DNA of 64,000 nt from Pandoraea horticolens (lineage in GTDB: Bacteria > Pseudomonadota > Gammaproteobacteria > Burkholderiales > Burkholderiaceae). The position numbers and the translations under genes are program-made. Of the stretch, positions 1-64,000 are shown piece after piece (position 1 is the stretch's first letter; each line of letters begins with the position of its first letter). Below the pieces are notes generated by a model that made no database searches, had not been told where the DNA came from, and saw only the letters and a list, made by a program, of their open reading frames with translations. The stretch covers positions 310,001 through 374,000 of the forward strand of contig NZ_CABPSM010000003.1 of NCBI RefSeq assembly GCF_902459555.1, read 5' to 3'.

Positions 1-740
1 CCGGCGGCGACGAAGCCGCCGTCGACCGGCAGGATGTGGCCGGTGACATACGACGCGTCGTCCGAGGCGAGGAAGCTCACCGCACCTGCGATTTCGCTCG
101 GTTGCCCGTAGCGGCCGAGTGGCGTCGTCTCCGTATAGTTGCGTCGTGAAACGTCGGAGTGAAGCACCTGCGTGAGCGGCGTGTCGATGGGGCCGGGGGC
201 GACGCCGTTGGCGGTAATGCCGAAGGGCGCGAGTTCGATGGCCATCTGGCGTGTGAGACCGATGACGGCGGCTTTCGACGTTCCATAAGCCGTGCGTCCC
301 GCGCTGGCCAGAATGCCCGCCACGGACGCCAGATTGACGATCCGTCCCCAGTGCTGTTCGCGCATGAGTCGCGCGGCGTGCTGCCCGCACAGCAGTGTGC
401 CCGTGAGGTTCACGTTCATCACCTGGTGCCAGTGATCGAGCGGATAGTCGAGAAACGGGAACGTCTTGGCGATCCCCGCGTTGTTCACGAGCACATCGCA
501 ACGGCCATACCGTTGCGCGATCTGAGCGAAGCCATCGGCAATCGATGCGGCGTCGCCCACATTCATCCTCAGCGCCCACGCCTTGCCGCCTGCCGCGTTC
601 AGCTTCGCCGCCGTATCGCCCGCCGCGTCTTCGTTCAGATCGGCGACAACGACCGTCATGCCGTCATTCACCAACCGTTCGCAGATAGCGGCGCCGATAC
701 CCATGCCGCCGCCTGTAACAACTGCTACCTTCTCCGTCAT
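1..740 (-). CDS. SDR family oxidoreductase (3' end cut by window edge)
   Basis: NAD(P)-dependent short-chain dehydrogenase of the FabG-like classical type. The protein starts MTEKVAVVTGGGMGIG, showing the glycine-rich cofactor motif TGGGMGIG, then NNAG, the catalytic serine in LASVAG and the YGTSK (YxxxK) active-site pair, and it reaches the C-terminal DGGF motif before the window ends. The start is set by AGGAGT upstream of the ATG at 740. It lies downstream of the TRAP transporter genes on the same strand, so it is probably a catabolic dehydrogenase acting on the imported acid or its CoA ester. The substrate cannot be read from sequence. Only the last few residues are missing. Confidence 0.9.
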   Translation of the reverse strand, partial: MTEKVAVVTGGGMGIGAAICERLVNDGMTVVVADLNEDAAGDTAAKLNAAGGKAWALRMNVGDAASIADGFAQIAQRYGRCDVLVNNAGIAKTFPFLDYPLDHWHQVMNVNLTGTLLCGQHAARLMREQHWGRIVNLASVAGILASAGRTAYGTSKAAVIGLTRQMAIELAPFGITANGVAPGPIDTPLTQVLHSDVSRRNYTETTPLGRYGQPSEIAGAVSFLASDDASYVTGHILPVDGGFVAA

Positions 741-774
741 GCTATGGACTCCTAAATTTATTGACTTCTACAGC

Positions 775-809
775 ACGGGCTCCGCCGCCAGCAGCGCGGC
801 GGAGCCCGT
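775..809 (-). terminator. Strong intercistronic hairpin between TRAP permease and SDR
   Basis: A perfect 14-bp stem (775-788 with 796-809) and a 7-nt loop lie in the 101-bp gap between the TRAP permease stop and the SDR start. No U-run follows on the minus strand, so it is not a standard intrinsic terminator. It more likely stabilises the 3' end of the upstream message or lowers SDR expression. Confidence 0.45.
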
Positions 810-841
810 CGGTAATATCGAGAAACGTTAGTGGGGGTGTC

Positions 842-2719
842 TTACTTCAGAAAGCCGATCGAGATCCAGGGGATGAAGACCACGATAAGCAGTGCGATGA
901 GCAGCGCGCCCATGTAGGTCCACATCCGGTTGAACACCTTGTCCGGCGACGTTTTGCCAATGGCGCACGCGGCGTAGAAACCGACGCCGAGCGGCGGTGC
1001 GAACAGGCCCATGCCCATCGACAGGATCACGACCATCGCGTAATGCACGTCGTGAATGCCCAGCGAGCGGGCGACCGGAAAGAGCAGCGGCCCGAACAGC
1101 ACGATGGCCGGAATGCCTTCCAGCACACTGCCCAGCACGATGAACACGACCATCGAGATGAGCAGGAAGCCGATCTGTCCGCCCGGCACACCATGCATCA
1201 GCCCGACGAGCTTGGCGGAGAAGCCCGACTGCGTGAGCGCCCAGGCCATGGCCGTGGCCATGCCGATGATGAGCAGGATGGCGCCGGAAAGTGCCGCCGT
1301 TTCCGTCAGAAGCGGATATAGGCGCTTGAAGTTCAGGTGCTTCTTGAAGGCATGGACGAGCAGGCCGATCACGATCGTGTAGGCGATACCGATCGTGGAC
1401 ACTTCCGTCGCCGTGGCGGCGCCTTCGATCACGGCCGTGCGGATCAGAATCGGCAAGGCGAGTGCCGGCAACGCCACGATGAACGTCTTGCCGATCACGC
1501 TCCACGGCGCACGGCGTGCCGCACTGGGGGCCTCTTTGCGCGAGCGCGTGAAGCACACCACGACGATGGCCAGCGTGGCGATGACGGCAGGCAGCAGGCC
1601 GCCGACAAAGAGCGCGGTGATGGACACGCCGCACACCGCACCGATGGTGATGAGCACGAGACTGGGCGGAATCGTCTCCGTCATGGCGCCGGTCGACGAG
1701 AGCAGTGCGACGAGGTCTTCCGGTTTCGATCCGCGCCGCTGCATCTCGGGGAAGAGGGCCGGCGCGACGGCTGCCATGTCGGCAGCCTTCGATCCGGAAA
1801 TTCCCGAGACCAGGAACATCGCACCGAGCAGCACGTATTGCAGGCCGCCGCGCACATGGCCGAGCAGCGAGGCCATGAATTCGATCAGGCTGCGGGCAAG
1901 CCCGCTCATCTCGATCAGCGCGCCGAGCAGCACGAACAGCGGCACCGACAGCAGGATGAGGCCCGACATGCCCTCGTCCATGCGACTGACGACGATTTGC
2001 AGTGGCGCGTCGGTCACGAGCGCCAGATACGCCAGCGTTGCCGTGCCGAAGGCAAAAGCGATCGGAATACCGCCCGCCACGCATGCGCCGACGATCAGCA
2101 CGAAGAACACCAGCAGGTTGTAGTTACCCATCGCGATGAGGGCGGGGCGGCCGAGCCAGAGTGCAGCGCCGAGCGCGGCAACGACCAACACGCCAAGACC
2201 GAACTGACGCAGCGTCGAGCACCGCGCCATGCGCGAGATGGCCGCGATGAGCATCAGCGCCGCACCGACTGGCAGGGCGGCGGCGCGCAACCCGTCGGGG
2301 ATTTCGAGCGCGGGCGTGGTGATGTCCATCTGTTCGATGGCATGCGTGTACGCGGGCATGATGATGAGCGCGACGAACACGCAGACCGTGAGCGCGGCCA
2401 TGGTCTGGAACCAGTCGCGCCATGCCGCCGGGAGTTTGTTGACGATGGCGGACAGGCGCATGTGTTCGCCCCGGTCGAGCGCCAGAACCGCACCGAGCAT
2501 CGATAGCCAGATGAACAGAATCTGCGCCAGTTCGTCCGACCAGGTGATCGGATTGTCGAACCCGTAACGCGAGATCACGCCCGCGAGCAGGATGAGAGTT
2601 TCCGCCACCACCAGCAGCACGGCAGCCGCTTCGGTGACTTTCATCACCGCGCGGTTGACGTGGCAGAAGAGGCGGGCGAGCGCGTGCGTCGGCTCGGCCG
2701 TCATCGTCAACGTTTCCAT
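842..2719 (-). CDS. TRAP transporter fused DctQ-DctM permease
   Basis: Inner-membrane permease of a tripartite ATP-independent periplasmic transporter driving ion-coupled uptake of an organic acid. About residues 1-190 are the small DctQ subunit (four membrane helices, with the conserved ISRYGF and WSDELAQILFIW stretches). The rest is the large DctM subunit (GIPIAFAFG, LLSVPLFVLLG, SGSKAADMAAV, PPLGVGFY). At 625 residues it matches a DctQ plus DctM fusion. Its ATG directly abuts the stop of the solute receptor gene (TAAATG), so translation is probably coupled. The first helix begins after about 25 cytoplasmic residues. Confidence 0.93.
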   Translation of the reverse strand: METLTMTAEPTHALARLFCHVNRAVMKVTEAAAVLLVVAETLILLAGVISRYGFDNPITWSDELAQILFIWLSMLGAVLALDRGEHMRLSAIVNKLPAAWRDWFQTMAALTVCVFVALIIMPAYTHAIEQMDITTPALEIPDGLRAAALPVGAALMLIAAISRMARCSTLRQFGLGVLVVAALGAALWLGRPALIAMGNYNLLVFFVLIVGACVAGGIPIAFAFGTATLAYLALVTDAPLQIVVSRMDEGMSGLILLSVPLFVLLGALIEMSGLARSLIEFMASLLGHVRGGLQYVLLGAMFLVSGISGSKAADMAAVAPALFPEMQRRGSKPEDLVALLSSTGAMTETIPPSLVLITIGAVCGVSITALFVGGLLPAVIATLAIVVVCFTRSRKEAPSAARRAPWSVIGKTFIVALPALALPILIRTAVIEGAATATEVSTIGIAYTIVIGLLVHAFKKHLNFKRLYPLLTETAALSGAILLIIGMATAMAWALTQSGFSAKLVGLMHGVPGGQIGFLLISMVVFIVLGSVLEGIPAIVLFGPLLFPVARSLGIHDVHYAMVVILSMGMGLFAPPLGVGFYAACAIGKTSPDKVFNRMWTYMGALLIALLIVVFIPWISIGFLK

Positions 2720-3739
2720 TTACGCGAGCTTCCCGGTGTACTTTTCCAACGTGGCCCACGCCTCGTCACCAAACTTCTTGTGCCATTCGGCATAGAAGCC
2801 GGCGGCGCGGAGCTTCTCGCGGAATTGCTCGTTGTTCGGTGCGTTGAACACGAGACCCTTCTGCTTGAGTTCGGCCATGACGCCATCGTTGAGCTTGCGC
2901 ACGTCGTCGCGTTGCGCCATCGCTGCCGCGTTCACGTTGGCGGTGACGATCGCCTGCAAGTCCTTGGGCAGCTTGTCCCATTTCTGCTTGTTGGCGAGGA
3001 ACCAGAAGCCGTCCCACATGTGGTTCGTCATCGACACGTACTTCTGCACTTCGTACAGCTTGGCCGTGGTCAGCAGCGCGAGCGGATTCTCTTGCGCTTC
3101 GACGATGTGCGTCTGCAGGGCCGAATACACTTCGGCGAAGTTGATCGACGTGGGCGACGAGTCGAAGGCGCGGAACATCGACGTCCACAGCGGGCTCGTC
3201 GGCACACGGATCTTCAGGCCCTTGAGGTCGGCCGGCGAGTTGATCGGGCGGCTGCTCGTGGTGATCTGGCGATAACCGTTTTCCCAGATCTTGTCGAAGG
3301 CGAACACCGATGTCTTGGCGATCTGGCCGCGCACATGCGCACCGAGGTCGCCGTCCATCGCCGCCCACACCTGACCGTAATCCTTGAACGCGAAGCCCAC
3401 GCCGGAAATTTGCGCCGCGGGCACCAGCGTGCCGAGAATCAGCGGCGAGAGCGTGAAGTAATCGATGGCGCCCGAACGGATCTGGCTCAGCATGTCGCTA
3501 TCGGTGCCGAGCTGGTTGTTCGGGTAGATCTGGAAGTCGATACGGCCCTTCGATTGCTCCGCGATTTTCTGCGCCATCTCTTTGGCGCGAATGTTCATCG
3601 GATGGCTGATGGGGAGGTTGTTGGCGAACTTCAGCGTGAATTCCGCGGCGCGGGCCTGTGTCTGATACAACCCCGTGGCGGCAGCGGCCGAAGTGGCGGC
3701 CACAACCTTGATGAAGTGGCGGCGGTCCATATTGCTCAT
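2720..3739 (-). CDS. TRAP transporter solute receptor, DctP family, Tat-exported
   Basis: Periplasmic substrate-binding protein of the TRAP system, 339 residues, usual DctP length. The N-terminus has a twin-arginine signal (DRRHFIKV, residues 5-12), a hydrophobic core and an AxA cleavage site near residue 31. Family signatures include LKFANNLPISHP, the substrate-binding arginine region GLKIRVP and NPLALL. CAGGAG lies upstream of the ATG at 3739. It is first in the leftward operon (receptor, fused permease, SDR) and lies downstream of a sigma-54-type promoter. Family knowledge points to a carboxylate ligand; the exact one is unknown. Confidence 0.93.
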   Translation of the reverse strand: MSNMDRRHFIKVVAATSAAAATGLYQTQARAAEFTLKFANNLPISHPMNIRAKEMAQKIAEQSKGRIDFQIYPNNQLGTDSDMLSQIRSGAIDYFTLSPLILGTLVPAAQISGVGFAFKDYGQVWAAMDGDLGAHVRGQIAKTSVFAFDKIWENGYRQITTSSRPINSPADLKGLKIRVPTSPLWTSMFRAFDSSPTSINFAEVYSALQTHIVEAQENPLALLTTAKLYEVQKYVSMTNHMWDGFWFLANKQKWDKLPKDLQAIVTANVNAAAMAQRDDVRKLNDGVMAELKQKGLVFNAPNNEQFREKLRAAGFYAEWHKKFGDEAWATLEKYTGKLA

Positions 3740-3872
3740 ACTGCATGTCTCCTGATTATTGGTTTGGTGACTGCGTCTGATGCGCGAGGCGTGCGGACGT
3801 GTTGCCCTGCAACGCCCCGGCCAACTCCGAATGCAAGCGTGAGGCGGCTCGCAAGTGGCTTGGCTATCTTAC

Positions 3873-3887
3873 GCAAGTCGAATGCCA
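3873..3887 (-). promoter_or_regulatory. Sigma-54 (-24/-12) promoter for the TRAP operon
   Basis: Read on the minus strand the sequence is TGGCATTCGACTTGC. It has GG and GC separated by exactly 10 nt, matching the RpoN consensus TGGCAC-N5-TTGC closely. It points at the receptor gene and leaves a leader of about 120 nt. It needs an enhancer-binding protein, and the palindromes at 4066-4145 are well placed for one. Confidence 0.75.
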
Positions 3888-4065
3888 GATCGCACCCCCA
3901 AGCGGGAAAACCCTTATCTCGTTAAGCACTCGTGACATCCCGCGTTTGGCGCGTCGCCTCGCTGCGCTTCCTTTTATTTGGCGGAATCTGCCGTGGCGGC
4001 ACATCGGCGCTGCGAACGCCGTTTGCTGCATCCGCGAGGTGAGTCCGATCGGCGCCCGGATGCAG

Positions 4066-4145
4066 TGCGACACCTGTCGCATTTGTCGCCCGCCTTGCGA
4101 CACCTGTCGCATGTGATCGGCGACAGCGATGCGACAGGTGTCGCA
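4066..4145. promoter_or_regulatory. Three palindromic activator sites shared by two divergent operons
   Basis: TGCGACACCTGTCGCA occurs at 4066-4081 and 4096-4111. Its reverse complement occurs at 4130-4145. Each is TGCGACA-NN-TGTCGCA. Extra half-sites TGTCGC (4084-4089) and GCGACA (4120-4125) lie between them. Centres are 30 and 34 bp apart, about three helical turns. The array is roughly 180-270 bp from both flanking sigma-54 promoters, the usual distance for an upstream activating sequence. I infer one enhancer-binding protein drives both arms; none is encoded in the window. Confidence 0.75.
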
Positions 4146-4347
4146 TGCCACCGCGCCTGGCCGGTTGTGTTGCGGCACAGCAAATTCATTTCGTTTGGTG
4201 TGCATCCGAATTCACTTGATGCCGTAGTGGGTGCGGCTTTACGCTTACGTCAATCGCGAAAGCGCCACAAGCGCGAGCCTCGCAATCGAGCCGCAATGCG
4301 TCGTGGATGCCGTTAGCGTGTCATCGGCGTGAGGAGGTGCCCATGTC

Positions 4348-4363
4348 TGGCATCGAAATTGCT
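4348..4363 (+). promoter_or_regulatory. Sigma-54 (-24/-12) promoter for the thiolase operon
   Basis: TGGCATCGAAATTGCT has the GG-N10-GC spacing and both conserved boxes of an RpoN promoter. The thiolase ATG lies 40 nt downstream at 4404 with GGAG just before it. The promoter lies inside the longest possible reading frame starting at 4329, so the thiolase must start at 4404. Confidence 0.78.
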
Positions 4364-4403
4364 CACCGGAGTCTGGATGACCCCATTTTTCCGGAGACAC
4401 TTC

Positions 4404-5570
4404 ATGGTTGCTGCATGCCTTACCGGCTGGGCCCACTCCCAGTTCGGAAAACTCGATAACGTCGATGCCGAAGTCTTGCTGGCCGATGTCGCACAGGCGG
4501 CGCTCGACGACGCAGGCCTTGCGCCCGAGCAGATCGATTCCATTCACGTCGGCACTTTCAATGGCGGTTTCCTGTATCAGGACTTCCCGTCGTCGCTCGT
4601 TTTCAACCGAATTCCCGGACTGCGCTTCAAACCGGCCACGCGCTACGAGAATGCGTGCGCGACGGGTTCGGCCGCCGTGTACGGCGGACTGCAATCCATC
4701 GAAGCGGGCAAAGCCACGCACGTGCTCGTGATCGGCTTCGAGAAGATGACCGAGCTGGCGACGCCGCAGGTCGGCGAGGTGTTGCTCAAATGTTCCTACG
4801 CACGCGAAGAGGCTGACATTCCGGGCGGTTTTGCGGGCGTGTTCGGCACCATCGCGCAGGCGTACTTCGACCGCTATGGCGATCAGTCCGATGCCCTCGC
4901 ACGCATTGCGGCGAAGAACCATCGCAACGGTACGGTCAATCCCTATGCGCACATGCGTCGCGACTTCGGTTACGACTTCTGCCGCAACGTCTCCGAGAAG
5001 AATCCGTTCGTGGCCGGGCCGCTCAAGCGTACCGATTGCTCGATGGTGTCGGACGGCGCCGCCGCGCTCGTGATCTCGTCTGCCGACGTAGCGCGCACGA
5101 TGCCCAAGGCCGTCGGTTTTCGCGCGGCGGTGCAGGTCAACGACTACTTGCCGCTCTCGCGTCGTGATCCGCTGGCGTTCGAAGGCGGGCAGCACGCCTG
5201 GCGTCAGGCACTGGGCGTTGCCGGCGTCTCGCTGAAAGACCTGTCGCTGGTCGAGACGCATGACTGTTTCACCATCGCCGAACTCATCGAGTACGAGGCG
5301 ATGGGGCTTGCCAAGCCGGGGCAGGGCGCAAACGTGGTGGCCGAGGGGTTGACCGAAAAGAACGGTCTGCTGCCGGTCAATCCGTCGGGCGGGTTGAAGG
5401 CGAAGGGTCACCCGGTCGGGGCGACAGGCGTCTCCATGCACGTCATGGCCGCCATGCAACTGACAGGGTCTGCGGGGGAGATGCAGATCCCGAACGCAAA
5501 GCTCGCGGGCGTCTTCAACATGGGCGGGGCGGCGGTGGCGAACTACGTGAGCATTCTCGAAGCGCGCTGA
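4404..5570 (+). CDS. Thiolase family protein (SCP-x type acyl-CoA thiolase)
   Basis: Predicted beta-ketothiolase that cleaves or condenses acyl-CoA esters in the cytoplasm, 388 residues. The nucleophilic cysteine is Cys85 in ENACATGSAAV. The second active-site block is ETHDCF, and the C-terminal catalytic block is KAKGHPVGATG. These patterns fit the SCP-2/SCP-x thiolase group rather than FadA. The start is fixed by GGAGAC upstream and by the sigma-54 promoter at 4348. It is first in a four-gene rightward operon with an acyl-CoA ligase and two PPC-domain proteins, suggesting degradation of a carboxylic acid as its CoA thioester. Confidence 0.9.
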   Translation: MVAACLTGWAHSQFGKLDNVDAEVLLADVAQAALDDAGLAPEQIDSIHVGTFNGGFLYQDFPSSLVFNRIPGLRFKPATRYENACATGSAAVYGGLQSIEAGKATHVLVIGFEKMTELATPQVGEVLLKCSYAREEADIPGGFAGVFGTIAQAYFDRYGDQSDALARIAAKNHRNGTVNPYAHMRRDFGYDFCRNVSEKNPFVAGPLKRTDCSMVSDGAAALVISSADVARTMPKAVGFRAAVQVNDYLPLSRRDPLAFEGGQHAWRQALGVAGVSLKDLSLVETHDCFTIAELIEYEAMGLAKPGQGANVVAEGLTEKNGLLPVNPSGGLKAKGHPVGATGVSMHVMAAMQLTGSAGEMQIPNAKLAGVFNMGGAAVANYVSILEAR

Positions 5571-5662
5571 TACGTTGCACGACAGTGTCAGGCAGGCTGC
5601 CCGGCGTTGGCCGGGCAAGACAGACAGCAAGACTGAGAAAGAAGAAAGAGGAGACGAGCGAA

Positions 5663-7240
5663 ATGCTCAAGAAGGTCATGAATCTCGGCCGGCTGCTGGC
5701 CGACGTTGCCCGGCGTCATCCTGACGAACCCGGCGTGATCATCGGTGAGAAGGTCAGCACGTGGGGCGAGATCGACGCCCGCGTGAACGCCGCCGTCGAT
5801 GCCTTGCGCAAGCTGGGTGTGCGCAAGGGCGACAAGCTGCTGGTGCATTCGCGCAACAACCTGCCTATCTTCGAGAGTGCGTGGATCGCTTTTCGGCTGG
5901 GCGCGGTCTGGGTGCCGACGAACTTCCGTATCACGGCACCGGAAGCCGCGTATCTGGGGCAATCGAGCGGCGCCTGCGTGATGATCTACGACGCGGGCTT
6001 CGAGGGGCATGTCGACGCTGTGCGTGCCGCGTCGCCGGCGTTGCGGCATGTCATTGCGCTCGGTGCGCCGCGCGCGGGTGAACTGCACTACGAGACACTC
6101 GTGGCCGAACACCTCGGCGCCCCCGGCTATGAGGCGGAAGTCGAGTACGAAGACCCGTTGTGGTTCTTCTACACATCGGGCACGACCGGCCATCCGAAGG
6201 CGGGCGTGCTCTCGCATGGGCAGATGGCCTTCGTCGTCACCAATCATCTGGCCGATCTGATGCCCGGCATCACTTACCGCAGCCGCTCGATGGTGGTGGC
6301 GCCGCTCTCGCACGGGGCGGGCATTCACGCCATCGTGAATACGGCACGCGGGGCGGCCAGCGTGCTGCTGCCGGGCGAGAAGATGGACGCGGAGCAGGTC
6401 TGGCAGGCCATCGAGCGTTATCGCGTCGACAACATGTTCACGGTGCCGACCATCGTCAAGATGTTGGTCGAAGACCCGGCCGTGGATCGTTACGACCATA
6501 GCTCGTTGCGCTTTGTGATCTATGCCGGGGCGCCGATGTATCGCGCGGATCAGAAATACGCGCTGCAAAAGCTGGGCCGCGTGCTGGTGCAGTACTACGG
6601 GCTGGGCGAGGTGACGGGCAACATCACGGTACTGCCGCCGTGGCTGCACAGCGACGACGACGACGCGCCCGACGCGCGCATCGGCACTTGCGGCGTGCCG
6701 CGCACCGGCATGGAGGTGGCGATTCTCGACGAGCACGGCGAGCGTCAGCCGCCGTTCGCCTCGGGCGAGATCTGCGTGCGCGGGCCGGCGGTCTTCATGG
6801 GGTATCACAACAATCCGGACGCGAACGCCAAGGCGTTCAAGGACGACTGGTTCCACACCGGCGATCTCGGGCATGTGGATGCGCAGGGTTTCCTGTACAT
6901 CACGGGACGCGCCTCGGACATGTACATCTCGGGGGGCTCGAACGTCTACCCGCGCGAGATCGAGGAAGCGTTGCTTACGCACCCGGCAGTGTCGGAGTGC
7001 GCGGTGCTTGGCGTACCCGACCCCAAGTGGGGCGAGAGCGGGCTCGCGGTGGTGGTCGCACGGGAGGGCATGGCCACTCAGGCCGATGAACTGCTCGGAC
7101 ATCTCGAAGCGCGCATCGCCCGCTACAAGTGGCCGCGTCGCTTCATTTTCTGGAATGCCATGCCCAAGTCGGGCTACGGCAAGATCGTGAAGAAGCAAAT
7201 CAAGACGATGCTCGAAGAGCAAGGAGACTATCGACTATGA
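5663..7240 (+). CDS. Acyl-CoA synthetase (AMP-binding, class I adenylate-forming)
   Basis: ATP-dependent ligase activating a carboxylic acid to its CoA ester, 525 residues from this start. Motif A3 is FYTSGTTGHPK near residue 170, the A5 region contains YYGLGEVTG, A7/A8 appear as FHTGDLG and GRASDMYISGGSNVYP, and the adenylation lysine lies in PKSGYGK near residue 504. AGAGGAG lies 9 nt before the chosen ATG. An upstream in-frame start at 5585 would add 26 low-complexity basic residues and is unlikely. It would act one step before the thiolase pathway, on the acid probably imported by the divergent TRAP system. Confidence 0.92.
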   Translation: MLKKVMNLGRLLADVARRHPDEPGVIIGEKVSTWGEIDARVNAAVDALRKLGVRKGDKLLVHSRNNLPIFESAWIAFRLGAVWVPTNFRITAPEAAYLGQSSGACVMIYDAGFEGHVDAVRAASPALRHVIALGAPRAGELHYETLVAEHLGAPGYEAEVEYEDPLWFFYTSGTTGHPKAGVLSHGQMAFVVTNHLADLMPGITYRSRSMVVAPLSHGAGIHAIVNTARGAASVLLPGEKMDAEQVWQAIERYRVDNMFTVPTIVKMLVEDPAVDRYDHSSLRFVIYAGAPMYRADQKYALQKLGRVLVQYYGLGEVTGNITVLPPWLHSDDDDAPDARIGTCGVPRTGMEVAILDEHGERQPPFASGEICVRGPAVFMGYHNNPDANAKAFKDDWFHTGDLGHVDAQGFLYITGRASDMYISGGSNVYPREIEEALLTHPAVSECAVLGVPDPKWGESGLAVVVAREGMATQADELLGHLEARIARYKWPRRFIFWNAMPKSGYGKIVKKQIKTMLEEQGDYRL

Positions 7241-7773
7241 AACCTGCGCTTTCACGGATCTATCGGCATGCAGGCGCCCCCACGTTACCCCGTGTGGAAG
7301 ACTGCGTGTTGAGCGGGCAGCACGAACTGCGCGTGACGATCCGGTCTGGTGCGAATCTCGGAGAGGCCTTACGCGCGGCGTTATCCCGCTATGCGTATGG
7401 CGGCGGCGTCGGCCGCTTCTGCGCGGGCACCGCGCGAGGTCTGCGGTATCACATGATCGAGAACACCGCAGACACGGAGCGTCCCTTCGGTTATGGGGCG
7501 CCGGTCGACGAAACCCGGGAGGTGGATCTGATCGGCGGCGCGATCACGGTTGGCCGTACGGCCGACGGCGCCACGTTGTTGCATTGCCATGCGGGGTTTT
7601 CCGACCCGTGCGGCGAATTGCATGGCGGTCATTTGATTCTCGATCACACCTGGGCCGGAGACGAGCCTGTGGTGATTCGCTTGTGTCTGTTCGAGCACGG
7701 CGGCTACGTGACCGCAGACGACGACGAGACGCGCTTTCACCTGCTCCATCCCGTCGCCGGAGGTCTCTCATGA
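7237..7773 (+). CDS. PPC domain (DUF296) protein, longer copy
   Basis: A 178-residue protein of the plants-and-prokaryotes-conserved (PPC/DUF296) fold. It shows LHCHAGFSDPCGELHGGHL, whose histidines resemble the metal-binding part of this family. Its ATG overlaps the ligase stop (ATGA) with AAGGAG upstream, so it is translationally coupled. A second, shorter member follows directly. Biochemical function is not established for such bacterial copies; pairs of them recur beside CoA-ligase/thiolase catabolic genes, so a role in that pathway is an inference. Confidence 0.75.
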   Translation: MKPALSRIYRHAGAPTLPRVEDCVLSGQHELRVTIRSGANLGEALRAALSRYAYGGGVGRFCAGTARGLRYHMIENTADTERPFGYGAPVDETREVDLIGGAITVGRTADGATLLHCHAGFSDPCGELHGGHLILDHTWAGDEPVVIRLCLFEHGGYVTADDDETRFHLLHPVAGGLS

Positions 7774-8183
7774 GTACAGCGCTGGATGTTCCGGTGGCCA
7801 TCGAGAACGGCACGCTGGGCAGGTTGGTCGTGGCACGTCTCAAACCGAACCAGGATCTGACGGAGAGCATCGAGGCGCTGTGCGCGGAGCATGGCATCTC
7901 GCGTGCTATCGTGCGCGGCGCGGTGGGGAGTCTGATCGACGCACGTCTGGCGTTTCGCGCGGGTGACGGCTGGCGTGAGCAACTGGTGAGCGGCCCCGGC
8001 GTGGAAATCCTCAATGTGTTCGGCGAGGTGGATGTCCGGCCCGATGCCGCGCACGCGCTGCCCATGCTGCACGGCATGGTGGCGGACACGGAGGGACGCA
8101 TGTTCGCGGGACGCTTCGTGCGTGGCGGCAATCTGTCGTTCATCACTATCGAAGTGACGTTGCAGGAGTGGTTGCCGGCGTAG
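7770..8183 (+). CDS. PPC domain (DUF296) protein, shorter copy
   Basis: A 137-residue PPC/DUF296 protein that begins MSTALDVPVAIENG. Family-like features are the HGISRAIVRGAVGSL stretch, the central GPGVEILNVFGEV strand and the C-terminal LSFITIEV. Its start codon overlaps the stop of the preceding PPC gene by four bases (ATGA), so the two products are probably made together and may pair. It is the last gene of the thiolase operon, followed by an intrinsic terminator. Confidence 0.75.
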   Translation: MSTALDVPVAIENGTLGRLVVARLKPNQDLTESIEALCAEHGISRAIVRGAVGSLIDARLAFRAGDGWREQLVSGPGVEILNVFGEVDVRPDAAHALPMLHGMVADTEGRMFAGRFVRGGNLSFITIEVTLQEWLPA

Positions 8184-8212
8184 GGGCAGCCAGCGGTGTT
8201 CCGCGCGAGACC

Positions 8213-8241
8213 AATGGGGAGTCCGAGGACTCCCCATTTTT
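8213..8241. terminator. Intrinsic terminator, probably bidirectional
   Basis: A 12-bp stem AATGGGGAGTCC/GGACTCCCCATT with a tiny loop is followed by a T-run on the plus strand. It ends the thiolase-ligase-PPC operon. The convergent hydrolase gene stops at its edge (8241), and the flanking A's could serve that strand too. Confidence 0.85.
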
Positions 8242-9020
8242 CAATGAGGCTGTGTGGTGGTTTCGTTGTCGCTTCGCAAGAAGGATTCGATCGCGGCGAC
8301 CAGTGCGAGAGGCGTCTCATTCATCGGATAGTGACCGGCGTTGCCGAGGACTTCGACGCTGGCGTGCACATAGCGTCGCAAGTACGTCTGCGTCATGAGT
8401 GCGGCGTTGAACGTCGGGTCGTTTTCACCAACCAGCACCTTGACCGGCAGCGTGCTTTGAAGCGCATCGCTGAAGTCCGTGTCGGCCCAGGCGCGGAAAT
8501 AGGCCGCGAAGGCCAGCGCGGAAGAATGCGCCGCCGAGTATTGCGCCTTCCATGCAATCCATGACGGCGGCAGGCGAAAGCCTGTGCTGCGCGCAATGAT
8601 CGTCTTGCGCTGGCTCAGCGATGTTGCCGCGCCTTCGAACAGCGCGCGCCGGGTGGCGTCGAACGGTACGCCGCCGCAGGGCACCGGGGCGACGGGCACG
8701 AGCTTGCGTATGCGGTGAGGGGCGAGGGCCGCGACCTTCTCGATGGCCATGCCGCCCATCGAATGGCCGATCAGGCTGAAGGTGGACAGACCGAGGGCAT
8801 CGGCCAGATCGATGGTGTCCTGCGCGATCTCGGCGATCGTATAGGCGCCGGGGGTGTCGCGCATGCCGCCGTAACCACGGTAGTCCATAAAGAGGTAACT
8901 GAACTCGTCATGCGACAACCACGGCTCGCACACATGAAAGGAACGAGCGTCGCCGAACCAGCCGTGCAGCACGATGACAGCGTGCGGGCCGTGACCGGCG
9001 CGGTGATAAGTATTGGGCAT
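8241..9020 (-). CDS. Alpha/beta hydrolase
   Basis: A 259-residue alpha/beta hydrolase. The oxyanion-hole region is VLHGWFGD, the nucleophile elbow is GHSMGG, the acid is probably in VGENDPTF, and the catalytic histidine is in GNAGHYPMN. The start MPNTYHR is preferred because CGGAGT precedes it; an upstream in-frame start would add 36 residues of poor quality. No signal peptide is seen, so it is probably cytoplasmic. It diverges from the AraC-type gene 127 bp away, which may control it. Substrate unknown. Confidence 0.88.
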   Translation of the reverse strand: MPNTYHRAGHGPHAVIVLHGWFGDARSFHVCEPWLSHDEFSYLFMDYRGYGGMRDTPGAYTIAEIAQDTIDLADALGLSTFSLIGHSMGGMAIEKVAALAPHRIRKLVPVAPVPCGGVPFDATRRALFEGAATSLSQRKTIIARSTGFRLPPSWIAWKAQYSAAHSSALAFAAYFRAWADTDFSDALQSTLPVKVLVGENDPTFNAALMTQTYLRRYVHASVEVLGNAGHYPMNETPLALVAAIESFLRSDNETTTQPH

Positions 9021-9147
9021 TTCGACTCCGGGGGCAGGCGTTGAGACATCCGGCGCACGCGATGGCGGCCGGATAACGACGCCAATCGTAGTGACACCGT
9101 GGGGTGCCCGCTGCCGATGCCGGGTCATTGTCTGTAGAATTCAGGCC

Positions 9148-9927
9148 ATGCGAAATACGCTGATCGATCCCTACGAACATCTGCCGCGAAGCGTGGTGGT
9201 CACGGCCAACGACTACCCGGCGGGACTTACATTTCCTGAGCATGCCCACGCGCGCGGGCAATTTGCGTTCGCGTCGCGAGGCATGATTACGATGTCGACG
9301 CCGCAGGGGCGGTGGTTCGTGCCGCCGCAACGCGCTTGCTGGGTGCCCGCCGGCGTCTCGCACGCCATGACGATGAGCGGTCCCGTGACCATGCTCAATA
9401 CCTTCGTGACGCCGCATGCCTCGGGGGCCGCCGGTTTGCCGGATCGCTGCTGCGTATATGGGGTCTCGCCATTGCTCAGGCAGTTGCTGGAAGACGCCGT
9501 TGATCTGCCGCCGATGTATGACGAAGACGCGCGCGACGGCAAACTCATGGCGCTGCTGATTGCCGAGATGGCCGCGATGCCGCGTCTGTCGTTACATGCG
9601 CCGCTGCCTGACGATGCGCAGCTCGCAAGCGTTTGCCGGGCGGTATTCGTTGCGCCCTCGATGGCGACAGGTCTCGACGAGGCGGCGGCCATGGCATCGA
9701 TGAGCCGTCGCACATTCACGCGCCGGTTTCGTGAGCAGACGGGCGTGAGTTTTGCCGAATGGCGTCAACAGGTCTGTCTGCTGGCCGCGATTGCGCGGCT
9801 GAACGACGGGCAGCCCGTGACGCGTGTCGCGCTCGATCTGGGGTATGGCAGTCCGAGCGCGTTCACGGCGGCGTTTCGCCATGTGCTGGGCGCGGCGCCC
9901 AGCCGGTATCTCGCGGGGTCGGATTGA
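9148..9927 (+). CDS. AraC family transcriptional regulator
   Basis: A 259-residue regulator with an N-terminal cupin-like sensor (PEHAHARGQF and PPQRACWVPAGVSHAM, typical of AraC_N cupin regulators) and a C-terminal double helix-turn-helix (MASMSRRTFTRRFREQTG and VTRVALDLGYGSPSAFTAAFR). The start MRNTLIDPYEH gives a normal family length; extending to 9013 would run over the promoter of the divergent hydrolase. It is probably autoregulated and may control that hydrolase; neither ligand nor target is shown by the sequence. Confidence 0.9.
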   Translation: MRNTLIDPYEHLPRSVVVTANDYPAGLTFPEHAHARGQFAFASRGMITMSTPQGRWFVPPQRACWVPAGVSHAMTMSGPVTMLNTFVTPHASGAAGLPDRCCVYGVSPLLRQLLEDAVDLPPMYDEDARDGKLMALLIAEMAAMPRLSLHAPLPDDAQLASVCRAVFVAPSMATGLDEAAAMASMSRRTFTRRFREQTGVSFAEWRQQVCLLAAIARLNDGQPVTRVALDLGYGSPSAFTAAFRHVLGAAPSRYLAGSD

Positions 9928-9945
9928 GCGTTGGCGATCTGCCAG

Positions 9946-9990
9946 ACCCATCGGGATGTCCCGGATGAGTGCGTCCCGATGGGTTTGTTT
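9946..9990 (+). terminator. Intrinsic terminator after the AraC gene
   Basis: Inverted repeat ACCCATCGGGA/TCCCGATGGGT (9946-9956 with 9974-9984) is followed by a T-rich tract. It lies between the convergent araC-type and alaC genes and could serve both. Confidence 0.7.
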
Positions 9991-10015
9991 GTGCCGTCGC
10001 GTGTGAGGTCTCGGG

Positions 10016-11233
10016 TTAAGGAACCGTAGGCTGCACCAGTCCGTCTTCACGGAACATGTGTTTGATGCCGCGTACCGCCTGACGAATGCGCGACTCGTTC
10101 TCGATCAACGCGAAGCGCACGTATTCGTCTCCGTACTCTCCGAAGCCGATACCTGGCGAAACCGAGACCTTGGCCTGCGCAAGCAGCTTCTTGGCGAATT
10201 CGAGCGAGCCGAGCGCGCGGTACGGTTCCGGAATGCGCGCCCAGATGTACATCGACGCGCGCGGCAGATCGACCGCCCAGCCGGCTTCCGTCAATCCTTT
10301 GTAGAGCACATCGCGGCGGCGCTGATACTGGGCGCGAATCTCTTCGACGCACTGCTGATCGCCCTCAAGTGCGGCGATGGCCGCGACCTGCAAGGGGGTG
10401 AACGTGCCGTAGTCGTGATAGCTCTTGATGCGGGCGAGGGCGGCGACCAGATCGGCATTGCCGACCATGAAGCCGATGCGCCAGCCGGCCATGTTGTAGC
10501 TCTTCGAGAGCGTGAAAAATTCGACGGCCACGTCCTTCGCGCCAGGCACCTGCATGATAGAGGGCGCCTTGTAGCCGTCGTAGACGATATCGGCGTAGGC
10601 CAGATCGTGCACCACGAGAATGTCGTGTTTGCGCGCCAGGTCGACCACGCGTTCGAAGAATTCGAGTTCGACGCACTGTGCCGTGGGGTTCGACGGGAAG
10701 CCGAGAATCACCATCTTCGGCTTCGGATGGCTCTCGCGAATGCCGCGCTCGAGTTCGGTGAAGAAGTCGATGCCGGGTGTCATCGGCACGGAGCGGATGT
10801 TCGCGCCCGCGATGACCGCGCCGTAGATGTGGATTGGATACGACGGATTCGGCACGAGCACCGTGTCGCCCTGATCCAGCGTGGCGAGCATCAGGTGCGC
10901 GAGACCTTCCTTCGAGCCGATGGTAACGATGGCTTCGCGCTCGGGATCGAGGTCCACGTCATAGCGATCCTTGTACCAGCGCGTGATCGCGCGGCGCAGA
11001 CGCGGAATACCGCGCGAGGTTGAGTAACCGTGCGTGTCGGGGCGTTGTGCGACTTCGACGAGCTTGCTGACGATATGCGGCGGCGTCGCGCCATCGGGAT
11101 TGCCCATCGACAGATCGATGATGTCCTCGCCACGGCGTCGCGCCGCTATCTTCAGCTCGGCGGTGATGTTGAAAACGTAGGGGGGAAGGCGATTGATGCG
11201 CGTAAAGCTGCGCGAGCTCTGGGAGCTGGACAT
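10016..11233 (-). CDS. alaC: Alanine transaminase (fold-type I aminotransferase)
   Basis: PLP enzyme of 405 residues matching the AlaC glutamate-pyruvate aminotransferase group. Features are the N-terminal [35 protein letters not shown], the PLP lysine in [15 protein letters not shown] near residue 243, and the carboxylate-binding arginine in [11 protein letters not shown]. The chosen ATG has AGGA upstream and gives the usual AlaC length. It makes alanine from pyruvate in the cytoplasm. It stands alone as a single-gene unit, convergent with the AraC gene and divergent from the SMR gene. Confidence 0.92.
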
Positions 11234-11411
11234 GGCAATCCTGGAACGTAAGCGCCCGGAACCGTCCGAGCGACGCCGGTGTGCTGGCCACACCGTGACG
11301 GCGACTTTAGCGCGGCGCACCCCCTTAGGCAAGCGTTTTTTTGCGCGACGCGGCGCGGAATCCGTCGGTTATGATGGGCGCCTCTTGAGTTTGGGCATAC
11401 GAGGAGTTTCG

Positions 11412-11741
11412 ATGGCGTATCTGTACCTGCTGGTGGCGATCGTGGCGGAGGTGATTGCGACGTCGGCGCTCAAGGCATCGGAGGGATTCACGCGCGTCGG
11501 GCCGGTGGCGCTGGTCGTCGTGGGTTACGGCGTGGCGTTCTACATGCTCTCGCTCACGCTGCGCACGATCCCCGTGGGCATCGCCTACGCGATGTGGTCG
11601 GGGCTGGGCATCGTGCTCATTTCGATAGCGTCGCGCGTGCTCTTCGGGCAGAAGCTCGATGCGCCCGCCATGGTCGGCATGGCGCTCATCGTCGCGGGTG
11701 TTCTGGTGATGAATCTCTGGTCGAAATCGTCCGCACATTGA
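11412..11741 (+). CDS. Small multidrug resistance (SMR) efflux protein, EmrE-like
   Basis: A 109-residue four-helix membrane protein. The essential membrane glutamate is Glu13 in [12 protein letters not shown], and the [15 protein letters not shown] stretch is diagnostic of EmrE-like cation exporters rather than SugE. As a dimer it exchanges protons for lipophilic cations across the inner membrane. AGGAG precedes the ATG. The gene converges on rocD with only 12 bp between stops. Confidence 0.93.
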
Positions 11742-11753
11742 CGGGCGTTGCCG

Positions 11754-12959
11754 TTACACGTCCGTCTCGGCTTCGGCCAGCACGGCCTTGAGCGCAGAGA
11801 TGCAGGTGTCGATCTCGGCACGTTCGATGACGAGCGGCGGTGCGAGACGCAACACCGTCGCACGCGTTTCCTTCGCCAGCACGCGACGGCGCAGCATGCG
11901 CAGGGAGAGGTCGTGCGCGCCGGCGCGTGCCGGATCGATTTCGATGCCGGCCCAGAGGCCGCGTCCTCGCACTTCGCGAATGAGGGGCGAGTGTATCGCG
12001 TGCAGTCGCGAGAGCAGGTATTCGCCCATTTCGGCACTTCTTCCCGGCAGGTCTTCGTCGGCCATGACGTCGAGCGCTTCCAGCGCGACGGTGGCGGCCA
12101 GCGCGTTGCCGCCGAAGGTCGAGCCGTGGCTGCCGGGCTCGAGCAGGTCGATGATGTCGCGTCGTGCGACGAAGGCGGACACGGGCAGCAGGCCGCCGCC
12201 GAGGGCTTTGCCCAGCATGACGCCGTCGGGCACGATGTTCTCGTGTTGATAGGCGAACCAGCGGCCGGTACGCCCGAGTCCCGATTGGATTTCGTCGAGC
12301 AGCATGAGCACGTTTTGTTCCGTGCAGAGCTGACGCAGGGCGCGCAGGAAACCGTCGGGCGGCAGCACGATGCCGCTTTCGCCCTGAATCGTCTCGAAGA
12401 GTACGGCGCAGGTGTTGGGCGTGATGGCGGCGCGCACCGCCTCGATATCTCCGAAGGGAACGCGGACGAATCCCGGGGCGAAGGGGCCGAAGTCGGCGCG
12501 ATAGGCGGGTTCGGAGGAGAAGCCGACGAGGGTGGTGGTGCGTCCGTGGAAATTGCCGTCGGCGACGATGATTTCCGCCTGATCTGCGGGGATGCGTTTG
12601 ACGCTGTAGCCCCAGCGACGGGCGACCTTGATCGCCGTTTCGACGGCTTCCGCACCGGTGTTCATGGGCAGTGCGCCACCGAGTGTGGTGAGGTCGCACA
12701 GACGTTCGAGAAGGGCGCCAAGCCGGTCGGTGTAAAAGGCACGGGAGACGACGGCGAGGCGTTGTGCCTGAGCGGTGAGCGCGGCGACCAGGCGCGGATG
12801 CGCGTGGCCGTGGCTGACGGCGGAGTAGGCGCTCATCATGTCGAGATAGCGATTGCCCTCGACATCCCAGACCCAGACGCCTTTGGCGTGCGAAAGCACC
12901 ACAGGCAGCGGTGCGTAGTTATGGGCGCCAAAGCGTTGTTCGCGTTCGATTTCGTTCAT
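11754..12959 (-). CDS. rocD: Ornithine--oxo-acid transaminase
   Basis: PLP-dependent class III aminotransferase, 401 residues, converting ornithine to glutamate semialdehyde. Family features are GAHNYAPLPVVL, YSAVSHGHAHP, the MNTGAEAVETAIK block, the PLP aspartate in LLDEIQSGLGRTG, the lysine in MLGKALGGG near residue 250, and GSTFGGN. The ATG at 12959 follows GGAGGAG; a GTG five codons upstream is possible but overlaps that ribosome-binding site. It works in arginine/ornithine catabolism. Confidence 0.93.
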   Translation of the reverse strand: MNEIEREQRFGAHNYAPLPVVLSHAKGVWVWDVEGNRYLDMMSAYSAVSHGHAHPRLVAALTAQAQRLAVVSRAFYTDRLGALLERLCDLTTLGGALPMNTGAEAVETAIKVARRWGYSVKRIPADQAEIIVADGNFHGRTTTLVGFSSEPAYRADFGPFAPGFVRVPFGDIEAVRAAITPNTCAVLFETIQGESGIVLPPDGFLRALRQLCTEQNVLMLLDEIQSGLGRTGRWFAYQHENIVPDGVMLGKALGGGLLPVSAFVARRDIIDLLEPGSHGSTFGGNALAATVALEALDVMADEDLPGRSAEMGEYLLSRLHAIHSPLIREVRGRGLWAGIEIDPARAGAHDLSLRMLRRRVLAKETRATVLRLAPPLVIERAEIDTCISALKAVLAEAETDV

Positions 12960-13183
12960 GACGCGCTCCTCCACGCAAGTAGTCTAGATGCGAACGGGAT
13001 GGAGCGCAAAGGGGGCATATCCTGAAGTGACCCCAATGAAATTGGCATGCGCGTGCGCTATAATTGCGGATTACTCGGATGTGATGCGCGAATGGCTGCG
13101 CAGGCAATTGCGATTCAAGCGCTTCATCACCTTCATCACATCGAGACCCGCCGGCAGCGACGCTCGGTCGCCGCCATCACGCA

Positions 13184-13260
13184 CTGCCCATAGCTCAGTT
13201 GGATAGAGCATCGGCCTTCTAAGCCGACGGTCGGGGGTTCGAATCCCTCTGGGCAGGCCA
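13184..13260 (+). tRNA. tRNA-Arg(TCT)
   Basis: A 77-nt cloverleaf: acceptor CTGCCCA/TGGGCAG, D-arm GCTCAGTTGGATAGAGC, anticodon stem TCGGC/GCCGA with loop CTTCTAA (anticodon TCT at 13218-13220), T-arm GGGGGTTCGAATCCCTC and encoded GCCA end. A TATAAT box lies at 13059-13064, far upstream. The 3' half (from 13214) is the core of the left attachment site of the integrated element, which restores the tRNA on integration. Confidence 0.97.
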
Positions 13261-13268
13261 GTAAAATC
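13214..13268 (+). repeat. attL, 55-bp attachment repeat within tRNA-Arg
   Basis: These 55 bases, from the anticodon arm through the tRNA 3' end and eight bases beyond, are repeated exactly at 32851-32905. The flanks differ on both sides at once. This is the footprint of tyrosine-recombinase integration into a tRNA 3' end. Confidence 0.95.
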
Positions 13269-13310
13269 CAAGGGCCTACGGTTGCCCGGTTCCATCGAGT
13301 CGCGTGTTCA

Positions 13311-13326
13311 TCACACTTTCATCACA
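13311..13326 (+). repeat. Candidate integrase arm-type site, left
   Basis: TCACACTTTCATCACA, just inside attL and before the first recombinase gene, matches TCACACTCCCATCACA at 32751-32766 just inside attR (14 of 16). Short repeats inside both ends are where tyrosine integrases bind their arm sites. This is inference from position. Confidence 0.45.
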
Positions 13327-13336
13327 GTGAGGACAC

Positions 13337-14344
13337 ATGGCGACTATCCGGAAGCTTGGCGCGAAGTGGCAATGCCAAGTGCGCAAGAAGGGGCACCCGC
13401 CTCGTACTCAGTCCTTCAGTACCCGGGCAGATGCCGCCCAATGGGGGCGTGAGCTTGAAGCGCAAATTGATCGCGGACAGTTCCTCCCTCCGCCTGTGCA
13501 CGGCGAGATTCTGGCGGCGTTGCTTGACCGCTACTGTGCTGAGGTATCCCCGACGAAGCGGAGCGGCAAGAGTGACCTCGGTCGGGCTAGGACGATCAAG
13601 CAGACCCTCGGCGCATACAGTCTTCCCGCGCTATCCCCGGCTGTGTTGGCTGAGTATCGGAACATGCGTCTGCGTGCAGTCGGTCCGCAGACCGTGATCC
13701 ATGAACTGAACCTCATAAGTCGTGCTTTGCGGCACGCCGTATCGGAATGGGGTGTCGCGTTGGCTGCGGGAATCCCAACGGCGCTGGTCAGGAAGCCGCA
13801 GAAACCTCCCGGCCGAACTCGTAGGGTGACGGAGACCGAAATGGCGGCAATCGGCCGTGCATCGCATTCTGCGGTGCTTGGGCTTGTCATCCGGTTTGCG
13901 GTCGAGACGGCAATGCGGCGCGGCGAAATCGCGGGGTTGTGCTGGGAGCATGTTGATCTACAGCGACGCACCGCGCACCTCCCGCGCACCAAGACGGATG
14001 TACCTCGCACCGTTCCTCTCTCGTCTGGAGCTATTGCTGTGCTGAAGGGAATCGGTCCGCGTGAGGCTGGCCTTGTGTTCGGGCTTGCTGCTGATTCGAT
14101 TACGCAGGCATTCGACCGTTCGTCGGCCCGTGCTCGAAATCTGTATGTGGGCGAGGGCGGAGCGAGTCCGGGATACCTGACGGACATTCGCTTCCATGAT
14201 TTACGGCACGAGGCGACGAGTCGTCTGTTCGAGCGGGGTCTTGCGATGATGGAGGTCGCAGCAATAACAGGCCATAAGACTCTCTCCATGTTGCAGCGGT
14301 ACACACACTTGCGAGCGGAGGACTTGGCTAAGAAGCTGGGGTAG
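13337..14344 (+). CDS. Tyrosine recombinase/integrase 1
   Basis: A 335-residue site-specific recombinase of the phage integrase family. The catalytic set is visible: Arg in ETAMRRGEIAGL, HxxR in FHDLRHEATSR, His in TGHKTLSMLQRYTHL and the nucleophile Tyr322. The N-terminal part (QCQVRKKGHPPRTQSF) looks like an integrase arm-binding domain. The start has AGGACAC before the ATG and lies 68 bp from attL, so this copy is best placed to be the element's own integrase. It is followed by two related genes in the same orientation, and all three end in nearly the same AKKLG tail. Confidence 0.93.
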   Translation: MATIRKLGAKWQCQVRKKGHPPRTQSFSTRADAAQWGRELEAQIDRGQFLPPPVHGEILAALLDRYCAEVSPTKRSGKSDLGRARTIKQTLGAYSLPALSPAVLAEYRNMRLRAVGPQTVIHELNLISRALRHAVSEWGVALAAGIPTALVRKPQKPPGRTRRVTETEMAAIGRASHSAVLGLVIRFAVETAMRRGEIAGLCWEHVDLQRRTAHLPRTKTDVPRTVPLSSGAIAVLKGIGPREAGLVFGLAADSITQAFDRSSARARNLYVGEGGASPGYLTDIRFHDLRHEATSRLFERGLAMMEVAAITGHKTLSMLQRYTHLRAEDLAKKLG

Positions 14345-14569
14345 CGCCAGTTCTCGTCTGAGAATATTGACACACTTGCGTGCGGATTATGTCTCGGTAT
14401 TCTGATCGGACAATCGTCACGTGACGGGTGGCGTAATCTCATATCGACAGCCGTATCGCTCAGGGCTTTGAAGTCCCACGCGGAACTTGGTCGTTTTCAC
14501 GCCGACCATGCAGAAGTGTGACACGGCAATGTCTCTCTATCGCTTCTATGCGAGGGAGGGCGTTGCCCT

Positions 14570-15568
14570 ATGGCGACCATCAGACGACGTGTCAGTCCCG
14601 CCGGGAAGATTAGCTGGACTGCGATGATTCGACGCAAAGGCTTCCCGGCACTATCGAAAACATTCCCCTCTAAAACGCTGGCGAAGCACTGGGTAACGGT
14701 GACGGAAGCTTCGATGATTGCCGGTACATTCATCGACCCACGCCCGGCGCAGGCTGCGATTCTGCGTGACCTATTCATCAGGTATCGAGACGAAGTTACC
14801 CCGAGTAAGCGTGGCCGTGCGGCAGAGACAGTCCGCATCAACTGGTTCATTCAACAGCCCATTGCTCAGTACAGCTTGGGGAACCTGAAGCCACCCGTGA
14901 TTGCAGCTTGGCGTGATGCACGACTTCGCACGGTCACAGGGAGCACTGTGAATCGCGACATGAATCTGTTGGGACATGTGCTGGAGGTCGCCCGTAAGGA
15001 ATGGGGTCTGCACATTCCCCTGAACCCCGTACACGATGTACGTCGCCCGCAGCACAACCCTGCCCGTGATCGCCGGTTAATGCCGGGAGAGGAGGCGCGA
15101 CTTTTGGCCGCGTGCCGGTCGGGGATTGGTGACTTCCTGTTTCCTGCTGTTGTGCTCGCCCTTGAAACCGGTATGCGGCGGGGTGAAATCATCGCTTTGG
15201 ACTGGAGGAAGATTGACACGGAGCGGTGCATAGCCCGCTTGGAAATGACAAAGAACGGGGAGAGGCGGGACGTACCTCTGTCCAGCCGTGCCGGCGAAGC
15301 ACTGAAGTCGGTAAAGACTCCGCACGACGGGCCGGTATTCAAAGGCTGGACGGCCAACGCATTCCGCCTTGCGTACATACGAGCCGTCGCCCGTGCCGGG
15401 ATTGCCGATCTCACGCTCCACGACTTGCGACACGAAGCTATCAGTCGCATGTTTGAGAAGGGGCTGTCCATGATGGAGGTAGCTGCCATCGCAGGTCACA
15501 AAACACTCGCGATGCTGAAGCGGTATACGCATCTCCGCGCCGAAGATCTGGCAAAGAAGCTGGGCTAA
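14570..15568 (+). CDS. Tyrosine recombinase/integrase 2
   Basis: A 332-residue paralogue of the preceding recombinase. Catalytic residues are intact: Arg in ETGMRRGEIIAL, LHDLRHEAISR, AGHKTLAMLKRYTHL and Tyr319. The N-terminus (RRRVSPAGKISWTAMI) differs from copy 1, suggesting a different arm-site or partner. GGGAGG lies upstream of the ATG. A 225-bp non-coding gap separates it from copy 1, while copy 3 follows 14 bp downstream, so copies 2 and 3 are probably co-transcribed. Confidence 0.92.
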   Translation: MATIRRRVSPAGKISWTAMIRRKGFPALSKTFPSKTLAKHWVTVTEASMIAGTFIDPRPAQAAILRDLFIRYRDEVTPSKRGRAAETVRINWFIQQPIAQYSLGNLKPPVIAAWRDARLRTVTGSTVNRDMNLLGHVLEVARKEWGLHIPLNPVHDVRRPQHNPARDRRLMPGEEARLLAACRSGIGDFLFPAVVLALETGMRRGEIIALDWRKIDTERCIARLEMTKNGERRDVPLSSRAGEALKSVKTPHDGPVFKGWTANAFRLAYIRAVARAGIADLTLHDLRHEAISRMFEKGLSMMEVAAIAGHKTLAMLKRYTHLRAEDLAKKLG

Positions 15569-15582
15569 CCGGGGGACTACAG

Positions 15583-16611
15583 ATGGCAAGCATTGTTGAA
15601 ATCAAACGAGGCTTCGGCGTGCGTTGGAAAGGGGTGGTTCGACGTGCAGGCGTGCCAACGCAAGTCGCATATTTCGACGTAAGGGATGATGCGGAGGAGT
15701 GGGTGCGTGTAGTTGATAACGACGCCCGCGAGCGGCAGAACGAGATCAAGCGACAGCAAGCACTGGACGCATTGCGCGAACGCAGTCGTAATGAGCATCG
15801 CACGTTCGGCGACGTACTTCATCGCTATTTGATAGAAATCGTGCCGCATAAACGTGGGGCCGATGTAGAAGCCACTCGTATCAAAGCGTTCTTGAAAACT
15901 CCGATCAGTAAGATATTGGTCGAAAGCCTGACGCAAGCGCACTTCGCGGCGTGGCGGGATGCCCGGTTGCGTTCGGTTGGCGGTTCGACAGTCAACAGGG
16001 ACTTAACGATTCTCTCCCATGTAATTCGGGTTGCTCGCGCCGAGTGGGATGTGCAACTTTCCCGGAACCCATTGCACAACTTCCGCAAACCGAAATCGAA
16101 TCCGCCCCGAGAACGCAGGCTCTCACCGGACGAAGAAGTTGCCCTACTCAATGCCTGTGCTGAAACGCGTAACCGGCACGTCGTCCCGGTCATTGTCCTT
16201 GCCTTGGAAACAGCGATGCGGATGGGGGAAATCGTGCATCTCGATTGGTCTCGCATAGATCTGGAGAGGCAATCGGCCTATCTAAGCGAGACTAAAACAG
16301 GAGTGCCTCGTGGCGTTCCGCTATCCACGCGGGCAGTTGAAATATTGGTACGTCTCGGGGTCAGAAATCGCGGACGGGTTTTCCGAGGGCTAACGGAGAA
16401 TGCATTAAGACACGCGTATGCACGTGCGGTTGAACGGGCAGGCATTAAGAACCTGACGTTCCATGATCTCCGACATGAAGCAACCAGTCGTATCGTGGAA
16501 AAAGGGCTAACCATGCTGGAGGTTGCAACGATCACCGGGCACAAAGATCTACGCATGTTGCAGCGGTATACCCACCTGCGCACGCAAGACTTAGCCAAGA
16601 AACTGGGGTAA
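15583..16611 (+). CDS. Tyrosine recombinase/integrase 3
   Basis: A 342-residue third paralogue. It keeps the Arg in ETAMRMGEIVHL, FHDLRHEATSR, TGHKDLRMLQRYTHL and the nucleophile Tyr329. GGGGGAC precedes the ATG 14 bp after the stop of copy 2. Together the three form a same-strand recombinase array resembling recombinase-in-trio layouts, but the three copies are much more alike than the distinct subfamilies in known RIT elements. All three look catalytically competent. Confidence 0.92.
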   Translation: MASIVEIKRGFGVRWKGVVRRAGVPTQVAYFDVRDDAEEWVRVVDNDARERQNEIKRQQALDALRERSRNEHRTFGDVLHRYLIEIVPHKRGADVEATRIKAFLKTPISKILVESLTQAHFAAWRDARLRSVGGSTVNRDLTILSHVIRVARAEWDVQLSRNPLHNFRKPKSNPPRERRLSPDEEVALLNACAETRNRHVVPVIVLALETAMRMGEIVHLDWSRIDLERQSAYLSETKTGVPRGVPLSTRAVEILVRLGVRNRGRVFRGLTENALRHAYARAVERAGIKNLTFHDLRHEATSRIVEKGLTMLEVATITGHKDLRMLQRYTHLRTQDLAKKLG

Positions 16612-16678
16612 CCGACAAGCACAGGATTCGTTCACGGTGAAACTACTTCCAGCAACGAGACGAGCGGACAATAAGCGC

Positions 16679-16933
16679 ATGAAACACATGCAGGTTGTTG
16701 TCATGCAACGCGGCCCTCAGATGCTCTACGCTTATGGTGGGTTCGTTGCGGCTTTCGTCCCCGGACGGGGGTACATGATGCGGGATGATTGGCTGTCGCC
16801 CAGCGTGAAACGCCGGGTGCTGGAGTGGGCACATCCCGAAGCGCCGGAGGTGATTAACGCTAGGGCAATTATGGACGCGGTGAATCCGCCTAGCTGTTAC
16901 GAATGGCCTAAGCGGCAGAATGAGGAGGAGTGA
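16679..16933 (+). CDS. Small hypothetical protein
   Basis: An 84-residue protein of unknown function starting MKHMQVVVMQRGPQ. The sequence GGFVAAFVPGRGYMMRDDWLSPSVKRRVLEWAHPE looks like a compact soluble domain. A GTG at 16637 would add 14 residues; I prefer the ATG, although its ribosome-binding site is weak. It follows the third recombinase on the same strand by 67 bp and may belong to the same transcript, as small accessory genes often do next to integrases. Confidence 0.5.
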   Translation: MKHMQVVVMQRGPQMLYAYGGFVAAFVPGRGYMMRDDWLSPSVKRRVLEWAHPEAPEVINARAIMDAVNPPSCYEWPKRQNEEE

Positions 16934-17008
16934 TCACCGGCCATCGGAGTGCAAGCCCCGATGGCCCACTCGCTTAGGCGCGATGATCGTATTGTGTGGC
17001 CGGACCTA

Positions 17009-17239
17009 CTACGACCAGTGCATGGCCTTTAGGAACATGAGCCCGATTGCCCCGCCAGCGGCAAACAGCCCCACGCCGACAACCAGCATCCGCCAGTCAC
17101 CGATAGCATCCCATCGGCTGTATGCATTCTCGGACTCGCGGGCATCCAGCAAACGCGCCTGTTCATCGACTAGGCGCATCGTCACCGCCCGGATCTTCAT
17201 GATGTCGGCATGTACGGGATCAGGTTCGTCAGAAGTCAT
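17009..17239 (-). CDS. Small single-pass membrane protein, phage-like
   Basis: A 76-residue protein. The N-terminal half is charged and probably helical (ADIMKIRAVTMRLVDEQARLLDARESENA). The C-terminal third is one membrane helix (MLVVGVGLFAAGGAIGLMFL). This layout resembles small phage membrane proteins such as holin-like or spanin-like products, but there is no specific match and the function is unknown. No clear ribosome-binding site is seen. Confidence 0.5.
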   Translation of the reverse strand: MTSDEPDPVHADIMKIRAVTMRLVDEQARLLDARESENAYSRWDAIGDWRMLVVGVGLFAAGGAIGLMFLKAMHWS

Positions 17240-17327
17240 GGCTTAGCATGGGGCGATGGGATGAATTGGTTCATTGTACGTCGCGGGAACAGCAAGGGCG
17301 GTTCTCACCGCCCCCGAGCTTTGTCAA

Positions 17328-17888
17328 TCACACTCCCATCGCACCGTACAGCAGGCAATCCGGAACCATGAAAAGGTGCCCGCACCAGTGGTCCCCTGCA
17401 TTGCCGTGCCGTCCAGTAACATCCCACTCGCTCTGAGGATTGCAACCGGGTAGCCGCATTGTCACCTGTTCCCACGACTCGGCGTCCGGCGTATATGCAA
17501 CGAACTCGGCGAGTAGACCGTCCCGCGTCCACACGGGGGCACCTTGCACGGCGGAAGCTAGATCGAACGCACGCAAGTCGGTTGCCCGAGGCGTCCCTGC
17601 CCCGGCGTCGGACATAGCGTCATCAAAGCCCATCAGGAATACTTCGCCGGTGCCATCGTGCGCGTCCTTGGCGGCGGCGCGATACGCCCTCATTGATATC
17701 GAGCTGGCATTGTCGAAGGTAGCGGGGACGTACCGGCGAACCGCGCTACCGGGCAGCGCGGTGACGTGACGCGGCCGGGTGTAATCCGGTGCAAGCTGAT
17801 CTTGCCAGTGCAAGAACGCGGCACGTCCGGCAGAGTACGAGTTCAGACGGACGGGAAGGTTTGCGATGTTGAAGCTCGCGATTTGCAT
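17328..17888 (-). CDS. Hypothetical protein
   Basis: A 186-residue protein that I do not recognise. It starts MQIASFNIANLPVRLNSYSAG with AAGGAA upstream. A longer frame exists upstream but is rich in Pro/Arg/Cys and is unlikely. Features are RRYVPATFDNASSISMRAYRAAAKDAHD and a C-terminal GNAGDHWCGHLFMVPD. It has no signal peptide or membrane helix. The stop lies within a 21-bp sequence that recurs almost exactly just inside attR. Confidence 0.55.
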   Translation of the reverse strand: MQIASFNIANLPVRLNSYSAGRAAFLHWQDQLAPDYTRPRHVTALPGSAVRRYVPATFDNASSISMRAYRAAAKDAHDGTGEVFLMGFDDAMSDAGAGTPRATDLRAFDLASAVQGAPVWTRDGLLAEFVAYTPDAESWEQVTMRLPGCNPQSEWDVTGRHGNAGDHWCGHLFMVPDCLLYGAMGV

Positions 17889-18076
17889 GGTGCGGTTTCC
17901 TTGTGCTTTAAAAGAAACCCGCAACCCGTCGCCAAACGGGTGGGCGGGCACGCGGCAGGGTTGGCGAACCGGCGCACAAGGGAACCGGCAGGGGCGGACC
18001 CCTCCCCACCGTGGCCCGCCCATAGGAGGCGCATGGTGTACGGACGAAACAAGTCATCTGGGCGTGCGACCGCCCA

Positions 18077-18181
18077 AAAGAAAACCGCCTGAGATTTGCA
18101 CGAATACGCTATCTCAACGGCGGCTGTCCGCCTTGTGCATTGCCGGGTCGCCAAACCCAGATCACGGTTGTCTGCGTGATG
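18077..18181 (-). ncRNA. Candidate small RNA (about 105 nt) with its own promoter and terminator
   Basis: On the minus strand a good sigma-70 promoter (18187-18215) is followed within about 110 nt by an intrinsic terminator: stem CCGCC-TGAGAT/ATCTCA-a-GGCGG, then TTTTCTTTT. No reading frame of note lies between. The transcript would contain GGGTTTGGCGACCC and GCGGACAGCCGC hairpins. It may instead be an attenuated leader for the hypothetical gene further left (start 17888). Confidence 0.5.
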
Positions 18182-18186
18182 AGAGA

Positions 18187-18215
18187 AGTTTACGCGGCGG
18201 ACAACCTCTCGTCAA
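18187..18215 (-). promoter_or_regulatory. Sigma-70 promoter, minus strand
   Basis: Read on the minus strand: TTGACG, a 17-nt spacer, then TAAACT. Both boxes are near consensus with ideal spacing. Transcription would begin near 18181 and meet the terminator at 18123-18077. Confidence 0.6.
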
Positions 18216-18328
18216 TTGATACCACCCCCGTCGCAACCGGGAATTCCATGTGCCCAAGGCGCGATATCGGTACGAGATAAATTGATGGCAAGATAGACAC
18301 CCGGAAAAATGGAAATTAGGACAGTGAA

Positions 18329-18964
18329 ATGGCTGTGAGCTTCGGTCTTGCAAAGAAAATCATAGATCATCCGACCTACAATCTAGGCCTCGCACTTCCG
18401 TTTGTGGCGGCATTCTACTTGCTAAACGACACGGAGCCAGTTGTGCTACCGCTAATCGGGTATGTGTTCAGCGAGCAAGTGTCCGATGTACTGAAAATCA
18501 TTGGGGTGGCGTTCTATTACGCGGTCTTCCTAATGTTCTTTGTGCTCGCGGGGGCGCTGTCCCATATGACATCGATATCGAAGCTCTACTTCGCGTATCC
18601 GATCATGGTCATAGTTTTAACATTCGTAGCGTGGATCACTGACAGTGGGGCACCTAAGTTCAATCTGCTTTTTACTATCCTAGCCGTCGCTTATCTCGTG
18701 TTTTCCAAGGTGGATGAAGGCAACGTTTCACTCCTATTGGTGGGCGCGGTTGGCACTCTGGTTTCGTTGCTGTGCTTTGTCGCCGGCGTTTTATGGTTTG
18801 AGGAACACTACATATTTCAATCTGTTATCGCCGACCTCTTTGGGTTTAAGGGGCTCGCGCCGGAATCTCTGAAGATCGGATGGCCGATGTTGATTACGCT
18901 CGGTTATGTACTCTATTTCGCTATTTTCCAAACAAGTGAACTTTGGGGCGATCTCACTGCGTAA
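18329..18964 (+). CDS. Polytopic membrane protein, unknown function
   Basis: A 211-residue protein with about six hydrophobic segments (LGLALPFVAAFYLL, IIGVAFYYAVFLMFFVLAGAL, YPIMVIVLTFVAWI, LLFTILAVAYLVF, LLLVGAVGTLVSLLCFVAGVL and WPMLITLGYVLYFAIF). AGGACAG precedes the ATG. It is visibly less GC-rich than the core genes, indicating recent acquisition. I do not recognise the family. It overlaps the convergent KilA-N gene by 52 bp at its 3' end. Its place among phage-like genes is compatible with a cargo gene for exclusion or defence, without direct evidence. Confidence 0.65.
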   Translation: MAVSFGLAKKIIDHPTYNLGLALPFVAAFYLLNDTEPVVLPLIGYVFSEQVSDVLKIIGVAFYYAVFLMFFVLAGALSHMTSISKLYFAYPIMVIVLTFVAWITDSGAPKFNLLFTILAVAYLVFSKVDEGNVSLLLVGAVGTLVSLLCFVAGVLWFEEHYIFQSVIADLFGFKGLAPESLKIGWPMLITLGYVLYFAIFQTSELWGDLTA

Positions 18965-19323
18965 GTTTGACAGACGACCGAAATAGGCCGCTTTCTCACT
19001 ACCGGCGGCGGGGCCGTCACAAGCTGGTCGTAGGCGCGGATCACCTTCAGGTGGAAGGCCGGGCTGATCCACATTGCGTAGGCGTAGACCAGTTCCTTGA
19101 CGACGAACGTGCCGGGTACAGTTCCCCCGCGTTGGCTGTCAACCGGGGCAAACCGGGGATCGCCGGTTAGCTCCGTCACCAACTCGGCGGAGGTGGGAAG
19201 GCGCATGAACTCATTTGGAGCATGGCGTTTCATGCCACCCGCCGCCCGGTGAAGGTCATTCAGGCAGTACCGGCCCTCGGCGTCCTGACGGATACCGATG
19301 CCGGAAAGGACAAGGGCAGTCAT
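18913..19323 (-). CDS. KilA-N domain protein, phage antirepressor-like
   Basis: A 136-residue protein starting MTALVLSGIGIRQDAEG. The middle holds a KilA-N DNA-binding domain: GRYCLNDLHRAAGG, PNEFMRLPTSAEL, FVVKELVYAYAMWISPAFHLKVIRAYDQL. KilA-N proteins occur in phages and large DNA viruses as DNA-binding regulators and antirepressors. The last 25 residues read antisense through the end of the membrane protein gene and may be added by frame extension. It lies downstream of the giant virion-like gene on the same strand, past a terminator-like hairpin. Confidence 0.8.
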   Translation of the reverse strand: MTALVLSGIGIRQDAEGRYCLNDLHRAAGGMKRHAPNEFMRLPTSAELVTELTGDPRFAPVDSQRGGTVPGTFVVKELVYAYAMWISPAFHLKVIRAYDQLVTAPPPVVRKRPISVVCQTYAVRSPQSSLVWKIAK

Positions 19324-19483
19324 GCTCGCCCCGCCCCGGTCAAGCGACCGGTCTGCATCCGAGGAGCTAGAGCAGCGACCATCGCGTCGAACGTCGGGAA
19401 GCCCAAGGCACGGGCTGCGCGTGCTTACAAAACGGCGTGCAGCTATGGGCATGGGTATTTGAGCCGACCGGAATGCAGGAGGA

Positions 19484-19505
19484 GAAGCCCGCCGTGGCGG
19501 GCTTC
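19484..19505 (-). terminator. Terminator-like hairpin after the giant gene
   Basis: A perfect 10-bp stem GAAGCCCGCC/GGCGGGCTTC with a 2-nt centre lies 3 bp after the stop of the 1653-codon gene. The minus-strand 3' flank is pyrimidine-rich (TTCTCCTCC), a typical phage late-gene terminator layout with a weak U-tract. Confidence 0.65.
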
Positions 19506-19508
19506 CCG

Positions 19509-22500
19509 TCATTGCTCTGCTGCCAACGAATTGCTCAGGGCCGTGCCGAACACGGTATTCGACCCCGGCACCAACCGCCACATAGACCGAAGCTGCTTGT
19601 GGTAGTCGACCGGATCAGTCTTGCCCGGAAGGTGCCCCAGCGTTGCGCCTAGCGCCGTCGTACCCGCAGCCCCCGCCCCCCGCCCGATGTTCTGGAGGAA
19701 GCCGATTGCTGCGACCGGGCTGCTGCTGCCGTACGTCTGCCCACCAAAGATCGTATGCCCGAGGTCGAGGGTGTCAGGCAACAGGCCCGCCATGTTCACC
19801 ATGACGGCTACGCCGGTCGCCAACTTGATACCGGACAGGTTGTCGTCCAGATACTCCTGCTTCTTCTGGGCGTCCATCCCGACCGTGTTGGCTTGTACCT
19901 TGGCGTAGTACAGCATCGCGCCCCATGCCGTCGCCATCGTGAACCCGATTGCCGCGTGACCGTCACCGATGAATACGTTGCGGGCGAACTGCTTCTCAGC
20001 AGCCGTGACGCCAAAGCGGCGGAACTGCCCGATCAACTTCCCGAACTCCGACTCAGTAGCCCAGCGAGGGGTTTCACCAATCAAGGCGCGTTGCAGTACC
20101 TGCCAAGTGGCGCGGTGCAGTGAACCAATGAAAGCGTCCGCCGCGTACTGGTCGTCCCATTTGTCGAAGTTGATACCGTCACCCTTCTTCCGGCCGCCGT
20201 CGTGCTTCTCCATCTGCGTGCGGATACGGTCGATGTCCTGCGGCAAGATGCCCATGTCAGCGAGGCGCGCATCGGTGATGTGCCCCTTACCGTCACGAAC
20301 CTTTGACCAAAGCTCTTCCGTCAGAATAGGAAGAAAGCCGCGATGCATAATCTTCCCGACCAGATTCATGCCGGACAACGTACCCACTGCGCTAGCTGAT
20401 CTGTCCGCCAAGCGGTTCAGCGTACTACCTTCGGCAAGCACCGTTTCCGGCTTGAGGGCCGAATTGGTTGTCTGGTCGATGTGCATACGATGGTCGAGGC
20501 CGAGAGCACTCCCTGCGTATTCATGAAGAGTCTTCTTGATACCCGGCCCGGCGCTGTCGAAAATACCGGTAAACAGCGAGCGGAAGAAACCACCAACGCC
20601 AACCGCCGTAACAATCGCTCCGGCATCCGCTGCCCCGTTAAAGCCCAACTTACCCATCATCGTGACATACGCCCCGGTCTGGAGCAGCTTCGATGCACCG
20701 TGCTCCTGATTGTTCAGGTTGCCCTGAAGCGAGCGGATCAGGAAATGGATGTTGTCCACGTCCTGCGGCGTCGCACCGTCCTGACGCAACGCATCCAGCA
20801 GTGCATCGACGTGCTGCGGGTCACGCAGGTTGCGCTTGGCGAGGGCGATGTTGCCCGACCATTTGGCGGCACTACCATTGACCATGCGTCCGATATCGGT
20901 GTCGATGTAGTCGAGCATGCGGACACCGCCCTCGGTATCGAGCAAATCGAACTCCGTGCGGGTACGATCCTTGATTACGTCCGTCAGACGCTGCTTGAAC
21001 TCGGTTGCCATTTCCGACGACACCTTCGTACCGCGCCAGTCCTCCAGCAACAGGTCGGCGGCCACCGCACCGAAGTGGTTGTCGGCACCATCGATCCGCG
21101 ACTGCGGGTCTTTCATGGTCTGGTTCAAGTAGTGGTCAACCATGCGCCCGGCCTTCTCCGAGGCGGATGCACGCAGTTCCGCCAGTGCTTCCGGCGTGTG
21201 CGGGCCGGTCGCCAGCATATTTTCCAGCGCTGGGCCAACGACCTTTGCTTCGTACTGGCGACGCAGGATTGCCTTGAACGCATTGAACTTCGGCACGTCG
21301 TTGACGTACAGGTCGTTCAACGCCCGGAAGTCCCACTTGTACGGCATGTAGCCAACCCAGCCGCCGCCGTGGATGCCATCGCTTTGCGCGTCACCGACTG
21401 CCTTACCGTTCTCGGCCAGCGTACGCCAGTAGCCGTCGAGCGCGCCCGCGTACTCGCGTACAAGCGGGTCAGCCGTGGAGACGTATTCCGTGCCCGCCTG
21501 GACTGCTGCCCGGTGCTTCAGTCGTTCTTCCGCAATCAGCTTCCCTACGCGCTTCTGTGCCTCCTCGCCCATACCGACCGTAGCGGCAGCCAACTCCTTC
21601 GGCGTGAACAGCTTTGGCCAAATGCGCCCGTGGATTTCGAAGAATGGCCCCTTAAACGAGTGATTCAGAATCTCCCGCTCAATTGCAGCCGTCGAGGCGA
21701 ACTGGCGATTGGTGCCGTCTGCGGACTCTCCAAGCCATGCGGCCCACATACGGACACCTTTGCTCTTGGACTGAGACAACTTCAGGCCCACGCTATCCGC
21801 GATGTCACCAAACATCTTGTAGGCCTTGGTGTTACGTACGACGTTATCGTAGTAGCCCTCTGCCCGCGCACGCATCTTGGCCGTGGCCTCCGGGCGCACC
21901 TCTTGCCAGTCGTCCATTTGCTTCTTGAACTCCTGAGCAAGCGCTGACCGCACAATGTCGTCACGCACCGGGGCGCTGTTGCGTACACCCGTTGCGGCGG
22001 TGTCGTGCAGCGGCGTGTCGATCAGGGTGTCAGCCAAGCCCACAGCCTTGAGCAAGGCATTGGTCTGGTTCGCGGTGATACCCAGCAGGCTACGGATCAG
22101 GTCAACCGCCTTGGTCAGCAGGTGCTCGCCTTTCGACTTCATTGCGGCCAGATGGTCGATGAACTCAGACTTACCGCTGTACAGCCCGGCTACGAACTCA
22201 TCGACGTTCGACAGGTAATACCGGGTCTTCGCGTCGTTGCCCTTGTAACCGGATGCCGCTTCAGCGCGCAGCTTCTCCAGTTCCCCGGCGATCTTGCCGT
22301 GGACCGAGGCCGGGTTCGCCTTACCGAACTCCAGCTTCTTCACCGTGGCCGCGTGTGCCAACTCATGCAGCAGCACGTCGTCGCCGGCCTTGCCTCCGAG
22401 CGACACCGCGTGAGTCTTCGGGTTGTACGCGCCGGTTGCCGAGTCGTCGGCACGGCGGACAACAGACACGTCACCACGCAATTGCTCGTGTAGGCGTCCG

Positions 22501-24470
22501 GCCAGTCCCTGCACCATCGGGTCAGTCGTACCGGCTGCCATGCGCGCCAGTTCCGCCTTACCGGATGCCCCGGCCACGGTGGGCGTCTCGCTTTGTGACA
22601 GGGCGCGTTCCTCGCGGCGGATAGCCGGGATTGCCTCGTCCGTCATCGATCCCAGCGCACGGCGAACCGCTGCGGCCATCGGCGTCTGCGCGGTCTGCGG
22701 CGCGTCCACCGCTGCCCGGTCACGGCGCAACGCGGCAAGCTGGGTTTCGATATCCGAGAGGCGCTGATGCGACTTGGCCGCCTCAGCATTCTGTTCGATG
22801 AACTGCGACAAGCGTTCGACCTTGGCTTGGTGCTCGGCGGCGTACGCTTGCACGTCGGAAGTGGCCTTAGCCTGTGCTTCCTTGAACTTCATACCGCCCG
22901 CTTGGTAGTTCCGGGTTAGCGCCTTGATATCCGCCTCGTCCGGCGTCGAACCGGCCAGCACCGCGAGTTCGTCGCGGGCCGATGCAATCGCTCCCTTGTC
23001 CGCACCCTTCGCCGCCGTTGCGAGGTGCTGCGTACGTTCGGCCTCCAGTGTCGCAACATCCGCGTCGAGCACGTCAGCGAGGCGGCGTGCGCCCGGTTCG
23101 ACTACATCGGTCATACCGGCACGACGCGGCCGGAAATCCGTGAGCATCGCCACGGGGTCGGCAGCGTACACACCGCCGTTCGGCAGCGGGCCACGAACAT
23201 CAATAGCCCCTGCTTCACGGACACCGCGCTCGGCGGTGTCCATCGCGGCCTTGGCTGCACCCGCAACGGCGGGATCGTCCTTGGGCACCGGTGCACCGCC
23301 AAAGCGGTTAGCAAGCAAGTGACCGCCCGCGCCCAGCGCTGCCCCAACGATGGACTGCTGAAGTACGCCCGACCAGTCCATATCCTGATTGTTGGATGCG
23401 CGGATCGCCATTTCGATTGCGCCGTTCTCTGCGCCAGCCAGTGCAGCCGAGCCGAGAACACCGCTGCTCATTTGAACACCGGCACGGGCTGCTATTGCGG
23501 AGCGCGCTGCGGCGACTGCGCCGCCAGTACCCATAGTGGCGAGAATGACGGCGGGGTCGCCCATGCCAGCCGCAAATTGCGCAGTGGTAGCGCCGACCCT
23601 CTCCCAGCCCTGTACCGCTGCGGCGCGGTTCTCGAATTCCGCCCGTTCAATGGCCCAGCCCATGCGGCGACGCCATTCAGTTTCGCTACCCGCCCCGAGG
23701 ACATAGTTACGCAGGTCGTCATTTGCCCACACTTGCGGGGTTTGCTCGCCCATCGCACGGCTTTGGTCGGGCGTGATCGTCCAATTCGGATCGTCAGCCT
23801 CGCGGCTGAAAATGTCCTTGAGTCGGCCGGTAATACCGCCCCACACGGCGGCCTGTACGAATGCCTCACGCGGATCAACGTGTTTCGTCGTCTGGTCTGC
23901 GACCTGCGCCCAACTTGATTGCTCGGCCTTCACGGTAAGCGTCGTGTCACCGGCCCCGGTCACTTGATCGAGCACGCTGCGCTCGCCAATCGTGCCGTCA
24001 GCCATTTGGCGGAACAGGCCGGACACAGCTTGCGACATGGCGAGTTTCTGGCCGACCTTCGTCTGCTTACCGGACGCCGGGGGCGGTGCTTCGCCGCCCA
24101 GCACCTTCGGCACGTACGCGTTCGTCTCGTCGTTGTTCCAACGGTCACGACTCCAGCCAGCGCTGTATGCGCGCAATGCGTCCGGCAGATTGCCGAACTG
24201 GCGCAGATTCTCCGACATGACTTCACGGTGAATTGTCAGGGCGTCGCCAAAGTCGGAAGGATTCAGCGTACGACCGACGCGGGTCTGCACTGCGAGCAAC
24301 GTGTCCGGCATAACTTGCACGTAGCCGCGTGCGCCCTTGTTCGAAACAGCGTTCGGGTTCCATTCACTCTCGACGCCGATCTGCCGGGCAGTCGTGCCAC
24401 GCGGAATACCCAGCGCGTCGTCGTTTGCTTGTGCTTTGTCGAGTTGATCTTGAGTCGGCAGAAATGCCAT
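19509..24470 (-). CDS. Giant phage ejection-type protein with lytic transglycosylase and metallopeptidase-like domains
   Basis: A 1653-residue protein. Residues about 20-130 form an SLT lytic transglycosylase domain (ESEWNPNAVSNKGARGYVQV, catalytic Glu34), which would cut peptidoglycan. A HELAH zinc motif lies near residue 705 with a possible third ligand in NVDEFVAGLYSG, as in gluzincin metallopeptidase domains of large polyvalent phage proteins. The long C-terminal part alternates helices and hydrophobic stretches, as in the internal virion/ejection proteins of T7-like podoviruses (gp16 type). It is the largest gene of the element yet has no structural neighbours: no portal, capsid or tail gene was found. 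It could be virion cargo supplied to a helper phage, or a remnant. The frame is fully intact, which argues for selection. Confidence 0.8.
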   Translation of the reverse strand: MAFLPTQDQLDKAQANDDALGIPRGTTARQIGVESEWNPNAVSNKGARGYVQVMPDTLLAVQTRVGRTLNPSDFGDALTIHREVMSENLRQFGNLPDALRAYSAGWSRDRWNNDETNAYVPKVLGGEAPPPASGKQTKVGQKLAMSQAVSGLFRQMADGTIGERSVLDQVTGAGDTTLTVKAEQSSWAQVADQTTKHVDPREAFVQAAVWGGITGRLKDIFSREADDPNWTITPDQSRAMGEQTPQVWANDDLRNYVLGAGSETEWRRRMGWAIERAEFENRAAAVQGWERVGATTAQFAAGMGDPAVILATMGTGGAVAAARSAIAARAGVQMSSGVLGSAALAGAENGAIEMAIRASNNQDMDWSGVLQQSIVGAALGAGGHLLANRFGGAPVPKDDPAVAGAAKAAMDTAERGVREAGAIDVRGPLPNGGVYAADPVAMLTDFRPRRAGMTDVVEPGARRLADVLDADVATLEAERTQHLATAAKGADKGAIASARDELAVLAGSTPDEADIKALTRNYQAGGMKFKEAQAKATSDVQAYAAEHQAKVERLSQFIEQNAEAAKSHQRLSDIETQLAALRRDRAAVDAPQTAQTPMAAAVRRALGSMTDEAIPAIRREERALSQSETPTVAGASGKAELARMAAGTTDPMVQGLAGRLHEQLRGDVSVVRRADDSATGAYNPKTHAVSLGGKAGDDVLLHELAHAATVKKLEFGKANPASVHGKIAGELEKLRAEAASGYKGNDAKTRYYLSNVDEFVAGLYSGKSEFIDHLAAMKSKGEHLLTKAVDLIRSLLGITANQTNALLKAVGLADTLIDTPLHDTAATGVRNSAPVRDDIVRSALAQEFKKQMDDWQEVRPEATAKMRARAEGYYDNVVRNTKAYKMFGDIADSVGLKLSQSKSKGVRMWAAWLGESADGTNRQFASTAAIEREILNHSFKGPFFEIHGRIWPKLFTPKELAAATVGMGEEAQKRVGKLIAEERLKHRAAVQAGTEYVSTADPLVREYAGALDGYWRTLAENGKAVGDAQSDGIHGGGWVGYMPYKWDFRALNDLYVNDVPKFNAFKAILRRQYEAKVVGPALENMLATGPHTPEALAELRASASEKAGRMVDHYLNQTMKDPQSRIDGADNHFGAVAADLLLEDWRGTKVSSEMATEFKQRLTDVIKDRTRTEFDLLDTEGGVRMLDYIDTDIGRMVNGSAAKWSGNIALAKRNLRDPQHVDALLDALRQDGATPQDVDNIHFLIRSLQGNLNNQEHGASKLLQTGAYVTMMGKLGFNGAADAGAIVTAVGVGGFFRSLFTGIFDSAGPGIKKTLHEYAGSALGLDHRMHIDQTTNSALKPETVLAEGSTLNRLADRSASAVGTLSGMNLVGKIMHRGFLPILTEELWSKVRDGKGHITDARLADMGILPQDIDRIRTQMEKHDGGRKKGDGINFDKWDDQYAADAFIGSLHRATWQVLQRALIGETPRWATESEFGKLIGQFRRFGVTAAEKQFARNVFIGDGHAAIGFTMATAWGAMLYYAKVQANTVGMDAQKKQEYLDDNLSGIKLATGVAVMVNMAGLLPDTLDLGHTIFGGQTYGSSSPVAAIGFLQNIGRGAGAAGTTALGATLGHLPGKTDPVDYHKQLRSMWRLVPGSNTVFGTALSNSLAAEQ

Positions 24471-24606
24471 GTAGTTCTCCAGAGTGGAATAGGCGTCGTC
24501 CGACGGGCCGATAGGGACCGTGCTGGGAGACGCGGATTAAGGGGAGGGGGGGCGTGTCGCTGAGGTAGTGGGCGACGGACGGGGTATTGCTATGGAGGGA
24601 TGGGTG

Positions 24607-25578
24607 TTACGGTCGGCGGGATTGAATGAACGCCGAGGCCATTGCCGCACCCTCGGGCAGAAACGGATTTCTACTCAGGATCTCGGCAGTGCGCGTTCGC
24701 AACGCCAGGTGATCGGCCGCAGTCTGCCTAACGCACTCCTGCAACTCGCGAAGACTTTTTGCTATGCGAGCGGGACGCACCGACGACTCACGCTCCGCCA
24801 AGTCCTCCGGGGCGCACTGACTTAGAGCCTTCGCATCCGCCGCAATAAACTGCCCGATGGAGATTCCGCGAAGGGCCAGCACTGCGATTAGGGGGACATC
24901 AGCGCCTGCGATCCGAATGCAAAGATCGTTGTGGGGTTTGCCCGTTGCGGCCCGCTCGCGACGACGGTACTTGTACAGCCGTCCGTCGAGTTTGCAACCC
25001 GCCGCGAGAAATTCCGTAGGACTCTCCCGCTTGGTTCGGGTGAGTGCGCGCTTAATGTCCGTCGCGGCGGCCACCGTCGAACCGTCTTTGCCATGTTCCG
25101 CGAGGATACGCTGCACCTCTGTTATGGATTTTTGAGACATGGGCTTGCTGAATCGCTTCGACGAAAGTGGAGCGGGCAGTCCCATGCGCTTAGCGACGAG
25201 GATAGCCAGTTCAGCGTTGTTGAGGCGACAGTGCTCCGGGCATTCACACAACATTGATGCAAGCTCGATCTCCCAGCCGGTCGAGCCATCGTCCTCCCAG
25301 ACCCACCCGAATGCTTTCACGGTTTTTCCGTGTGATTCCGCATAGCGTTCGACCGACTCCGTCGCCTCCGCCAACATTCCCCGACACGCACTGACGGCCG
25401 TGTCCCTCAATCGAGCCTCGTCTGCGGCGACTGCCGCCTTCAGTTGGTCTTGCGTAACCACGCATCTAGCATCATTAGGCTGAATTTCACCCCCGCGAAA
25501 CATGGAGAAATCGCCAATAGTCGACCCGTGGGAGGGGGCTAGGCTTGGTTCTGCAATGGCTAATTCAGATTTTTTCAT
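24607..25578 (-). CDS. Hypothetical phage-type protein
   Basis: A 323-residue protein that I do not recognise. It is mostly helical and charged. A CECPEHC cysteine cluster lies in the first half, and later comes RALTRTKRESPTEFLAAGCKLDGRLYKYRRRERA, which looks nucleic-acid-binding. It has no signal peptide or membrane helix. It starts immediately after a hairpin (25589-25617) that could modulate translation, as the ribosome-binding site is weak. It lies upstream of the giant gene with a 136-bp gap. Confidence 0.6.
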   Translation of the reverse strand: MKKSELAIAEPSLAPSHGSTIGDFSMFRGGEIQPNDARCVVTQDQLKAAVAADEARLRDTAVSACRGMLAEATESVERYAESHGKTVKAFGWVWEDDGSTGWEIELASMLCECPEHCRLNNAELAILVAKRMGLPAPLSSKRFSKPMSQKSITEVQRILAEHGKDGSTVAAATDIKRALTRTKRESPTEFLAAGCKLDGRLYKYRRRERAATGKPHNDLCIRIAGADVPLIAVLALRGISIGQFIAADAKALSQCAPEDLAERESSVRPARIAKSLRELQECVRQTAADHLALRTRTAEILSRNPFLPEGAAMASAFIQSRRP

Positions 25579-25588
25579 AAGCTGATCC

Positions 25589-25617
25589 GTACCGACCGGT
25601 TGGGAGCCGGTCAGTAC
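25589..25617 (-). promoter_or_regulatory. Leader hairpin before the 323-residue gene
   Basis: On the minus strand GTACTGACCGG pairs with CCGGTCGGTAC through 11 bp (one U-G pair), with a 7-nt loop, ending 10 nt before the start codon. A good Shine-Dalgarno sequence (AAAGGAG) lies upstream of the hairpin rather than next to the ATG. Translation may therefore depend on this stem. Confidence 0.4.
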
Positions 25618-25700
25618 GTTGGTACTCCTTTCAGTGATGGATTTTCAGATCAGGGCGCAGTAATTCGCCAGATTGACGGCGAGCACCTTGCCTAATAGCC

Positions 25701-26378
25701 CTACCAACCGGCAGCCGCCAACAGCGCTTGCATGCCCGGATTTCTCTCTGCGAGCCGGAATAGGTCCATTGGCGGCATGAGTCGTAAGTCCGGGCAATTG
25801 AAGGCACAAGTAGGCGGCTCGCAGCCGAAATGGTCGGGCGTGAACGGTGACGGGGTGAGGCGTCGATGGCCCGGTGCTGACCAGACAGCCGCATCGCAAC
25901 GGGCAGAAAGCCCGCCGGTCGGGGTAGCCGTCCCGTGCCAACGTGTGTCAGCCCCAACGCCGTCCCATTGGCCCGCAGTGAAGTGGGCACGTTCGCCTGT
26001 TCGCTCGCGGCGCACGGTCTCGAGATGCGAGAGCCAGCCGCCGAGACTACGTTTCGCGGGCCACGGAAAGGCCCTGTTGCAGTTATCAAGCCGGATGGGA
26101 CGACGAACCAACTGGCAGTCGTAGCAAGCACAGTCTCGGACACGCCGCCGGGTGGAGCCGCACTTGCGGCACGTCTTGCCGCTGAACCACGACCGTCCGT
26201 TAAGCAGGGCATCTATCCGGTCTGGGTACATGGTCTGCTGGCGGAGTGCTAGGGCGAACGCGTGATCCCGACGGGCCGCGTCTCGATGCTGGCGGGTCAA
26301 CACCTTCGCAAACGGGACTACTTGATGAAGTGCGAACTGGCCGGACGCTTTCCGTTTGCTACCGGCAGGCGAAGTCAT
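25701..26378 (-). CDS. Zinc-ribbon hypothetical protein
   Basis: A 225-residue protein, unknown family. A Cys4-type cluster CRKCGSTRRRVRDCACYDC lies near residues 70-88, suggesting a zinc ribbon. The rest is rich in Arg, Pro and Trp and has no membrane segment. Its ATG overlaps the stop of the upstream gene by four bases (ATGA), so the two are translationally coupled. Small Zn-ribbon proteins of this kind are common in phage early regions, where they may bind DNA or RNA polymerase; the role here is unknown. Confidence 0.6.
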   Translation of the reverse strand: MTSPAGSKRKASGQFALHQVVPFAKVLTRQHRDAARRDHAFALALRQQTMYPDRIDALLNGRSWFSGKTCRKCGSTRRRVRDCACYDCQLVRRPIRLDNCNRAFPWPAKRSLGGWLSHLETVRRERTGERAHFTAGQWDGVGADTRWHGTATPTGGLSARCDAAVWSAPGHRRLTPSPFTPDHFGCEPPTCAFNCPDLRLMPPMDLFRLAERNPGMQALLAAAGW

Positions 26379-27079
26379 TGCCCGCTGGAATCGACTTGAG
26401 GCTCTAGGAGTGCTCTGCGTCCTGCCGCGTCCGGTCGCGAGTGGCCGCCGCCCGCTTGGCGCACGTTCAACGTCTCCGGCAAACGTTTGTACTTGCGCAT
26501 GCTCCGCTCGGTTACGCGAACCGCCGTGAGTAGGCAGGACTTCTCGATGTCAAACAGCCCGTTCGAGCATCCGCCACCGAGGTATGTCAGCGAGCCCGCG
26601 ATTTCGTCGGCCGTCCACGGGTTCGGGATTGCCGGGCTGCTTGATCCCACGACCTTGCAAAGCTCGGCGCGTCGGGTCTGGTACTTCGCAACAAACTCGT
26701 GGCGCTCAGGTGTGGTCAATGAGGGCCATGCGTCCTGTGCGTCCCGGATCATCTGACCCAGTTCGTGTTCCAAACGCTTCCGTTCAACGGCACTTGATGA
26801 TGCAGGCTCCGGCACGCGCTCCTCGCAGGCGCGACATACCATGCTGCTACTTGCATCGTCGTAGTACACGGCCCCGAATTCCCTATCGCGCCTGTGCGAC
26901 TTGTCTACGGTCATCCTCCATCTGCGCTCGAACTGGCCCACGGTGCGGAAGCAGTCCGCGCACCTATCGTCCTGCCGCTCCCGGATACGCTCCTGAGCGT
27001 CCCTTTCGCGGTCGTGCTGAGTTGGCTTGCCGGGGAACTCTCGACCGTCCACGCCTCGGATGTAGTTCTTTGCTCGCAT
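26375..27079 (-). CDS. Zn-finger protein, HNH/endonuclease VII-like
   Basis: A 234-residue protein. Residues about 35-85 contain CADCFRTVGQF, then TVDKSHRRDREFGAVYYDD and MVCRACEERV. This order of two CxxC pairs around a His-containing strand recalls HNH/recombination endonuclease VII folds, but the usual catalytic histidines are only partly present. I chose the third of three nearby ATGs because GGGAG lies 7 nt before it. It is coupled by ATGA to the Zn-ribbon gene downstream and follows a 65-codon gene by 2 bp. Confidence 0.6.
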   Translation of the reverse strand: MRAKNYIRGVDGREFPGKPTQHDRERDAQERIRERQDDRCADCFRTVGQFERRWRMTVDKSHRRDREFGAVYYDDASSSMVCRACEERVPEPASSSAVERKRLEHELGQMIRDAQDAWPSLTTPERHEFVAKYQTRRAELCKVVGSSSPAIPNPWTADEIAGSLTYLGGGCSNGLFDIEKSCLLTAVRVTERSMRKYKRLPETLNVRQAGGGHSRPDAAGRRALLEPQVDSSGQ

Positions 27080-27081
27080 GG

Positions 27082-27279
27082 TCATTCTCCCGTGTGGCAT
27101 TGTGCGCCCGGCTTACGGCCGGGTTTGGCTCGGGATGCCCAAGTCGGCAGGCTTCCGGTTAGCACTTCTACAGCCCGGCGGTAGGCGGCCAGTGCCGTCG
27201 GGCTAGTGCGGCGAAGGCCATGTGCGTACGCTGCCTCTTTTGCATTTTCTTCGAGGGGGTGTAGTGGTTGCTTCAACAT
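27082..27279 (-). CDS. Small hypothetical protein, first gene of the phage-like operon
   Basis: A 65-residue basic protein starting MLKQPLHPLEENAKEAAYAHGLRR. TGGAGA lies 9 nt before the ATG; an upstream TTG is less likely. No known domain is seen. Its stop is 2 bp from the next start, so it opens the leftward operon running to the giant gene. The ~170 bp upstream hold short dyads but no promoter I can call firmly. Confidence 0.55.
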   Translation of the reverse strand: MLKQPLHPLEENAKEAAYAHGLRRTSPTALAAYRRAVEVLTGSLPTWASRAKPGRKPGAQCHTGE

Positions 27280-27451
27280 GCTTAGAGTCTCCAAAGTTGA
27301 ATTCGGACCAGTTAGTCCTTTTAGGTGACCAAATTGCCATGTCTCTGATTCACGTCAGATTGCAAGCGGTGAATTCGAGCATGGGTTATCTGTCTTTCTA
27401 GGGCGCCGAATTAGGAGACGGGGTAATTCTCCAAGCCGCATGTCCGAAATG

Positions 27452-27483
27452 AAAAAGGCCAGCCCGATTGCTCGGCGCTGGCC
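27452..27483 (-). terminator. Intrinsic terminator of the serine recombinase gene
   Basis: On the minus strand GGCCAGC pairs with GCTGGCC around an inner CCGA/TCGG stem, followed by TTTTT. It sits 28 bp after the recombinase stop. Confidence 0.85.
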
Positions 27484-27511
27484 CTGACTGACGGCGAGGG
27501 GACTGGCTGTG

Positions 27512-28087
27512 CTATGCGGCTTGCGCGGCCTTGAGGATGGTGGGGTGGGAGACGCCGTACTCGGCGGCGAGTCCCCGAGCGGTTGCCCCGGCGGCGATCC
27601 GCGCCCGCACTTCGGCCTTCTGTTCGTCGGTGAGCGAGGCCCGCCGTCCGAGCTTCTTGCCCTCGGCCTTCGCCCGCGCCAGCCCGGCGTGCGTTCGTTC
27701 GATCAACAGGTCACGCTCGAACTGCGCCACGGCGGCGAGCACAGTCATGTGCAGCTTGCCGGAGGCGCTTGTCAGGTCAACGCCCTTCAAAGCTAGGCAA
27801 TGCACATGCACCTTAGCCGCTGCCAGCGACTCCACGGTTGCCAACACGTCGGCGGTGTTCCGGCCCAGCCGGTCTAGCTTCGTAACAACGAGCGTGTCGC
27901 CCTCATCCAGCTTTTCGAGCAACTTAGCGAAGCCGGGCCGCTCTGTTCCGGGGACGCTGCCGGAGATAGTTTCGGTGATGGTGTGCCGGGGCAGGATAGT
28001 GAAGCCTGCTGCCTGTACTTCGAGCAACTGGTTATCGGTAGTCTGTTCGGCGGTGGAAACCCGCGCATACAAGAACGTGCGGCTCAT
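27512..28087 (-). CDS. Serine recombinase (resolvase/invertase family)
   Basis: A 191-residue small serine recombinase. The nucleophilic serine is Ser10 in FLYARVSTAEQ, conserved arginines lie in VTKLDRLGRNTADVL and FERDLLIERTHAGL, and a C-terminal Hin-type helix-turn-helix (ARGLAAEYGVSHPTILKAA) binds DNA. Length and order match Tn3-resolvase/DNA invertase proteins. The start MSRTFLYARVS has CCGGAGG upstream. Inside an element that already has three tyrosine recombinases it may resolve multimers or invert a segment; no clear crossover site pair was found by eye. Confidence 0.92.
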   Translation of the reverse strand: MSRTFLYARVSTAEQTTDNQLLEVQAAGFTILPRHTITETISGSVPGTERPGFAKLLEKLDEGDTLVVTKLDRLGRNTADVLATVESLAAAKVHVHCLALKGVDLTSASGKLHMTVLAAVAQFERDLLIERTHAGLARAKAEGKKLGRRASLTDEQKAEVRARIAAGATARGLAAEYGVSHPTILKAAQAA

Positions 28088-28191
28088 GGCAATGCGCCTC
28101 CGGTAATCAATGGTGGAAATCATTGTATGTGGTAATCAATTTGCCATCAAGGATTTCTTTACCGGATTGCGGGTGCGCTTCGGAATGGAAA

Positions 28192-28689
28192 GAAACCGGA
28201 CGATTGATTAACGACGCATGAGCATGGAGCGATGCGCGGGGAAGCCCGGCCGATAGAGACGACCCAGCAAACCGGCCAGCAGCCGGGAACGGTGGGGATT
28301 CGAGGGGGAGGCGACCTACGCTGTGTACAGGCGATCAGTGGTCAGCAGATGGATACCGGCAGGCAACCGGCATCGCCAGAAACCGGACGGTTATTCGGCC
28401 GACCCTGGCACGGGGGAAACCGGCTCGGCGGCGACGGCGCAATCCCCGCAGAAAATCGTACCAAAATTTGGCCGGAGGGACGCCGGACGATGAACAGTGC
28501 CCTTCAAGCTGTTTGAACGTGCACCCTTTTGGGGCGGATACATGATATAGTGCTCGTAGGTCAATCAACCACTAGATGTTGTGGTTGTTGATCTTCCGCA
28601 GCTTCAGCGGATGGGAACCCGCACCAATGCGCGAACATCGGCGCGGGTTGGTAGCTAAGCCCATACGGACCGAGCTAGTAGGAAACCGG
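28192..28689 (+). repeat. Dispersed GAAACCGG repeats (iteron-like)
   Basis: GAAACCGG occurs at 28192-28199, 28379-28386, 28416-28423 and 28682-28689. CAAACCGG is at 28268-28275, and looser copies (CAACCGG, TACCGG) lie between. All are in the same orientation within about 500 bp, mostly in a stretch without a convincing gene (28088-28540). They could bind a regulator or a replication protein; spacing is irregular, so this is not a classic iteron array. Confidence 0.4.
28543..28551 (+). promoter_or_regulatory. Extended -10 promoter of the small-protein cassette
   Basis: TGATATAGT matches an extended -10 element (TGnTATAAT). No good -35 lies at 17 nt. An imperfect inverted repeat (TCAACCAC/GTGGTTGTTGA region, about 28560-28593) follows in the leader. 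Confidence 0.45.
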
Positions 28690-28773
28690 ATAGTAACGGC
28701 GAGGCGAGGTAATTCCAAGCGTCGTTACACTTCGGTCTGGCGGGACGGTCGGCTTGGCATTTCTTATTTTTAG
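28627..28773 (+). CDS. Small basic protein, uncertain
   Basis: A possible 48-residue product, MREHRRGLVAKPIRTELVGN onward, rich in Arg and ending WRDGRLGISYF. The ribosome-binding site is poor and an inverted repeat (AACCCGC/GCGGGTT) spans the start. A longer form from 28576 is possible. It is listed because it sits between a plausible promoter and a better-supported small gene 11 bp downstream; it could equally be untranslated leader. Confidence 0.3.
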   Translation: MREHRRGLVAKPIRTELVGNRIVTARRGNSKRRYTSVWRDGRLGISYF

Positions 28774-28784
28774 GAAATACTGTT

Positions 28785-28931
28785 ATGGCCTCGAACAAAG
28801 CGCCGACCAAAGTCGTAAACCGTAGCTCCGTAAGCGGGCAATTTGTCACCGACAAGTACGCCCAAAAGCACCCTAGCACAACCGAACGGCAGCACGTCCG
28901 CACTCCGCCGCCGACGAAACCGAAGCGATAA
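28785..28931 (+). CDS. Small conserved-type protein (RSxxSGxFVTxxYAxxHPxTT)
   Basis: A 48-residue product, MASNKAPTKVVNRSSVSGQF then VTDKYAQKHPSTTERQHV and a Pro/Lys-rich tail. The pattern R-S-x-x-(S/T)-G-x-F-V-T-x-x-Y-A-x-x-H-P-x-T-T resembles a widespread family of short proteins seen in proteobacterial plasmids, phages and toxin-antitoxin neighbourhoods, with no firmly known function. TAGGAAA lies 8 nt before the ATG. It is followed by a GAGGCCGC/GCGGCCTC hairpin (28941-28960) and then by two further small genes in the same direction. Confidence 0.65.
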   Translation: MASNKAPTKVVNRSSVSGQFVTDKYAQKHPSTTERQHVRTPPPTKPKR

Positions 28932-29048
28932 TTGATCTTCGAGGCCGCATCCGCGGCCTCCTCCCTAGTGTCTCGCCCAGCCCCACTACGGCACTCGAAA
29001 TAGCAGTCGACCGAATCAAGCACACCTAAACCTGTTGAGGTTCACCAC

Positions 29049-29228
29049 ATGGCTATCAAGAAACCACTCCCCGGACTGCCGATCACATCAGTACAACGCG
29101 TTTTGAAGACACCGACACTTGAAGTGCGCGGAGGCGTCATCGGGCAAACGATGCAGCCAATCACTCGGGGCAGTGGATCGCAAGGCGGCGGTAGTGGCGG
29201 CTCTGACAAAGGGGGGAGTTCGAAGTAG
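29049..29228 (+). CDS. Small Gly/Ser-tailed protein sharing a motif with its neighbour
   Basis: A 59-residue product starting MAIKKPLPGLPITSVQ. Residues 29-39 are GVIGQTMQPIT, and the rest is a flexible Gly/Ser tail (GSGSQGGGSGGS). The same motif occurs twice in the tail of the next gene's membrane protein (GVTGMAMQRIT, GITGSAMQPVT). That reading-frame conservation is strong support that this short gene is real. A soluble partner or competitor of the membrane protein tail is a possible role. Confidence 0.6.
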   Translation: MAIKKPLPGLPITSVQRVLKTPTLEVRGGVIGQTMQPITRGSGSQGGGSGGSDKGGSSK

Positions 29229-29242
29229 AGGCGAGGCAGCAT

Positions 29243-29911
29243 ATGGAGGGGGCACCTACCATTGACGCGGAGGAAAAAAGGGAACGAACGCGGCTTTATG
29301 AGCGGCATCGTGATGACCTATCGAAGCGGCAGCTATCCAACGCGGAGAACCTCGATAAGACGATTCTGACCTATTCCGGTGCTGGGTTAGCGCTGTCTTT
29401 GGGTTTCCTCAAGGACTTTGTGCCGGTCACGGGGGCGAAAATACCTTGGGCACTATATGGGTCGTGGGGAGGCTTTACCCTCGCAATGGTTCTGGTCGTT
29501 GTTTCGTATATGCTCAGCTTGCACGTGATTGACCGCCAGCTTGACCGTGCACGGAGATACTATCTTGAGGGCGATGACGACGCCCTGACTGAGTCAGGAT
29601 GGCAAGACTTTTGCGCCCGACATTTGAACACTTGGATGTCAGCAGCCGCGTTCGTTGTTGCGCTTTCACTGACGACGATTTTTGTATCGGCAAACTTAAG
29701 CGAGGTGAATATGGCAAACTCAAAAGGCGTTCGCGGCATCGCCCAAGATGGCGTAACGGGCATGGCGATGCAGAGAATCACTCCTCAGGCGACTACTGAA
29801 CAGCGAGGTATAACAGGTAGCGCGATGCAGCCCGTAACCTCAGGTTCCAGTTCATCGCCTGCCGCATCGTCGCCCCCTTCAGGAAGTACGACACCAGCAT
29901 CCAAGGGCTAG
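29243..29911 (+). CDS. Three-helix membrane protein with repeated cytoplasmic tail motif
   Basis: A 222-residue protein, unknown family. After a charged N-terminus (EEKRERTRLYERHRDDLSKRQ) come three hydrophobic helices (about residues 42-62, 72-98, 131-150). The C-terminal tail holds two copies of G-(V/I)-T-G-x-A-M-Q-x-(I/V)-T at 170-180 and 189-199, then a low-complexity Ser/Pro tail. GAGG precedes the ATG, 14 bp after the stop of the 59-codon gene that carries the same motif. A membrane effector plus small-protein cassette at the end of an integrative element suggests a defence or exclusion module, which is inference. Confidence 0.65.
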   Translation: MEGAPTIDAEEKRERTRLYERHRDDLSKRQLSNAENLDKTILTYSGAGLALSLGFLKDFVPVTGAKIPWALYGSWGGFTLAMVLVVVSYMLSLHVIDRQLDRARRYYLEGDDDALTESGWQDFCARHLNTWMSAAAFVVALSLTTIFVSANLSEVNMANSKGVRGIAQDGVTGMAMQRITPQATTEQRGITGSAMQPVTSGSSSSPAASSPPSGSTTPASKG

Positions 29912-30069
29912 CCGGCGGCGCGTATCGACCACTCCTCCTGCCTGAAGTCGGGAATGCCAGCGCCCGTGGCCGCATTCAGCATGCCGCTCCCACTTACCCG
30001 AGCTTGCGGGGCAGTCGGCTTCTGTGGGGAGCGATCTCTCACAAAATGGCGGCAACGTTTGACCCACCA

Positions 30070-30804
30070 CTACTTTTGATGGGCTATGCAGAGGGATAGA
30101 AACGCAGCGATGCATAGCCGGTCAAGGAAGTAGGCCGTACTGCCTCCAGTCGTGCTGCCCCGAAGCAGCATGCCGGCGAACGTGGGGCGGCTAATTGTGG
30201 CGTCGAGGTGCGTGACCTGAAAGACCGGTGCCCCACTGAAGCCATCAAGGCTACCTATCTCGTCAGATCGGTTCACGTTTATCTCATGGATTCCAATGCG
30301 TGAAGTCTCCCCGATATATCGCGAGTCAGCCAGCACCGCCGCAGTTTCGAAGTGCTTTCGCTCATAGTCCACATCGCGCCGGTCATTCGGCCAACCGTGG
30401 AAACCGTAGTTGTCGCCAGCGTCGTACGGCAGCAACGGCTCATTCGGGCCGAGCTTGTACGGTTGGTACTCACCGAATAGTTCGGCCTCCAAGCGCGGCA
30501 TATCTACTTCCATCGCAATGATGTCAAACCGCTCGTCGTCATCGGCGGCGGGCGCACTCGGCGGGCGAAAATGGAATCGGCGCACCGGGAGCATCTGGCT
30601 TGAGTCCGGCCGATATTGCAGCCTCATACGCCCGACCTCGTAACCTGCGAGGACGTGGCGTGCCGTGATTCCATAGACAGTTCCTGCGATATCAACCAGA
30701 AAGGCGCTGCCTCGTATGGACAAGGGGAAGTCGGCGTCATCATTCAAGAGAACCACGGGGCGGCTGCACTTGAACACGCTGACTAGGGGGACAGGCTTGT
30801 ACAT
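30070..30804 (-). CDS. Trypsin-like serine protease domain protein
   Basis: A soluble S1-type (trypsin/DegP-fold) peptidase of 244 residues from the chosen start. The triad is visible: His in YGITARHVL, Asp in RFDIIAMEVD, and Ser in GSLDGFSGAPVF. There is no signal peptide, so it would act in the cytoplasm. I use the ATG at 30804 (MYKPVPLVS); the ATG at 30885 would leave only 24 bp to the divergent gene, too little for two promoters. Cytoplasmic trypsin-like proteases next to nucleotide-acting enzymes are a known theme in phage defence loci; partnership with the divergent gene is inferred. Confidence 0.75.
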   Translation of the reverse strand: MYKPVPLVSVFKCSRPVVLLNDDADFPLSIRGSAFLVDIAGTVYGITARHVLAGYEVGRMRLQYRPDSSQMLPVRRFHFRPPSAPAADDDERFDIIAMEVDMPRLEAELFGEYQPYKLGPNEPLLPYDAGDNYGFHGWPNDRRDVDYERKHFETAAVLADSRYIGETSRIGIHEINVNRSDEIGSLDGFSGAPVFQVTHLDATISRPTFAGMLLRGSTTGGSTAYFLDRLCIAAFLSLCIAHQK

Positions 30805-30909
30805 GCTTGCACACGCTCGCGAGAAAATGAACAGCGCAAAATTCGGCTCAAGGCGCAATTCCTTCGAGGGTAGAATCGTCCGCATCTACACACGCTACGG
30901 GGGCACAGT

Positions 30910-31737
30910 ATGATCGATAAAACTGAGGTGAAGCCATCACATTGCGGCCTTGTAATGCCGATCTCCAACACTGACCCCTACCCGAACGGGCACTGGGCAG
31001 ACGTTAAAGCGATAATTACGCAAGCGGTACAGCAAATTGCGGACTACGAACCGTTTACTGTCGATCTTGTGAGCAGTTCCGATTCCGGCGGAGTGATTCA
31101 GAAGCAGATCCTGCACCAACTGTATTCTTCAGATATCGTCATATGCGACGTTAGCTCAAAGAATCCGAACGTTATGCTTGAATTAGGTATTCGGCTCGCG
31201 TTCGATAAACCCGTCGTGCTAATTTAGGATGATCGCACACCGTTCATCTTCGACACTGGGCCTCTGTTGCACCTCCAATATCCAGCCGACCTGCGTCACA
31301 ACGCCATTGAGGCATTCAAGAAGGAACTAGGGGCCAAGGTTAAGGCGCTTCACCAGAAGTCGAGAGCCGGGGGCGACCACCTGTCTTATCTCCAGAGCTT
31401 CGGTCCGTTCCAAGTCGCCAAGATTCGCACTGAAGAAGTCTCGCCTGATGTTCTGGTGATGGGGATGCTGAGGGATATTCAAACTGAGCTAAGTTGGATT
31501 CGCAACTACCAATCAATGTCGCCTTCTGTGCATACAACATCCAACGGCCTTCTTGCGGAGATAGTCGCCCGTGGCGGCATGCCCGACAGCAGTGCAAGCG
31601 AGCAGGGGGCATCGTCTCAACAGATGCTAAGTACTGCTGGCATCCAAGCCTCGCGTAGCGAGGCTATGCAGAAAGCGATCGATTTGGCGGCTCGTCTGAA
31701 AAACGCGTCAAAGAACCATGGGAGTAATCGTGAATAG
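30910..31737 (+). pseudogene. Nucleoside 2-deoxyribosyltransferase/TIR-like protein, interrupted by in-frame TAG
   Basis: One continuous 275-codon frame broken only by TAG at 31225-31227. Upstream: CGLVMPISNTDPY, SSDSGGVIQKQIL, IVICDVSSKNPNVMLELGIR and AFDKPVVLI. Downstream, in the same frame: DDRTPFIFDTGPLLHLQYP. The CDVSxxNPNVMxELG core is typical of nucleoside 2-deoxyribosyltransferase-like domains used as NAD- or nucleotide-acting sensors in bacterial defence. The stop falls right after the conserved strand, where the family has a sense codon (often Lys). It is either a recent nonsense mutation, a sequencing error or a suppressed codon. A second in-frame start after the stop (TTG at 31267) would lack the active site. 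Confidence 0.75.
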
Positions 31738-31882
31738 GAGCCGTCTGGCGGCAGGTGCCACTTTACCTGGGCAACGAAGTCCAGTAGCGCTTCGCAGGCG
31801 ATGTTCTCGTCCGCAAAGCGGCTTGGATGCGATCACGCCTTATTCGCACCGGTCGGAATATCGAGGGCGTGACGGCGTGTAC

Positions 31883-31895
31883 GGGGGGGGGGGGG
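31883..31895 (+). repeat. Poly-G tract, 13 G
   Basis: An uninterrupted run of 13 G lies 66 bp before the EVE-HNH nuclease start, inside the 224-bp gap after the interrupted gene. Long G runs mutate by slippage and are classic phase-variation switches when in promoters or frames; they are also error-prone in sequencing. No frame I can defend crosses it. Confidence 0.85.
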
Positions 31896-31961
31896 CGTCG
31901 CTGCTGAACATTGACGAGGATTGGCGCTGCTTTCTCACCCAAATTCATTTCAAGAAATTTC

Positions 31962-32738
31962 ATGGCAACTTACTTGTTCGCATGGAACCCAAATAGGTGG
32001 GAATGGGTGGATCAAGCGGAGGCGATTGTTCGAATCAACAACCATGAGCAATACGACATATATTGGAGTTGCGGACGCAACAGAGGAATCAATGTCGGCG
32101 ATACATTCCTTCTGATGAAGCTTGGGGTCGTCCCTAAGGGGATTGTAGGTTACGGCTATGTAGCTTCTGCGCCATACGAATTGCCGCACTGGAATGCTGA
32201 AAGGGCGAGTCGTGGGGAACTCGCGTTGCGTTGTGACCTGTTCTTCCAAGCGCTTTCAGGTTGGCCGCTCGTGCCACTAGGCTTGTTGCAAGAGAGATTC
32301 CCGAGCTATAGGTGGACTCCGCAGGAGGGCGGCATGTCCGTTCCTGACGCAATTGCCACCGATGTGTTGTCTCTCGTCCACTTCGACGCTGTCCTCAAAA
32401 GGTCAGACGTTGAGCGTTATGTGGAAGGGAGGAGTAGGCGCGTCACGGTAAAAACCTACGAACGAAGTGCTGCTGCACGCCAAGCGTGCATCGCCCATCA
32501 CGGTTTTGACTGCGCAGTATGCGGCTTTTCATTTGCACGGGTATATGGGGCACTTGGCAGAGGGTATGTTGAAGTGCATCACCTAAAACAAATTGCGGAT
32601 CTCGGTGACGACGCCCTTGTTGATCCCGTTAGGGACCTTCGGCCTGTCTGCTCGAATTGTCACCGAATGCTTCACAAACAGCGACCTCCGCTATCGATTG
32701 AAGAGCTACGAACGCAAATGAACGGCACGTCACCCTGA
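31962..32738 (+). CDS. EVE-HNH fusion, candidate modification-dependent (type IV) restriction endonuclease
   Basis: A 258-residue two-domain nuclease. Residues about 1-75 resemble an EVE/PUA-like base-reading domain (YLFAWNPNRWEWVD, IYWSCGRNRGINVGDTFLLMKLG, GIVGYGYVASAPYE). Residues about 175-250 are an HNH nuclease: CAVCGFSF, YVEVHHLKQI, DPVRDLRPVCSNCHRMLH, with both zinc CxxC pairs and the catalytic His. EVE-HNH proteins are known to cut DNA carrying modified cytosines, so this would restrict phage DNA with such bases. The start MATYLFAWNP is preferred over one 51 bp upstream. It is the last gene before attR. Confidence 0.85.
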   Translation: MATYLFAWNPNRWEWVDQAEAIVRINNHEQYDIYWSCGRNRGINVGDTFLLMKLGVVPKGIVGYGYVASAPYELPHWNAERASRGELALRCDLFFQALSGWPLVPLGLLQERFPSYRWTPQEGGMSVPDAIATDVLSLVHFDAVLKRSDVERYVEGRSRRVTVKTYERSAAARQACIAHHGFDCAVCGFSFARVYGALGRGYVEVHHLKQIADLGDDALVDPVRDLRPVCSNCHRMLHKQRPPLSIEELRTQMNGTSP

Positions 32739-32750
32739 TGCCCGCACTAA

Positions 32751-32766
32751 TCACACTCCCATCACA
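32751..32766 (+). repeat. Candidate integrase arm-type site, right
   Basis: TCACACTCCCATCACA matches the left site at 13311-13326 with two differences. The wider 21-bp sequence (32749-32769) recurs with a single mismatch at 17326-17346 inside the element. Confidence 0.45.
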
Positions 32767-32774
32767 CCGCCCGC

Positions 32775-32850
32775 TATAATCCGTTCATACACGCGACTCA
32801 GTTGGATTGAAGGCAAGGGGCTCCCAGCCCCGCTGCCGCCTAAAGCGAGC
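32775..32850 (+). other. Promoter and degenerate tRNA-like 5' half ahead of attR
   Basis: CGCTATAAT (TATAAT at 32775-32780) resembles the tRNA-Arg promoter context at 13059. It is followed by CTCAGTTGGAT (32797-32807), identical to the tRNA D-arm. After that come a hairpin (AGGGGCT/AGCCCCG) and the 3' tRNA half in attR. No intact cloverleaf forms. It may be a relic of an earlier tRNA copy carried by the element, or it could drive a chimeric RNA. Confidence 0.45.
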
Positions 32851-32905
32851 GCCTTCTAAGCCGACGGTCGGGGGTTCGAATCCCTCTGGGCAGGCCAGTA
32901 AAATC
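32851..32905 (+). repeat. attR, 55-bp attachment repeat
   Basis: Exact copy of 13214-13268, containing the anticodon arm, T-arm and 3' end of tRNA-Arg(TCT). It is the original host 3' end displaced by integration. The following ~515 bp (32906-33420) contain no gene that I can support. Confidence 0.95.
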
Positions 32906-33420
32906 AATGGTCTCGTTGATTATCAACGCGCTGTGGAATCTAAGGTACTTCTTTCGTGTAGGCGCTGTGTAGGTTTTTTCCGTCAACACAAATCAATCGA
33001 CCTCAATTTGGCACGCGCGTCGGATCTGAATGTGCACAAGGGCAAGCCGACATCCACTTCAGATTGTGTGACGTTCGATAGTGGCAAAATTCGCAGCGTC
33101 CTGTCGACATATCCGTTATCCCCGAGATTCGCTGTTTAAATTGGTATCCGAATAAAGCGAGTCGGATCGAAGATGTTCGAGTATTCTCGAAATTGACGGC
33201 TCGTGGGGTAGGTCGAGAAACGTTGTCTGTCTCAGGGGAGGGTGACCTGTCCGTGAAATTTCGTGCCAATCAAATCTAGAGATAATGGCTCCTCAGCTCA
33301 GACGAGGAGTGAAGAAGAGCCGCCTCAGACGGCCAGCGACTGCGAGTGCTTGGGCGGTGACAAAGCGGGCTGGCGAAGATCAAGTCTGCCGGCACGCGCT
33401 ATCAGCTGGTCGGCGACCTG

Positions 33421-34053
33421 TCAGGGCTTTACGAACCGATAGACGAAGCGATCGGTCTTGCCCTTGATCGAGGGATCGAACACCTTGATCGAGTGCGGAT
33501 CGTCTTTGTTCGCGAGCGTGGTGCTTTCCGCGTCCAATACGAAGCCGGCCGCCTCCACCTCCTTGCGAACGGACGCAGGCTCGATCCGATGCAGCGACTG
33601 AGCGTCGCTTGTGCCCAACCCGACGGTGGCGGCGTGGTCCACGATGACGTAGTACCCGCCGGGCTTGAGCTGCTCGTAGACCACTCGATTGAAATGGGCT
33701 GCCGTCGCGCCTCTGGCCTGCATCAGCGCTGTGTGGAGGTCGTGATAGAACAGATGCAGCCAGAGGACATCCGCTTGTTGCGTGACCTCCCGCATCGCGA
33801 CGAGGTCCGCCGAGACGGCTTCCACGTTCTCTCGGCCCGGCTCCGTCGCAAGCGTCCGCATGCGGCCGACCGGATCGTTCTTGAAGTGAGCGACTTCGGC
33901 CGGTACGAAGCTGAAGACCCGTCCTGCGGGTCCCACGGTGTCGGAGAAGAGACGGGTCCAGTCGCCATCGCCTGGGTAAACGTCGATGACGGTGGAGCCC
34001 ACATCAACTCGTGCGAACCGGATCAACTCGGATAGCTTAGATTGGTCGTACAT
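33421..34053 (-). CDS. Class I SAM-dependent methyltransferase-like protein
   Basis: A 210-residue protein of the predicted-methyltransferase type with motif I variant VIDVYPGDGDWTRLF, an acidic GRVFSFVPAEV strand, VLWLHLFYHDLH and LKPGGYYVIVDH (motif IV region). GGGAGA lies 8 nt before the ATG at 34053; a longer upstream start is unlikely. It has no signal peptide. Substrate unknown. It heads a group of small metabolic genes to the right of attR that are mixed with gene fragments. Confidence 0.75.
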   Translation of the reverse strand: MYDQSKLSELIRFARVDVGSTVIDVYPGDGDWTRLFSDTVGPAGRVFSFVPAEVAHFKNDPVGRMRTLATEPGRENVEAVSADLVAMREVTQQADVLWLHLFYHDLHTALMQARGATAAHFNRVVYEQLKPGGYYVIVDHAATVGLGTSDAQSLHRIEPASVRKEVEAAGFVLDAESTTLANKDDPHSIKVFDPSIKGKTDRFVYRFVKP

Positions 34054-34160
34054 AGAGATCTCCCTTGCGGTTAGGTATTCGACGAGCGTGCGGCACGGGA
34101 GGGGGCGATGCACGGCTAATCCACCATCTACCCTGAGCCGACGGCCGCAGATGGCCAGCG

Positions 34161-34574
34161 CTACGCCAGCCCCGACGTGTCCATCTGTGAGGCCCGCGCC
34201 AGTGCTTGCGTGTCGATGTACTCCCGGATGCTCGTCAGTCTGCCGTTACGGACCGTGATGGCGAAGATCCAGTCGTCCTCGAACGTCTTGTTTGTGGCTT
34301 TGATCATCCCCCTGGCGAAGCCGACGACCAGGACTCTGTCTCCTTGCGCGATGAACTCCCGGGGTTCCATGGACGTTTCCATCGACTTGGATGCGGTCTC
34401 AAGCAAATCCGCCAGCCCCGCGTATCCGTGACGCGTTCCGGCCAACGGCCAGTCCTCGCCCGGGATGATCCACTCGATGTCTTCGGCGACCAGCGCTAGC
34501 AGACCCTTCCTGTCGCCGCGGCCGATCGCAGCGAAGAAGTCCTTCACGGTCTGGACGTTCTTATCGGGACTCAT
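34161..34574 (-). CDS. SnoaL-like/NTF2-fold protein
   Basis: A 137-residue single-domain protein of the NTF2-like superfamily: [33 protein letters not shown] at the N-terminus and ISREYID-type ending ([13 protein letters not shown]). Such proteins are isomerases, dehydratases or ligand binders. TGGAGAT lies before the ATG. It lies between the methyltransferase and an aldehyde dehydrogenase remnant on the same strand. Function cannot be assigned more closely. Confidence 0.8.
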
Positions 34575-34589
34575 AGGAATATCTCCATT

Positions 34590-34846
34590 TCTCTCGGATC
34601 GGATCGGACCCGTAGCCGGATCGACGCACGCCGCCGAACGGCCGGTTGGCCTTCACCGTGGTCGGATGGTTGACGTACCATGCCGGTGGAGGTCTTTTGG
34701 GTCACCTCGACGCCATGCGGGAAGTCCTGGGTGAACACTGCGCCGCCTTGGCAACGGCTAATCGTTGGCGATGCGGATCGCGTCGGCCTCATCCTTGACA
34801 CGGGTGACCTGCTACACCAGGCCGAAGAACTTCCACTAGCGCGCCG
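34590..34846 (-). pseudogene. Aldehyde dehydrogenase C-terminal remnant
   Basis: Three frames must be joined. The first carries VTRVKDEADAIRIAND with stop codons on both sides. The second carries [20 protein letters not shown] then TGMV. The third carries [20 protein letters not shown] then YGSD. These match the C-terminal part of NAD-dependent aldehyde dehydrogenases (the NRPFGGVKRSGYG signature). Stops and two frameshifts show a dead fragment of about 85 codons; the catalytic part is absent. Confidence 0.8.
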
Positions 34847-34849
34847 GGG

Positions 34850-35602
34850 TCAGACCTGCGCCATGCCTCCATCGACGGCGAGATCCACACCGGTGATGTA
34901 AGAACTTTCGGCGGAGGCGAGGAACGCGACTGCTGCCGCGATTTCCTCGGGCATGCCTCTGCGGCCCATTGGGATCTGTGTGGTGAACTGTGCGACTGCT
35001 TGCTCGGCCTGTTCAGCGGTAAGGCCCGTCGTCGTCGCCAAGGCCGGGGTGTCGATTGCTCCGGGACTCATAGCATTCACGCGGATTTTGCGGTCTTTCA
35101 ATTCCATCGTCCAACCGCGCGCGAGGTTGCGTACCGCCGCCTTACTCGCGGCGTAAGCAGTAAATCCTGGAAGCCCGAGGACGTTTGAGACCGAAGAGTT
35201 CAGGATAATCGAACCGCCCTCTTTGAAGAGGGGAAGGGCCTTCTGTACCGTAAAGAACATTCCCTTCACGTTCACGTCGAAGGTCTGGTCAAAATGGGCC
35301 TCAGTAGCTACCGTGAGCGGTGCGATTGTCCCTGCGCCCGCGTTCGCGAAGAGAATGTCGATGTGACCATGCTTCTCTTTCACAACGGCATAGAGCCGGT
35401 CCAGATCTTCCAGGCGCGACACGTCGCCCACGACCGTCGTAACGTTTCGCGCAATGGAGGCAGCGGCCTCCTTCAGCTCTTTCTCGCGTCGCCCAGTGAT
35501 CACGACGTGCGCGCCCTCTTCCACAAAGCGCTTGGCTGTGGCCAAGCCAATCCCACTGCTTCCGCCCGTGACAACGGCAACTTTACCTTCTAATTTCTTC
35601 AT
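34850..35602 (-). CDS. SDR family oxidoreductase
   Basis: A 250-residue classical short-chain dehydrogenase: TGGSSGIG cofactor motif, TGRRE (NADP-preferring basic residues), FANAGAG, the catalytic Ser in LNSSVSN, YAASK, and C-terminal DGGMAQV. It diverges from a TetR-type repressor gene; three perfect operator palindromes lie between them, so it is almost certainly that repressor's target. It closely resembles the SDR at 37041-37775. Confidence 0.92.
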   Translation of the reverse strand: MKKLEGKVAVVTGGSSGIGLATAKRFVEEGAHVVITGRREKELKEAAASIARNVTTVVGDVSRLEDLDRLYAVVKEKHGHIDILFANAGAGTIAPLTVATEAHFDQTFDVNVKGMFFTVQKALPLFKEGGSIILNSSVSNVLGLPGFTAYAASKAAVRNLARGWTMELKDRKIRVNAMSPGAIDTPALATTTGLTAEQAEQAVAQFTTQIPMGRRGMPEEIAAAVAFLASAESSYITGVDLAVDGGMAQV

Positions 35603-35673
35603 AATCGTTCACCTTTCGTTTGTGGTGCAAGGCAGCGCCGCTGTTCCCATTGGGATAAAGGCACTGTATTATT

Positions 35674-35742
35674 TGGATCGCCGATCCAGATTTATCTCGC
35701 AACATATGGATCAGTGATCCAAATATACGGATCACTGATCCA
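35674..35742. promoter_or_regulatory. Three TetR-type operators
   Basis: TGGATC-N3-GATCCA palindromes: TGGATCGCCGATCCA (35674-35688), TGGATCAGTGATCCA (35707-35721) and CGGATCACTGATCCA (35728-35742). All lie in the 156-bp gap between the divergent SDR and TetR genes, so the repressor probably controls both. Confidence 0.8.
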
Positions 35743-35758
35743 ATTGTCAAGGGGCCCC

Positions 35759-36337
35759 ATGCGCGCCGATGCCCAAAAAAATTACAGCCACATCCTCGCG
35801 GTCGCTCGTGAGGTCGTCACCGAGCATGGTGCCGATGCGTCGATGCGCGATATCGCCCGCCGGGCTGATGTCGGGCTGGCTACGCTACTTCGTCACTTCC
35901 CGTCGCGAGAAGCCTTGTTTGAAGCGCTGCTGTGTACGAATCTGGACGAATTGACGCAGAAGGCAGATGAACTTGAAACGTCGAACTCACCTGAAGAAGC
36001 ACTCGTGTCCTGGTTTCGCGAATGGATTGCATTCGCCCAAAGCTATAGGGGCGTTGTAACCCTGATGGCGGCGGCCCACACGAACCCGGACTCTGCTCTT
36101 TATGCTGCATGCGCGGCGGTGCACTCGGCGAGCGCGCGACTCCTGCTTCGTGCGCAGGCCGAAGGTACGGCGCGCGCCGATATGAATGGGGACGACCTGT
36201 TCGGCCTGATGGCAGCGCTCGGCTGGCTCGTCGACCTGCCCTCGTTCGCGCCGCGCGCGGATCATCTCGTTCACATCATTACGGACGCCATCCTGACCCG
36301 TCAGCCAGGCAACGGTGCCAAGAAGGCAAAGCCTTGA
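35759..36337 (+). CDS. TetR family transcriptional regulator
   Basis: A 192-residue repressor: N-terminal helix-turn-helix (ILAVAREVVTEHGADASMRDIARRADVGLATLLRHFPSREALF) followed by a ligand-binding C-terminal domain (LMAALGWLVDLPSFAPRADHLVHII). The start MRADAQKNYSHI has AGGGG upstream; a start at 35714 would lie within the operators. It diverges from the SDR gene and is expected to repress it and itself until a small molecule binds. Confidence 0.93.
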   Translation: MRADAQKNYSHILAVAREVVTEHGADASMRDIARRADVGLATLLRHFPSREALFEALLCTNLDELTQKADELETSNSPEEALVSWFREWIAFAQSYRGVVTLMAAAHTNPDSALYAACAAVHSASARLLLRAQAEGTARADMNGDDLFGLMAALGWLVDLPSFAPRADHLVHIITDAILTRQPGNGAKKAKP

Positions 36338-36367
36338 GTCGGATCGGCTCCGGATGGTCGCCGGGGG

Positions 36368-36967
36368 TCAGTCAAACTTAACCAGGTCCTTAAAGATCAG
36401 TTGACCCCAACTGTTTCCACGCGCCTGGACCAGCAGCCCGCCTTCGGAAAGCCCGCCAAGTTTGATCGGCGAGAAACCGAGATTCTCTGCAAGCGCACCT
36501 ATCTCCGCTGCGGAGCCGTCATCGTCGCTCGCCAGGAATACGACTCTCCTGCCCCCCTGTACGGCCGGGTCTTGAGCAAGAATCGCGGCGACCAGATGGT
36601 TGAAGCCCTTGACCAGTCTTGCACCAGTGAAGGCCTGCGCGACGAATCTGGAAGAAGGTTGTCCTCCCAATTCCTCGGGGGGCACGCCGTAGGCATTGGT
36701 TACATCGACGATGATCTTGCCCTGCCAGGCGGGGAGCGCCTTCGCGACCTGCGCGTGCGACTCGAAACGGACCGCCAGGAAGATGATGTCCGCCTTGACG
36801 GCTTCCGCCAGCGTTTTGGGAATGATCCCCGGTCCGATTGCGGCCGCATCGGACGCAAAGCTTGCCGGGTCGCGCGTGCTTGCAACGGATACTTCGATGC
36901 CCTTGCGGGCAAACGCTTTGGCAAGCGCCCGGCCGATGTTGCCGAAGCCGATAATTGCGTAGCTCAT
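36368..36967 (-). CDS. NADP oxidoreductase, coenzyme F420-dependent type (NAD(P)-binding)
   Basis: A 199-residue protein with an N-terminal Rossmann motif GFGNIGRALAKAFARKG, ADIIFLAVRF and DVTNAYG, like the F420-dependent NADP reductase family (Pfam F420_oxidored). In proteobacteria without F420 these act as NADPH-dependent dinucleotide-binding reductases. AAGGAG precedes the ATG. The gene is convergent with tetR and downstream of an SDR on the same strand. Substrate unknown. Confidence 0.85.
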   Translation of the reverse strand: MSYAIIGFGNIGRALAKAFARKGIEVSVASTRDPASFASDAAAIGPGIIPKTLAEAVKADIIFLAVRFESHAQVAKALPAWQGKIIVDVTNAYGVPPEELGGQPSSRFVAQAFTGARLVKGFNHLVAAILAQDPAVQGGRRVVFLASDDDGSAAEIGALAENLGFSPIKLGGLSEGGLLVQARGNSWGQLIFKDLVKFD

Positions 36968-37040
36968 ATGTTTCTCCTTTGGAGTAACGCGCCCTGCCGG
37001 CTCCGGGTATTGAATCGGGTGAGCGGCCGCGCGTAGTGCG

Positions 37041-37775
37041 TCACAGTTGCGCCAGGCCGCCGTCGACGGCGAGCTCGCTGGCCGTCATGAAGCTGCTGTC
37101 CGACGATGCGAGAAAGGCCGCCGCCGCTGCGATCTCTACCGGATCGGCCATGCGTTGGAGCGGAGTCATCGCGCCATAGGCCTTCTGACCCTCTTCGCCA
37201 AGCGCCGCTTTCGCGAGTTCGGTCGCGGTCGCCCCAGGCGACAGCACGTTGACCCGGATGCCGGTGCCCTTCAGGTCCTCCGCCCAAGTCCGCGCGAGGT
37301 TGCGCACGGCCGCTTTGCTCGCGCTGTAGGCACTGAACGCCGCAGCGCCTGTGGTGCCGGCGCTCGATCCGGTCAGAACGATCGAACCGCCCGGGCCCAT
37401 TAGCGGCAGCGCCTTCTGGACCGTGAAGATCGTCCCCTTCACATTGGTATCGAAGGTTTCGTCAATGTGTTCGGCAGTAATCTGGCCAAGCGGAAGCGGG
37501 CTTCCCGTTCCGGCATTGGCGAAAACAATGTCGAGGGTTCCGCGCTCGGTCTTCACCGCCGCGTAGAGCCGGTCGAGGTCGGCCTCATCCGAGACCGAGC
37601 CTTTCACCGCACGGGCATTGGGCCCGAGCTCGGCCACAGCGGCGTCGAGCGCGTCCTGCCGGCGGCCGAAGATAAAGACGAAAGCGCCTTCCTCGATAAA
37701 GCGCTTTGCCGCAGCGCGGCCGATGCCGGTCGCGCCGCCGGTGATCACGGCGGTCTTGCCATTCAGTCTGGTCAT
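37041..37775 (-). CDS. SDR family oxidoreductase
   Basis: A 244-residue classical SDR: TGGATGIG, FGRRQ, FANAGTG, Ser in LTGSSAGT, YSASK and DGGLAQL. It is a paralogue of the SDR at 34850-35602 (shared FTVQKALPL and SKAAVRNLAR). AAGGA lies 8 nt before the chosen ATG; an ATG three codons earlier overlaps that site. It diverges from an HxlR-type regulator across a region with repeated AGGTAAGTAT motifs, and should be controlled by it. Confidence 0.92.
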   Translation of the reverse strand: MTRLNGKTAVITGGATGIGRAAAKRFIEEGAFVFIFGRRQDALDAAVAELGPNARAVKGSVSDEADLDRLYAAVKTERGTLDIVFANAGTGSPLPLGQITAEHIDETFDTNVKGTIFTVQKALPLMGPGGSIVLTGSSAGTTGAAAFSAYSASKAAVRNLARTWAEDLKGTGIRVNVLSPGATATELAKAALGEEGQKAYGAMTPLQRMADPVEIAAAAAFLASSDSSFMTASELAVDGGLAQL

Positions 37776-37817
37776 GTCATGCATCCTTCGTTGGAGATGT
37801 ACGGAAGCAGGGAACTG

Positions 37818-37882
37818 CTTACTTGAGGTAAGTATGCGGCTCTGATAACCTAAGAACAAGTATGCACCTTTAGGTAAGTATA
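37818..37882. promoter_or_regulatory. HxlR-type operator region
   Basis: AGGTAAGTATG (37826-37836) and AGGTAAGTATA (37872-37882) are direct repeats 46 bp apart; AAGTATG recurs near 37858. The first lies in a CTTAC-N5-GTAAG dyad (37818-37832). The location between divergent SDR and HxlR genes suggests regulator binding. Confidence 0.6.
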
Positions 37883-37885
37883 AAA

Positions 37886-38248
37886 ATGACGACGTCCCCT
37901 CAAATCTGCGACACCGGTTGCGGGCTCAACGCCACGCTCCGCATCATCTCGGGCAAATGGAAACCGCTGGTCCTGTTTTTTCTGCGCGACGGCCCGAAGC
38001 GCTATGGCGAGCTCAAGCGCCTGGTTCAGGGCGTCAGCGACAAAGTGCTGATCCAGCAATTGAAGGATCTGGAGGCCGATCGCGTACTGGCGCGAACCGA
38101 CTACAAGGAGGTGCCACCGCGCGTGGATTACGCGCTGACCCCGCTCGGCCTCAGTCTGGCCGATGCGATCGTCCCGCTATGCACCTGGGGAACCGAGCAT
38201 GCGGTGGAAATGGCAAGCATCTTCGCCAAGCGCGATGCTTTGCCCTAG
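37886..38248 (+). CDS. HxlR family transcriptional regulator
   Basis: A 120-residue winged-helix regulator of the HxlR/DUF24 type: ISGKWKPLVLFFLRDGPKRYGELKRLVQGVSDKVLIQQLKDLE is the diagnostic DNA-binding segment, with a wing at RTDYKEVPPRVDYALT. Cys8 and Cys12 near the N-terminus (CDTGC) could sense electrophiles or aldehydes, as in other HxlR proteins. It diverges from an SDR gene that is its likely target. Confidence 0.93.
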   Translation: MTTSPQICDTGCGLNATLRIISGKWKPLVLFFLRDGPKRYGELKRLVQGVSDKVLIQQLKDLEADRVLARTDYKEVPPRVDYALTPLGLSLADAIVPLCTWGTEHAVEMASIFAKRDALP

Positions 38249-38257
38249 CCGACGGAT

Positions 38258-38417
38258 AGCGCACGCCGGCAAGCATGATGTTGCGCCGGTATATGCTGGC
38301 CACGCGTCGCCCATCGGCCACCGGCCGATGTTTCAAGCCGGTTTCGGCGAAAATGTCTTTCGCGGCCTGCGGCAGATTGCGCTCACGCGGTGTCATCAGC
38401 AGGTTACGCGTAAGCAC
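38258..38417 (-). pseudogene. Unassigned coding remnant
   Basis: A minus-strand frame with protein-like composition (LLMTPRERNLPQAAKDIFAE, then TGLKHRPVADGRRVASIYRR) ends abruptly after YPSA and then reads antisense into the HxlR gene. I cannot name the family. It fits the surrounding gene debris. The rest of the gap to 38634 has nothing I can identify. Confidence 0.3.
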
Positions 38418-38634
38418 GACGCACCGGCCGCGATATAGGGGCGCGTGGTATCAACGACATGATTGGACTGTAATCGGTGTCCGAAAGATTGTTGGCCTAC
38501 TGCATTTTCTTTATCGATGGTCCAATACCTTGATCTCTCTACCAGCGTGCTCTGGCACTTTGATGACGAACCCTTTGTCTTCCCGAGCCTGCGCCCCGAA
38601 ACTCCTGTTCAGGGAGTGCAGATCAACGGATGAA

Positions 38635-39266
38635 GGGGGGGGGGATGGCGTCACCACATCTCGAACTGGACGGCGAGTTTCGGCCGACCCGCAGTGCGCG
38701 AAGCGATCGGTGCGCTCCAGAACGAAGGGCTGGTCGTTACGCGTCGCAACTCCGGCACTTACGTCGTGCCGGGCGCAGCACAGATGCTTGCTGCAAGCCC
38801 GGCGAGCGGCTCGGCGTATGACGTGGACGCGGATTTCAGCCCGACGTCGACGCTTGATGCCCGCCTGATCCTGGAACCTGCGATCGCCCGCAAGGCCGCA
38901 AGCCAAGGCAAGCGAGACCGCATGGCCGAGCAGTTTCTCGATCAGATGGAAACCATTCAAGATATCGGCGACCCGGAGCAACGTGCACTGTGTAACAACA
39001 GCGACCGGCTGTTCCATCGGCAGCTCGCGATCGTGACCGGCGACGCCTTGCTCGTGCGCATTGCCGAAGAAGTGGCAAAAACGATGGATCAGGCACTTTG
39101 GAAGTGGATCAAGGACGATGGCATTTACGACGCCAATCGCATCCATCTTTACGCGGCGGAGCATCGCATGATCTACGAGGCGATTGTGCAGCGCGATGCC
39201 GAGAGCGCCGGGTTCTATGTCGAGCAGCACATTCAGCGCGTGCGTCGCGATATCGCGCCGAAGTGA
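38635..39266 (+). pseudogene. GntR/FadR-family regulator lacking its N-terminus
   Basis: The frame enters at the recognition helix (GRPAVREAIGALQNEGLVVT, then RRNSGTYVV) and continues through a full FCD ligand-binding domain (LDARLILEPAIARKAA, LFHRQLAIVTGD, HRMIYEAI, HIQRVRRDI). The first 30-40 residues of the winged helix are missing. Upstream is a 10-G tract (38635-38644) and no suitable ATG; the only close start is GTG at 38694. It is probably non-functional, truncated by the rearrangement that shaped this zone. Confidence 0.75.
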
Positions 39267-39267
39267 G

Positions 39268-39359
39268 CGTCGAAAGCTGGGGGCTCGACGTTCTCGAAAT
39301 GGTGTGTGGAGCCGGTGTCAATCTCGGAAAATGCACCGCAGAGGTGTGAAAATGGATTT
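39268..39359 (+). repeat. 92-bp inverted repeat, left copy
   Basis: About 80 of 92 positions match the reverse complement of 41357-41448. Shared blocks include GCTGGGGGCTCGACG, TTCTCGAAATGGTG and ATGCACCGCAGAGGTG. The pair encloses the chemotaxis receptor gene. Confidence 0.85.
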
Positions 39360-39513
39360 CGATCAGGTCTCCGGCGACGACCCGTTCGACGATGCGGGCG
39401 TCGGCGACGCCGAATCCCGACGGCCCCTGAATCGTCTTGATGAATGGCGACGGCGGTGTGTGCAAGAATTGATTCGCGACCAGGGGGACCTGAATTTCCT
39501 CGCGGCGCAGCAA
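39360..39513 (-). pseudogene. Fragment of a YaiI/UPF0178 gene (partial inverted duplicate)
   Basis: Minus-strand translation gives REEIQVPLVANQFLHTPPSP, FIKTIQGPSGF and VADARIVERVVAGDL, nearly the same as residues about 24-70 of the intact gene at 42229-42711. It is cut on one side by the 92-bp repeat and on the other by a terminator. Several substitutions show it is an older, decaying copy. Confidence 0.85.
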
Positions 39514-39541
39514 AAAAACCCGCCGATCGGCGGGCTTTTTT
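39512..39541. terminator. Bidirectional intrinsic terminator
   Basis: A 16-bp palindrome CCCGCCGATCGGCGGG is flanked by seven A's on one side and seven T's on the other. It lies 50 bp after the chemotaxis receptor stop. Confidence 0.9.
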
Positions 39542-39591
39542 CGTGTGTCGTCGCAGACGAACGGCCAACTAAAGCACGGAGCGCCGTGTGC

Positions 39592-41217
39592 TCAGGCCAC
39601 CAACCTCAACGCGTTGCCGTTCGCCAGCGCCGGTTCGTCCTGGCGCGGCCCCGAGCTGCGCGCGCCGATGCCATCGGCACGCAACCTGAAGAACGCGGCC
39701 GTGCTGGCCAGCGCCTGCGCCTGCTCCTGAAGCGCGCGAGCCGCAGCGGCCGACTGCTCGACAAGCGCCGCGTTCTGTTGCAACCCCTGATCCATTTCAT
39801 TGACGGCGATGCTGACCTGCCCCACGCCCTGGCTCTGCTCCCGCGAAGCTGCGGTGATCTCGTCCATGATGGCGCGCACGCGGCTCACTGCATCGATGAT
39901 CTCGTTCATTGTCGCGCCGGCTTGCTGCACCTGCCCGGCGCCCGTGGCGATACGCTGCGTCGAGTTTTCGATCAGTTCCTTGATTTCCTTGGCTGCCGCC
40001 GACGAGCGCTGTGCAAGCGTGCGCACCTCGCCCGCCACCACGGCAAAACCGCGGCCCTGCTCGCCAGCGCGCGCTGCCTCCACGGCTGCGTTCAGCGCCA
40101 GGATGTTGGTCTGGAACGCGATGCCTTCGATCATCGATGTAATCTCCGAAATCGCCGCCGAGCCTTTACTGATCTCGTCCATCGTGCTCACCACCGACGA
40201 CACCACGTCGTGCCCCTTACGCGCAATGCCCGAGGCGGAGGACGACAGTTCGCTCGCCCGCTCGGCGTTCTCCGCATTCTGACGTACCGTGCTGGCCAAC
40301 TCTTCGGCGCTCGACGCGGTCTCTTCCACCGAGGCCGCCTGCCCTTCGGTGCGTGCCGACAGGTCGGCATTGCCCGCCGCAACTTCGCGCGTGGCGCTGG
40401 CAATGGCAACGCTGCCGTCGCGAATCGACTCGACGGTGCGCGTCAGGCTTGCCTGCATCGCCACCAATCCGTGCAGCATGCGGCCCATCTCGTCCTGCGA
40501 GCGCACCTGGATGTCGTGGGTCAGGTCACCATGCGCAATGGCTTCAAAGTGCCCGATCGCTTCATTGACGGGCCCCAGGATCGCGCGGCGGAGCATCAGC
40601 CAACTGAGGCACGCCGCGAGCACACCGATAAGGATCGCAACGATGCTACCCGCGCGGAACAATTGATAGTGGCTTTGGGCGGCGTCGAAGGTCTCCTTCG
40701 CCTGATTCAATTGATAGGTCTTGAGCGCCTGCGCAGCCGTCTGCATACGGGTGTAGATGGTGCCGACGTTCACCATCAGCTTGAGGATATCGTCACGATC
40801 TCCACGCACGGTCGCTTCGCGGAACTGCGTCAGCGCGTCTTGGGTCGCACGATACTGCGTGGTTACCTCAGCGGCCAGCTTGTCTTCGCCGGCGTCGCGC
40901 GGCAAGCTCAGGTAGTGGGCCCAAGCCTCTTCCGCGCCGGTGGCCACTTCTTTTTCCTTCGAATACATCAGTTTCGCGTCGTCCGAACCCGGATTGATTG
41001 CCGCTCGGTCCAGCGACGTGCGCTGGCGGCCGACCAGGATCGTCATCTCTCCCACGGCAATGGACTTGGGCATTTGTTCAGCGTAAGTAACGCGATTGGC
41101 GTTGTTACTGTCGTGCATACCGACGAGGCCGAAAGCACCGATGGCGATCAGCAGTACGCCGAGAAACGCCATCGAAGCGGCCAGGCGGCCGTTTATTGAA
41201 AGACGGGAGAACCGCAT
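39592..41217 (-). CDS. Methyl-accepting chemotaxis protein
   Basis: A 541-residue transmembrane chemoreceptor. It has an N-terminal helix ([22 protein letters not shown]), a periplasmic four-helix-bundle sensor of about 150 residues, a second helix ([21 protein letters not shown]), a HAMP domain, and a signalling domain whose hairpin tip reads [20 protein letters not shown]. There is no C-terminal CheR-tether pentapeptide. The start [10 protein letters not shown] has AAGGACA upstream. It works in flagellar chemotaxis; the ligand is unknown. The gene is a self-contained unit inside 92-bp inverted repeats. Confidence 0.94.
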
Positions 41218-41356
41218 GGTGTGTCCTTGCACTTTTCCGAACGTTGGGACGGCCGGAGGATTGGGGGATAGCTGCAGCACAGGGGCATTCGTTCGAAACC
41301 ACCTGCATTCGAGGGTTTACGGCGATATATTAAATATATTTAGAAACGCCTCGACA

Positions 41357-41448
41357 AAATCCACTTTTGCACCTCTGCGGTGCATTTTATGGGCTTGACA
41401 CTGACCCCACGCACCATTTCGAGAACGTCGAGCCCCCAGCTCTCGACG
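41357..41448 (-). repeat. 92-bp inverted repeat, right copy
   Basis: Reverse complement of 39268-39359 with about 12 differences. It lies 139 bp upstream of the chemoreceptor start codon, separated by an AT-rich stretch (TATATTAAATATATT) likely to hold the receptor promoter. Confidence 0.85.
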
Positions 41449-41488
41449 CAGATGGTAAAGGCGGACCTGAACGCGTTGCTGTGACCGG

Positions 41489-42112
41489 TTGAATCCGCCG
41501 TTGGGAAGCCTGGGTTTCGTTGCACTGCTGTATTGGCTATTCCCTGAGTATCACGGGGCCTTCTACGACAATTACTACAGGATGCTGTCGCTAGTGGCGC
41601 CACCGTGGTGGGTGCTCGCACTGCCGTATATCCATTTCGTTGATCGCAAGATGACCAGACCGCTCGACGGCTACTGGCATCTTGGTCAAGTGGTCACGAT
41701 GCAATGGGGGCAGGTCAACTGGCGCATGGTCGGTCAGCACCTGCTCGGCTGGCTGGTGGAGGGGTTTTTCCTGCCCCTGAAGTTCACCTACATGTGCAAC
41801 GACCTTAATCATTTCCTAGCCATCGACGTGACCAGGCTCAGCGGCTTCAAGGCATGGTTCGATCTGCTGTACGAGTTGTGTTATTTCATCGACGTGGGGC
41901 TGGTGGTCATGGGCTACCTTCTGACGCTGCGCATTGCCGATACCCATTTCCGCTCGGCAGAGCCGACGATGCGATCGATCCCGATTACGTTGCATATGCG
42001 CAGTGGATCGATGCGCATGGCCTGTTCCGCGTCTTGCGGCTTACACCCGGCCGCAGTCGACCTCGCACTTCTAACGCATAGCGTCTCGACAGCGCATTTT
42101 CCTCGGCAGTGA
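41489..42112 (+). pseudogene. Truncated membrane protein gene
   Basis: The first ~155 codons encode a real-looking polytopic membrane protein (YWLFPEYHGAFYDNYYRMLS, HFVDRKMTRPLDGYWHLGQ, FFLPLKFTYMCNDLNHFLA, IDVGLVVMGYLLTLRIADTH). It has no proper N-terminus next to the inverted repeat. After RSAEPT the composition changes to Arg/Ser/Met-rich shadow-like sequence, so the 3' end is also broken or frameshifted. Resembles an integral-membrane methyltransferase-like family, which I cannot confirm. Confidence 0.55.
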
Positions 42113-42228
42113 GGGGACGGTGACTTGATCTTTGCAAACGGGGGCTTGCAGACACGTAAATTTCCGGCGCTGCGGAAGATCAACGATGGCTTATGATGAC
42201 TTCTCCAACGCTTTCGAAGTCACCAAAA

Positions 42229-42711
42229 ATGCAAGTTTTCGTCGACGCCGACGCCTGTCCCGCCATCATCAAGGAAATTCTGTTTCGCGCGGCGCGCCGC
42301 GAGGAAATTCAGGTCACCCTGGTCGCGAATCAATTCTTGCGCACACCGCCGTCGCCATTCATCAAGACGATTCAGGTACCGTCGGGATTCGACGTCGCCG
42401 ACGCGCGCATCGTCGAATTGGTCGTCGCCGGAGACCTGGTGATTACCGGCGATATCCCGCTCGCGGCGGCGGTGCTCGACAAGGGCGGGAATGCGCTCGA
42501 TCCCCGAGGGAGCTGGTTCTCGCCGGACAATATCCGGGAACGTCTGTCCGTTCGCGACATGATGGATCAACTTCGCATCGCCGGCATCGACACGGGCGGA
42601 CCCGCGCCCTTCAGCCCCCGCGACGGCAAAGCGTTTGCGGGGGAGTTCGATCGCTTCCTCACTCGTTATCGCGCATCGGGCAACGCCATTAAAAGAACAT
42701 CTCGAGATTGA
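42229..42711 (+). CDS. YaiI/YqxD family protein (UPF0178, DUF188)
   Basis: A 160-residue protein starting MQVFVDADACPAIIKEI, with the DADACP signature, a metal-binding acidic cluster typical of this PIN-like family, and ITGDIPLAAAVLDKG, DPRGSWFSPDNI. Cellular role unestablished; a nuclease fold is known for the superfamily. An ATG 36 bp earlier is possible, but family alignments start at the FVDADACP strand. An inverted partial copy lies at 39360-39513. Confidence 0.88.
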   Translation: MQVFVDADACPAIIKEILFRAARREEIQVTLVANQFLRTPPSPFIKTIQVPSGFDVADARIVELVVAGDLVITGDIPLAAAVLDKGGNALDPRGSWFSPDNIRERLSVRDMMDQLRIAGIDTGGPAPFSPRDGKAFAGEFDRFLTRYRASGNAIKRTSRD

Positions 42712-42820
42712 CCCCGACGTCGGCGCTGGCCACGCCGTTGACGAACGCCGAAACCTCCGGCGCTTCCGGAAGCACCCGGCTGTCGAACCGGGCGACGAAC
42801 TGCCGTGACGCGTCGCGCAT
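42689..42820 (-). pseudogene. Short coding remnant downstream of the LysR gene
   Basis: A 43-codon minus-strand frame, MRDASRQFVARFDSRVLPEA then PEVSAFVNGVASADVGVNLEMFF, 4 bp after the LysR stop and overlapping the end of the YaiI-family gene. Composition is protein-like, so it may be the tail of a lost gene or a tiny gene. I do not recognise it. Confidence 0.3.
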
Positions 42821-42824
42821 TGGC

Positions 42825-43697
42825 TCAGGCCTCCTCTGAAATCACCCGTAGCAACTCGGCAAACCGTGCATCGCACCAGCGCATCACGTCGTTGGGTTCT
42901 CGCCCAAAACGCCAGAGCATACGGACGGGCAACTGTGGCAGACCGAGATCGTCGCAGCGCAGTTCGTGAAGGTCTTCGTACTCCGCAATATCGATAGGGA
43001 GAACGGCCCAGCCGAGTTTGTCGACGACCATGCTGGCAATCACATGGGAACTGTCTGCGCGCCAGATCGCCGGGCTGAGCTGCAATGGGGTGAAGTCGTC
43101 CATCTGCAACAGAATCTGCCGGTATTTCGCCAAATCGCCACGCGTCACATGATCGCGATAGGCCAACGGGTGATCGCCTGCGACGAATACCCCCTGCACG
43201 GCCGATCCCACGTATTTGTGTCCCAGCGCGGACGAAATCGCGCCGCGATCCACGTGAAAGCCCATGTCCGCTCGCTGCTTCTCGACATACTCCGCAACTT
43301 CCGTCGACGTGCCGTAGAGCAGCGTCAACTCCAGGTAGGCGAACTGGTGAGCAAGATCGCGCACCAACTCGCTCACGGCCTGATACGGCAGCGCCTCATC
43401 GAGTGCCAGCGATAACTGCGGCTGCTCGCCAAACGCCAAGGCATTCGCGCGGTGGTTCAGGCCCTCGGCCTGCCGCAGCAGTTCCTTGGCCTCGAGCAGC
43501 ATCACCTCACCCTGATCGGTGAGTCTCGCATTGCGGCGACTCCGGTCGAATAGTTCAAATCCCAAATCGGCTTCGAGCAGCGAAATCGCGGTACTCACCG
43601 CCGACTGGGCTTTGCCGAGCCGTCGGGCGGCAGCCGATATCGATCCTTCTTCCGCCGCCGCCACAAAATAGCGCAATTGTTCTATTGTCCAGTTCAT
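42825..43697 (-). CDS. LysR family transcriptional regulator
   Basis: A 290-residue LTTR: N-terminal winged helix (LRYFVAAAEEGSISAAARRLGKAQSAVSTAISLLEADLGFELFDRS) and a substrate-binding domain with IASMVVDKLGWAVLPIDIAEYE. It diverges from the RND efflux operon across 302 bp, and is the likely activator or repressor of that pump, as is common for LysR-adjacent RND systems. The inducer is unknown. Confidence 0.93.
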   Translation of the reverse strand: MNWTIEQLRYFVAAAEEGSISAAARRLGKAQSAVSTAISLLEADLGFELFDRSRRNARLTDQGEVMLLEAKELLRQAEGLNHRANALAFGEQPQLSLALDEALPYQAVSELVRDLAHQFAYLELTLLYGTSTEVAEYVEKQRADMGFHVDRGAISSALGHKYVGSAVQGVFVAGDHPLAYRDHVTRGDLAKYRQILLQMDDFTPLQLSPAIWRADSSHVIASMVVDKLGWAVLPIDIAEYEDLHELRCDDLGLPQLPVRMLWRFGREPNDVMRWCDARFAELLRVISEEA

Positions 43698-43999
43698 CCA
43701 TCCATTTTATAGATAGGTTCCAACTTTTTCTAACGGTAATTTCGAGGCAGAATCGTACTTCTCCAATATAAAACGCCAGATTGAAACGCCAGCATAGGCG
43801 AGGCGGCAGACGACCGGATCCCCCGGTCCGGTGGTCTCGGGCAAAGACCTCTTTCGCGCAACGCGCACCTGCCACCCACGGCGCTTCTGGAGAGATGTGG
43901 GCCCCCGGTTCCCCACCATTGGCTTCGCCACTGGTTGACGTCGCGCACCGAACGCGGCATCGACACCCTGACCGGATGTCGTAAATCCAATGCTCTTAC
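43698..43999. other. Divergent intergenic region, LysR to RND operon
   Basis: 302 bp with an AT-rich part next to the LysR start (43698-43770) that should hold the lysR promoter. The rest is GC-rich. I see T-N11-A type candidates but none convincing enough to call as the LysR site, and no gene. Confidence 0.5.
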
Positions 44000-45268
44000 A
44001 TGTCATCGAAAATCGATAACCGAACCCGTTTCGGAATGCTAACTGGCGTGTCCGCCAGCCTGATCGCCAGTGTTCTTGTGCTCGCCGCCTGCTCGGATCG
44101 TGGCAAGAAAGACGCCGCCGATGCTACACCCGAAGCCGTCGTGCGCACGGTCGAGCGTCGCGCCGAGCCGCTCACGACTCAGCAGCCGGGGCGCCTGGAG
44201 GCTTACCGCAGCGCCGACGTGCGCGCACGTGCGGGCGGTGTCGTCATCGAGCGCCGCTATCAGGAAGGTCAGAAAGTCGCCAAGGGCGACGTGCTGTTCC
44301 GCATCGACCCGCAACCGCTGTCTGCTGCGCTCGACGCCGCTCGCGGTGCGCTCGCCAAGGCACAGGCCGAACACGATTCGGCACGCGACAAGATCGAACG
44401 CTATCGCGGCTTGCTCGAGGAGCGCGCTATCAGCGCCCGCGAAGATGCCGAGTCACGTGCGGCCGAAGCCCGCGCGCGCGCAGACGTGCTTGCGGCGCGG
44501 GCAGAAGTCCGCAAGGCGGAACTCAACCTCGGCTATACGAGTGTTGTTTCGCCCATCGCGGGACGCGTGCGTCGAGCCGAAGTGACCGAAGGCGCACTCG
44601 TCGGACTCGACTCGGCCACGTTGCTCACGCGTGTGGAGCAGATCGATCCGATCTACGTGAACTTCTCGCAACCGGCCGCCGAGGTCTACGCCATGACGCG
44701 TGATCTGCGCGCGGGCAAGCTGCAACACGGCAGCGAGTCGGCTGCGCCGCAAGTGCATGTGACGTTGCCCGACGGGCGTGAGTACACGTTGCCCGGCAAG
44801 CTGCTCTTCACCGATCTGGCGGTCGACCCCGGCACGGACACCATCGCCATGCGCGCCTTGCTGCCGAACCCGGACGGCGTGCTGTTGCCCGGCGCGTTCG
44901 TGAAGGTGAGCATGCAAGGAGCCGTCAACCCGAACATCGTGCGCGTGCCCCGCGAATCGCTCACGCGCACGGCCGATGGCGCCGTGGTGCGCGTGGTCGA
45001 TGCGCAAGGCAAGGTACGCGACACGAAGGTGCATGCCGAAGCGATCGACGGCCGTGACTGGCTGGTGACGGACGGCCTCAAGGGCGGCGAGAAGGTCATC
45101 GTGCATAACGTCGCGCAGTTCTCCGACGGCATGCAAGTCAAGCTCAAGGCCGACACCACGGAAAGCACCGCCAAGCCGGCCGCGCCCCGTGACGCGAAGC
45201 CGCAAGACAACGCCAACCCGGTAGAGCCCATACGCGCCGGTCCGGCCTCCAAAGCGGAGACGCAATAA
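44000..45268 (+). CDS. RND efflux periplasmic adaptor (membrane fusion protein)
   Basis: A 422-residue lipoprotein adaptor: lipobox LVLAAC (Cys about 31), LEAYRSADVRARAGGVVIERRYQEGQKVAKGDVLFRIDP (lipoyl half-motif), an alpha-helical hairpin (about 115-185), the second half-motif TSVVSPIAGRVRRAEVTEG, and a C-terminal low-complexity tail (after about 385). It bridges the inner-membrane pump with the outer-membrane channel. First gene of the operon; the pump starts 2 bp after its stop. Confidence 0.93.
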   Translation: MSSKIDNRTRFGMLTGVSASLIASVLVLAACSDRGKKDAADATPEAVVRTVERRAEPLTTQQPGRLEAYRSADVRARAGGVVIERRYQEGQKVAKGDVLFRIDPQPLSAALDAARGALAKAQAEHDSARDKIERYRGLLEERAISAREDAESRAAEARARADVLAARAEVRKAELNLGYTSVVSPIAGRVRRAEVTEGALVGLDSATLLTRVEQIDPIYVNFSQPAAEVYAMTRDLRAGKLQHGSESAAPQVHVTLPDGREYTLPGKLLFTDLAVDPGTDTIAMRALLPNPDGVLLPGAFVKVSMQGAVNPNIVRVPRESLTRTADGAVVRVVDAQGKVRDTKVHAEAIDGRDWLVTDGLKGGEKVIVHNVAQFSDGMQVKLKADTTESTAKPAAPRDAKPQDNANPVEPIRAGPASKAETQ

Positions 45269-45270
45269 TC

Positions 45271-48200
45271 ATGGCCCGTTTCTTTATCGATCGCCCGGTC
45301 TTTGCCTGGGTGATCTCTCTGTTGATCACGCTGGTGGGCGTGCTCGCGATCCGGGCGCTGCCCGTTGCGCAGTACCCTGACATCGCACCACCGACCGTCA
45401 GCGTGTGGAGCAGCTATCCGGGTGCTTCGGCGAAAGTGGTCGAAGATTCCGTGACGGCGCTCATCGAGCGCCAGATGAACGGCGCGCCGGGGCTGATGTA
45501 CACGTCGGCGTCCAGCGGTAACGGCCGCTCGTCGGTCAACCTCACTTTCCGCCAGGGCACCAGTCTTGATCTGGCCGCTGTGGAAGTGCAAAACCGCCTG
45601 AAGACCGTCGAATCGCGCCTGCCTGAAATCGTGCGTCGCGATGGCGTTGTTGTGGAGCGTGCCGCCGACAACATTCACATGGTGGTCACGCTCGCATCGG
45701 CCAATCCTGCCATCGGCGAGTTCGACCTCGGCGAGTACGCGGCGGCACAGGTCGTCAACCAGCTCAAGCGTGTTCCCGGCGTCGGACAGGTGCAGGTCTG
45801 GGGGACGGAGAAGGCCATCCGCATCTGGCCCGATGCAGCAAAGCTCGTCGCCCTCGACCTGACGGCGTCGGACGTCGTCTCGAAGGTCCGTTCGTACAAC
45901 GCGCGCGTGACAGTCGGCGATATTGGTGCGGGCGCAACACCGGCATCGGCACCCATTAACGCCAACGTGGTGTCGGACAGTGCATTGTCGACGCCGGAAG
46001 CATTCGCCGATATTCCGCTGCGCGTGCATGCCGACGGCTCGGCAATCCGCCTGGGCGATGTGGCTCGCGTGGAGTTGGGCGCTGCCGATTACAGCTATTC
46101 GTCGCGTGTGGACGGCATGCCGGCAACGGCAATGGGCATCAAACTGGCGGCGGGGTCGAACGCGGTCGAGGTGATGAAAGCGGTGCGCCGCGTGATGGAC
46201 GAGCAATCGGCGCTGTTCCCGGCCGGTGTCTCGTATCAGATTCCCTATGAAACGGCGTCGTTCGTGAAGGTCTCGATCCAGAAGGTCGTCATGACGCTGC
46301 TCGAGGCGGTGGTGCTCGTGTTTCTGGTGATGTATCTGTTCATGCAGAACCTGCGCGCCACGCTGATCCCGACGCTCGTGGTGCCGGTGGCGTTGCTGGG
46401 CACCTTCGGCGTGCTGCTGGGACTCGGCTATTCGATCAACACGCTCACCATGTTCGGCATGGTGCTGGCCATTGGCATTCTGGTCGACGACGCCATCGTC
46501 GTGGTCGAGAACACCGAGCGGATCATGGTCGAGGAAGGCCTGTCGCCCTACGCGGCCACCGTCAAGGCGATGTCGCAGATCAGCGGGGCCATCGTGGGGA
46601 TCACGGTGGTGCTGGTCACCGTGTTCGTGCCGATGGCGTTCTTTTCCGGCGCGGTGGGCAACATCTACCGGCAATTCGCGGTCACGCTGGCGGTGTCGAT
46701 CGGGTTCTCGGCGTTCCTCGCGCTCTCGCTCACGCCGGCACTGTGCGCCACGCTGCTGCGTCCGATTGCGGCCGATCACCATCAGAAGCGCGGCTTTTTC
46801 GGCTGGTTCAACCGCACGTTCGCCCTCGGCACCGAGCGCTACACACGCACGGTCAGCAAGACGCTGCACCGTCCGTGGCGCGCGTACTTGGTCTACGGCA
46901 TCGTGCTGATCGCCGTGCCGTTGGCGTTCATGCGTCTGCCGTCGGCGTTCATTCCCGAGGAAGATACGGGCAGCTTCATGGTGATGGCGTCCGAGCCGCA
47001 AGGGGCGACGCTGCCCGAAGCGATGACTGCGCTCAAGCGCATCGAGCACTATCTGATGAAGGACGAGCCGGTCAAGCACGTCTTTGTGCTGGGCGGATGG
47101 AATGAGTTCGGTTCGGGGCCGGGTGGCGGGATGCTGTACGTCACGCTCAAGGACTGGCACGAGCGCACGTCGAAGCACGACAGCGTGCAGGCCGTCGTTG
47201 ACCGCGTCAACGAGAAGTTCGCCGGTCAGCCCGATCGCATGATGATGGCGATGAACAGCCCGGCGCTGCCGGAACTGGGGTCGTCGAACGGTTTCAATCT
47301 GCGTTTGCAAGATCGCGCCGGGGTCGGCAAAGACACCTTTGTCGCCGCCCGAGACGAACTGCTCAAAAAGGCGGCGCAAGATCCGTTGCTCAAGAATGTG
47401 ATCTTCGCCGGACAGGGCGACGTGCCGCAGATCGACGTCACCATCGACCGGGGCAAGATGGAAGCGCTCAAGGTCAACGCGGACGACGTCAACACGACGC
47501 TGGCCACCATGTTCGGCTCCGACTACGTGGGCGACTTCATGCTCGGCACGGAGAATCGCCGGGTGATCGTGCAGGCCGACGGCAAGCAACGTGTGTCGCC
47601 GGAAGACATCGGCAATCTGCGCGTGCGCAACGCCAACGGTGAAATGGTGCCGCTCTCGGCATTCGTCTCGCTCAAATGGAAGCTTGGCTCGCCGCAGTTC
47701 AGACGCTATAACGGCTATCCGTCGTTCACGATTCAGGGCGAAGCCGCCCCCGGCAAGAGCAGCGGTGAAGCGATGGCGCGCATGGAGCAACTGGTGGCCG
47801 AACTGCCCAAGGGCATTGGTCATGAGTGGAGCGGGCAGTCGCTCGAAGAGCGCATCTCGGGAGCGCAGGCGCCGATGTTGTTCGCCTTGTCGGTGCTGAT
47901 CGTGTTCCTCGCGCTCGCCGCGCTGTATGAAAGCTGGGCCATTCCGGCGGCCGTGATCATGGTGGTGCCGCTCGGGGTGATTGGCGCACTCGGTGCCGTG
48001 AGTCTGATGGGCATGCCCAACGACATCTACTTCAAGGTGGGGTTGATCGCGACCATCGGTTTGTCGGCGAAGAACGCGATTCTGATCGTGGAAGTCGCCA
48101 ACGATCTGACGAAGCAGGGCATGACCTGGCTCGATGCGGCGGTGGAAGCGGCGCGGTTGCGTCTGCGCCCGATCGTGATGACGTCGCTCGCGTTCGGTTT

Positions 48201-48417
48201 CGGCGTGGTGCCGCTGGCGATCGCCTCGGGCCCGGCGTCGGGTGCGCAACGTGCCATCGGTGTGGCGGTGCTCGGCGGGATCGTGACGGCCACGGTGCTG
48301 GCGATCTTCCTGGTGCCGCTGTTTTTCCTGTTGGTCGGCCGTTTTGTGCGCCGGCCGGCGACAGAGAGTACGGACGCGTCGCGCGATGGCGCGCCGGCCG
48401 TCGAGGGGAAGGTATGA
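45271..48417 (+). CDS. RND multidrug efflux pump, HAE1 family permease
   Basis: A 1048-residue proton-driven pump with the twelve-helix, two-large-loop layout of AcrB/MexB. It starts MARFFIDRPVFAWVISLLIT; the proton-relay aspartates are in GILVDDAIVVVEN, the funnel region has FSGAVGNIYRQFAVTLAVSI, and the second half repeats the fold (ALYESWAIPAAVIMVVPLGV, GLSAKNAILIVEVA). Full length and intact. Substrates cannot be inferred beyond the multidrug class. Its stop overlaps the outer-membrane factor start. Confidence 0.96.
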   Translation: MARFFIDRPVFAWVISLLITLVGVLAIRALPVAQYPDIAPPTVSVWSSYPGASAKVVEDSVTALIERQMNGAPGLMYTSASSGNGRSSVNLTFRQGTSLDLAAVEVQNRLKTVESRLPEIVRRDGVVVERAADNIHMVVTLASANPAIGEFDLGEYAAAQVVNQLKRVPGVGQVQVWGTEKAIRIWPDAAKLVALDLTASDVVSKVRSYNARVTVGDIGAGATPASAPINANVVSDSALSTPEAFADIPLRVHADGSAIRLGDVARVELGAADYSYSSRVDGMPATAMGIKLAAGSNAVEVMKAVRRVMDEQSALFPAGVSYQIPYETASFVKVSIQKVVMTLLEAVVLVFLVMYLFMQNLRATLIPTLVVPVALLGTFGVLLGLGYSINTLTMFGMVLAIGILVDDAIVVVENTERIMVEEGLSPYAATVKAMSQISGAIVGITVVLVTVFVPMAFFSGAVGNIYRQFAVTLAVSIGFSAFLALSLTPALCATLLRPIAADHHQKRGFFGWFNRTFALGTERYTRTVSKTLHRPWRAYLVYGIVLIAVPLAFMRLPSAFIPEEDTGSFMVMASEPQGATLPEAMTALKRIEHYLMKDEPVKHVFVLGGWNEFGSGPGGGMLYVTLKDWHERTSKHDSVQAVVDRVNEKFAGQPDRMMMAMNSPALPELGSSNGFNLRLQDRAGVGKDTFVAARDELLKKAAQDPLLKNVIFAGQGDVPQIDVTIDRGKMEALKVNADDVNTTLATMFGSDYVGDFMLGTENRRVIVQADGKQRVSPEDIGNLRVRNANGEMVPLSAFVSLKWKLGSPQFRRYNGYPSFTIQGEAAPGKSSGEAMARMEQLVAELPKGIGHEWSGQSLEERISGAQAPMLFALSVLIVFLALAALYESWAIPAAVIMVVPLGVIGALGAVSLMGMPNDIYFKVGLIATIGLSAKNAILIVEVANDLTKQGMTWLDAAVEAARLRLRPIVMTSLAFGFGVVPLAIASGPASGAQRAIGVAVLGGIVTATVLAIFLVPLFFLLVGRFVRRPATESTDASRDGAPAVEGKV

Positions 48418-49877
48418 CGACGTTTCGACCCCGCTTGCGCGGGATACCCGCCGCGGGTGTGTGTCTGCTCGCGTTACTGGGCGGATGCACGCTGGCGCCT
48501 ACGTACGAGCGCCCCGCAGCGCCGATGCCCACGACCTACGAAGCGGCCCCGCCGGGCGGCGACGTACGGCTGGCGCTGGCCAGCCCGCTCGCGGCCGATG
48601 CCGATTGGGCCGACGTGTTCACCGATCCGGGCTTGCGCACGCTGATTCGCCGCGCGCTCGACCAGAATCGCGACTTGCGTCTGGCGTCGCTGCGTGTGCA
48701 GGAGGCGCGGGCGCTTTACGGCATCGAAGCGGCCAATCTGCTGCCGAGCGTGAAGGCCGGTGGCACTTTCTCCCGTCAGCGCTATTCCGGTTCGGCGGGC
48801 TTGCCCAATGGCGGTAGCAGTACCGCAGGCGGCTATGTGGCCAACGACCTGCGCGCGACGGCCGGCGTGAGCGCGTTCGAACTCGATTTCTTCGGACGTG
48901 TTCGCAGCCTGAGCGATGCCGCTCTGCAAGAGTATCTGGCGAGCGAGGAAGCCCAACGTGCGGCGCAGGTGAGTCTCGTGGCGGAAGTGGCGACGTCGTA
49001 CATCGGGCTCGTGGCCATCAACGAACAGATCGCTTACGCGCGTGAGGTGCTGACAGCGCGGGAAGAAGGCATTCGCGTCATTCGTCTGCGCGCCGACCGC
49101 GGACTGGTCGACGATCTCGATCTGAACACCGAAACCACGCAGGTCGAAGTGGCGCGGGCGGCGCTGGCCGAGCGCGAGCGTCAGCGCAGCGAGATCGTGC
49201 ACGCGTTGCAAGTGCTCACCGGCGATGTCGGCGCAAAGCCGGTGGCCGCCACCACGCTCGACGACACCTTCGTGGTGCCCGTCGCGGCCGGGCTGCCGTC
49301 GTCGTTGTTGATGCGTCGTCCGGACATTCGCCAGGCGGAAGCGCAACTGCGTGCCGCCAACGCGAATATCGGTGCAGCGCGCGCCGCGTTCTTTCCGTCG
49401 ATCAAGCTGACGACGGACATTGGTACGGCCAGTTCGCGCTTTTCGGATCTGTTCAGTGCGGGCACCGGTGTGTGGACGTTCATGCCGCAGATCACCGTGC
49501 CGATCTTCGAAGGCGGTCGCAACATACAGGGGCTGAATCTGGCGAACGTGCGCAAGGAGATGGCCGTCGTGTCGTACGAGCGTGCGATACAGACAGCGTT
49601 CGCCGAAGTGGACGATGCGCTTGCCGCGCAGCAACTGCTGGCGCGCCAGTTTCAGGCGCAAAAGCGGGTGTCGGATGGCGAGCGCGAACGACTTCGTCTG
49701 GCCGAGCGTCGCTATGTCAACGGGGTGGCGAGCTACCTCGAACTGCTCGACGCGCAACGCAGCGAGTTTCAGGCCGCGCAACAGTTGATCGACGTAAAGC
49801 AGCGGGTGCTGGTCAATCAAGTGGCGCTGTATCGCGCATTGGGCGGCGGTTGGCAGCCGGAGACGGGCGAGTCCTGA
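48414..49877 (+). CDS. RND outer-membrane factor, OprM/NodT-type lipoprotein
   Basis: A 487-residue TolC-superfamily channel. Signal peptide with lipobox LLGGC (Cys25), PTYERP motif, FELDFFGRVRSLSDAALQEYL, RPDIRQAEAQLRAANANIGAARAAFFPSI and YVNGVASYLELLDAQR, in the usual two-repeat order. ATGA overlap with the pump gene. It completes the tripartite system across the outer membrane, followed by an intrinsic terminator. Confidence 0.95.
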   Translation: MTTFRPRLRGIPAAGVCLLALLGGCTLAPTYERPAAPMPTTYEAAPPGGDVRLALASPLAADADWADVFTDPGLRTLIRRALDQNRDLRLASLRVQEARALYGIEAANLLPSVKAGGTFSRQRYSGSAGLPNGGSSTAGGYVANDLRATAGVSAFELDFFGRVRSLSDAALQEYLASEEAQRAAQVSLVAEVATSYIGLVAINEQIAYAREVLTAREEGIRVIRLRADRGLVDDLDLNTETTQVEVARAALAERERQRSEIVHALQVLTGDVGAKPVAATTLDDTFVVPVAAGLPSSLLMRRPDIRQAEAQLRAANANIGAARAAFFPSIKLTTDIGTASSRFSDLFSAGTGVWTFMPQITVPIFEGGRNIQGLNLANVRKEMAVVSYERAIQTAFAEVDDALAAQQLLARQFQAQKRVSDGERERLRLAERRYVNGVASYLELLDAQRSEFQAAQQLIDVKQRVLVNQVALYRALGGGWQPETGES

Positions 49878-49905
49878 CGCGATACCGTTCGTCCGCGATA
49901 ATGGC

Positions 49906-49940
49906 AAACCCCGCCGGGTCTCACGATCCGGCGGGGTTTT
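49906..49940 (+). terminator. Intrinsic terminator of the RND operon
   Basis: AAACCCCGCCGG pairs with CCGGCGGGGTTTT around a 10-nt loop, 28 bp after the outer-membrane factor stop. T-tract present. Confidence 0.9.
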
Positions 49941-50103
49941 GCTTTGGGGAGTGCTATGCGAATGTCTCTTCGGCGGGAAAAGTCGGTCAGTAGAACCTGA
50001 GCGGGTCGCTAGGATACCGCGCGAGCGTGCCGATCCCGACCAATATCGCGGTACATGCATATCTCGTCTCGCGTCATGAACCCTTTAAAGAACATACGGA
50101 TCT

Positions 50104-51279
50104 TCACGGCGTGGGTCGCGTTTCCGCAAGCGTTTGCGGAACAGGCGCCGGCGGCGCCATACGCCGCAGCGTGAGTGCGGCCCCCGCGATCAGCAAACCG
50201 ATGACGAGCGACACCCAGAGAATCGCCGCGTCGCCCCAGTGCTCGCGCGCCACGGCATACCCCCAAGGTGCCACGGCCGACAGAGCGAACGCCGGCGTAA
50301 GCAGGGTGCCCAGCGCACGCGCGTAGGCGTCGTGCGCGAAGAGTTCGAGCGGCAGGCCGGCGCGCAGCAGCGTGGCCAGACCGTTCAAGGCCCCGTACGT
50401 GAAAACGAAGACCCCTGCGGCGTACATCGACGACATGCCCGCAAGTCCCAGCGCGAAGCACAGCGGCAGTCCGCAGCCGACCACGAGGTTGAGTCTGACG
50501 GCGCTCGTCTGACGCGGCGTAAGCCATTCGAGTGTGCGCGCGCACACCTGTCCCAATCCCCACAAGGCGGCGAGTCCGACCGGCAGACCGTGGGCACCCA
50601 GCAGGGACGTCAGATGGGCCGCCAGCCCCGACGACAGAATCGACACCAGCGCCATGACGGCACAGTAAAGCAGGGCGGGTGCCCACGGTAACGGCGAGCG
50701 CGGCTGACGTGCCGCACTGGCGGCCGGCATCCGGGAGGGGGTCGGCGGCAGGCTGCGCAGCAATGCCCATGCGAGCAGACCGATGAGGCCATAGACCAGC
50801 ACACCGGTCCGCCATCCCCACGTATCGCCCAGCCAGCTGCCCAGCGGCCAGAAGACGGTTGTCGCCAGTCCCCCCATGAGTGTGATCTGCGTCATCGGCC
50901 GGCGTGCCGCAGACCCGTAGAGCGCGGCGAGCGTGGCGAACGCGGCGTCGTAAAGCGACAGGCGCATGCCGGCGCCGAGCAGGCACCACGCCGCATAGAA
51001 CTGAACGAGGGTTGTGCTCGTGGCGAGCGTCGCGCAGCCCGCCGAGCAGACGAGCGTGCCGGTGCACATGACGCGGCGTCCGCCCATCCGTTCGAGCCAG
51101 CGGCCCGATAGCGGCGAGACGGCGGCCATCACGAGCATGGCAAGCGACGGGCCGGCGAACACCCAGGTCTGCGGCCAGCCGGTCGTTTGTGCGATACGCC
51201 ACGCGAAGGCGCCGGGCAGGTAGAAGCTCACGCCCCAGTTGATCAGTTGCGCGAGACCGAGGGTGATGGCGGTGGGCAT
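50104..51279 (-). CDS. MFS transporter
   Basis: A 391-residue major facilitator protein with about twelve hydrophobic segments in two halves separated by a charged loop (LPPTPSRMPAASAARQPRSP). It has the motif-A-like SGRWLERMGGRRVM between helices 2 and 3. It diverges from a LysR gene 133 bp away that probably controls it. The substrate is not evident; the short loops and early GLAQLINWGVSFYLPGAFA resemble the oxalate/monocarboxylate-type MFS group. Confidence 0.88.
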   Translation of the reverse strand: MPTAITLGLAQLINWGVSFYLPGAFAWRIAQTTGWPQTWVFAGPSLAMLVMAAVSPLSGRWLERMGGRRVMCTGTLVCSAGCATLATSTTLVQFYAAWCLLGAGMRLSLYDAAFATLAALYGSAARRPMTQITLMGGLATTVFWPLGSWLGDTWGWRTGVLVYGLIGLLAWALLRSLPPTPSRMPAASAARQPRSPLPWAPALLYCAVMALVSILSSGLAAHLTSLLGAHGLPVGLAALWGLGQVCARTLEWLTPRQTSAVRLNLVVGCGLPLCFALGLAGMSSMYAAGVFVFTYGALNGLATLLRAGLPLELFAHDAYARALGTLLTPAFALSAVAPWGYAVAREHWGDAAILWVSLVIGLLIAGAALTLRRMAPPAPVPQTLAETRPTP

Positions 51280-51412
51280 GTGGCAGGGGTAGGAGGCAAT
51301 GGCGGTGGTGAAGCCGCTGGACCGGTCGGCGAAGACACGCCTGCATGGTGCGCCGATGCCATCTCTTGGTAAAGTCTTGGCATCTTATCCGGCTCATAAG
51401 GAAAACTTTGAG

Positions 51413-52306
51413 ATGCGCCGCCTGAATCTGGATCAGCTTCACACGTTTTCCGAAGTCGTCGATGCCGGGAGCTTTTCCGCGGCCGCCGCCCGTCTCGATC
51501 TTTCGCAACCTGCCGTGAGCCTGCAGGTTCGGCAACTGGAGCAAAGGCTGAATGTCCGGCTGATCGAGCGAGTCGGCAAGCGGCTCAAACCAACGTCCGC
51601 CGGACTCACGTTGCTCGAGCACGCTCGCCGCATCGACGGTGCCGTCGAAGACGCCATGCAGGCGCTGACGAGCCACGCGAGCGATGTGGCGGGAGAAGTG
51701 GCGATCGGGACCGGGGCGACGGCCTGCATTCATCTGTTGCCGCCGATTCTGCGCGCGATGCGCAAACGCCATCCGATGCTCGACATTCGCGTGAGTACCG
51801 GCAACACCGACGACGTGGTGGCCGCCGTGACGGAGAACCGGCTGGATATTGGACTCGTCACGTTGCCTGCCGCAGGGCGCAGCCTTCACATCACACCGGT
51901 GTTACGCGATGAGTTCGTTGCCATCGCCCCCGCCGGCGATCGGGGCTGGGCTGCGGAGGTCACGCCACAGAGGCTCGCGGCGGCACCGATGGTCGCCTTC
52001 GCGTCGGGGAGCAGCACGCGGTTGTTGATCGACGAGTGGTTCCTGCAAGCCGGATTGCGAGTGCGTCCGGTCATGGCGCTGGGCAGCATCGAAGCGATCA
52101 AGGAAATGGTGGCGGCGGGATTGGGTTACAGCATCGTGCCGCGCATGTCGGTGGGGGCGGCACATTACCGCCGTGGCTTACGCATTTCGACGCTCACTCC
52201 CGAACTATCGAGAACGCTTGCGATTGTCGTGCGCCAGGACAAACCGCTTGCGCCGGGATTGCGCAAAGTCATGTCGGCGTTGGAGGCGTTGAACAACGCC
52301 GCATGA
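51413..52306 (+). CDS. LysR family transcriptional regulator
   Basis: A 297-residue LTTR. The DNA-binding domain is LDQLHTFSEVVDAGSFSAAAARLDLSQPAVSLQVRQLEQRLNVRLIERVG, and the sensor domain contains VAAVTENRLDIGLVTLPA and IKEMVAAGLGYSIVPRMSV. AAGGAAAA lies before the ATG at 51413; longer starts would cross the promoter of the divergent MFS gene. It is likely to control that transporter. Confidence 0.93.
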   Translation: MRRLNLDQLHTFSEVVDAGSFSAAAARLDLSQPAVSLQVRQLEQRLNVRLIERVGKRLKPTSAGLTLLEHARRIDGAVEDAMQALTSHASDVAGEVAIGTGATACIHLLPPILRAMRKRHPMLDIRVSTGNTDDVVAAVTENRLDIGLVTLPAAGRSLHITPVLRDEFVAIAPAGDRGWAAEVTPQRLAAAPMVAFASGSSTRLLIDEWFLQAGLRVRPVMALGSIEAIKEMVAAGLGYSIVPRMSVGAAHYRRGLRISTLTPELSRTLAIVVRQDKPLAPGLRKVMSALEALNNAA

Positions 52307-52454
52307 TTTCGATGCGGAAATGATCGGCACTCCACTTCAAATGGACTTGTCGTTTCGCAGGGAAAAACTACCTGCCCGCAATCGACAAGGCTGGGACTAC
52401 AATGCGCGAATATCGGCAATTCGCCGGCAATCGTTAAGAAACGTGCAACTTGCA

Positions 52455-53222
52455 ATGCATCATAATCTTTACCGTTATGAGGGGCTGCTCGGTGCCCGCT
52501 CGGTCGAGGCACTCGACGCAGAGTTTCAGAATCTGACGCACACGCTTGGATATGACGCGCTGTTTTACGCGCCGCTCCTGCCGCGTCGAGAGCGAGAGGC
52601 TGCGGCATTTCAGATTGAGGATCAGTGGATTTCGGCGCAGGGGATGCCGAGCCGGCATATTTTTACGACATTTCCGGCATCGTGGATCGAGCGTTATCAA
52701 ACCGCACGCTATGCTGAAGTCGATCCAATTCTGATTGCGGCCAATTTGTCGCCGCTCCCGATTCTTTGGCGGACCTTTCTTTCTCAGAAGCGACCGCATC
52801 CGATTTTCGCGGATGCCCGCGAGCATGGCCTCGCATCAGGGGTGTCGATTCCTATCTACGGTGCGGCCGGTGAGCGCGCGATCTTCAGCGCCGCGACGGC
52901 AAAGTCGCCCGAAGAATCTGCCGAGCACGAAGCCCGCATGATCGGAGATATCTATCTGACAGCGGTGTACTTTCACCAGGCAATTCAGCAACTCGACATG
53001 CAATGGGTGGCGAGTCGCAGCGTTGGAAAGCTCAGTCCGCGCGAAATCGAGAGTCTGCTGTGGGCGGCGCGCGGCAAAACGGCGTGGGAGATCGGCTTGA
53101 TTTTGAAGATATCCGAACACACCGTGACGTTTCATATCAATAATGCCAAGCGCAAGCTCGGTGCCGTCAATCGGCATCAGGCGATTGCCGCTGCAATCAG
53201 CGGTGGTTTGATTTCACCCTGA
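52455..53222 (+). CDS. LuxR family regulator with autoinducer-binding domain (LuxR solo)
   Basis: A 255-residue quorum-sensing type regulator from this start. The autoinducer-binding domain shows PASWIERYQTARYAEVDPIL (conserved Trp, Tyr, Asp-Pro), and the C-terminal GerE helix-turn-helix is LSPREIESLLWAARGKTAWEIGLILKISEHTVTFHINNAKRKLG. No luxI synthase lies nearby, so it is a solo or responds to a synthase elsewhere. In-frame ATGs upstream (52320) would add 45 residues; the ribosome-binding site at 52455 is weak, so the start is uncertain. Confidence 0.88.
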   Translation: MHHNLYRYEGLLGARSVEALDAEFQNLTHTLGYDALFYAPLLPRREREAAAFQIEDQWISAQGMPSRHIFTTFPASWIERYQTARYAEVDPILIAANLSPLPILWRTFLSQKRPHPIFADAREHGLASGVSIPIYGAAGERAIFSAATAKSPEESAEHEARMIGDIYLTAVYFHQAIQQLDMQWVASRSVGKLSPREIESLLWAARGKTAWEIGLILKISEHTVTFHINNAKRKLGAVNRHQAIAAAISGGLISP

Positions 53223-53390
53223 CTCTTCCTCGATTTACCCCGGCTCGTGAGTAATTTTTACAGCCGCTCGCGAGGCGACTTTCGTCCGGCATTCTTGCCC
53301 GGCGGCTTCGACCATTTTCCATTCATTGAAATCACGCGATCTTCGAGCGATCGGCGTTATTTCATTTCGCTTTCCCGGTAATTTCGGCGT

Positions 53391-53429
53391 TGAATTCGGC
53401 CGAATTCACACTATTTCCGAAATAGTGTG
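53391..53429. promoter_or_regulatory. Two abutting perfect palindromes upstream of the DUF4148 gene
   Basis: TGAATTCGGCCGAATTCA (53391-53408) is an 18-bp perfect palindrome. It overlaps by two bases a 23-bp palindrome (53407-53429) with arms CACACTATTT and AAATAGTGTG around CCG. They lie in the 326-bp gap between the LuxR gene and the small secreted protein. They look like operators for dimeric regulators. No terminator with a T-run is evident here. Confidence 0.6.
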
Positions 53430-53548
53430 TTGTGGTTTTAGGTCTGGCTCATTAGTAAGGGAAAACTATAATTTGTTTATGGCGAAAACTGATTGATTAG
53501 CGGTTTTCGTGTCCATGAGCGTCATATGAACGATAAAAGGAGTTTTCC

Positions 53549-53818
53549 ATGAAAAAGAACCTGTTGACTGCGGTCGCGCTCGTTGGTCTGATGATGGCGG
53601 CGGGCTCGGCATTCGCGGCAGATCAGAGCCAAACGGGCGGTGTGACCCGTGCCCATGTGCGCGCTGAGTTGCAAGCTGCGCGTGAACTTGGTCTTTCGCC
53701 GGTGACGGAATTCAATTTCCCGTACACCTACGAACAGTCGGTTCAGTTGCAAAAGCTGACGGCAAAGATTGAAGCGCAAAACCAGGTTGATGCGCCGAAA
53801 GCGCCGACCGCCAACTAA
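53549..53818 (+). CDS. DUF4148 small secreted protein
   Basis: An 89-residue exported protein: signal peptide MKKNLLTAVALVGLMMAAGS with cleavage near AFA-ADQ, then the DUF4148 core THVRAELQAARELG-like segment (TRAHVRAELQAARELGLSPV) and a helical tail. The family is abundant in Burkholderiaceae, usually in many copies per genome; function is unknown. AAAGGAG lies before the ATG. It has its own promoter region with strong palindromes upstream. Confidence 0.92.
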   Translation: MKKNLLTAVALVGLMMAAGSAFAADQSQTGGVTRAHVRAELQAARELGLSPVTEFNFPYTYEQSVQLQKLTAKIEAQNQVDAPKAPTAN

Positions 53819-53949
53819 ATGGCGCTAGGATAGGTGTTGCGATTATCGATAGCAGTGCCGGATTCGCCGACGGCCCGCCCGACTCACCATCGAGTCTTGT
53901 CCGCGCCGCGCGATTCCACTCACCGGCGCCGACGTGCGTCACCTGCCAC

Positions 53950-53990
53950 AGCCCCGCACGAGGATTCGTTCCCGACGGGGCTTGTGTGTT
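53950..53990 (+). terminator. Likely intrinsic terminator after the DUF4148 gene
   Basis: AGCCCCG (53950-53956) pairs with CGGGGCT (53976-53982), followed by a T/G-rich tract. It lies about 130 bp after the stop and upstream of the convergent NodT gene end. Confidence 0.55.
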
Positions 53991-54039
53991 TCTGGAGGGC
54001 AGGCGTTACGAAGACGCCACGTCCCCTCATGTCAATCGG

Positions 54040-55554
54040 TCAATGGGTAGACGGTGCCGGGGAGGCGGGTGTGCCGCCACCTGCCGGCATTGAATGGGAT
54101 TGGGCCAGCGACGTCTTGTCGTTCGCCGCGCTCGATTGCCAGCCCCCGCCCAGTGCCAGGAACAGATTGACCTGATCCATGGCAACCAGCGTTTCGGAGG
54201 CGGCCAGCGCTGCCTCGGCGTTGGCGTGGGTGCGTTCGGCGTCGAGGCTGGTCAGAAACGGCGCGCGACCGGCCTGATAGAGCTTGTGATTCCGCTCGGC
54301 AGCGGCGCGCGACTTGTCGCGGGCGTCGCGCAGGGCGTCGCCGCGTTGCAACTCCCGGGTGTAAGCGGAGAGGGACGTCTGCGTTTCCTGTAATGCCTTC
54401 AACACCACGCCATCGAAATGGGCGAGGGCGGCATCGGCGCCGGCTTCCATGCCTTTGATGTGGGCGCGTACACCGTTGGTCGGCAGCGACCACGTAATCA
54501 TCGGTCCCACGGTCCATTGCTCCGTGCGGCCTTGCCCGAAGTGTTCCAGTATCCCGCTCGCGCCAACCGAGGCGCCCAGGCGGATCGACGGATAGAGGTC
54601 CGCCGTGGCAACCCCGATCTTCGCCGTGGCCGACGCCAGTTCGCGCTCGGCCTGACGTACGTCAGGCCGGCGCTTGAGCAGCGCCGTGCCGTCGCCGACC
54701 GGTAGCGGGTGATTCAACTGAGGAATGCGGCGGCATTGCGAGGCGCTGGCGTCGAGCGTGCCGGGTGCCTTGCCGAGCATCACCGCAAGCCGATAGGTCG
54801 CGGCTTCGTGCTGCGCCTGGAAATGCGGCAGGGCGGCGCGCAGTGTGTCGGCCTGTGCCTGAGCGCGCAGCAGATCGGTGGGTTGATCGCGACCGGCGTC
54901 GACCAGCTTGCGTGTTATCGCTACGCTCTTTTCCTGCAATTGCAATTGGTCGTCGGCGATGTCGTACTCGTGATTGGCCGCGCAGCTTTGCACATAGGCG
55001 CGCACCGTTTCGGCAGCCACACTCACGCGAGCGACATCCAGCGCTGCCTGACTGGCTTCGGCGGCGGCGAGCGCGGCTTCGTCCGCGCGAGCCAGCTTGC
55101 CGAAGAAATCGATCTGGTAGGAGATGGACAGTGCCGCTGCGGCCAGATTGATTACAGGCAGCTTTTCTTCCTTCAGGAAACTCTCGCCCGAAAGCTGAGC
55201 GCGTCCCCCATTGGCCTGCACGCCGCCCTGCGGAAAATTCTCCGACTGGACTTCGTGATACATCGCAATCGCGCGCTGCACGTTGGCGAGCGCCACACGA
55301 ACGTTCGTGTTCGCGGCGAGCGCCTCTTTGACGAGCGCGTCGAGTTTCGGGTCGTCGTAGAGTTGCCACCAATCGTCGGGCACGGCGCCAATTGACACGG
55401 CGCGTTGTGTTGCGTTCGCGATGGGGCCGTTTGCCTCGGGCGAGTGCATCGCCGAGTTTTCCGGCAGATGGTAGTCGGGGCCGACGCTCGTGCATCCCGC
55501 GACTAGCGCGGCGGCCGCTGCCACCGCACTCACCATGAGTAATCGTGGACTCAC
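54040..55554 (-). CDS. NodT family outer-membrane efflux lipoprotein
   Basis: A 504-residue TolC-superfamily channel. Lipobox LVAGC (Cys21), PDYHLPE, DDWWQLYDDPKLDALVKEAL, FFGKLARADEAALAAAEAS, RRPDVRQAERELASATAKIGVATADLYPSI and the C-terminal LFLALGGGWQ are all family features. Its ATG overlaps the stop of the adaptor gene. It is last in the MarR-led efflux operon and would provide the outer-membrane exit for the AaeA/AaeB-like pair. Confidence 0.94.
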   Translation of the reverse strand: MSPRLLMVSAVAAAAALVAGCTSVGPDYHLPENSAMHSPEANGPIANATQRAVSIGAVPDDWWQLYDDPKLDALVKEALAANTNVRVALANVQRAIAMYHEVQSENFPQGGVQANGGRAQLSGESFLKEEKLPVINLAAAALSISYQIDFFGKLARADEAALAAAEASQAALDVARVSVAAETVRAYVQSCAANHEYDIADDQLQLQEKSVAITRKLVDAGRDQPTDLLRAQAQADTLRAALPHFQAQHEAATYRLAVMLGKAPGTLDASASQCRRIPQLNHPLPVGDGTALLKRRPDVRQAERELASATAKIGVATADLYPSIRLGASVGASGILEHFGQGRTEQWTVGPMITWSLPTNGVRAHIKGMEAGADAALAHFDGVVLKALQETQTSLSAYTRELQRGDALRDARDKSRAAAERNHKLYQAGRAPFLTSLDAERTHANAEAALAASETLVAMDQVNLFLALGGGWQSSAANDKTSLAQSHSMPAGGGTPASPAPSTH

Positions 55555-56513
55555 TGCCGGGCTCCTGCTCGGGCGCCGGTCTCGCGTGCGGCGGCCAGCG
55601 TCGTGGGTGCGGCGTCAGCCTGTTTCGACTGACCGGACGTGCCCTGCGGACTTTCCATGACGGTTACCGTCGCGGTGCGACCGGCGACCAGGCGCATATC
55701 CTTGGGGACATCGTCGAGCGCAATGCGCACCGGAATGCGCTGGGCAAGACGTACCCAGTTGAAGGTCGGGTTGATGTTGGGCAGCATCGATGCACCGCTC
55801 GTGCGATCACGGTCTTCGATCCCGGCGACGATACTCTGCACATGGCCGTGCAGGACATGTTGCTCGCCCATCAGGCGCACTTCGACTTTGTCGCCGATAT
55901 GGATGCCGCGCATCTTGGTTTCTTCGAAGTAGCCTTCGACGTGCAGCGAGTTCGCATCGACCATGGAGAGCACCGGGCGGCCGGTGGTGACGTAGTCGCC
56001 CACCCGCGGCAGACGGTCGTTCAGGTAGCCGTCGGCGGGGGCGAGAACGCGTGTGCGCTCAAGGTTGAGCTTCGCGAGTTGCGCGGCGGTTTCGGCTTGC
56101 GCGACAGCCGCTTCGCCGGATTCGACCTTGGCCTGACCGGCCTCGACCACTTCCTTGGCGACGACTTCCGTCAACTGATGGTTACGGGCGTTTTCGCGGC
56201 GGGCCTGGGCGAGCGTGGCGCGCTGCGCGGCGACGTTGGCTTCGGCCTGATGCAACGCCAGCGTGTAGCGGTCGCGGTCGATCACGAACAGCAGATCGCC
56301 GCGGTGCACCTGCTGGTTGTCCTTGACCTCGACATCGGTGATGAGGCCCGAGACATCGGGGGCGATCTGCACGATGTCGGCGCGAATGCGCCCGTCACGT
56401 GTCCATGGCGCGACGGTGTAGTAGTCCCACAGGTGCAGCAGCACGAAGACCGCGACGCAAGATACCGCAAGCGTCAGCGCAACGGAGCCGAGAGAGCGAA
56501 GTTTCAGTTTCAT
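55551..56513 (-). CDS. HlyD/AaeA-type efflux adaptor
   Basis: A 320-residue membrane fusion protein: one N-terminal helix (SVALTLAVSCVAVFVLLHLW), TRDGRIRADIVQIAPDVSGLITDVEVKDNQQVHRGDLLFVIDRDRY, a coiled-coil hairpin, then RTRVLAPADGYLNDRLPRVGDYVTTGRPVLSMV. This is the p-hydroxybenzoic acid efflux AaeA layout. Four-base overlaps with both neighbours show tight coupling in the operon. Confidence 0.93.
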   Translation of the reverse strand: MKLKLRSLGSVALTLAVSCVAVFVLLHLWDYYTVAPWTRDGRIRADIVQIAPDVSGLITDVEVKDNQQVHRGDLLFVIDRDRYTLALHQAEANVAAQRATLAQARRENARNHQLTEVVAKEVVEAGQAKVESGEAAVAQAETAAQLAKLNLERTRVLAPADGYLNDRLPRVGDYVTTGRPVLSMVDANSLHVEGYFEETKMRGIHIGDKVEVRLMGEQHVLHGHVQSIVAGIEDRDRTSGASMLPNINPTFNWVRLAQRIPVRIALDDVPKDMRLVAGRTATVTVMESPQGTSGQSKQADAAPTTLAAARETGARAGARQ

Positions 56514-56719
56514 GGTTGGCAGGCGCGCGCGATGGCGACGATGCCGCCCAGCGCGATGATGTACACAGCAAGGTTGAATAACGAACGATGCCAGACGAGT
56601 TTGTAAAAGCCGATGCGCGCGAGCATGAAGCGCAGCGCGCCCGTCAGCACGAAAGCCACGATCATCAGGGCCAGCAGCGTCGGCACGAATACGCCGTAGA
56701 TATCGATCTCACCGCTCAT
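56510..56719 (-). CDS. DUF1656 small membrane protein (AaeX-like)
   Basis: A 69-residue protein with two membrane helices (VPTLLALMIVAFVLTGALRFML and LFNLAVYIIALGGIVAIAR), starting MSGEIDIYGVFVPT, the DUF1656 hallmark. It is the small partner always found between FUSC-type pumps and their adaptors; its precise role in the pump is unclear. It overlaps both neighbours by four bases. Confidence 0.92.
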   Translation of the reverse strand: MSGEIDIYGVFVPTLLALMIVAFVLTGALRFMLARIGFYKLVWHRSLFNLAVYIIALGGIVAIARACQP

Positions 56720-58725
56720 TGAACGCTCACGGGGCGTGTGGCAGGGAACAGCGCTACGTGGATGTCCATGAGCGACGCGCGCGCACTGCGCGAGGCCTGA
56801 TCGCTATGGGCCACCAACGAGCGCAGCGCGCCCAGCAGTTTGTCGTGCAGCGGGGTGCCGGGCTCGCTCACCTGTTCGTCGAGTCGCGCCCGATAAAAGC
56901 GCGCCACGTCGGTGAGCACGGCCTCGACGGCGTCGCGCTGCGATGGTTTCAGATGCGGCAGCTCGCGCTGCAACGCCAGTGCCGAGAGTTCGACGCGCAC
57001 TTCGGTAAAGCCGTCGCTCGATGTTTCGCTCTCGCTCGCGGCCAGACGCGGCACCAGTTGACCGAGGCGGTCGAGCAGTCGTGAGCGCAAACGGTCATGC
57101 TCGGCCACCGAGCGGCCGATGGCGTTCTTCGCAATGTCGCGCCAGCTCGCGTGAATCAGGCGGCGCATGGCCACGCGGGTGCCGAACGGTCGTGTCTGTA
57201 ACGTCCAGATCAGGGCGAACAGCACGCCGGCCAGGCCGGCGATATTGTTGTTGAAGAACGCCTGGAAGTCGGCGCTGTAGCCGCCCTGAATGCCGACGAA
57301 GCTCGCCGTATTGACCGCAACGGGCATCGCCACCATCGCAAAGCGAGGCTGCGGGATGAACGTGCCGACCAGCAGGTACGGTACGGCAAACATCCCCACG
57401 AGCAAACCGAAGTCATGCGCATTCGTCAGGATGAAGAACACATAGATGGCGGCGAGCACCACGCACACGGCCGTCGCCCAGAAGAACGAGCGGATGAATG
57501 GTGCGGGCTCATCCGTTGCCGCGAAGAAGCAGCACGCGACGGCGCAGAGCGAGACACCGGCGGCGCCGTCATTCCAGCCGGTGTAGATCCACGCCATGCC
57601 CATGAGGAATGTGCACAGCGCGGCCGAAACGGTTGAGAACAAGAGCAGCCCGTGATCGTAGTGGCGTGCGCCACCCAACTCCCAGTGCTGGAAAGCGGGC
57701 GTCCATTCGTGGCCGCGGTCCTGATCGTCGAGCTGGCCGAAACGGCGTTGCAGCGACACGCAGTCCTGCCAGAGTTGTACCAGCGAGCGCAACCGGTCTT
57801 CGGTGGCTGCGACCAGCGCGCCATACCAGTCCGAGGCTTCTCCGGCCGATTGCGGCGGACTCAGCAAGTGGGCCGGGGCGGGCGACGGCGCGCCGAGCCG
57901 CAGCCATGCGACCACGTCCGCCATCTTCGCTTCGAGCGCTTCGGGCACGCCGTTCGGGTGCCCGCGCAACGTATGCACGAGCGACGCCACCGTCGAGAGC
58001 ACGGGCATCATCATGGTCATGCGCCCGCGCAACTCTCGCGCGTCACGCACGCGCTCCGACGTGTCGGCATCGTACGAAAGCTGGCTGATCAACTGGTCCA
58101 GCGCCAGAATGTCGGCCGCCATACGGTGACGGCTCATGTGGCGCGTTGTCTTGCCTTCCGGGTCGGCCGAGAGCATGTCGGCCGTCCAGCGTGCGGCGTC
58201 GGTGAGCCAGCGTGTGGAGCGGTCGTGCAACACCTTGGCCACGCTCGTGGGCAGGATCACGGCGCCGACCACGCTCGCGCAGACGATACCGAGGATGATC
58301 TCCTCGGCACGCGCCACGGCGATATCGAAGATGCCGTCGGGCGTACCGACCGCCGGTAAGGCGATCAGCGGCAGTGTGTACGACGCCAGCAGAAACACGT
58401 AACTGCGTGGCGAACGATGCAGCAGACTGATATAGAGCAGGGTGCCGGTCCACAGCCCGACGACCGCCATCAGCAGCTCTGGGTTGTTGACGAGCGCGGG
58501 CACCAAGACAATGGACGCGCCCGCACCGAGCAGCGTGCCGAGCACGCGATACAGCGCCTTGGAGCGTGTGGCGCCGGTGAGCGGGTGCGACACGATGTAG
58601 ACCGTAGCCATCGCCCAGTACGGACGCGGCAAGCCGATGGCTAGCGCGATGTAGAGCGCCAGCATCGAGGCGGCGAACGCCTTGATCGAGAAAATCCAGT
58701 CGCGTGAGGATGGCCAGTTGAGCAC
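56716..58725 (-). CDS. FUSC family aromatic acid/fusaric acid efflux pump (AaeB-like)
   Basis: A 669-residue inner-membrane pump. Two blocks of about six helices (N-terminal WIFSIKAFAASMLALYIALAIGLPRPYWAM and a matching repeat near residues 360-500) are each followed by cytoplasmic domains, the layout of AaeB/fusaric acid resistance proteins. The start is GTG (translated Met), 3 bp after the MarR stop. It should export aromatic carboxylates or related toxins with the adaptor and NodT channel downstream. Confidence 0.93.
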   Translation of the reverse strand: MLNWPSSRDWIFSIKAFAASMLALYIALAIGLPRPYWAMATVYIVSHPLTGATRSKALYRVLGTLLGAGASIVLVPALVNNPELLMAVVGLWTGTLLYISLLHRSPRSYVFLLASYTLPLIALPAVGTPDGIFDIAVARAEEIILGIVCASVVGAVILPTSVAKVLHDRSTRWLTDAARWTADMLSADPEGKTTRHMSRHRMAADILALDQLISQLSYDADTSERVRDARELRGRMTMMMPVLSTVASLVHTLRGHPNGVPEALEAKMADVVAWLRLGAPSPAPAHLLSPPQSAGEASDWYGALVAATEDRLRSLVQLWQDCVSLQRRFGQLDDQDRGHEWTPAFQHWELGGARHYDHGLLLFSTVSAALCTFLMGMAWIYTGWNDGAAGVSLCAVACCFFAATDEPAPFIRSFFWATAVCVVLAAIYVFFILTNAHDFGLLVGMFAVPYLLVGTFIPQPRFAMVAMPVAVNTASFVGIQGGYSADFQAFFNNNIAGLAGVLFALIWTLQTRPFGTRVAMRRLIHASWRDIAKNAIGRSVAEHDRLRSRLLDRLGQLVPRLAASESETSSDGFTEVRVELSALALQRELPHLKPSQRDAVEAVLTDVARFYRARLDEQVSEPGTPLHDKLLGALRSLVAHSDQASRSARASLMDIHVALFPATRPVSVQ

Positions 58726-58728
58726 GGT

Positions 58729-59202
58729 CTACTTCTTCGGAGGCTCCATCTCGAGCACGCCCACGTCGGGGCTCGCTACGCTGGAAATGGCTTCGAATAC
58801 GCGCAACACCGCTTCGAAATCTTCGCGCGGAATGTTTGCGAAAACTTTCGCGCGCAACTGGCTGAGTTCGATTTCGAGCTTCTCGGCGAGCGCTTCGCCG
58901 GCCTGCGTGAGCCGCAGCGCATTGGCGCGGCGGTCGCTGGCGTCGACTTCACGCAGCACGAGTCCGGCTGCGCACAACTGATCGAGCAGCCGCACCAGAG
59001 ACGCGCCTTCGAGTCCGACGTATTCGGCAAGCTCGACCTGACGCACCCCTTGGCCAAGGCGGCGGATGAACAGCAACGGACCGGCGCTCGCTGCGGAAAT
59101 TCCATATTCGACGATCGCGCCCTGCGATATCTGACGCCATTGCTTGCCCGCCAGCAGCAAATGGCTGGTGAAGACGAAGCGGAGCGATTCTAACGAGGTC
59201 AT
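58729..59202 (-). CDS. MarR family regulator of the efflux operon
   Basis: A 157-residue winged-helix repressor: QVELAEYVGLEGASLVRLLDQLCAAGLVLREVDASDRRANALRLTQAGEALAEKLE is the MarR DNA-binding core. It is the first gene of the efflux operon, 3 bp from the pump start. Its own -10 box (TATAAT, plus-strand 59211-59216) abuts a TTAACTA/TAGTTAA dyad, so it is probably an autorepressor released by the exported aromatic acid. Confidence 0.92.
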   Translation of the reverse strand: MTSLESLRFVFTSHLLLAGKQWRQISQGAIVEYGISAASAGPLLFIRRLGQGVRQVELAEYVGLEGASLVRLLDQLCAAGLVLREVDASDRRANALRLTQAGEALAEKLEIELSQLRAKVFANIPREDFEAVLRVFEAISSVASPDVGVLEMEPPKK

Positions 59203-59210
59203 GGCGAAAG

Positions 59211-59245
59211 ATTATATGTTAACTAATAATTAGGATGCTAGTTAA
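59211..59245 (-). promoter_or_regulatory. Promoter and MarR operator of the efflux operon
   Basis: Minus-strand TATAAT (plus 59211-59216) overlaps the downstream edge of the inverted repeat TTAACTA-N13-TAGTTAA (59219-59245). Binding there would block the promoter. Confidence 0.65.
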
Positions 59246-59397
59246 TGCGTTATTGCGGCGGGCGGTGAGATTGGCCGGGAGGCAAGCGCGGTAAGGGCTT
59301 GCGGGTCATTCATGGTCACGGCCGGAGACGCTGCGCCGAACGCTTTCCGTCAGCTGCGCCTGTTTTATTTTCTGTCGGACGCCAGACGGCCGGACTT

Positions 59398-59934
59398 TCA
59401 GGTGCGGGAGGTATCTGCCTTGCCGGCGTCAGTTGTTTCGCTCCCCGATCCGGAGATCTCGTCAATCTGCTTCATGTTCTCGAGCAGCTTGAGCAAGTAG
59501 TGCAGGGTGTGGGTGATATCGCCCGTCGAGAACTCGTCCAGCGCCCGTTCGTAATAGTCGTGAATGCGCGGCACGGCCTCGCGGTGCCAGACGTGGTGAC
59601 CGTGCTCGGTCATCGTGATGCGGCGCGAGCGCCGGTCGCGTCCGTCAGGTGTGCTGACGATGTGGCCGTCGCGTTCCATGCGGCTGATCAGGCCGGACAG
59701 GTTCTGGCGGCTCACCATCAGATAGCGGGCCAGATCGCCCACGCTCATGCCGTCGGGGACTTCCGGCCGGGACAGCGCCCCCAGCACGGCCCACTGTTGC
59801 GTCGTCAGGCCAAGGCTTTCCACAGCTCTCGTGCCAGTTTTATGCAACATGTTTGCGCATTGGTAGAGCCGGAAAAACAGCCGGTTAGCCAATTCCATAC
59901 GCGTAATTTCTGTATTTTTCTTAGGGTTTTCCAT
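59398..59934 (-). CDS. badR: MarR family regulator, BadR-like
   Basis: A 178-residue MarR protein: MSVGDLARYLMVSRQNLSGLISRMERDGHIVSTPDGRDRRSRRITMT is the wHTH and wing. GGAGTGAT precedes the ATG at 59934. It diverges from badH/badI/aliB/aliA. In Rhodopseudomonas palustris the MarR protein BadR represses this same gene set and is released by a cyclohexene-carboxyl-CoA intermediate, so the symbol is given by synteny and family. A perfect 20-bp palindrome sits between it and badH. Confidence 0.82.
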   Translation of the reverse strand: MENPKKNTEITRMELANRLFFRLYQCANMLHKTGTRAVESLGLTTQQWAVLGALSRPEVPDGMSVGDLARYLMVSRQNLSGLISRMERDGHIVSTPDGRDRRSRRITMTEHGHHVWHREAVPRIHDYYERALDEFSTGDITHTLHYLLKLLENMKQIDEISGSGSETTDAGKADTSRT

Positions 59935-59986
59935 ATCGATCACTCCGCATTTGCATGCTTGCGCATCGCTGATCTCGTGTCTAGTA

Positions 59987-60006
59987 TACGTCAATATATT
60001 GACGTA
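59987..60006. promoter_or_regulatory. Perfect 20-bp palindrome, candidate BadR operator
   Basis: TACGTCAATATATTGACGTA lies between the divergent badR-like gene and badH. Its arms and AT-rich centre are typical of MarR-family operators. It is placed to control both directions. Confidence 0.75.
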
Positions 60007-60079
60007 ATTTGATCGACGGGCGGGTCTCTTGCGAGGTCAGCAAGGATACCGCGCTCGTCAGCGACTCTGGAGGCAGGAC

Positions 60080-60847
60080 ATGCAGCGGTTCGAAGGCAAG
60101 ACCGTCATTGTGACGGGCGGCGGGGGCGGGATCGGCGGGGCAACGTGTCATCGGCTGGGAAACGAGGGGGCGGCGGTGGCCGTGTTCGATCGCGACTTGG
60201 CAGCGGCGCAGCGTGTGGCCGGGGAAATCGTCGAAGCGGGGGGGCAAGCGCAAGCGTTCCCGTGCGACATCACCGTGCGCGAACAGGTCGACTCGGCGGT
60301 TGCCGCCGTCGCGCACGCGTTCGGTCCCGTGAGCGTGCTTGTCAATAACGCCGGTTGGGACATCTTCAAGCCCTTTACCAAGACGACGCCCACCGAGTGG
60401 GAACGGCTGATTGCCATCAACCTGGTCGGCGCGTTGCACATGCATCACGCGGTGTTACCCGAGATGGTGGCGCGGCGCAGCGGGCGGATCGTCAACATCG
60501 CATCCGACGCCGCGCGGGTCGGCTCGTCCGGCGAGGCGGTCTATGCGGCATGTAAAGGCGGAATCGTGGCGTTCTCGAAAACGATCGCCCGCGAACATGC
60601 GCGCCACGGCATCACCGTGAACGTGGTGTGTCCGGGGCCGACCGACACGGCGCTGTTTGCCGACTACAAGGAAGGCGCCGGCAATCCCGAGAAACTGGTC
60701 GAGGCATTCACGAAAGCGATTCCGCTGGGCCGCATCGGTCAGGCGAGCGATCTGCCCGGTGCGATTGCCTTCTTCGCCAGCGACGACGCTGCGTTCGTCA
60801 CCGGTCAGGTGCTGAGCGTGTCGGGCGGACTCACGATGAACGGCTGA
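60080..60847 (+). CDS. badH: 2-hydroxycyclohexanecarboxyl-CoA dehydrogenase
   Basis: A 255-residue SDR: TGGGGGIGG, VFDRD (NAD-preferring acidic residue), NNAGWDIF, the Ser in IASDAARVG, and YAACK in place of the more usual YxAxK. It would oxidise 2-hydroxycyclohexane-1-carboxyl-CoA to the 2-keto ester. GGAGGCAGG lies before the ATG at 60080; the length matches BadH. The order badH-badI-aliB-aliA downstream of a MarR repressor is the cyclohexanecarboxylate degradation locus. Confidence 0.9.
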   Translation: MQRFEGKTVIVTGGGGGIGGATCHRLGNEGAAVAVFDRDLAAAQRVAGEIVEAGGQAQAFPCDITVREQVDSAVAAVAHAFGPVSVLVNNAGWDIFKPFTKTTPTEWERLIAINLVGALHMHHAVLPEMVARRSGRIVNIASDAARVGSSGEAVYAACKGGIVAFSKTIAREHARHGITVNVVCPGPTDTALFADYKEGAGNPEKLVEAFTKAIPLGRIGQASDLPGAIAFFASDDAAFVTGQVLSVSGGLTMNG

Positions 60848-60913
60848 CGTTTCCCATCACGACGATGCCGCACACGGCCGAACGTCAATCTGCCGGCGGC
60901 GAGGATCAAGACA

Positions 60914-61696
60914 ATGAACTACGAAGACATTCTGTATGAAGTGCGTAACGGCGCGGCGTGGATCACGATCAACCGTCCGGACAAGATGAATGCGTTTCGC
61001 GGGCGCACCTGCGACGAATTGATTCACGCGATCAACAAGGCGGGCTACGACAGGGAGATCGGCAGCATCGTGCTCGCCGGCGCGGGCGAGAAAGCGTTCT
61101 GCACAGGCGGCGATCAGTCGGCGCATGAAGGGCAGTACGACGGGCGCGGCACCATCGGTTTGCCGATGGAGGAACTGCACAACGCGATTCGCGACGTTCC
61201 CAAACCGGTCATCGCCCGTGTGCAGGGATATGCGATTGGCGGCGGCAACGTCATCTGCACCCTGTGCGACTTCACGATTGCGTCGGAAAAGGCGGTATTC
61301 GGTCAGGTCGGGCCGAAGGTCGGCTCGGTCGATCCCGGCTTCGGTACGGCGTTTCTCGCGCGCGTGGTCGGCGAGAAGAAGGCGCGCGAAATCTGGTACC
61401 TGTGCCGTCGCTATACGGCCGCCGAGGCGCTGACGATGGGGCTGGTGAATGCCGTCGTGCCCCACGATCAGCTCAATGTCGAAGTCCAGAAGTGGTGCGA
61501 CGAGATCATGGAGCGCAGCCCGACGGCGATCGCCATCGCGAAGCGCTCGTTCAACATGGACACCGCACAGCAAGCAGGCATCGCAGGCATGGGCATGTAC
61601 GCGCTCAAGCTCTACTACGAGACGGAAGAATCGCGCGAAGGTGTGCGCGCGTTTCAGGAAAAGCGCAAGCCCGACTTCCGCAAGTACGCAAAATAA
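60914..61696 (+). CDS. badI: 2-ketocyclohexanecarboxyl-CoA hydrolase
   Basis: A 260-residue crotonase-superfamily ring-opening enzyme. It has NRPDKMNAFRGRTCDELI, the oxyanion-hole segments AFCTGGDQSAHEGQYDGRG and GYAIGGGNVI, and VFGQVGPKVGSVDPGFGTAFLAR. These closely follow BadI and MenB-like proteins. It hydrolyses the ring of 2-ketocyclohexane-1-carboxyl-CoA to pimelyl-CoA, which enters beta-oxidation. Spaced 66 bp after badH. Confidence 0.92.
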   Translation: MNYEDILYEVRNGAAWITINRPDKMNAFRGRTCDELIHAINKAGYDREIGSIVLAGAGEKAFCTGGDQSAHEGQYDGRGTIGLPMEELHNAIRDVPKPVIARVQGYAIGGGNVICTLCDFTIASEKAVFGQVGPKVGSVDPGFGTAFLARVVGEKKAREIWYLCRRYTAAEALTMGLVNAVVPHDQLNVEVQKWCDEIMERSPTAIAIAKRSFNMDTAQQAGIAGMGMYALKLYYETEESREGVRAFQEKRKPDFRKYAK

Positions 61697-61711
61697 GCGA
61701 GGGACACCGCG

Positions 61712-62866
61712 ATGCTCAATCCGTATCTCGATGACGATCTCGTGGCGCTGGCCGAGCACACGCAGCGCTTTGCCCAGGCCCGCATCGCGCCGGGCTTTCA
61801 GGCGCGCGACAAAACGCGTGTGCTTGACCGTCCGCTCATGCGGGAAATGGGGGGAATGGGGCTGATTGCGCCAGAGCTACCGGAAGTCTACGGCGGCCAG
61901 GGCATGGGTCGTCTTGCCGCCGGCGTGATTCACGAGGCCGTCGCGCGCGCAGACCTCAGCATGTCGTACGTCAACCTGCTGGCTTCGCTCAATGGTCAGA
62001 TTCTGGCCGAGCATGGCAAGCCGGACGTGGTGACGCCGTGGATCGAGAAGCTCACGCGCGGCGAGACACTGCTGGCTATCGCACTGACCGAACCTCGCGG
62101 CGGCTCTGACGCCGCGAACCTGCGCATGCGAGCCGACTTCGACGGCACGCACTACGTGCTCAATGGCGAGAAGACATCGATCTCGGCGGCTGACCAGGCA
62201 GACGCGGCCGTCGTCTTCGCCCGGACCGGAGAAGTGTCCGAACTCGCGCGCGGCATCTCGGCATTTTTCGTGCCGCTCGACCTGCCGGGCGTCACGCGGC
62301 AGCGCTTCGATTGTCATGGTCAGCGGGCCATCGGGCGCGGTTCTTTGTTCTTCGAGAACGTTCGAATTCCGGCCGACCATGTGCTCGGCGCACCCGGCGA
62401 GGGTTTCGTGCAGGTGATGCAGGGATTCGATTTCTCGCGGGCGCTGATCGGCCTGCAGGTGCTGGCCGTCGCAAGAGCGGCGCTGGACGAGACATGGGAA
62501 TACGTCGCCCAGCGCGAGGCGTTCGGCAAGCCGCTCTCGGCATTTCAGGGGGTGACGCATCCGCTGGCGGACTTCGATACCCAGGTCGAGGCGGCGAGAC
62601 TGCTTTGCCTGCAAACGCTGTGGCTCAAGGACCGTGGCTTGCCGCACAGTGCCGAAGCGGCGATGTGCAAATGGTGGGGGCCGAAGCTGGCTTACGACAC
62701 GATTCATCAGTGCCTGCTGATGTTCGGACACGGCGGCTACGACCGTGGCGTGATGGAGCAGCGGCTGCGCGACGTGCTGGGGTTCCAGATCGGCGACGGC
62801 ACGGCCCAGATCATGAAGACGATCATCGCGCGCACCCGGGCGGGCAGGCAGGCCGTGCCGATCTGA
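61712..62866 (+). CDS. aliB: Cyclohexanecarboxyl-CoA dehydrogenase (acyl-CoA dehydrogenase family)
   Basis: A 384-residue FAD-dependent acyl-CoA dehydrogenase: LTEPRGGSDAANLRMRA (substrate/FAD loop), NGEKTSISAADQADAAVVFARTG, GFDFSRALIGLQVLAVARAA, REAFGKPLSAFQGV and C-terminal MKTIIARTRAG. It introduces the first double bond into cyclohexanecarboxyl-CoA. Position between badI and the CoA ligase, and length, match AliB. It starts 15 bp after the badI stop. Confidence 0.87.
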   Translation: MLNPYLDDDLVALAEHTQRFAQARIAPGFQARDKTRVLDRPLMREMGGMGLIAPELPEVYGGQGMGRLAAGVIHEAVARADLSMSYVNLLASLNGQILAEHGKPDVVTPWIEKLTRGETLLAIALTEPRGGSDAANLRMRADFDGTHYVLNGEKTSISAADQADAAVVFARTGEVSELARGISAFFVPLDLPGVTRQRFDCHGQRAIGRGSLFFENVRIPADHVLGAPGEGFVQVMQGFDFSRALIGLQVLAVARAALDETWEYVAQREAFGKPLSAFQGVTHPLADFDTQVEAARLLCLQTLWLKDRGLPHSAEAAMCKWWGPKLAYDTIHQCLLMFGHGGYDRGVMEQRLRDVLGFQIGDGTAQIMKTIIARTRAGRQAVPI

Positions 62867-62940
62867 GGGCATTGGCGCGGGCGGTAGTCACGGCATCACC
62901 ATAACGATACGAACGACACGACAGCACAGGAGACGATGCA

Positions 62941-64000
62941 ATGGAATTTGACGCGGTGTTGCTTCCCCCAAGGCGCGAGCAGAGCGTGGCACGTGGCTGG
63001 TGGCCCGAACGGACGATTAACGATGCACTCGATGCTGCCGTCGCGGCGTCGCCCGGCAAGATCGCACTGACGGCCGTGTCGACAGCCACGGGGCAGACCC
63101 AGCGCCTCACCTACGCTGCGCTCGCGGACGGTGCCGAGCGTCTGGCGCTGGGGCTGATGCGGCGTGGCGTGGGCCGTGGCGATGTCGTTGCCTGCCAGTT
63201 GCCCAACGGCTGGCAGTTCGCGTTGACTTATCTGGCGTGCGCGCGGATCGGCGCGGTGCTCAATCCGCTGATGCACATCTTCCGCGAGCGGGAGTTGTCG
63301 TTCATGTTGCGTCATGGGGAGGCGAAGGTGTTCATCGTGCCTCGCCAGTTTCGGGGTTTCGATCATGCGGCGATGGCGCGAGCCCTGCAGCCGGATCTGC
63401 CGGATCTGCGGCACGTCATCGTGGTCGATGGCGACGGTCTTGGCGACGATAGTTTCGACGCCGTGCTCATGGCGGGCGAATCCGCTGCATCGCGCACCGA
63501 GCGGGCTGCCATGCAGGCGGCGCGAGCCCATCCGGACGACGTCATGCAGTTGATGTACACCTCGGGGACGACGGGTGAGCCCAAAGGGGTGATGCACAGC
63601 GCGAATACCACGTTCTCGAACATTCTCGCTTATGCCGAGCGTATGCGCCTCGGCCGCGACGACGTCATTCTCATGGGCTCGCCCCTCGCGCACCAGACCG
63701 GCTTCATGTACGGACTCATGATGCCGGTGATTCTCGGGGCGAGCGCCGTGATGCTCGATATCTGGGACCCGGCCAATGCCGTGTGGCTGATCCGCGAGCA
63801 TGGCGTGACGTTCACGATGGCTTCGACGCCATTCCTCTCCGATCTGACGAAAGCAGTGGCGGCTACCGGCGAGCGCGTGCCGAGCCTGCGTGCATTCCTG
63901 TGTGCGGGGGCGCCGATTCCCGGCCCCGTCGTCGAGCAGGCGCGCAGCGTGCTTGGCGCGAAAATCGTCTCGGCATGGGGGATGACGGAGAACGGCGCCG
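62941..64000 (+). CDS. aliA: Cyclohexanecarboxylate-CoA ligase (3' end beyond window)
   Basis: The first 353 codons of an adenylate-forming acyl-CoA ligase: MEFDAVLLPPRREQSVARGW, LMYTSGTTGEPKGVMHS (P-loop, motif A3), GSPLAHQTGFMYGLMMP, FLCAGAPIPGPVVEQAR and AWGMTENGA (A5) at the window edge. An AGGAGACG site precedes the ATG. As the fourth gene of the set it would activate cyclohexanecarboxylate with CoA and ATP. The C-terminal domain with the catalytic lysine lies outside the window. Confidence 0.88.
   Translation, partial: MEFDAVLLPPRREQSVARGWWPERTINDALDAAVAASPGKIALTAVSTATGQTQRLTYAALADGAERLALGLMRRGVGRGDVVACQLPNGWQFALTYLACARIGAVLNPLMHIFRERELSFMLRHGEAKVFIVPRQFRGFDHAAMARALQPDLPDLRHVIVVDGDGLGDDSFDAVLMAGESAASRTERAAMQAARAHPDDVMQLMYTSGTTGEPKGVMHSANTTFSNILAYAERMRLGRDDVILMGSPLAHQTGFMYGLMMPVILGASAVMLDIWDPANAVWLIREHGVTFTMASTPFLSDLTKAVAATGERVPSLRAFLCAGAPIPGPVVEQARSVLGAKIVSAWGMTENGA

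Follow-up and report, generated by a model that had tools for sequence, protein, structure and literature searches.

Borders and gene content of the element

The window, by which we mean the whole 64-kb stretch of DNA that was analysed and within which coordinates are counted, contains a 19,637-bp element whose borders are exact 55-bp repeats of the 3′ end of tRNA-Arg(TCT) (Table 1). ARAGORN located this tRNA as the sole one in the window, and only the first repeat is part of the whole gene. The whole genome contained two full copies of the repeat and six more matches of 77–82% identity, which are probably other tRNA genes. In genome G005, the tRNA is directly followed by the right flank (locus L112), which represents an unoccupied site; window positions 12055–13260 aligned with positions 3–1198 of this locus and 32851–32997 with 1152–1298, the latter at 82% identity. 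The exact repeats and the unoccupied site indicate a discrete site-specific element, as is required of a satellite. These results agree with an earlier note on this DNA, which had described an element of approximately 19.7 kb in tRNA-Arg(TCT) with exact 55-bp att repeats and had proposed a search of related genomes for the empty site. The possibility that the repeats belong to two unrelated tRNA copies, which that note had named as a refutation, was ruled out because what stands at the second repeat is a fragment of a tRNA rather than another whole gene. Chance repeats were also rejected as the origin of the borders. The GC content was 0.61–0.65 to the left of the element versus 0.53–0.65 inside it, with the minimum at the right end of the element.

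Table 1. Features of the element, with positions in the window.
Feature	Position	Strand	Evidence or relatives
tRNA-Arg(TCT), integration target	13184..13260	+	ARAGORN; Rfam RF00005
attL, exact 55-bp direct repeat	13214..13268	+	sequence match
int1, tyrosine integrase	13337..14344	+	relatives in L134, L171, L108, L154
int2, tyrosine integrase	14570..15568	+	46–51% to integrases of T7-like phages
int3, tyrosine integrase	15583..16611	+	family match
C4 antisense RNA	17936..18027	-	RF01695
211-aa protein, membrane-like by eye, likely cargo	18329..18964	+	no family match
KilA-N gene	18913..19581	-	PF04383, 3e-18
gp16-type internal virion (ejection) protein, 1653 aa	19509..24470	-	phrog_342
p323, annotated without function	24607..25578	-	relatives in L134, L131–L133, L135, L140
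p225, CxxC core protein	25701..26378	-	in 12/299 family genomes (own included)
p241, CxxC protein	26375..27100	-	no relative in 248 other family genomes
p70, small protein	27082..27294	-	look-alikes in L151, L160 (by eye), L171 (by motif)
Promoter-like motif of putative helper phage	27389..27411	-	head of p70-p241-p225-p323-gp16 operon
Serine resolvase/invertase, core gene	27512..28123	-	family match
Genome-end junction of putative T7-like helper	28375..28475	-	87% over 103 bp to G012 prophage; matches joined Paku ends
222-aa protein, membrane-like by eye, cargo	29243..29911	+	ORF scan
271-aa protein	30070..30885	-	weak LmuA match, 9e-5
TIR-effector/deoxyribosyltransferase-like gene	30910..31737	+	1e-5
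HNH endonuclease	31911..32738	+	Pfam 6e-5; weak PADLOC type IV match, 2e-4
attR, exact 55-bp direct repeat	32851..32905	+	sequence match

Recombinases and phage-type regulators, both claimed in the earlier note, were confirmed as three tyrosine integrases, one serine resolvase, a C4 antisense RNA, and a KilA-N gene, the last of which is truncated by our reading. Relatives of int1 lie at tRNA-Arg(TCT) in L134 (56%), L171 (58%), and L108 (77%, broken), and another is present in L154 (55%), with the tRNA of the same genome on contig L173. The int2 product matched the integrase of Burkholderia phage Paku (MZ326863) at 46%. The C4 RNA, which we take to be an immunity regulator of the P1/P4 type, reached 61.5 bits, where the gathering score is 45; it was additionally found in L156, L154, and L108 and was absent from the other seven elements described below.

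At the right end, the TIR-like gene is split into two ORFs (30910–31227 and 31267–31737) and has a one-ORF relative in L108. The HNH endonuclease, which has what we take to be an EVE-like N-terminus, is perhaps a modification-dependent restriction enzyme, and the 271-aa protein presumably resembles a protease. The HNH gene, the split TIR-like gene, and the weak LmuA match agree with the claim of anti-phage genes at this end, but the word “packed” exceeds the evidence. That description suits some relatives better, namely L156, which carries RmrA and TIR genes, and L134, which carries bSEFIR.

Phage-like features

The giant protein matched phrog_342 with 618 bits over residues 4–1651 of 1653 and has an SLT transglycosylase domain at the N-terminus. 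The gene was 91% (amino acids) and 83% (nucleotides) identical to gp16 of a complete T7-like prophage of 41.3 kb in G012, another genome within the genus, and the DNA match to this prophage was bounded to 19481–24508. The gene is intact, and its dN/dS against G012 was 0.058, a pairwise value that may reflect the phage side. No second virion gene was found in the family scans of the ORFs. Furthermore, all Paku proteins of the query set except gp15, gp16, and the integrase (11 proteins: capsid, portal, two tail tubes, gp14, fibre, TerL, endolysin, RNA polymerase, DNA polymerase, and helicase) gave zero tblastn matches in the 64 kb. These results indicate that the element lacks particle-building genes of its own, as a satellite does, and lacks the capsid, portal, terminase, and tail genes of a prophage; one huge virion-like gene without such companions had been described in the earlier note. 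No resident helper was detected, as P0001 in G000 matched its own copy only.

The ejection gene is the last of five in an operon. In tblastn searches against phages, p323 and p241 gave zero matches; alignment of p323 against viral_contigs gave 40 pattern matches, of which 0 were confirmed, and p241 was found among 249 family genomes only as the copy of the window itself. One site of the promoter-like motif at the head of the operon was found in the window versus zero in 100 shuffles. Across 32 genomes, a pattern trimmed to the bases matched by the window gave five sites, of which four belonged to the G012 prophage and the fifth to the window element, and the reversed control gave 0. The 14-base core with 3 mismatches occurred 2 times in the window versus 2.09 expected by chance, which is no excess. 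A search for repeated 20-mers in the G012 prophage did not reveal the motif, which was later read from the intergenic regions; a loose regular expression, TT-N(14-16)-GACACA, was also run and was excluded from the evidence. Scans for sigma-70 promoters and terminators gave results near the shuffle level. From its position and repetition, read without a chance control, we infer that the motif serves as promoter for the single-subunit RNA polymerase of the helper.

A block of approximately 100 bp upstream of the operon resembles the joined genome ends of T7-like phages. With letter shuffles of the sequence or the query as controls, the G012 junction scored 135 against the window versus 37 for the shuffled control, and the joined Paku ends scored 40 versus 32 in the window and 111 versus 35 in L152. 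The repeat at 28.25–28.48 kb was also considered as a possible Ash/Icd coding region; this candidate was rejected, since Pfam gave nothing and the repeat matches the junction.

Related elements and phage loci

The window element and nine relatives constitute ten elements in at least six genera (codes g1, g3, g11, g15, g20, and g24). The relatives carry tyrosine integrases, a small common gene set, and one or more of gp14, gp15, and gp16; tblastn of 14 Paku proteins in the ten elements detected only these core proteins and the integrase; capsid, portal, tail, and terminase genes were not found. Eight relatives were measured at 11.4–13.6 kb, and the window element exceeds them by 6 kb; the ninth, the G156 element, spans contigs L154 and L173, which were taken as one element. 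Direct repeats were present at both ends in nine of the ten. The resolvase was found in all ten (weakly in L160, E 5e-5), p225 in nine (no match in L171), and the 178-aa protein in seven. In four of the 12 genomes with p225, no ejection gene was found in the stretch examined. Broken genes are the KilA-N and TIR-like genes of the window, gp16 of L171, and the integrase of L108.

The joined Paku ends beat the best of 30 shuffled queries in 8/10 elements, and the junction was not found in L156 and L154 or, in a further comparison with letter shuffles, in L173. In regards to the promoter-like motif, L171 carries that of phage L184 (24/24) and L154 that of phage L189 (1 mismatch), and L184 and L189 are the lineages that adjoin gp15 of L171 and L154, respectively. 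The motif of L151 differs at 4 positions from that of L186, a pairing found post hoc. On distance alone, the candidates of L151, L156, and L153 were within the range of letter shuffles, and the best match of L153 differs from its tree neighbour. Four of the ten (L134, L160, L152, and L185) gave no motif match.

Among 39 IMG/VR loci with gp15, 38 are phages with at least two other virion genes and zero genes of the common set in the stretch examined, and the 39th (L185) is one of the putative satellites. The p225, resolvase, and 178-aa proteins had no match in the G012 stretches or in the 38 phage loci. The gp15 tree comprised 8 elements and 21 phages (G012 and the 20 loci L182–L187, L189–L202, and L205, without L185); the trees did not include L188, which repeats the G012 phage, L203 and L204, in which a contig end truncates the gene, or L206–L221. 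On the starred branches, the satellite label must change six times; these changes are gains or losses rather than proven captures, and their number was similar to that for shuffled labels (mean 7.1; 102/500 as low). In a quick gp16 tree, the label changes were two of two. The ejection genes of the elements are scattered among those of T7-like phages.

Interpretation and comparison with known systems

We conclude, with a probability of roughly 0.8, that the element lives as a satellite on temperate podophages of the T7-like kind, of which Paku and the G012 prophage (Okabevirinae-type Autographiviridae) are examples, because of its tRNA-Arg insertion, the lone ejection gene, the helper motif, the copy of the junction, and the recurrence of this plan in nine other elements. 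The ejection genes of those nine pair with several different phages. For two further properties of a satellite, helper-dependent induction and packaging by the helper, the observations are the presence of the promoter-like motif and of the genome-end junction, respectively. Upon infection by a helper, or its induction, the helper RNA polymerase would transcribe the satellite operon and may also prime replication, the integrase would excise the element, and the helper terminase would cut concatemers at the junction. By arithmetic, two window units would give 39.3 kb (95% of the 41.3-kb prophage) and three units of the other elements 34–41 kb. The satellite gp16 would then join the internal core of the helper and be ejected first, giving satellite-encoded delivery of satellite DNA, and the defence cargo and the C4 RNA would protect host and element.

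Entry of the T7 genome is normally finished by transcription, and a role as DNA clamp has been proposed for gp16; with missense mutants of T7 gp16, the whole genome can enter independently of transcription (PMC8954989). The most likely benefit of an own gp15 or gp16 may therefore be full entry of satellite DNA or a block of helper entry. A more general proposal, which we put forward tentatively and at slightly less than even odds, is that the family reprograms the injection machine of the helper: each element would supply at least one of gp14, gp15, and gp16, swapped from the current T7-like phage, often with its promoter, and a satellite-encoded ejectosome on satellite particles or on all particles of a burst would let concatemers enter without transcription and may exclude helper genomes.

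The element may instead be a defence island whose ejection protein is a weapon that poisons core assembly or blocks T7-like superinfection, triggered by the RNA polymerase of the invader, with phage spread incidental. A helper promoter would indeed make the ejection gene phage-triggered, several relatives carry defence-type genes, and the ejection alleles adjoin different phages, but the junction in eight elements and the clustered sizes are left unexplained, and we regard this explanation as unlikely on its own. It can be compatible with the satellite reading, as an addition. Less probable still is that the element is debris of a T7-like prophage, in which the integrase, promoter, genome end, and gp16 survived deletions and host genes took up the vacated space. 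The order of end junction, operon, ejection gene, and integrase is that of the phage genome, int2 resembles the Paku integrase, and some genes are broken. However, a non-phage set (p225, the resolvase, often the 178-aa protein, and a second integrase) recurs in the ten elements, together with flanking repeats and, for eight of them, a similar size, but in 0/38 phage loci (stretch examined), and gp16 is intact with a low dN/dS. An old origin from a T7-like phage is possible, and ongoing decay fits poorly. The content does not resemble a fragment of a complete prophage, which the earlier note had offered as a refutation; it resembles an architecture seen again in nine further elements. An ordinary integrative element that spreads through generalised transduction or conjugation and carries its phage genes by accident is very improbable: relatives of p225, p323, or the resolvase do occur in elements without an ejection gene in the stretch examined (L131–L133, L155, L157, and L159), but chance is unlikely to have brought together in one element the motif and the ejection gene of a single phage lineage, along with the junction, and a Pfam scan of 25 window ORFs showed neither a relaxase nor a conjugation gene.

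In regards to known classes, P4-type satellites are about 11–12 kb (approximately one third of the helper genome), occupy a tRNA site, and have a C4-type antisense RNA and a defence hotspot; P4 itself has a myovirus helper, an alpha primase, capsid-size factors, Sid, Psu, and delta/epsilon. The tRNA site, the C4-type RNA, the defence cargo, and the size of the relatives are P4-like, and a P4-like alpha primase, capsid-size factors, Sid, Psu, and delta/epsilon gave no Pfam or PHROG match in the window ORFs scanned. The PICI hallmarks, an AlpA/Stl regulator, Pri-Rep, and a small terminase, likewise gave no Pfam or PHROG match in these ORFs. The cf-PICIs make capsids, whereas the present elements encode core proteins only. 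The relaxase and the mating-pair genes of an ICE were absent from the Pfam matches of the 25 ORFs. The ICE, PICI, and P4-like identities were rejected on these missing hallmark genes. PICIs and cf-PICIs are integrase-led islands mobilised by temperate phages, a way of life that is proposed here for the element.

A further close comparison is PICMI of Vibrio, which, in the available portion of its description (PMC10803314), is also a small integrative satellite with defence genes and no capsid-remodelling gene. PICMI is packaged as a helper-size concatemer, a step that is predicted from sequence for the window element, and its helper is a virulent Vibrio phage, in contrast to the temperate T7-like helper proposed here. 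The same portion mentions no ejection protein, whereas the window element carries a gp16-type one, and the PICMI genes AlpA, prim, and fis were without a match among the scanned window ORFs; the element occupies tRNA-Arg. A satellite-like element outside the known classes, as the earlier note had proposed, thus held as far as tested, and was sharpened by the likely T7-like helper, the motif, the junction, and the gp16 match. A literature search that covered mostly journals outside subscription returned no account of a family of this kind or of a satellite family tied to T7-like phages. If true, a satellite whose links to the helper are a phage-RNA-polymerase promoter, a genome-end sequence, and an ejection protein would represent a new hijack that acts at DNA delivery. 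With its naturally interchangeable ejection proteins, the family would make it possible to ask which core protein of T7 governs the entry of DNA, and it may account for the movement of one class of tRNA-borne defence islands. The promoter, junction, and core gene are three sequence handles for proposing helper–satellite pairs. Paku and the G012 prophage are the nearest relatives of the motif, genome ends, ejection genes, and int2-type integrase, and unlike the element they are full phages of 41–43 kb with replication, capsid, tail, and packaging genes.

Insertion site and gene content

The right-end repeat exactly duplicates the 3′ part of tRNA-Arg(TCT) plus bases beyond it (see table). A search of the window's genome gave two full copies of this 55-bp repeat and six further matches of 77–82% identity, which are probably other tRNA genes. 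The left flank with the tRNA matched 31 of the 32 genomes of the genus, and in G005 the tRNA continues directly into sequence resembling the right flank of the window; by its sequence, this is an unoccupied site.

Features of the window element and its insertion site
Feature	Position	Strand	Remarks
tRNA-Arg(TCT)	13184-13260		sole tRNA gene of the window
Three tyrosine integrases	left end of element		consecutive
C4 antisense RNA		-	61.5 bits
KilA-N gene	right of C4 antisense RNA		truncated
Operon p70, p241, p225, p323, giant gene		-	
Giant gene (gp16-type)	19509-24470	-	
DNA match to genome G012	19481-24508		83%; gene, leader and short trailer
Second, degenerate motif	27335-27312	-	6 mismatches
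Promoter-like motif (G012 form)	27411-27389	-	operon head; 0 in 100 shuffles
Match to joined Paku ends	28471-28408	-	on operon strand, beside resolvase
Alignment with G012 junction	28475-28375		135 versus 37
Serine resolvase	after minus-strand operon		
Cargo genes	right end of element		
Duplicate of tRNA-Arg(TCT) 3′ part	32851-32905		exact, 55 bp
Stretch right of attR	32906-42227		SDR enzymes, regulators, lower GC

The giant gene product is an internal virion protein of the gp16 type (phrog_342, 618 bits) and contains a transglycosylase domain (Pfam SLT). By its anatomy in sequence, the window element is a phage satellite with putative induction and packaging. Assignment to the PICI, P4-like, PICMI, ICE or prophage classes was ruled out on the features tested, and the literature search found no published account of such a satellite family.

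The same tRNA carries a 7.8-kb relative in L108 (G021:C1:4512001-4526000) with a broken integrase, C4 RNA and TIR-type cargo; a 460-aa fusion of TIR and a DnaB-type ATPase is present. L108 gave no match to the ejection gene and carries the genome-end junction described below (118 versus null 30). In L109 (G014:C11:50001-64000), a Drt2 reverse transcriptase (628 bits) and a truncated gene resembling int1 lie in 4.3 kb of sequence flanked by two copies of the att repeat. The window is likewise variable to the right of attR. The match of G003 to the window resumes at 42229, approximately 0.6 kb past the tRNA, which indicates that tRNA-Arg is a wider insertion hotspot.

A family of ten elements

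A search with the operon protein p323 led to a matching element, L134 in G247, which contains two integrases, gp16, p225, p323 (the latter two in the reverse order of the window), a 178-aa gene, a resolvase, bSEFIR-type TIR cargo and tRNA-Arg(TCT). The p225 gene was present in 12 of the 299 family genomes, and its neighbourhoods in ten of these 12 were newly examined as 11 stretches. In five of these ten (G148, G092, G045, G146, and G151), the slot beside p225 holds a gp15-type core protein, not gp16; four of the five proteins score 366–559 bits against phrog_3883, and the fifth (L156, G151) was assigned by homology. Eight of the 299 family genomes carry gp15, namely in the G012 prophage and in seven satellites, with G099 and G156 newly added; G099 has gp15 together with a truncated gp16. 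One IMG/VR contig, L185, carries gp14, gp15 and a gp16 piece.

The family thus totals ten elements, the window included, and the nine genome-borne elements fall under genus codes g1, g3, g11, g15, g20, and g24. The resolvase occurs in all ten (weak in L160), p225 in nine (all but L171), and the 178-aa protein in seven (absent from the window, L154, and L156). No ejection gene was found in the examined stretches of four p225 genomes (G144, G211, G226, and G265) or of L131–L133, which contain p323 and a resolvase; the ejection gene is therefore typical, not universal. L159:7952 (G211) has p225 and an 84% identical resolvase, with no ejection gene in the stretch examined and a weak junction match (41 versus 34).

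Direct repeats were found at both ends of nine of the ten elements: 54–56 bp at tRNA-Arg (window, L134, and L171), 72 and 79 bp at tRNA-Ser (L153 and L156), 51 bp in L185, a perfect 138 bp in L160, and near-perfect repeats in L151 and L152, which target a gene end of the L160 type. Each element has at least two tyrosine integrases, the second of which was recognised by eye in L153 and L156. One integrase tracks the insertion site (int1 where the target is tRNA-Arg; in L151, L152, and L160, which share the kind of gene end targeted, an 84% identical integrase), and the other resembles a phage integrase. int1 adjoins the whole tRNA in the window (13337) and lies at the far end in L134 (L134:1640) and L171 (L171:18037); these differing integrase ends indicate that the att core and int1 have opposite relative orientations in the two arrangements, despite 56–58% integrase identity.

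Eight elements are 11.4–13.6 kb long and the window element is 19.6 kb; the G156 element is split between contigs. Arithmetically, three units of each of the eight amount to 34.1–40.8 kb, or 80–96% of the T7-like Burkholderia phage Paku (MZ326863), and two units of the window element to 39.3 kb, or 95% of the G012 prophage. PICMI satellites, described in PMC10803314 as filling helper capsids with concatemers, are a precedent for this arithmetic.

Sequence links to T7-like phages

Within the genus, full-length matches to the giant gene were confined to the window's genome and G012; three others were short. The G012 copy sits inside a complete T7-like prophage (41,321 bp, 49-bp repeats at tRNA-Val) encoding capsid, portal, tail, TerL, RNA polymerase and DNA polymerase. 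The two gp16 proteins are 91% identical, with a dN/dS of 0.058 and a dS of 0.94. These values indicate that the window gene is not a recent copy from this prophage, and the dN/dS that gp16 was constrained along at least part of the path. Identity to Paku was 79% for L134 gp16, 74% for L160 gp15, and 38% for window gp16 (91% to G012).

A short motif that precedes the capsid gene recurs after gp16, with at least 18 of 22 bases in common, in 19 of 23 T7-like phages tested. Its sequence varies between phage lineages. From its placement we take the motif to be a putative promoter recognised by the phage RNA polymerase; the pair in L200 resembles a terminator. The window contains a single site of the G012 form. 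A 20-base version, reduced to the bases matched by the window, gave five sites in 32 genomes at one mismatch or fewer (four in the G012 prophage and one in the window), and the reversed control gave none. The 14-base core alone was no more frequent in the window than by chance. L171 bears the L184 motif (24/24 bases) and L154 the L189 motif (one mismatch), L156 matches L191 across 56 bp surrounding the motif (E 4e-7), and the L151 motif has four mismatches to L186. In these four elements and the window, the motif lineage is the tree neighbour of the ejection gene, the L154 pairing using gp15 located on L173. The candidate in L153 does not pair in this way, and no candidate was found in L134, L160, L152, or L185. 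With distance as the sole criterion, the candidates in L151, L156, and L153 fall inside the shuffle range. The degenerate motif directly after the first site in the window is also inside the shuffle range.

L152 aligns with the final 37 bases of Paku and, after one base, with Paku bases 2–69. The genome-end junction formed by joining the two Paku ends scored higher than any of 30 shuffled queries in eight of the ten elements, the window included, the exceptions being L156 and L154. In the G012 prophage, the junction match (59229-59184 of the joined stretch) lies approximately 1 kb from the prophage end. Among 14 further loci including L173, L159 was slightly above chance, L109 one point above the null, and the others at or below it. 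A further copy at L120:11512-11617 (G021; 147 versus null 30) lies between predicted tRNA genes, with no definable element around it. A conserved, probably non-coding block is common to L160:7891-8031, L185:4271-4356 and the Paku early region (1044-1220), and was seen by eye in L134; it matched no Rfam family at the gathering score.

Proposed helper dependence and exchange

Insertion site, gene content, motif, junction and lineage pairing in five elements are established at the sequence level. We propose that the helper RNA polymerase would switch on the satellite operon, that the helper terminase would package satellite concatemers at the junction, and that satellite gp16 would enter the particle. 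T7 gp14–gp16 are described as forming the internal core, whose ejection creates the channel for DNA, and missense mutations in gp16 as letting the whole genome enter without the need for transcription (PMC8954989); DNA delivery is therefore the most plausible target.

Fourteen Paku proteins were compared by tblastn with the ten elements and the IMG/VR gp15 loci. The elements had no match to capsid, portal, tail tubes, fibre, TerL, endolysin, RNA polymerase, polymerase or helicase, and gp14 matched in L185 alone. In the stretches examined, 38 of the 39 IMG/VR gp15 loci have two or more additional virion genes and zero satellite genes; the 39th is L185. Satellite ejection genes are dispersed among those of the phages. 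A gp15 tree of 8 satellites and 21 phages requires, on its well-supported branches, the satellite label to change six times, compared with a mean of 7.1 for shuffled labels (102 of 500 as few as six). Such changes can reflect either gains or losses, and exchange may have run both ways. In a quick gp16 tree (2 satellites, 21 phages), the satellites pair with different phages.
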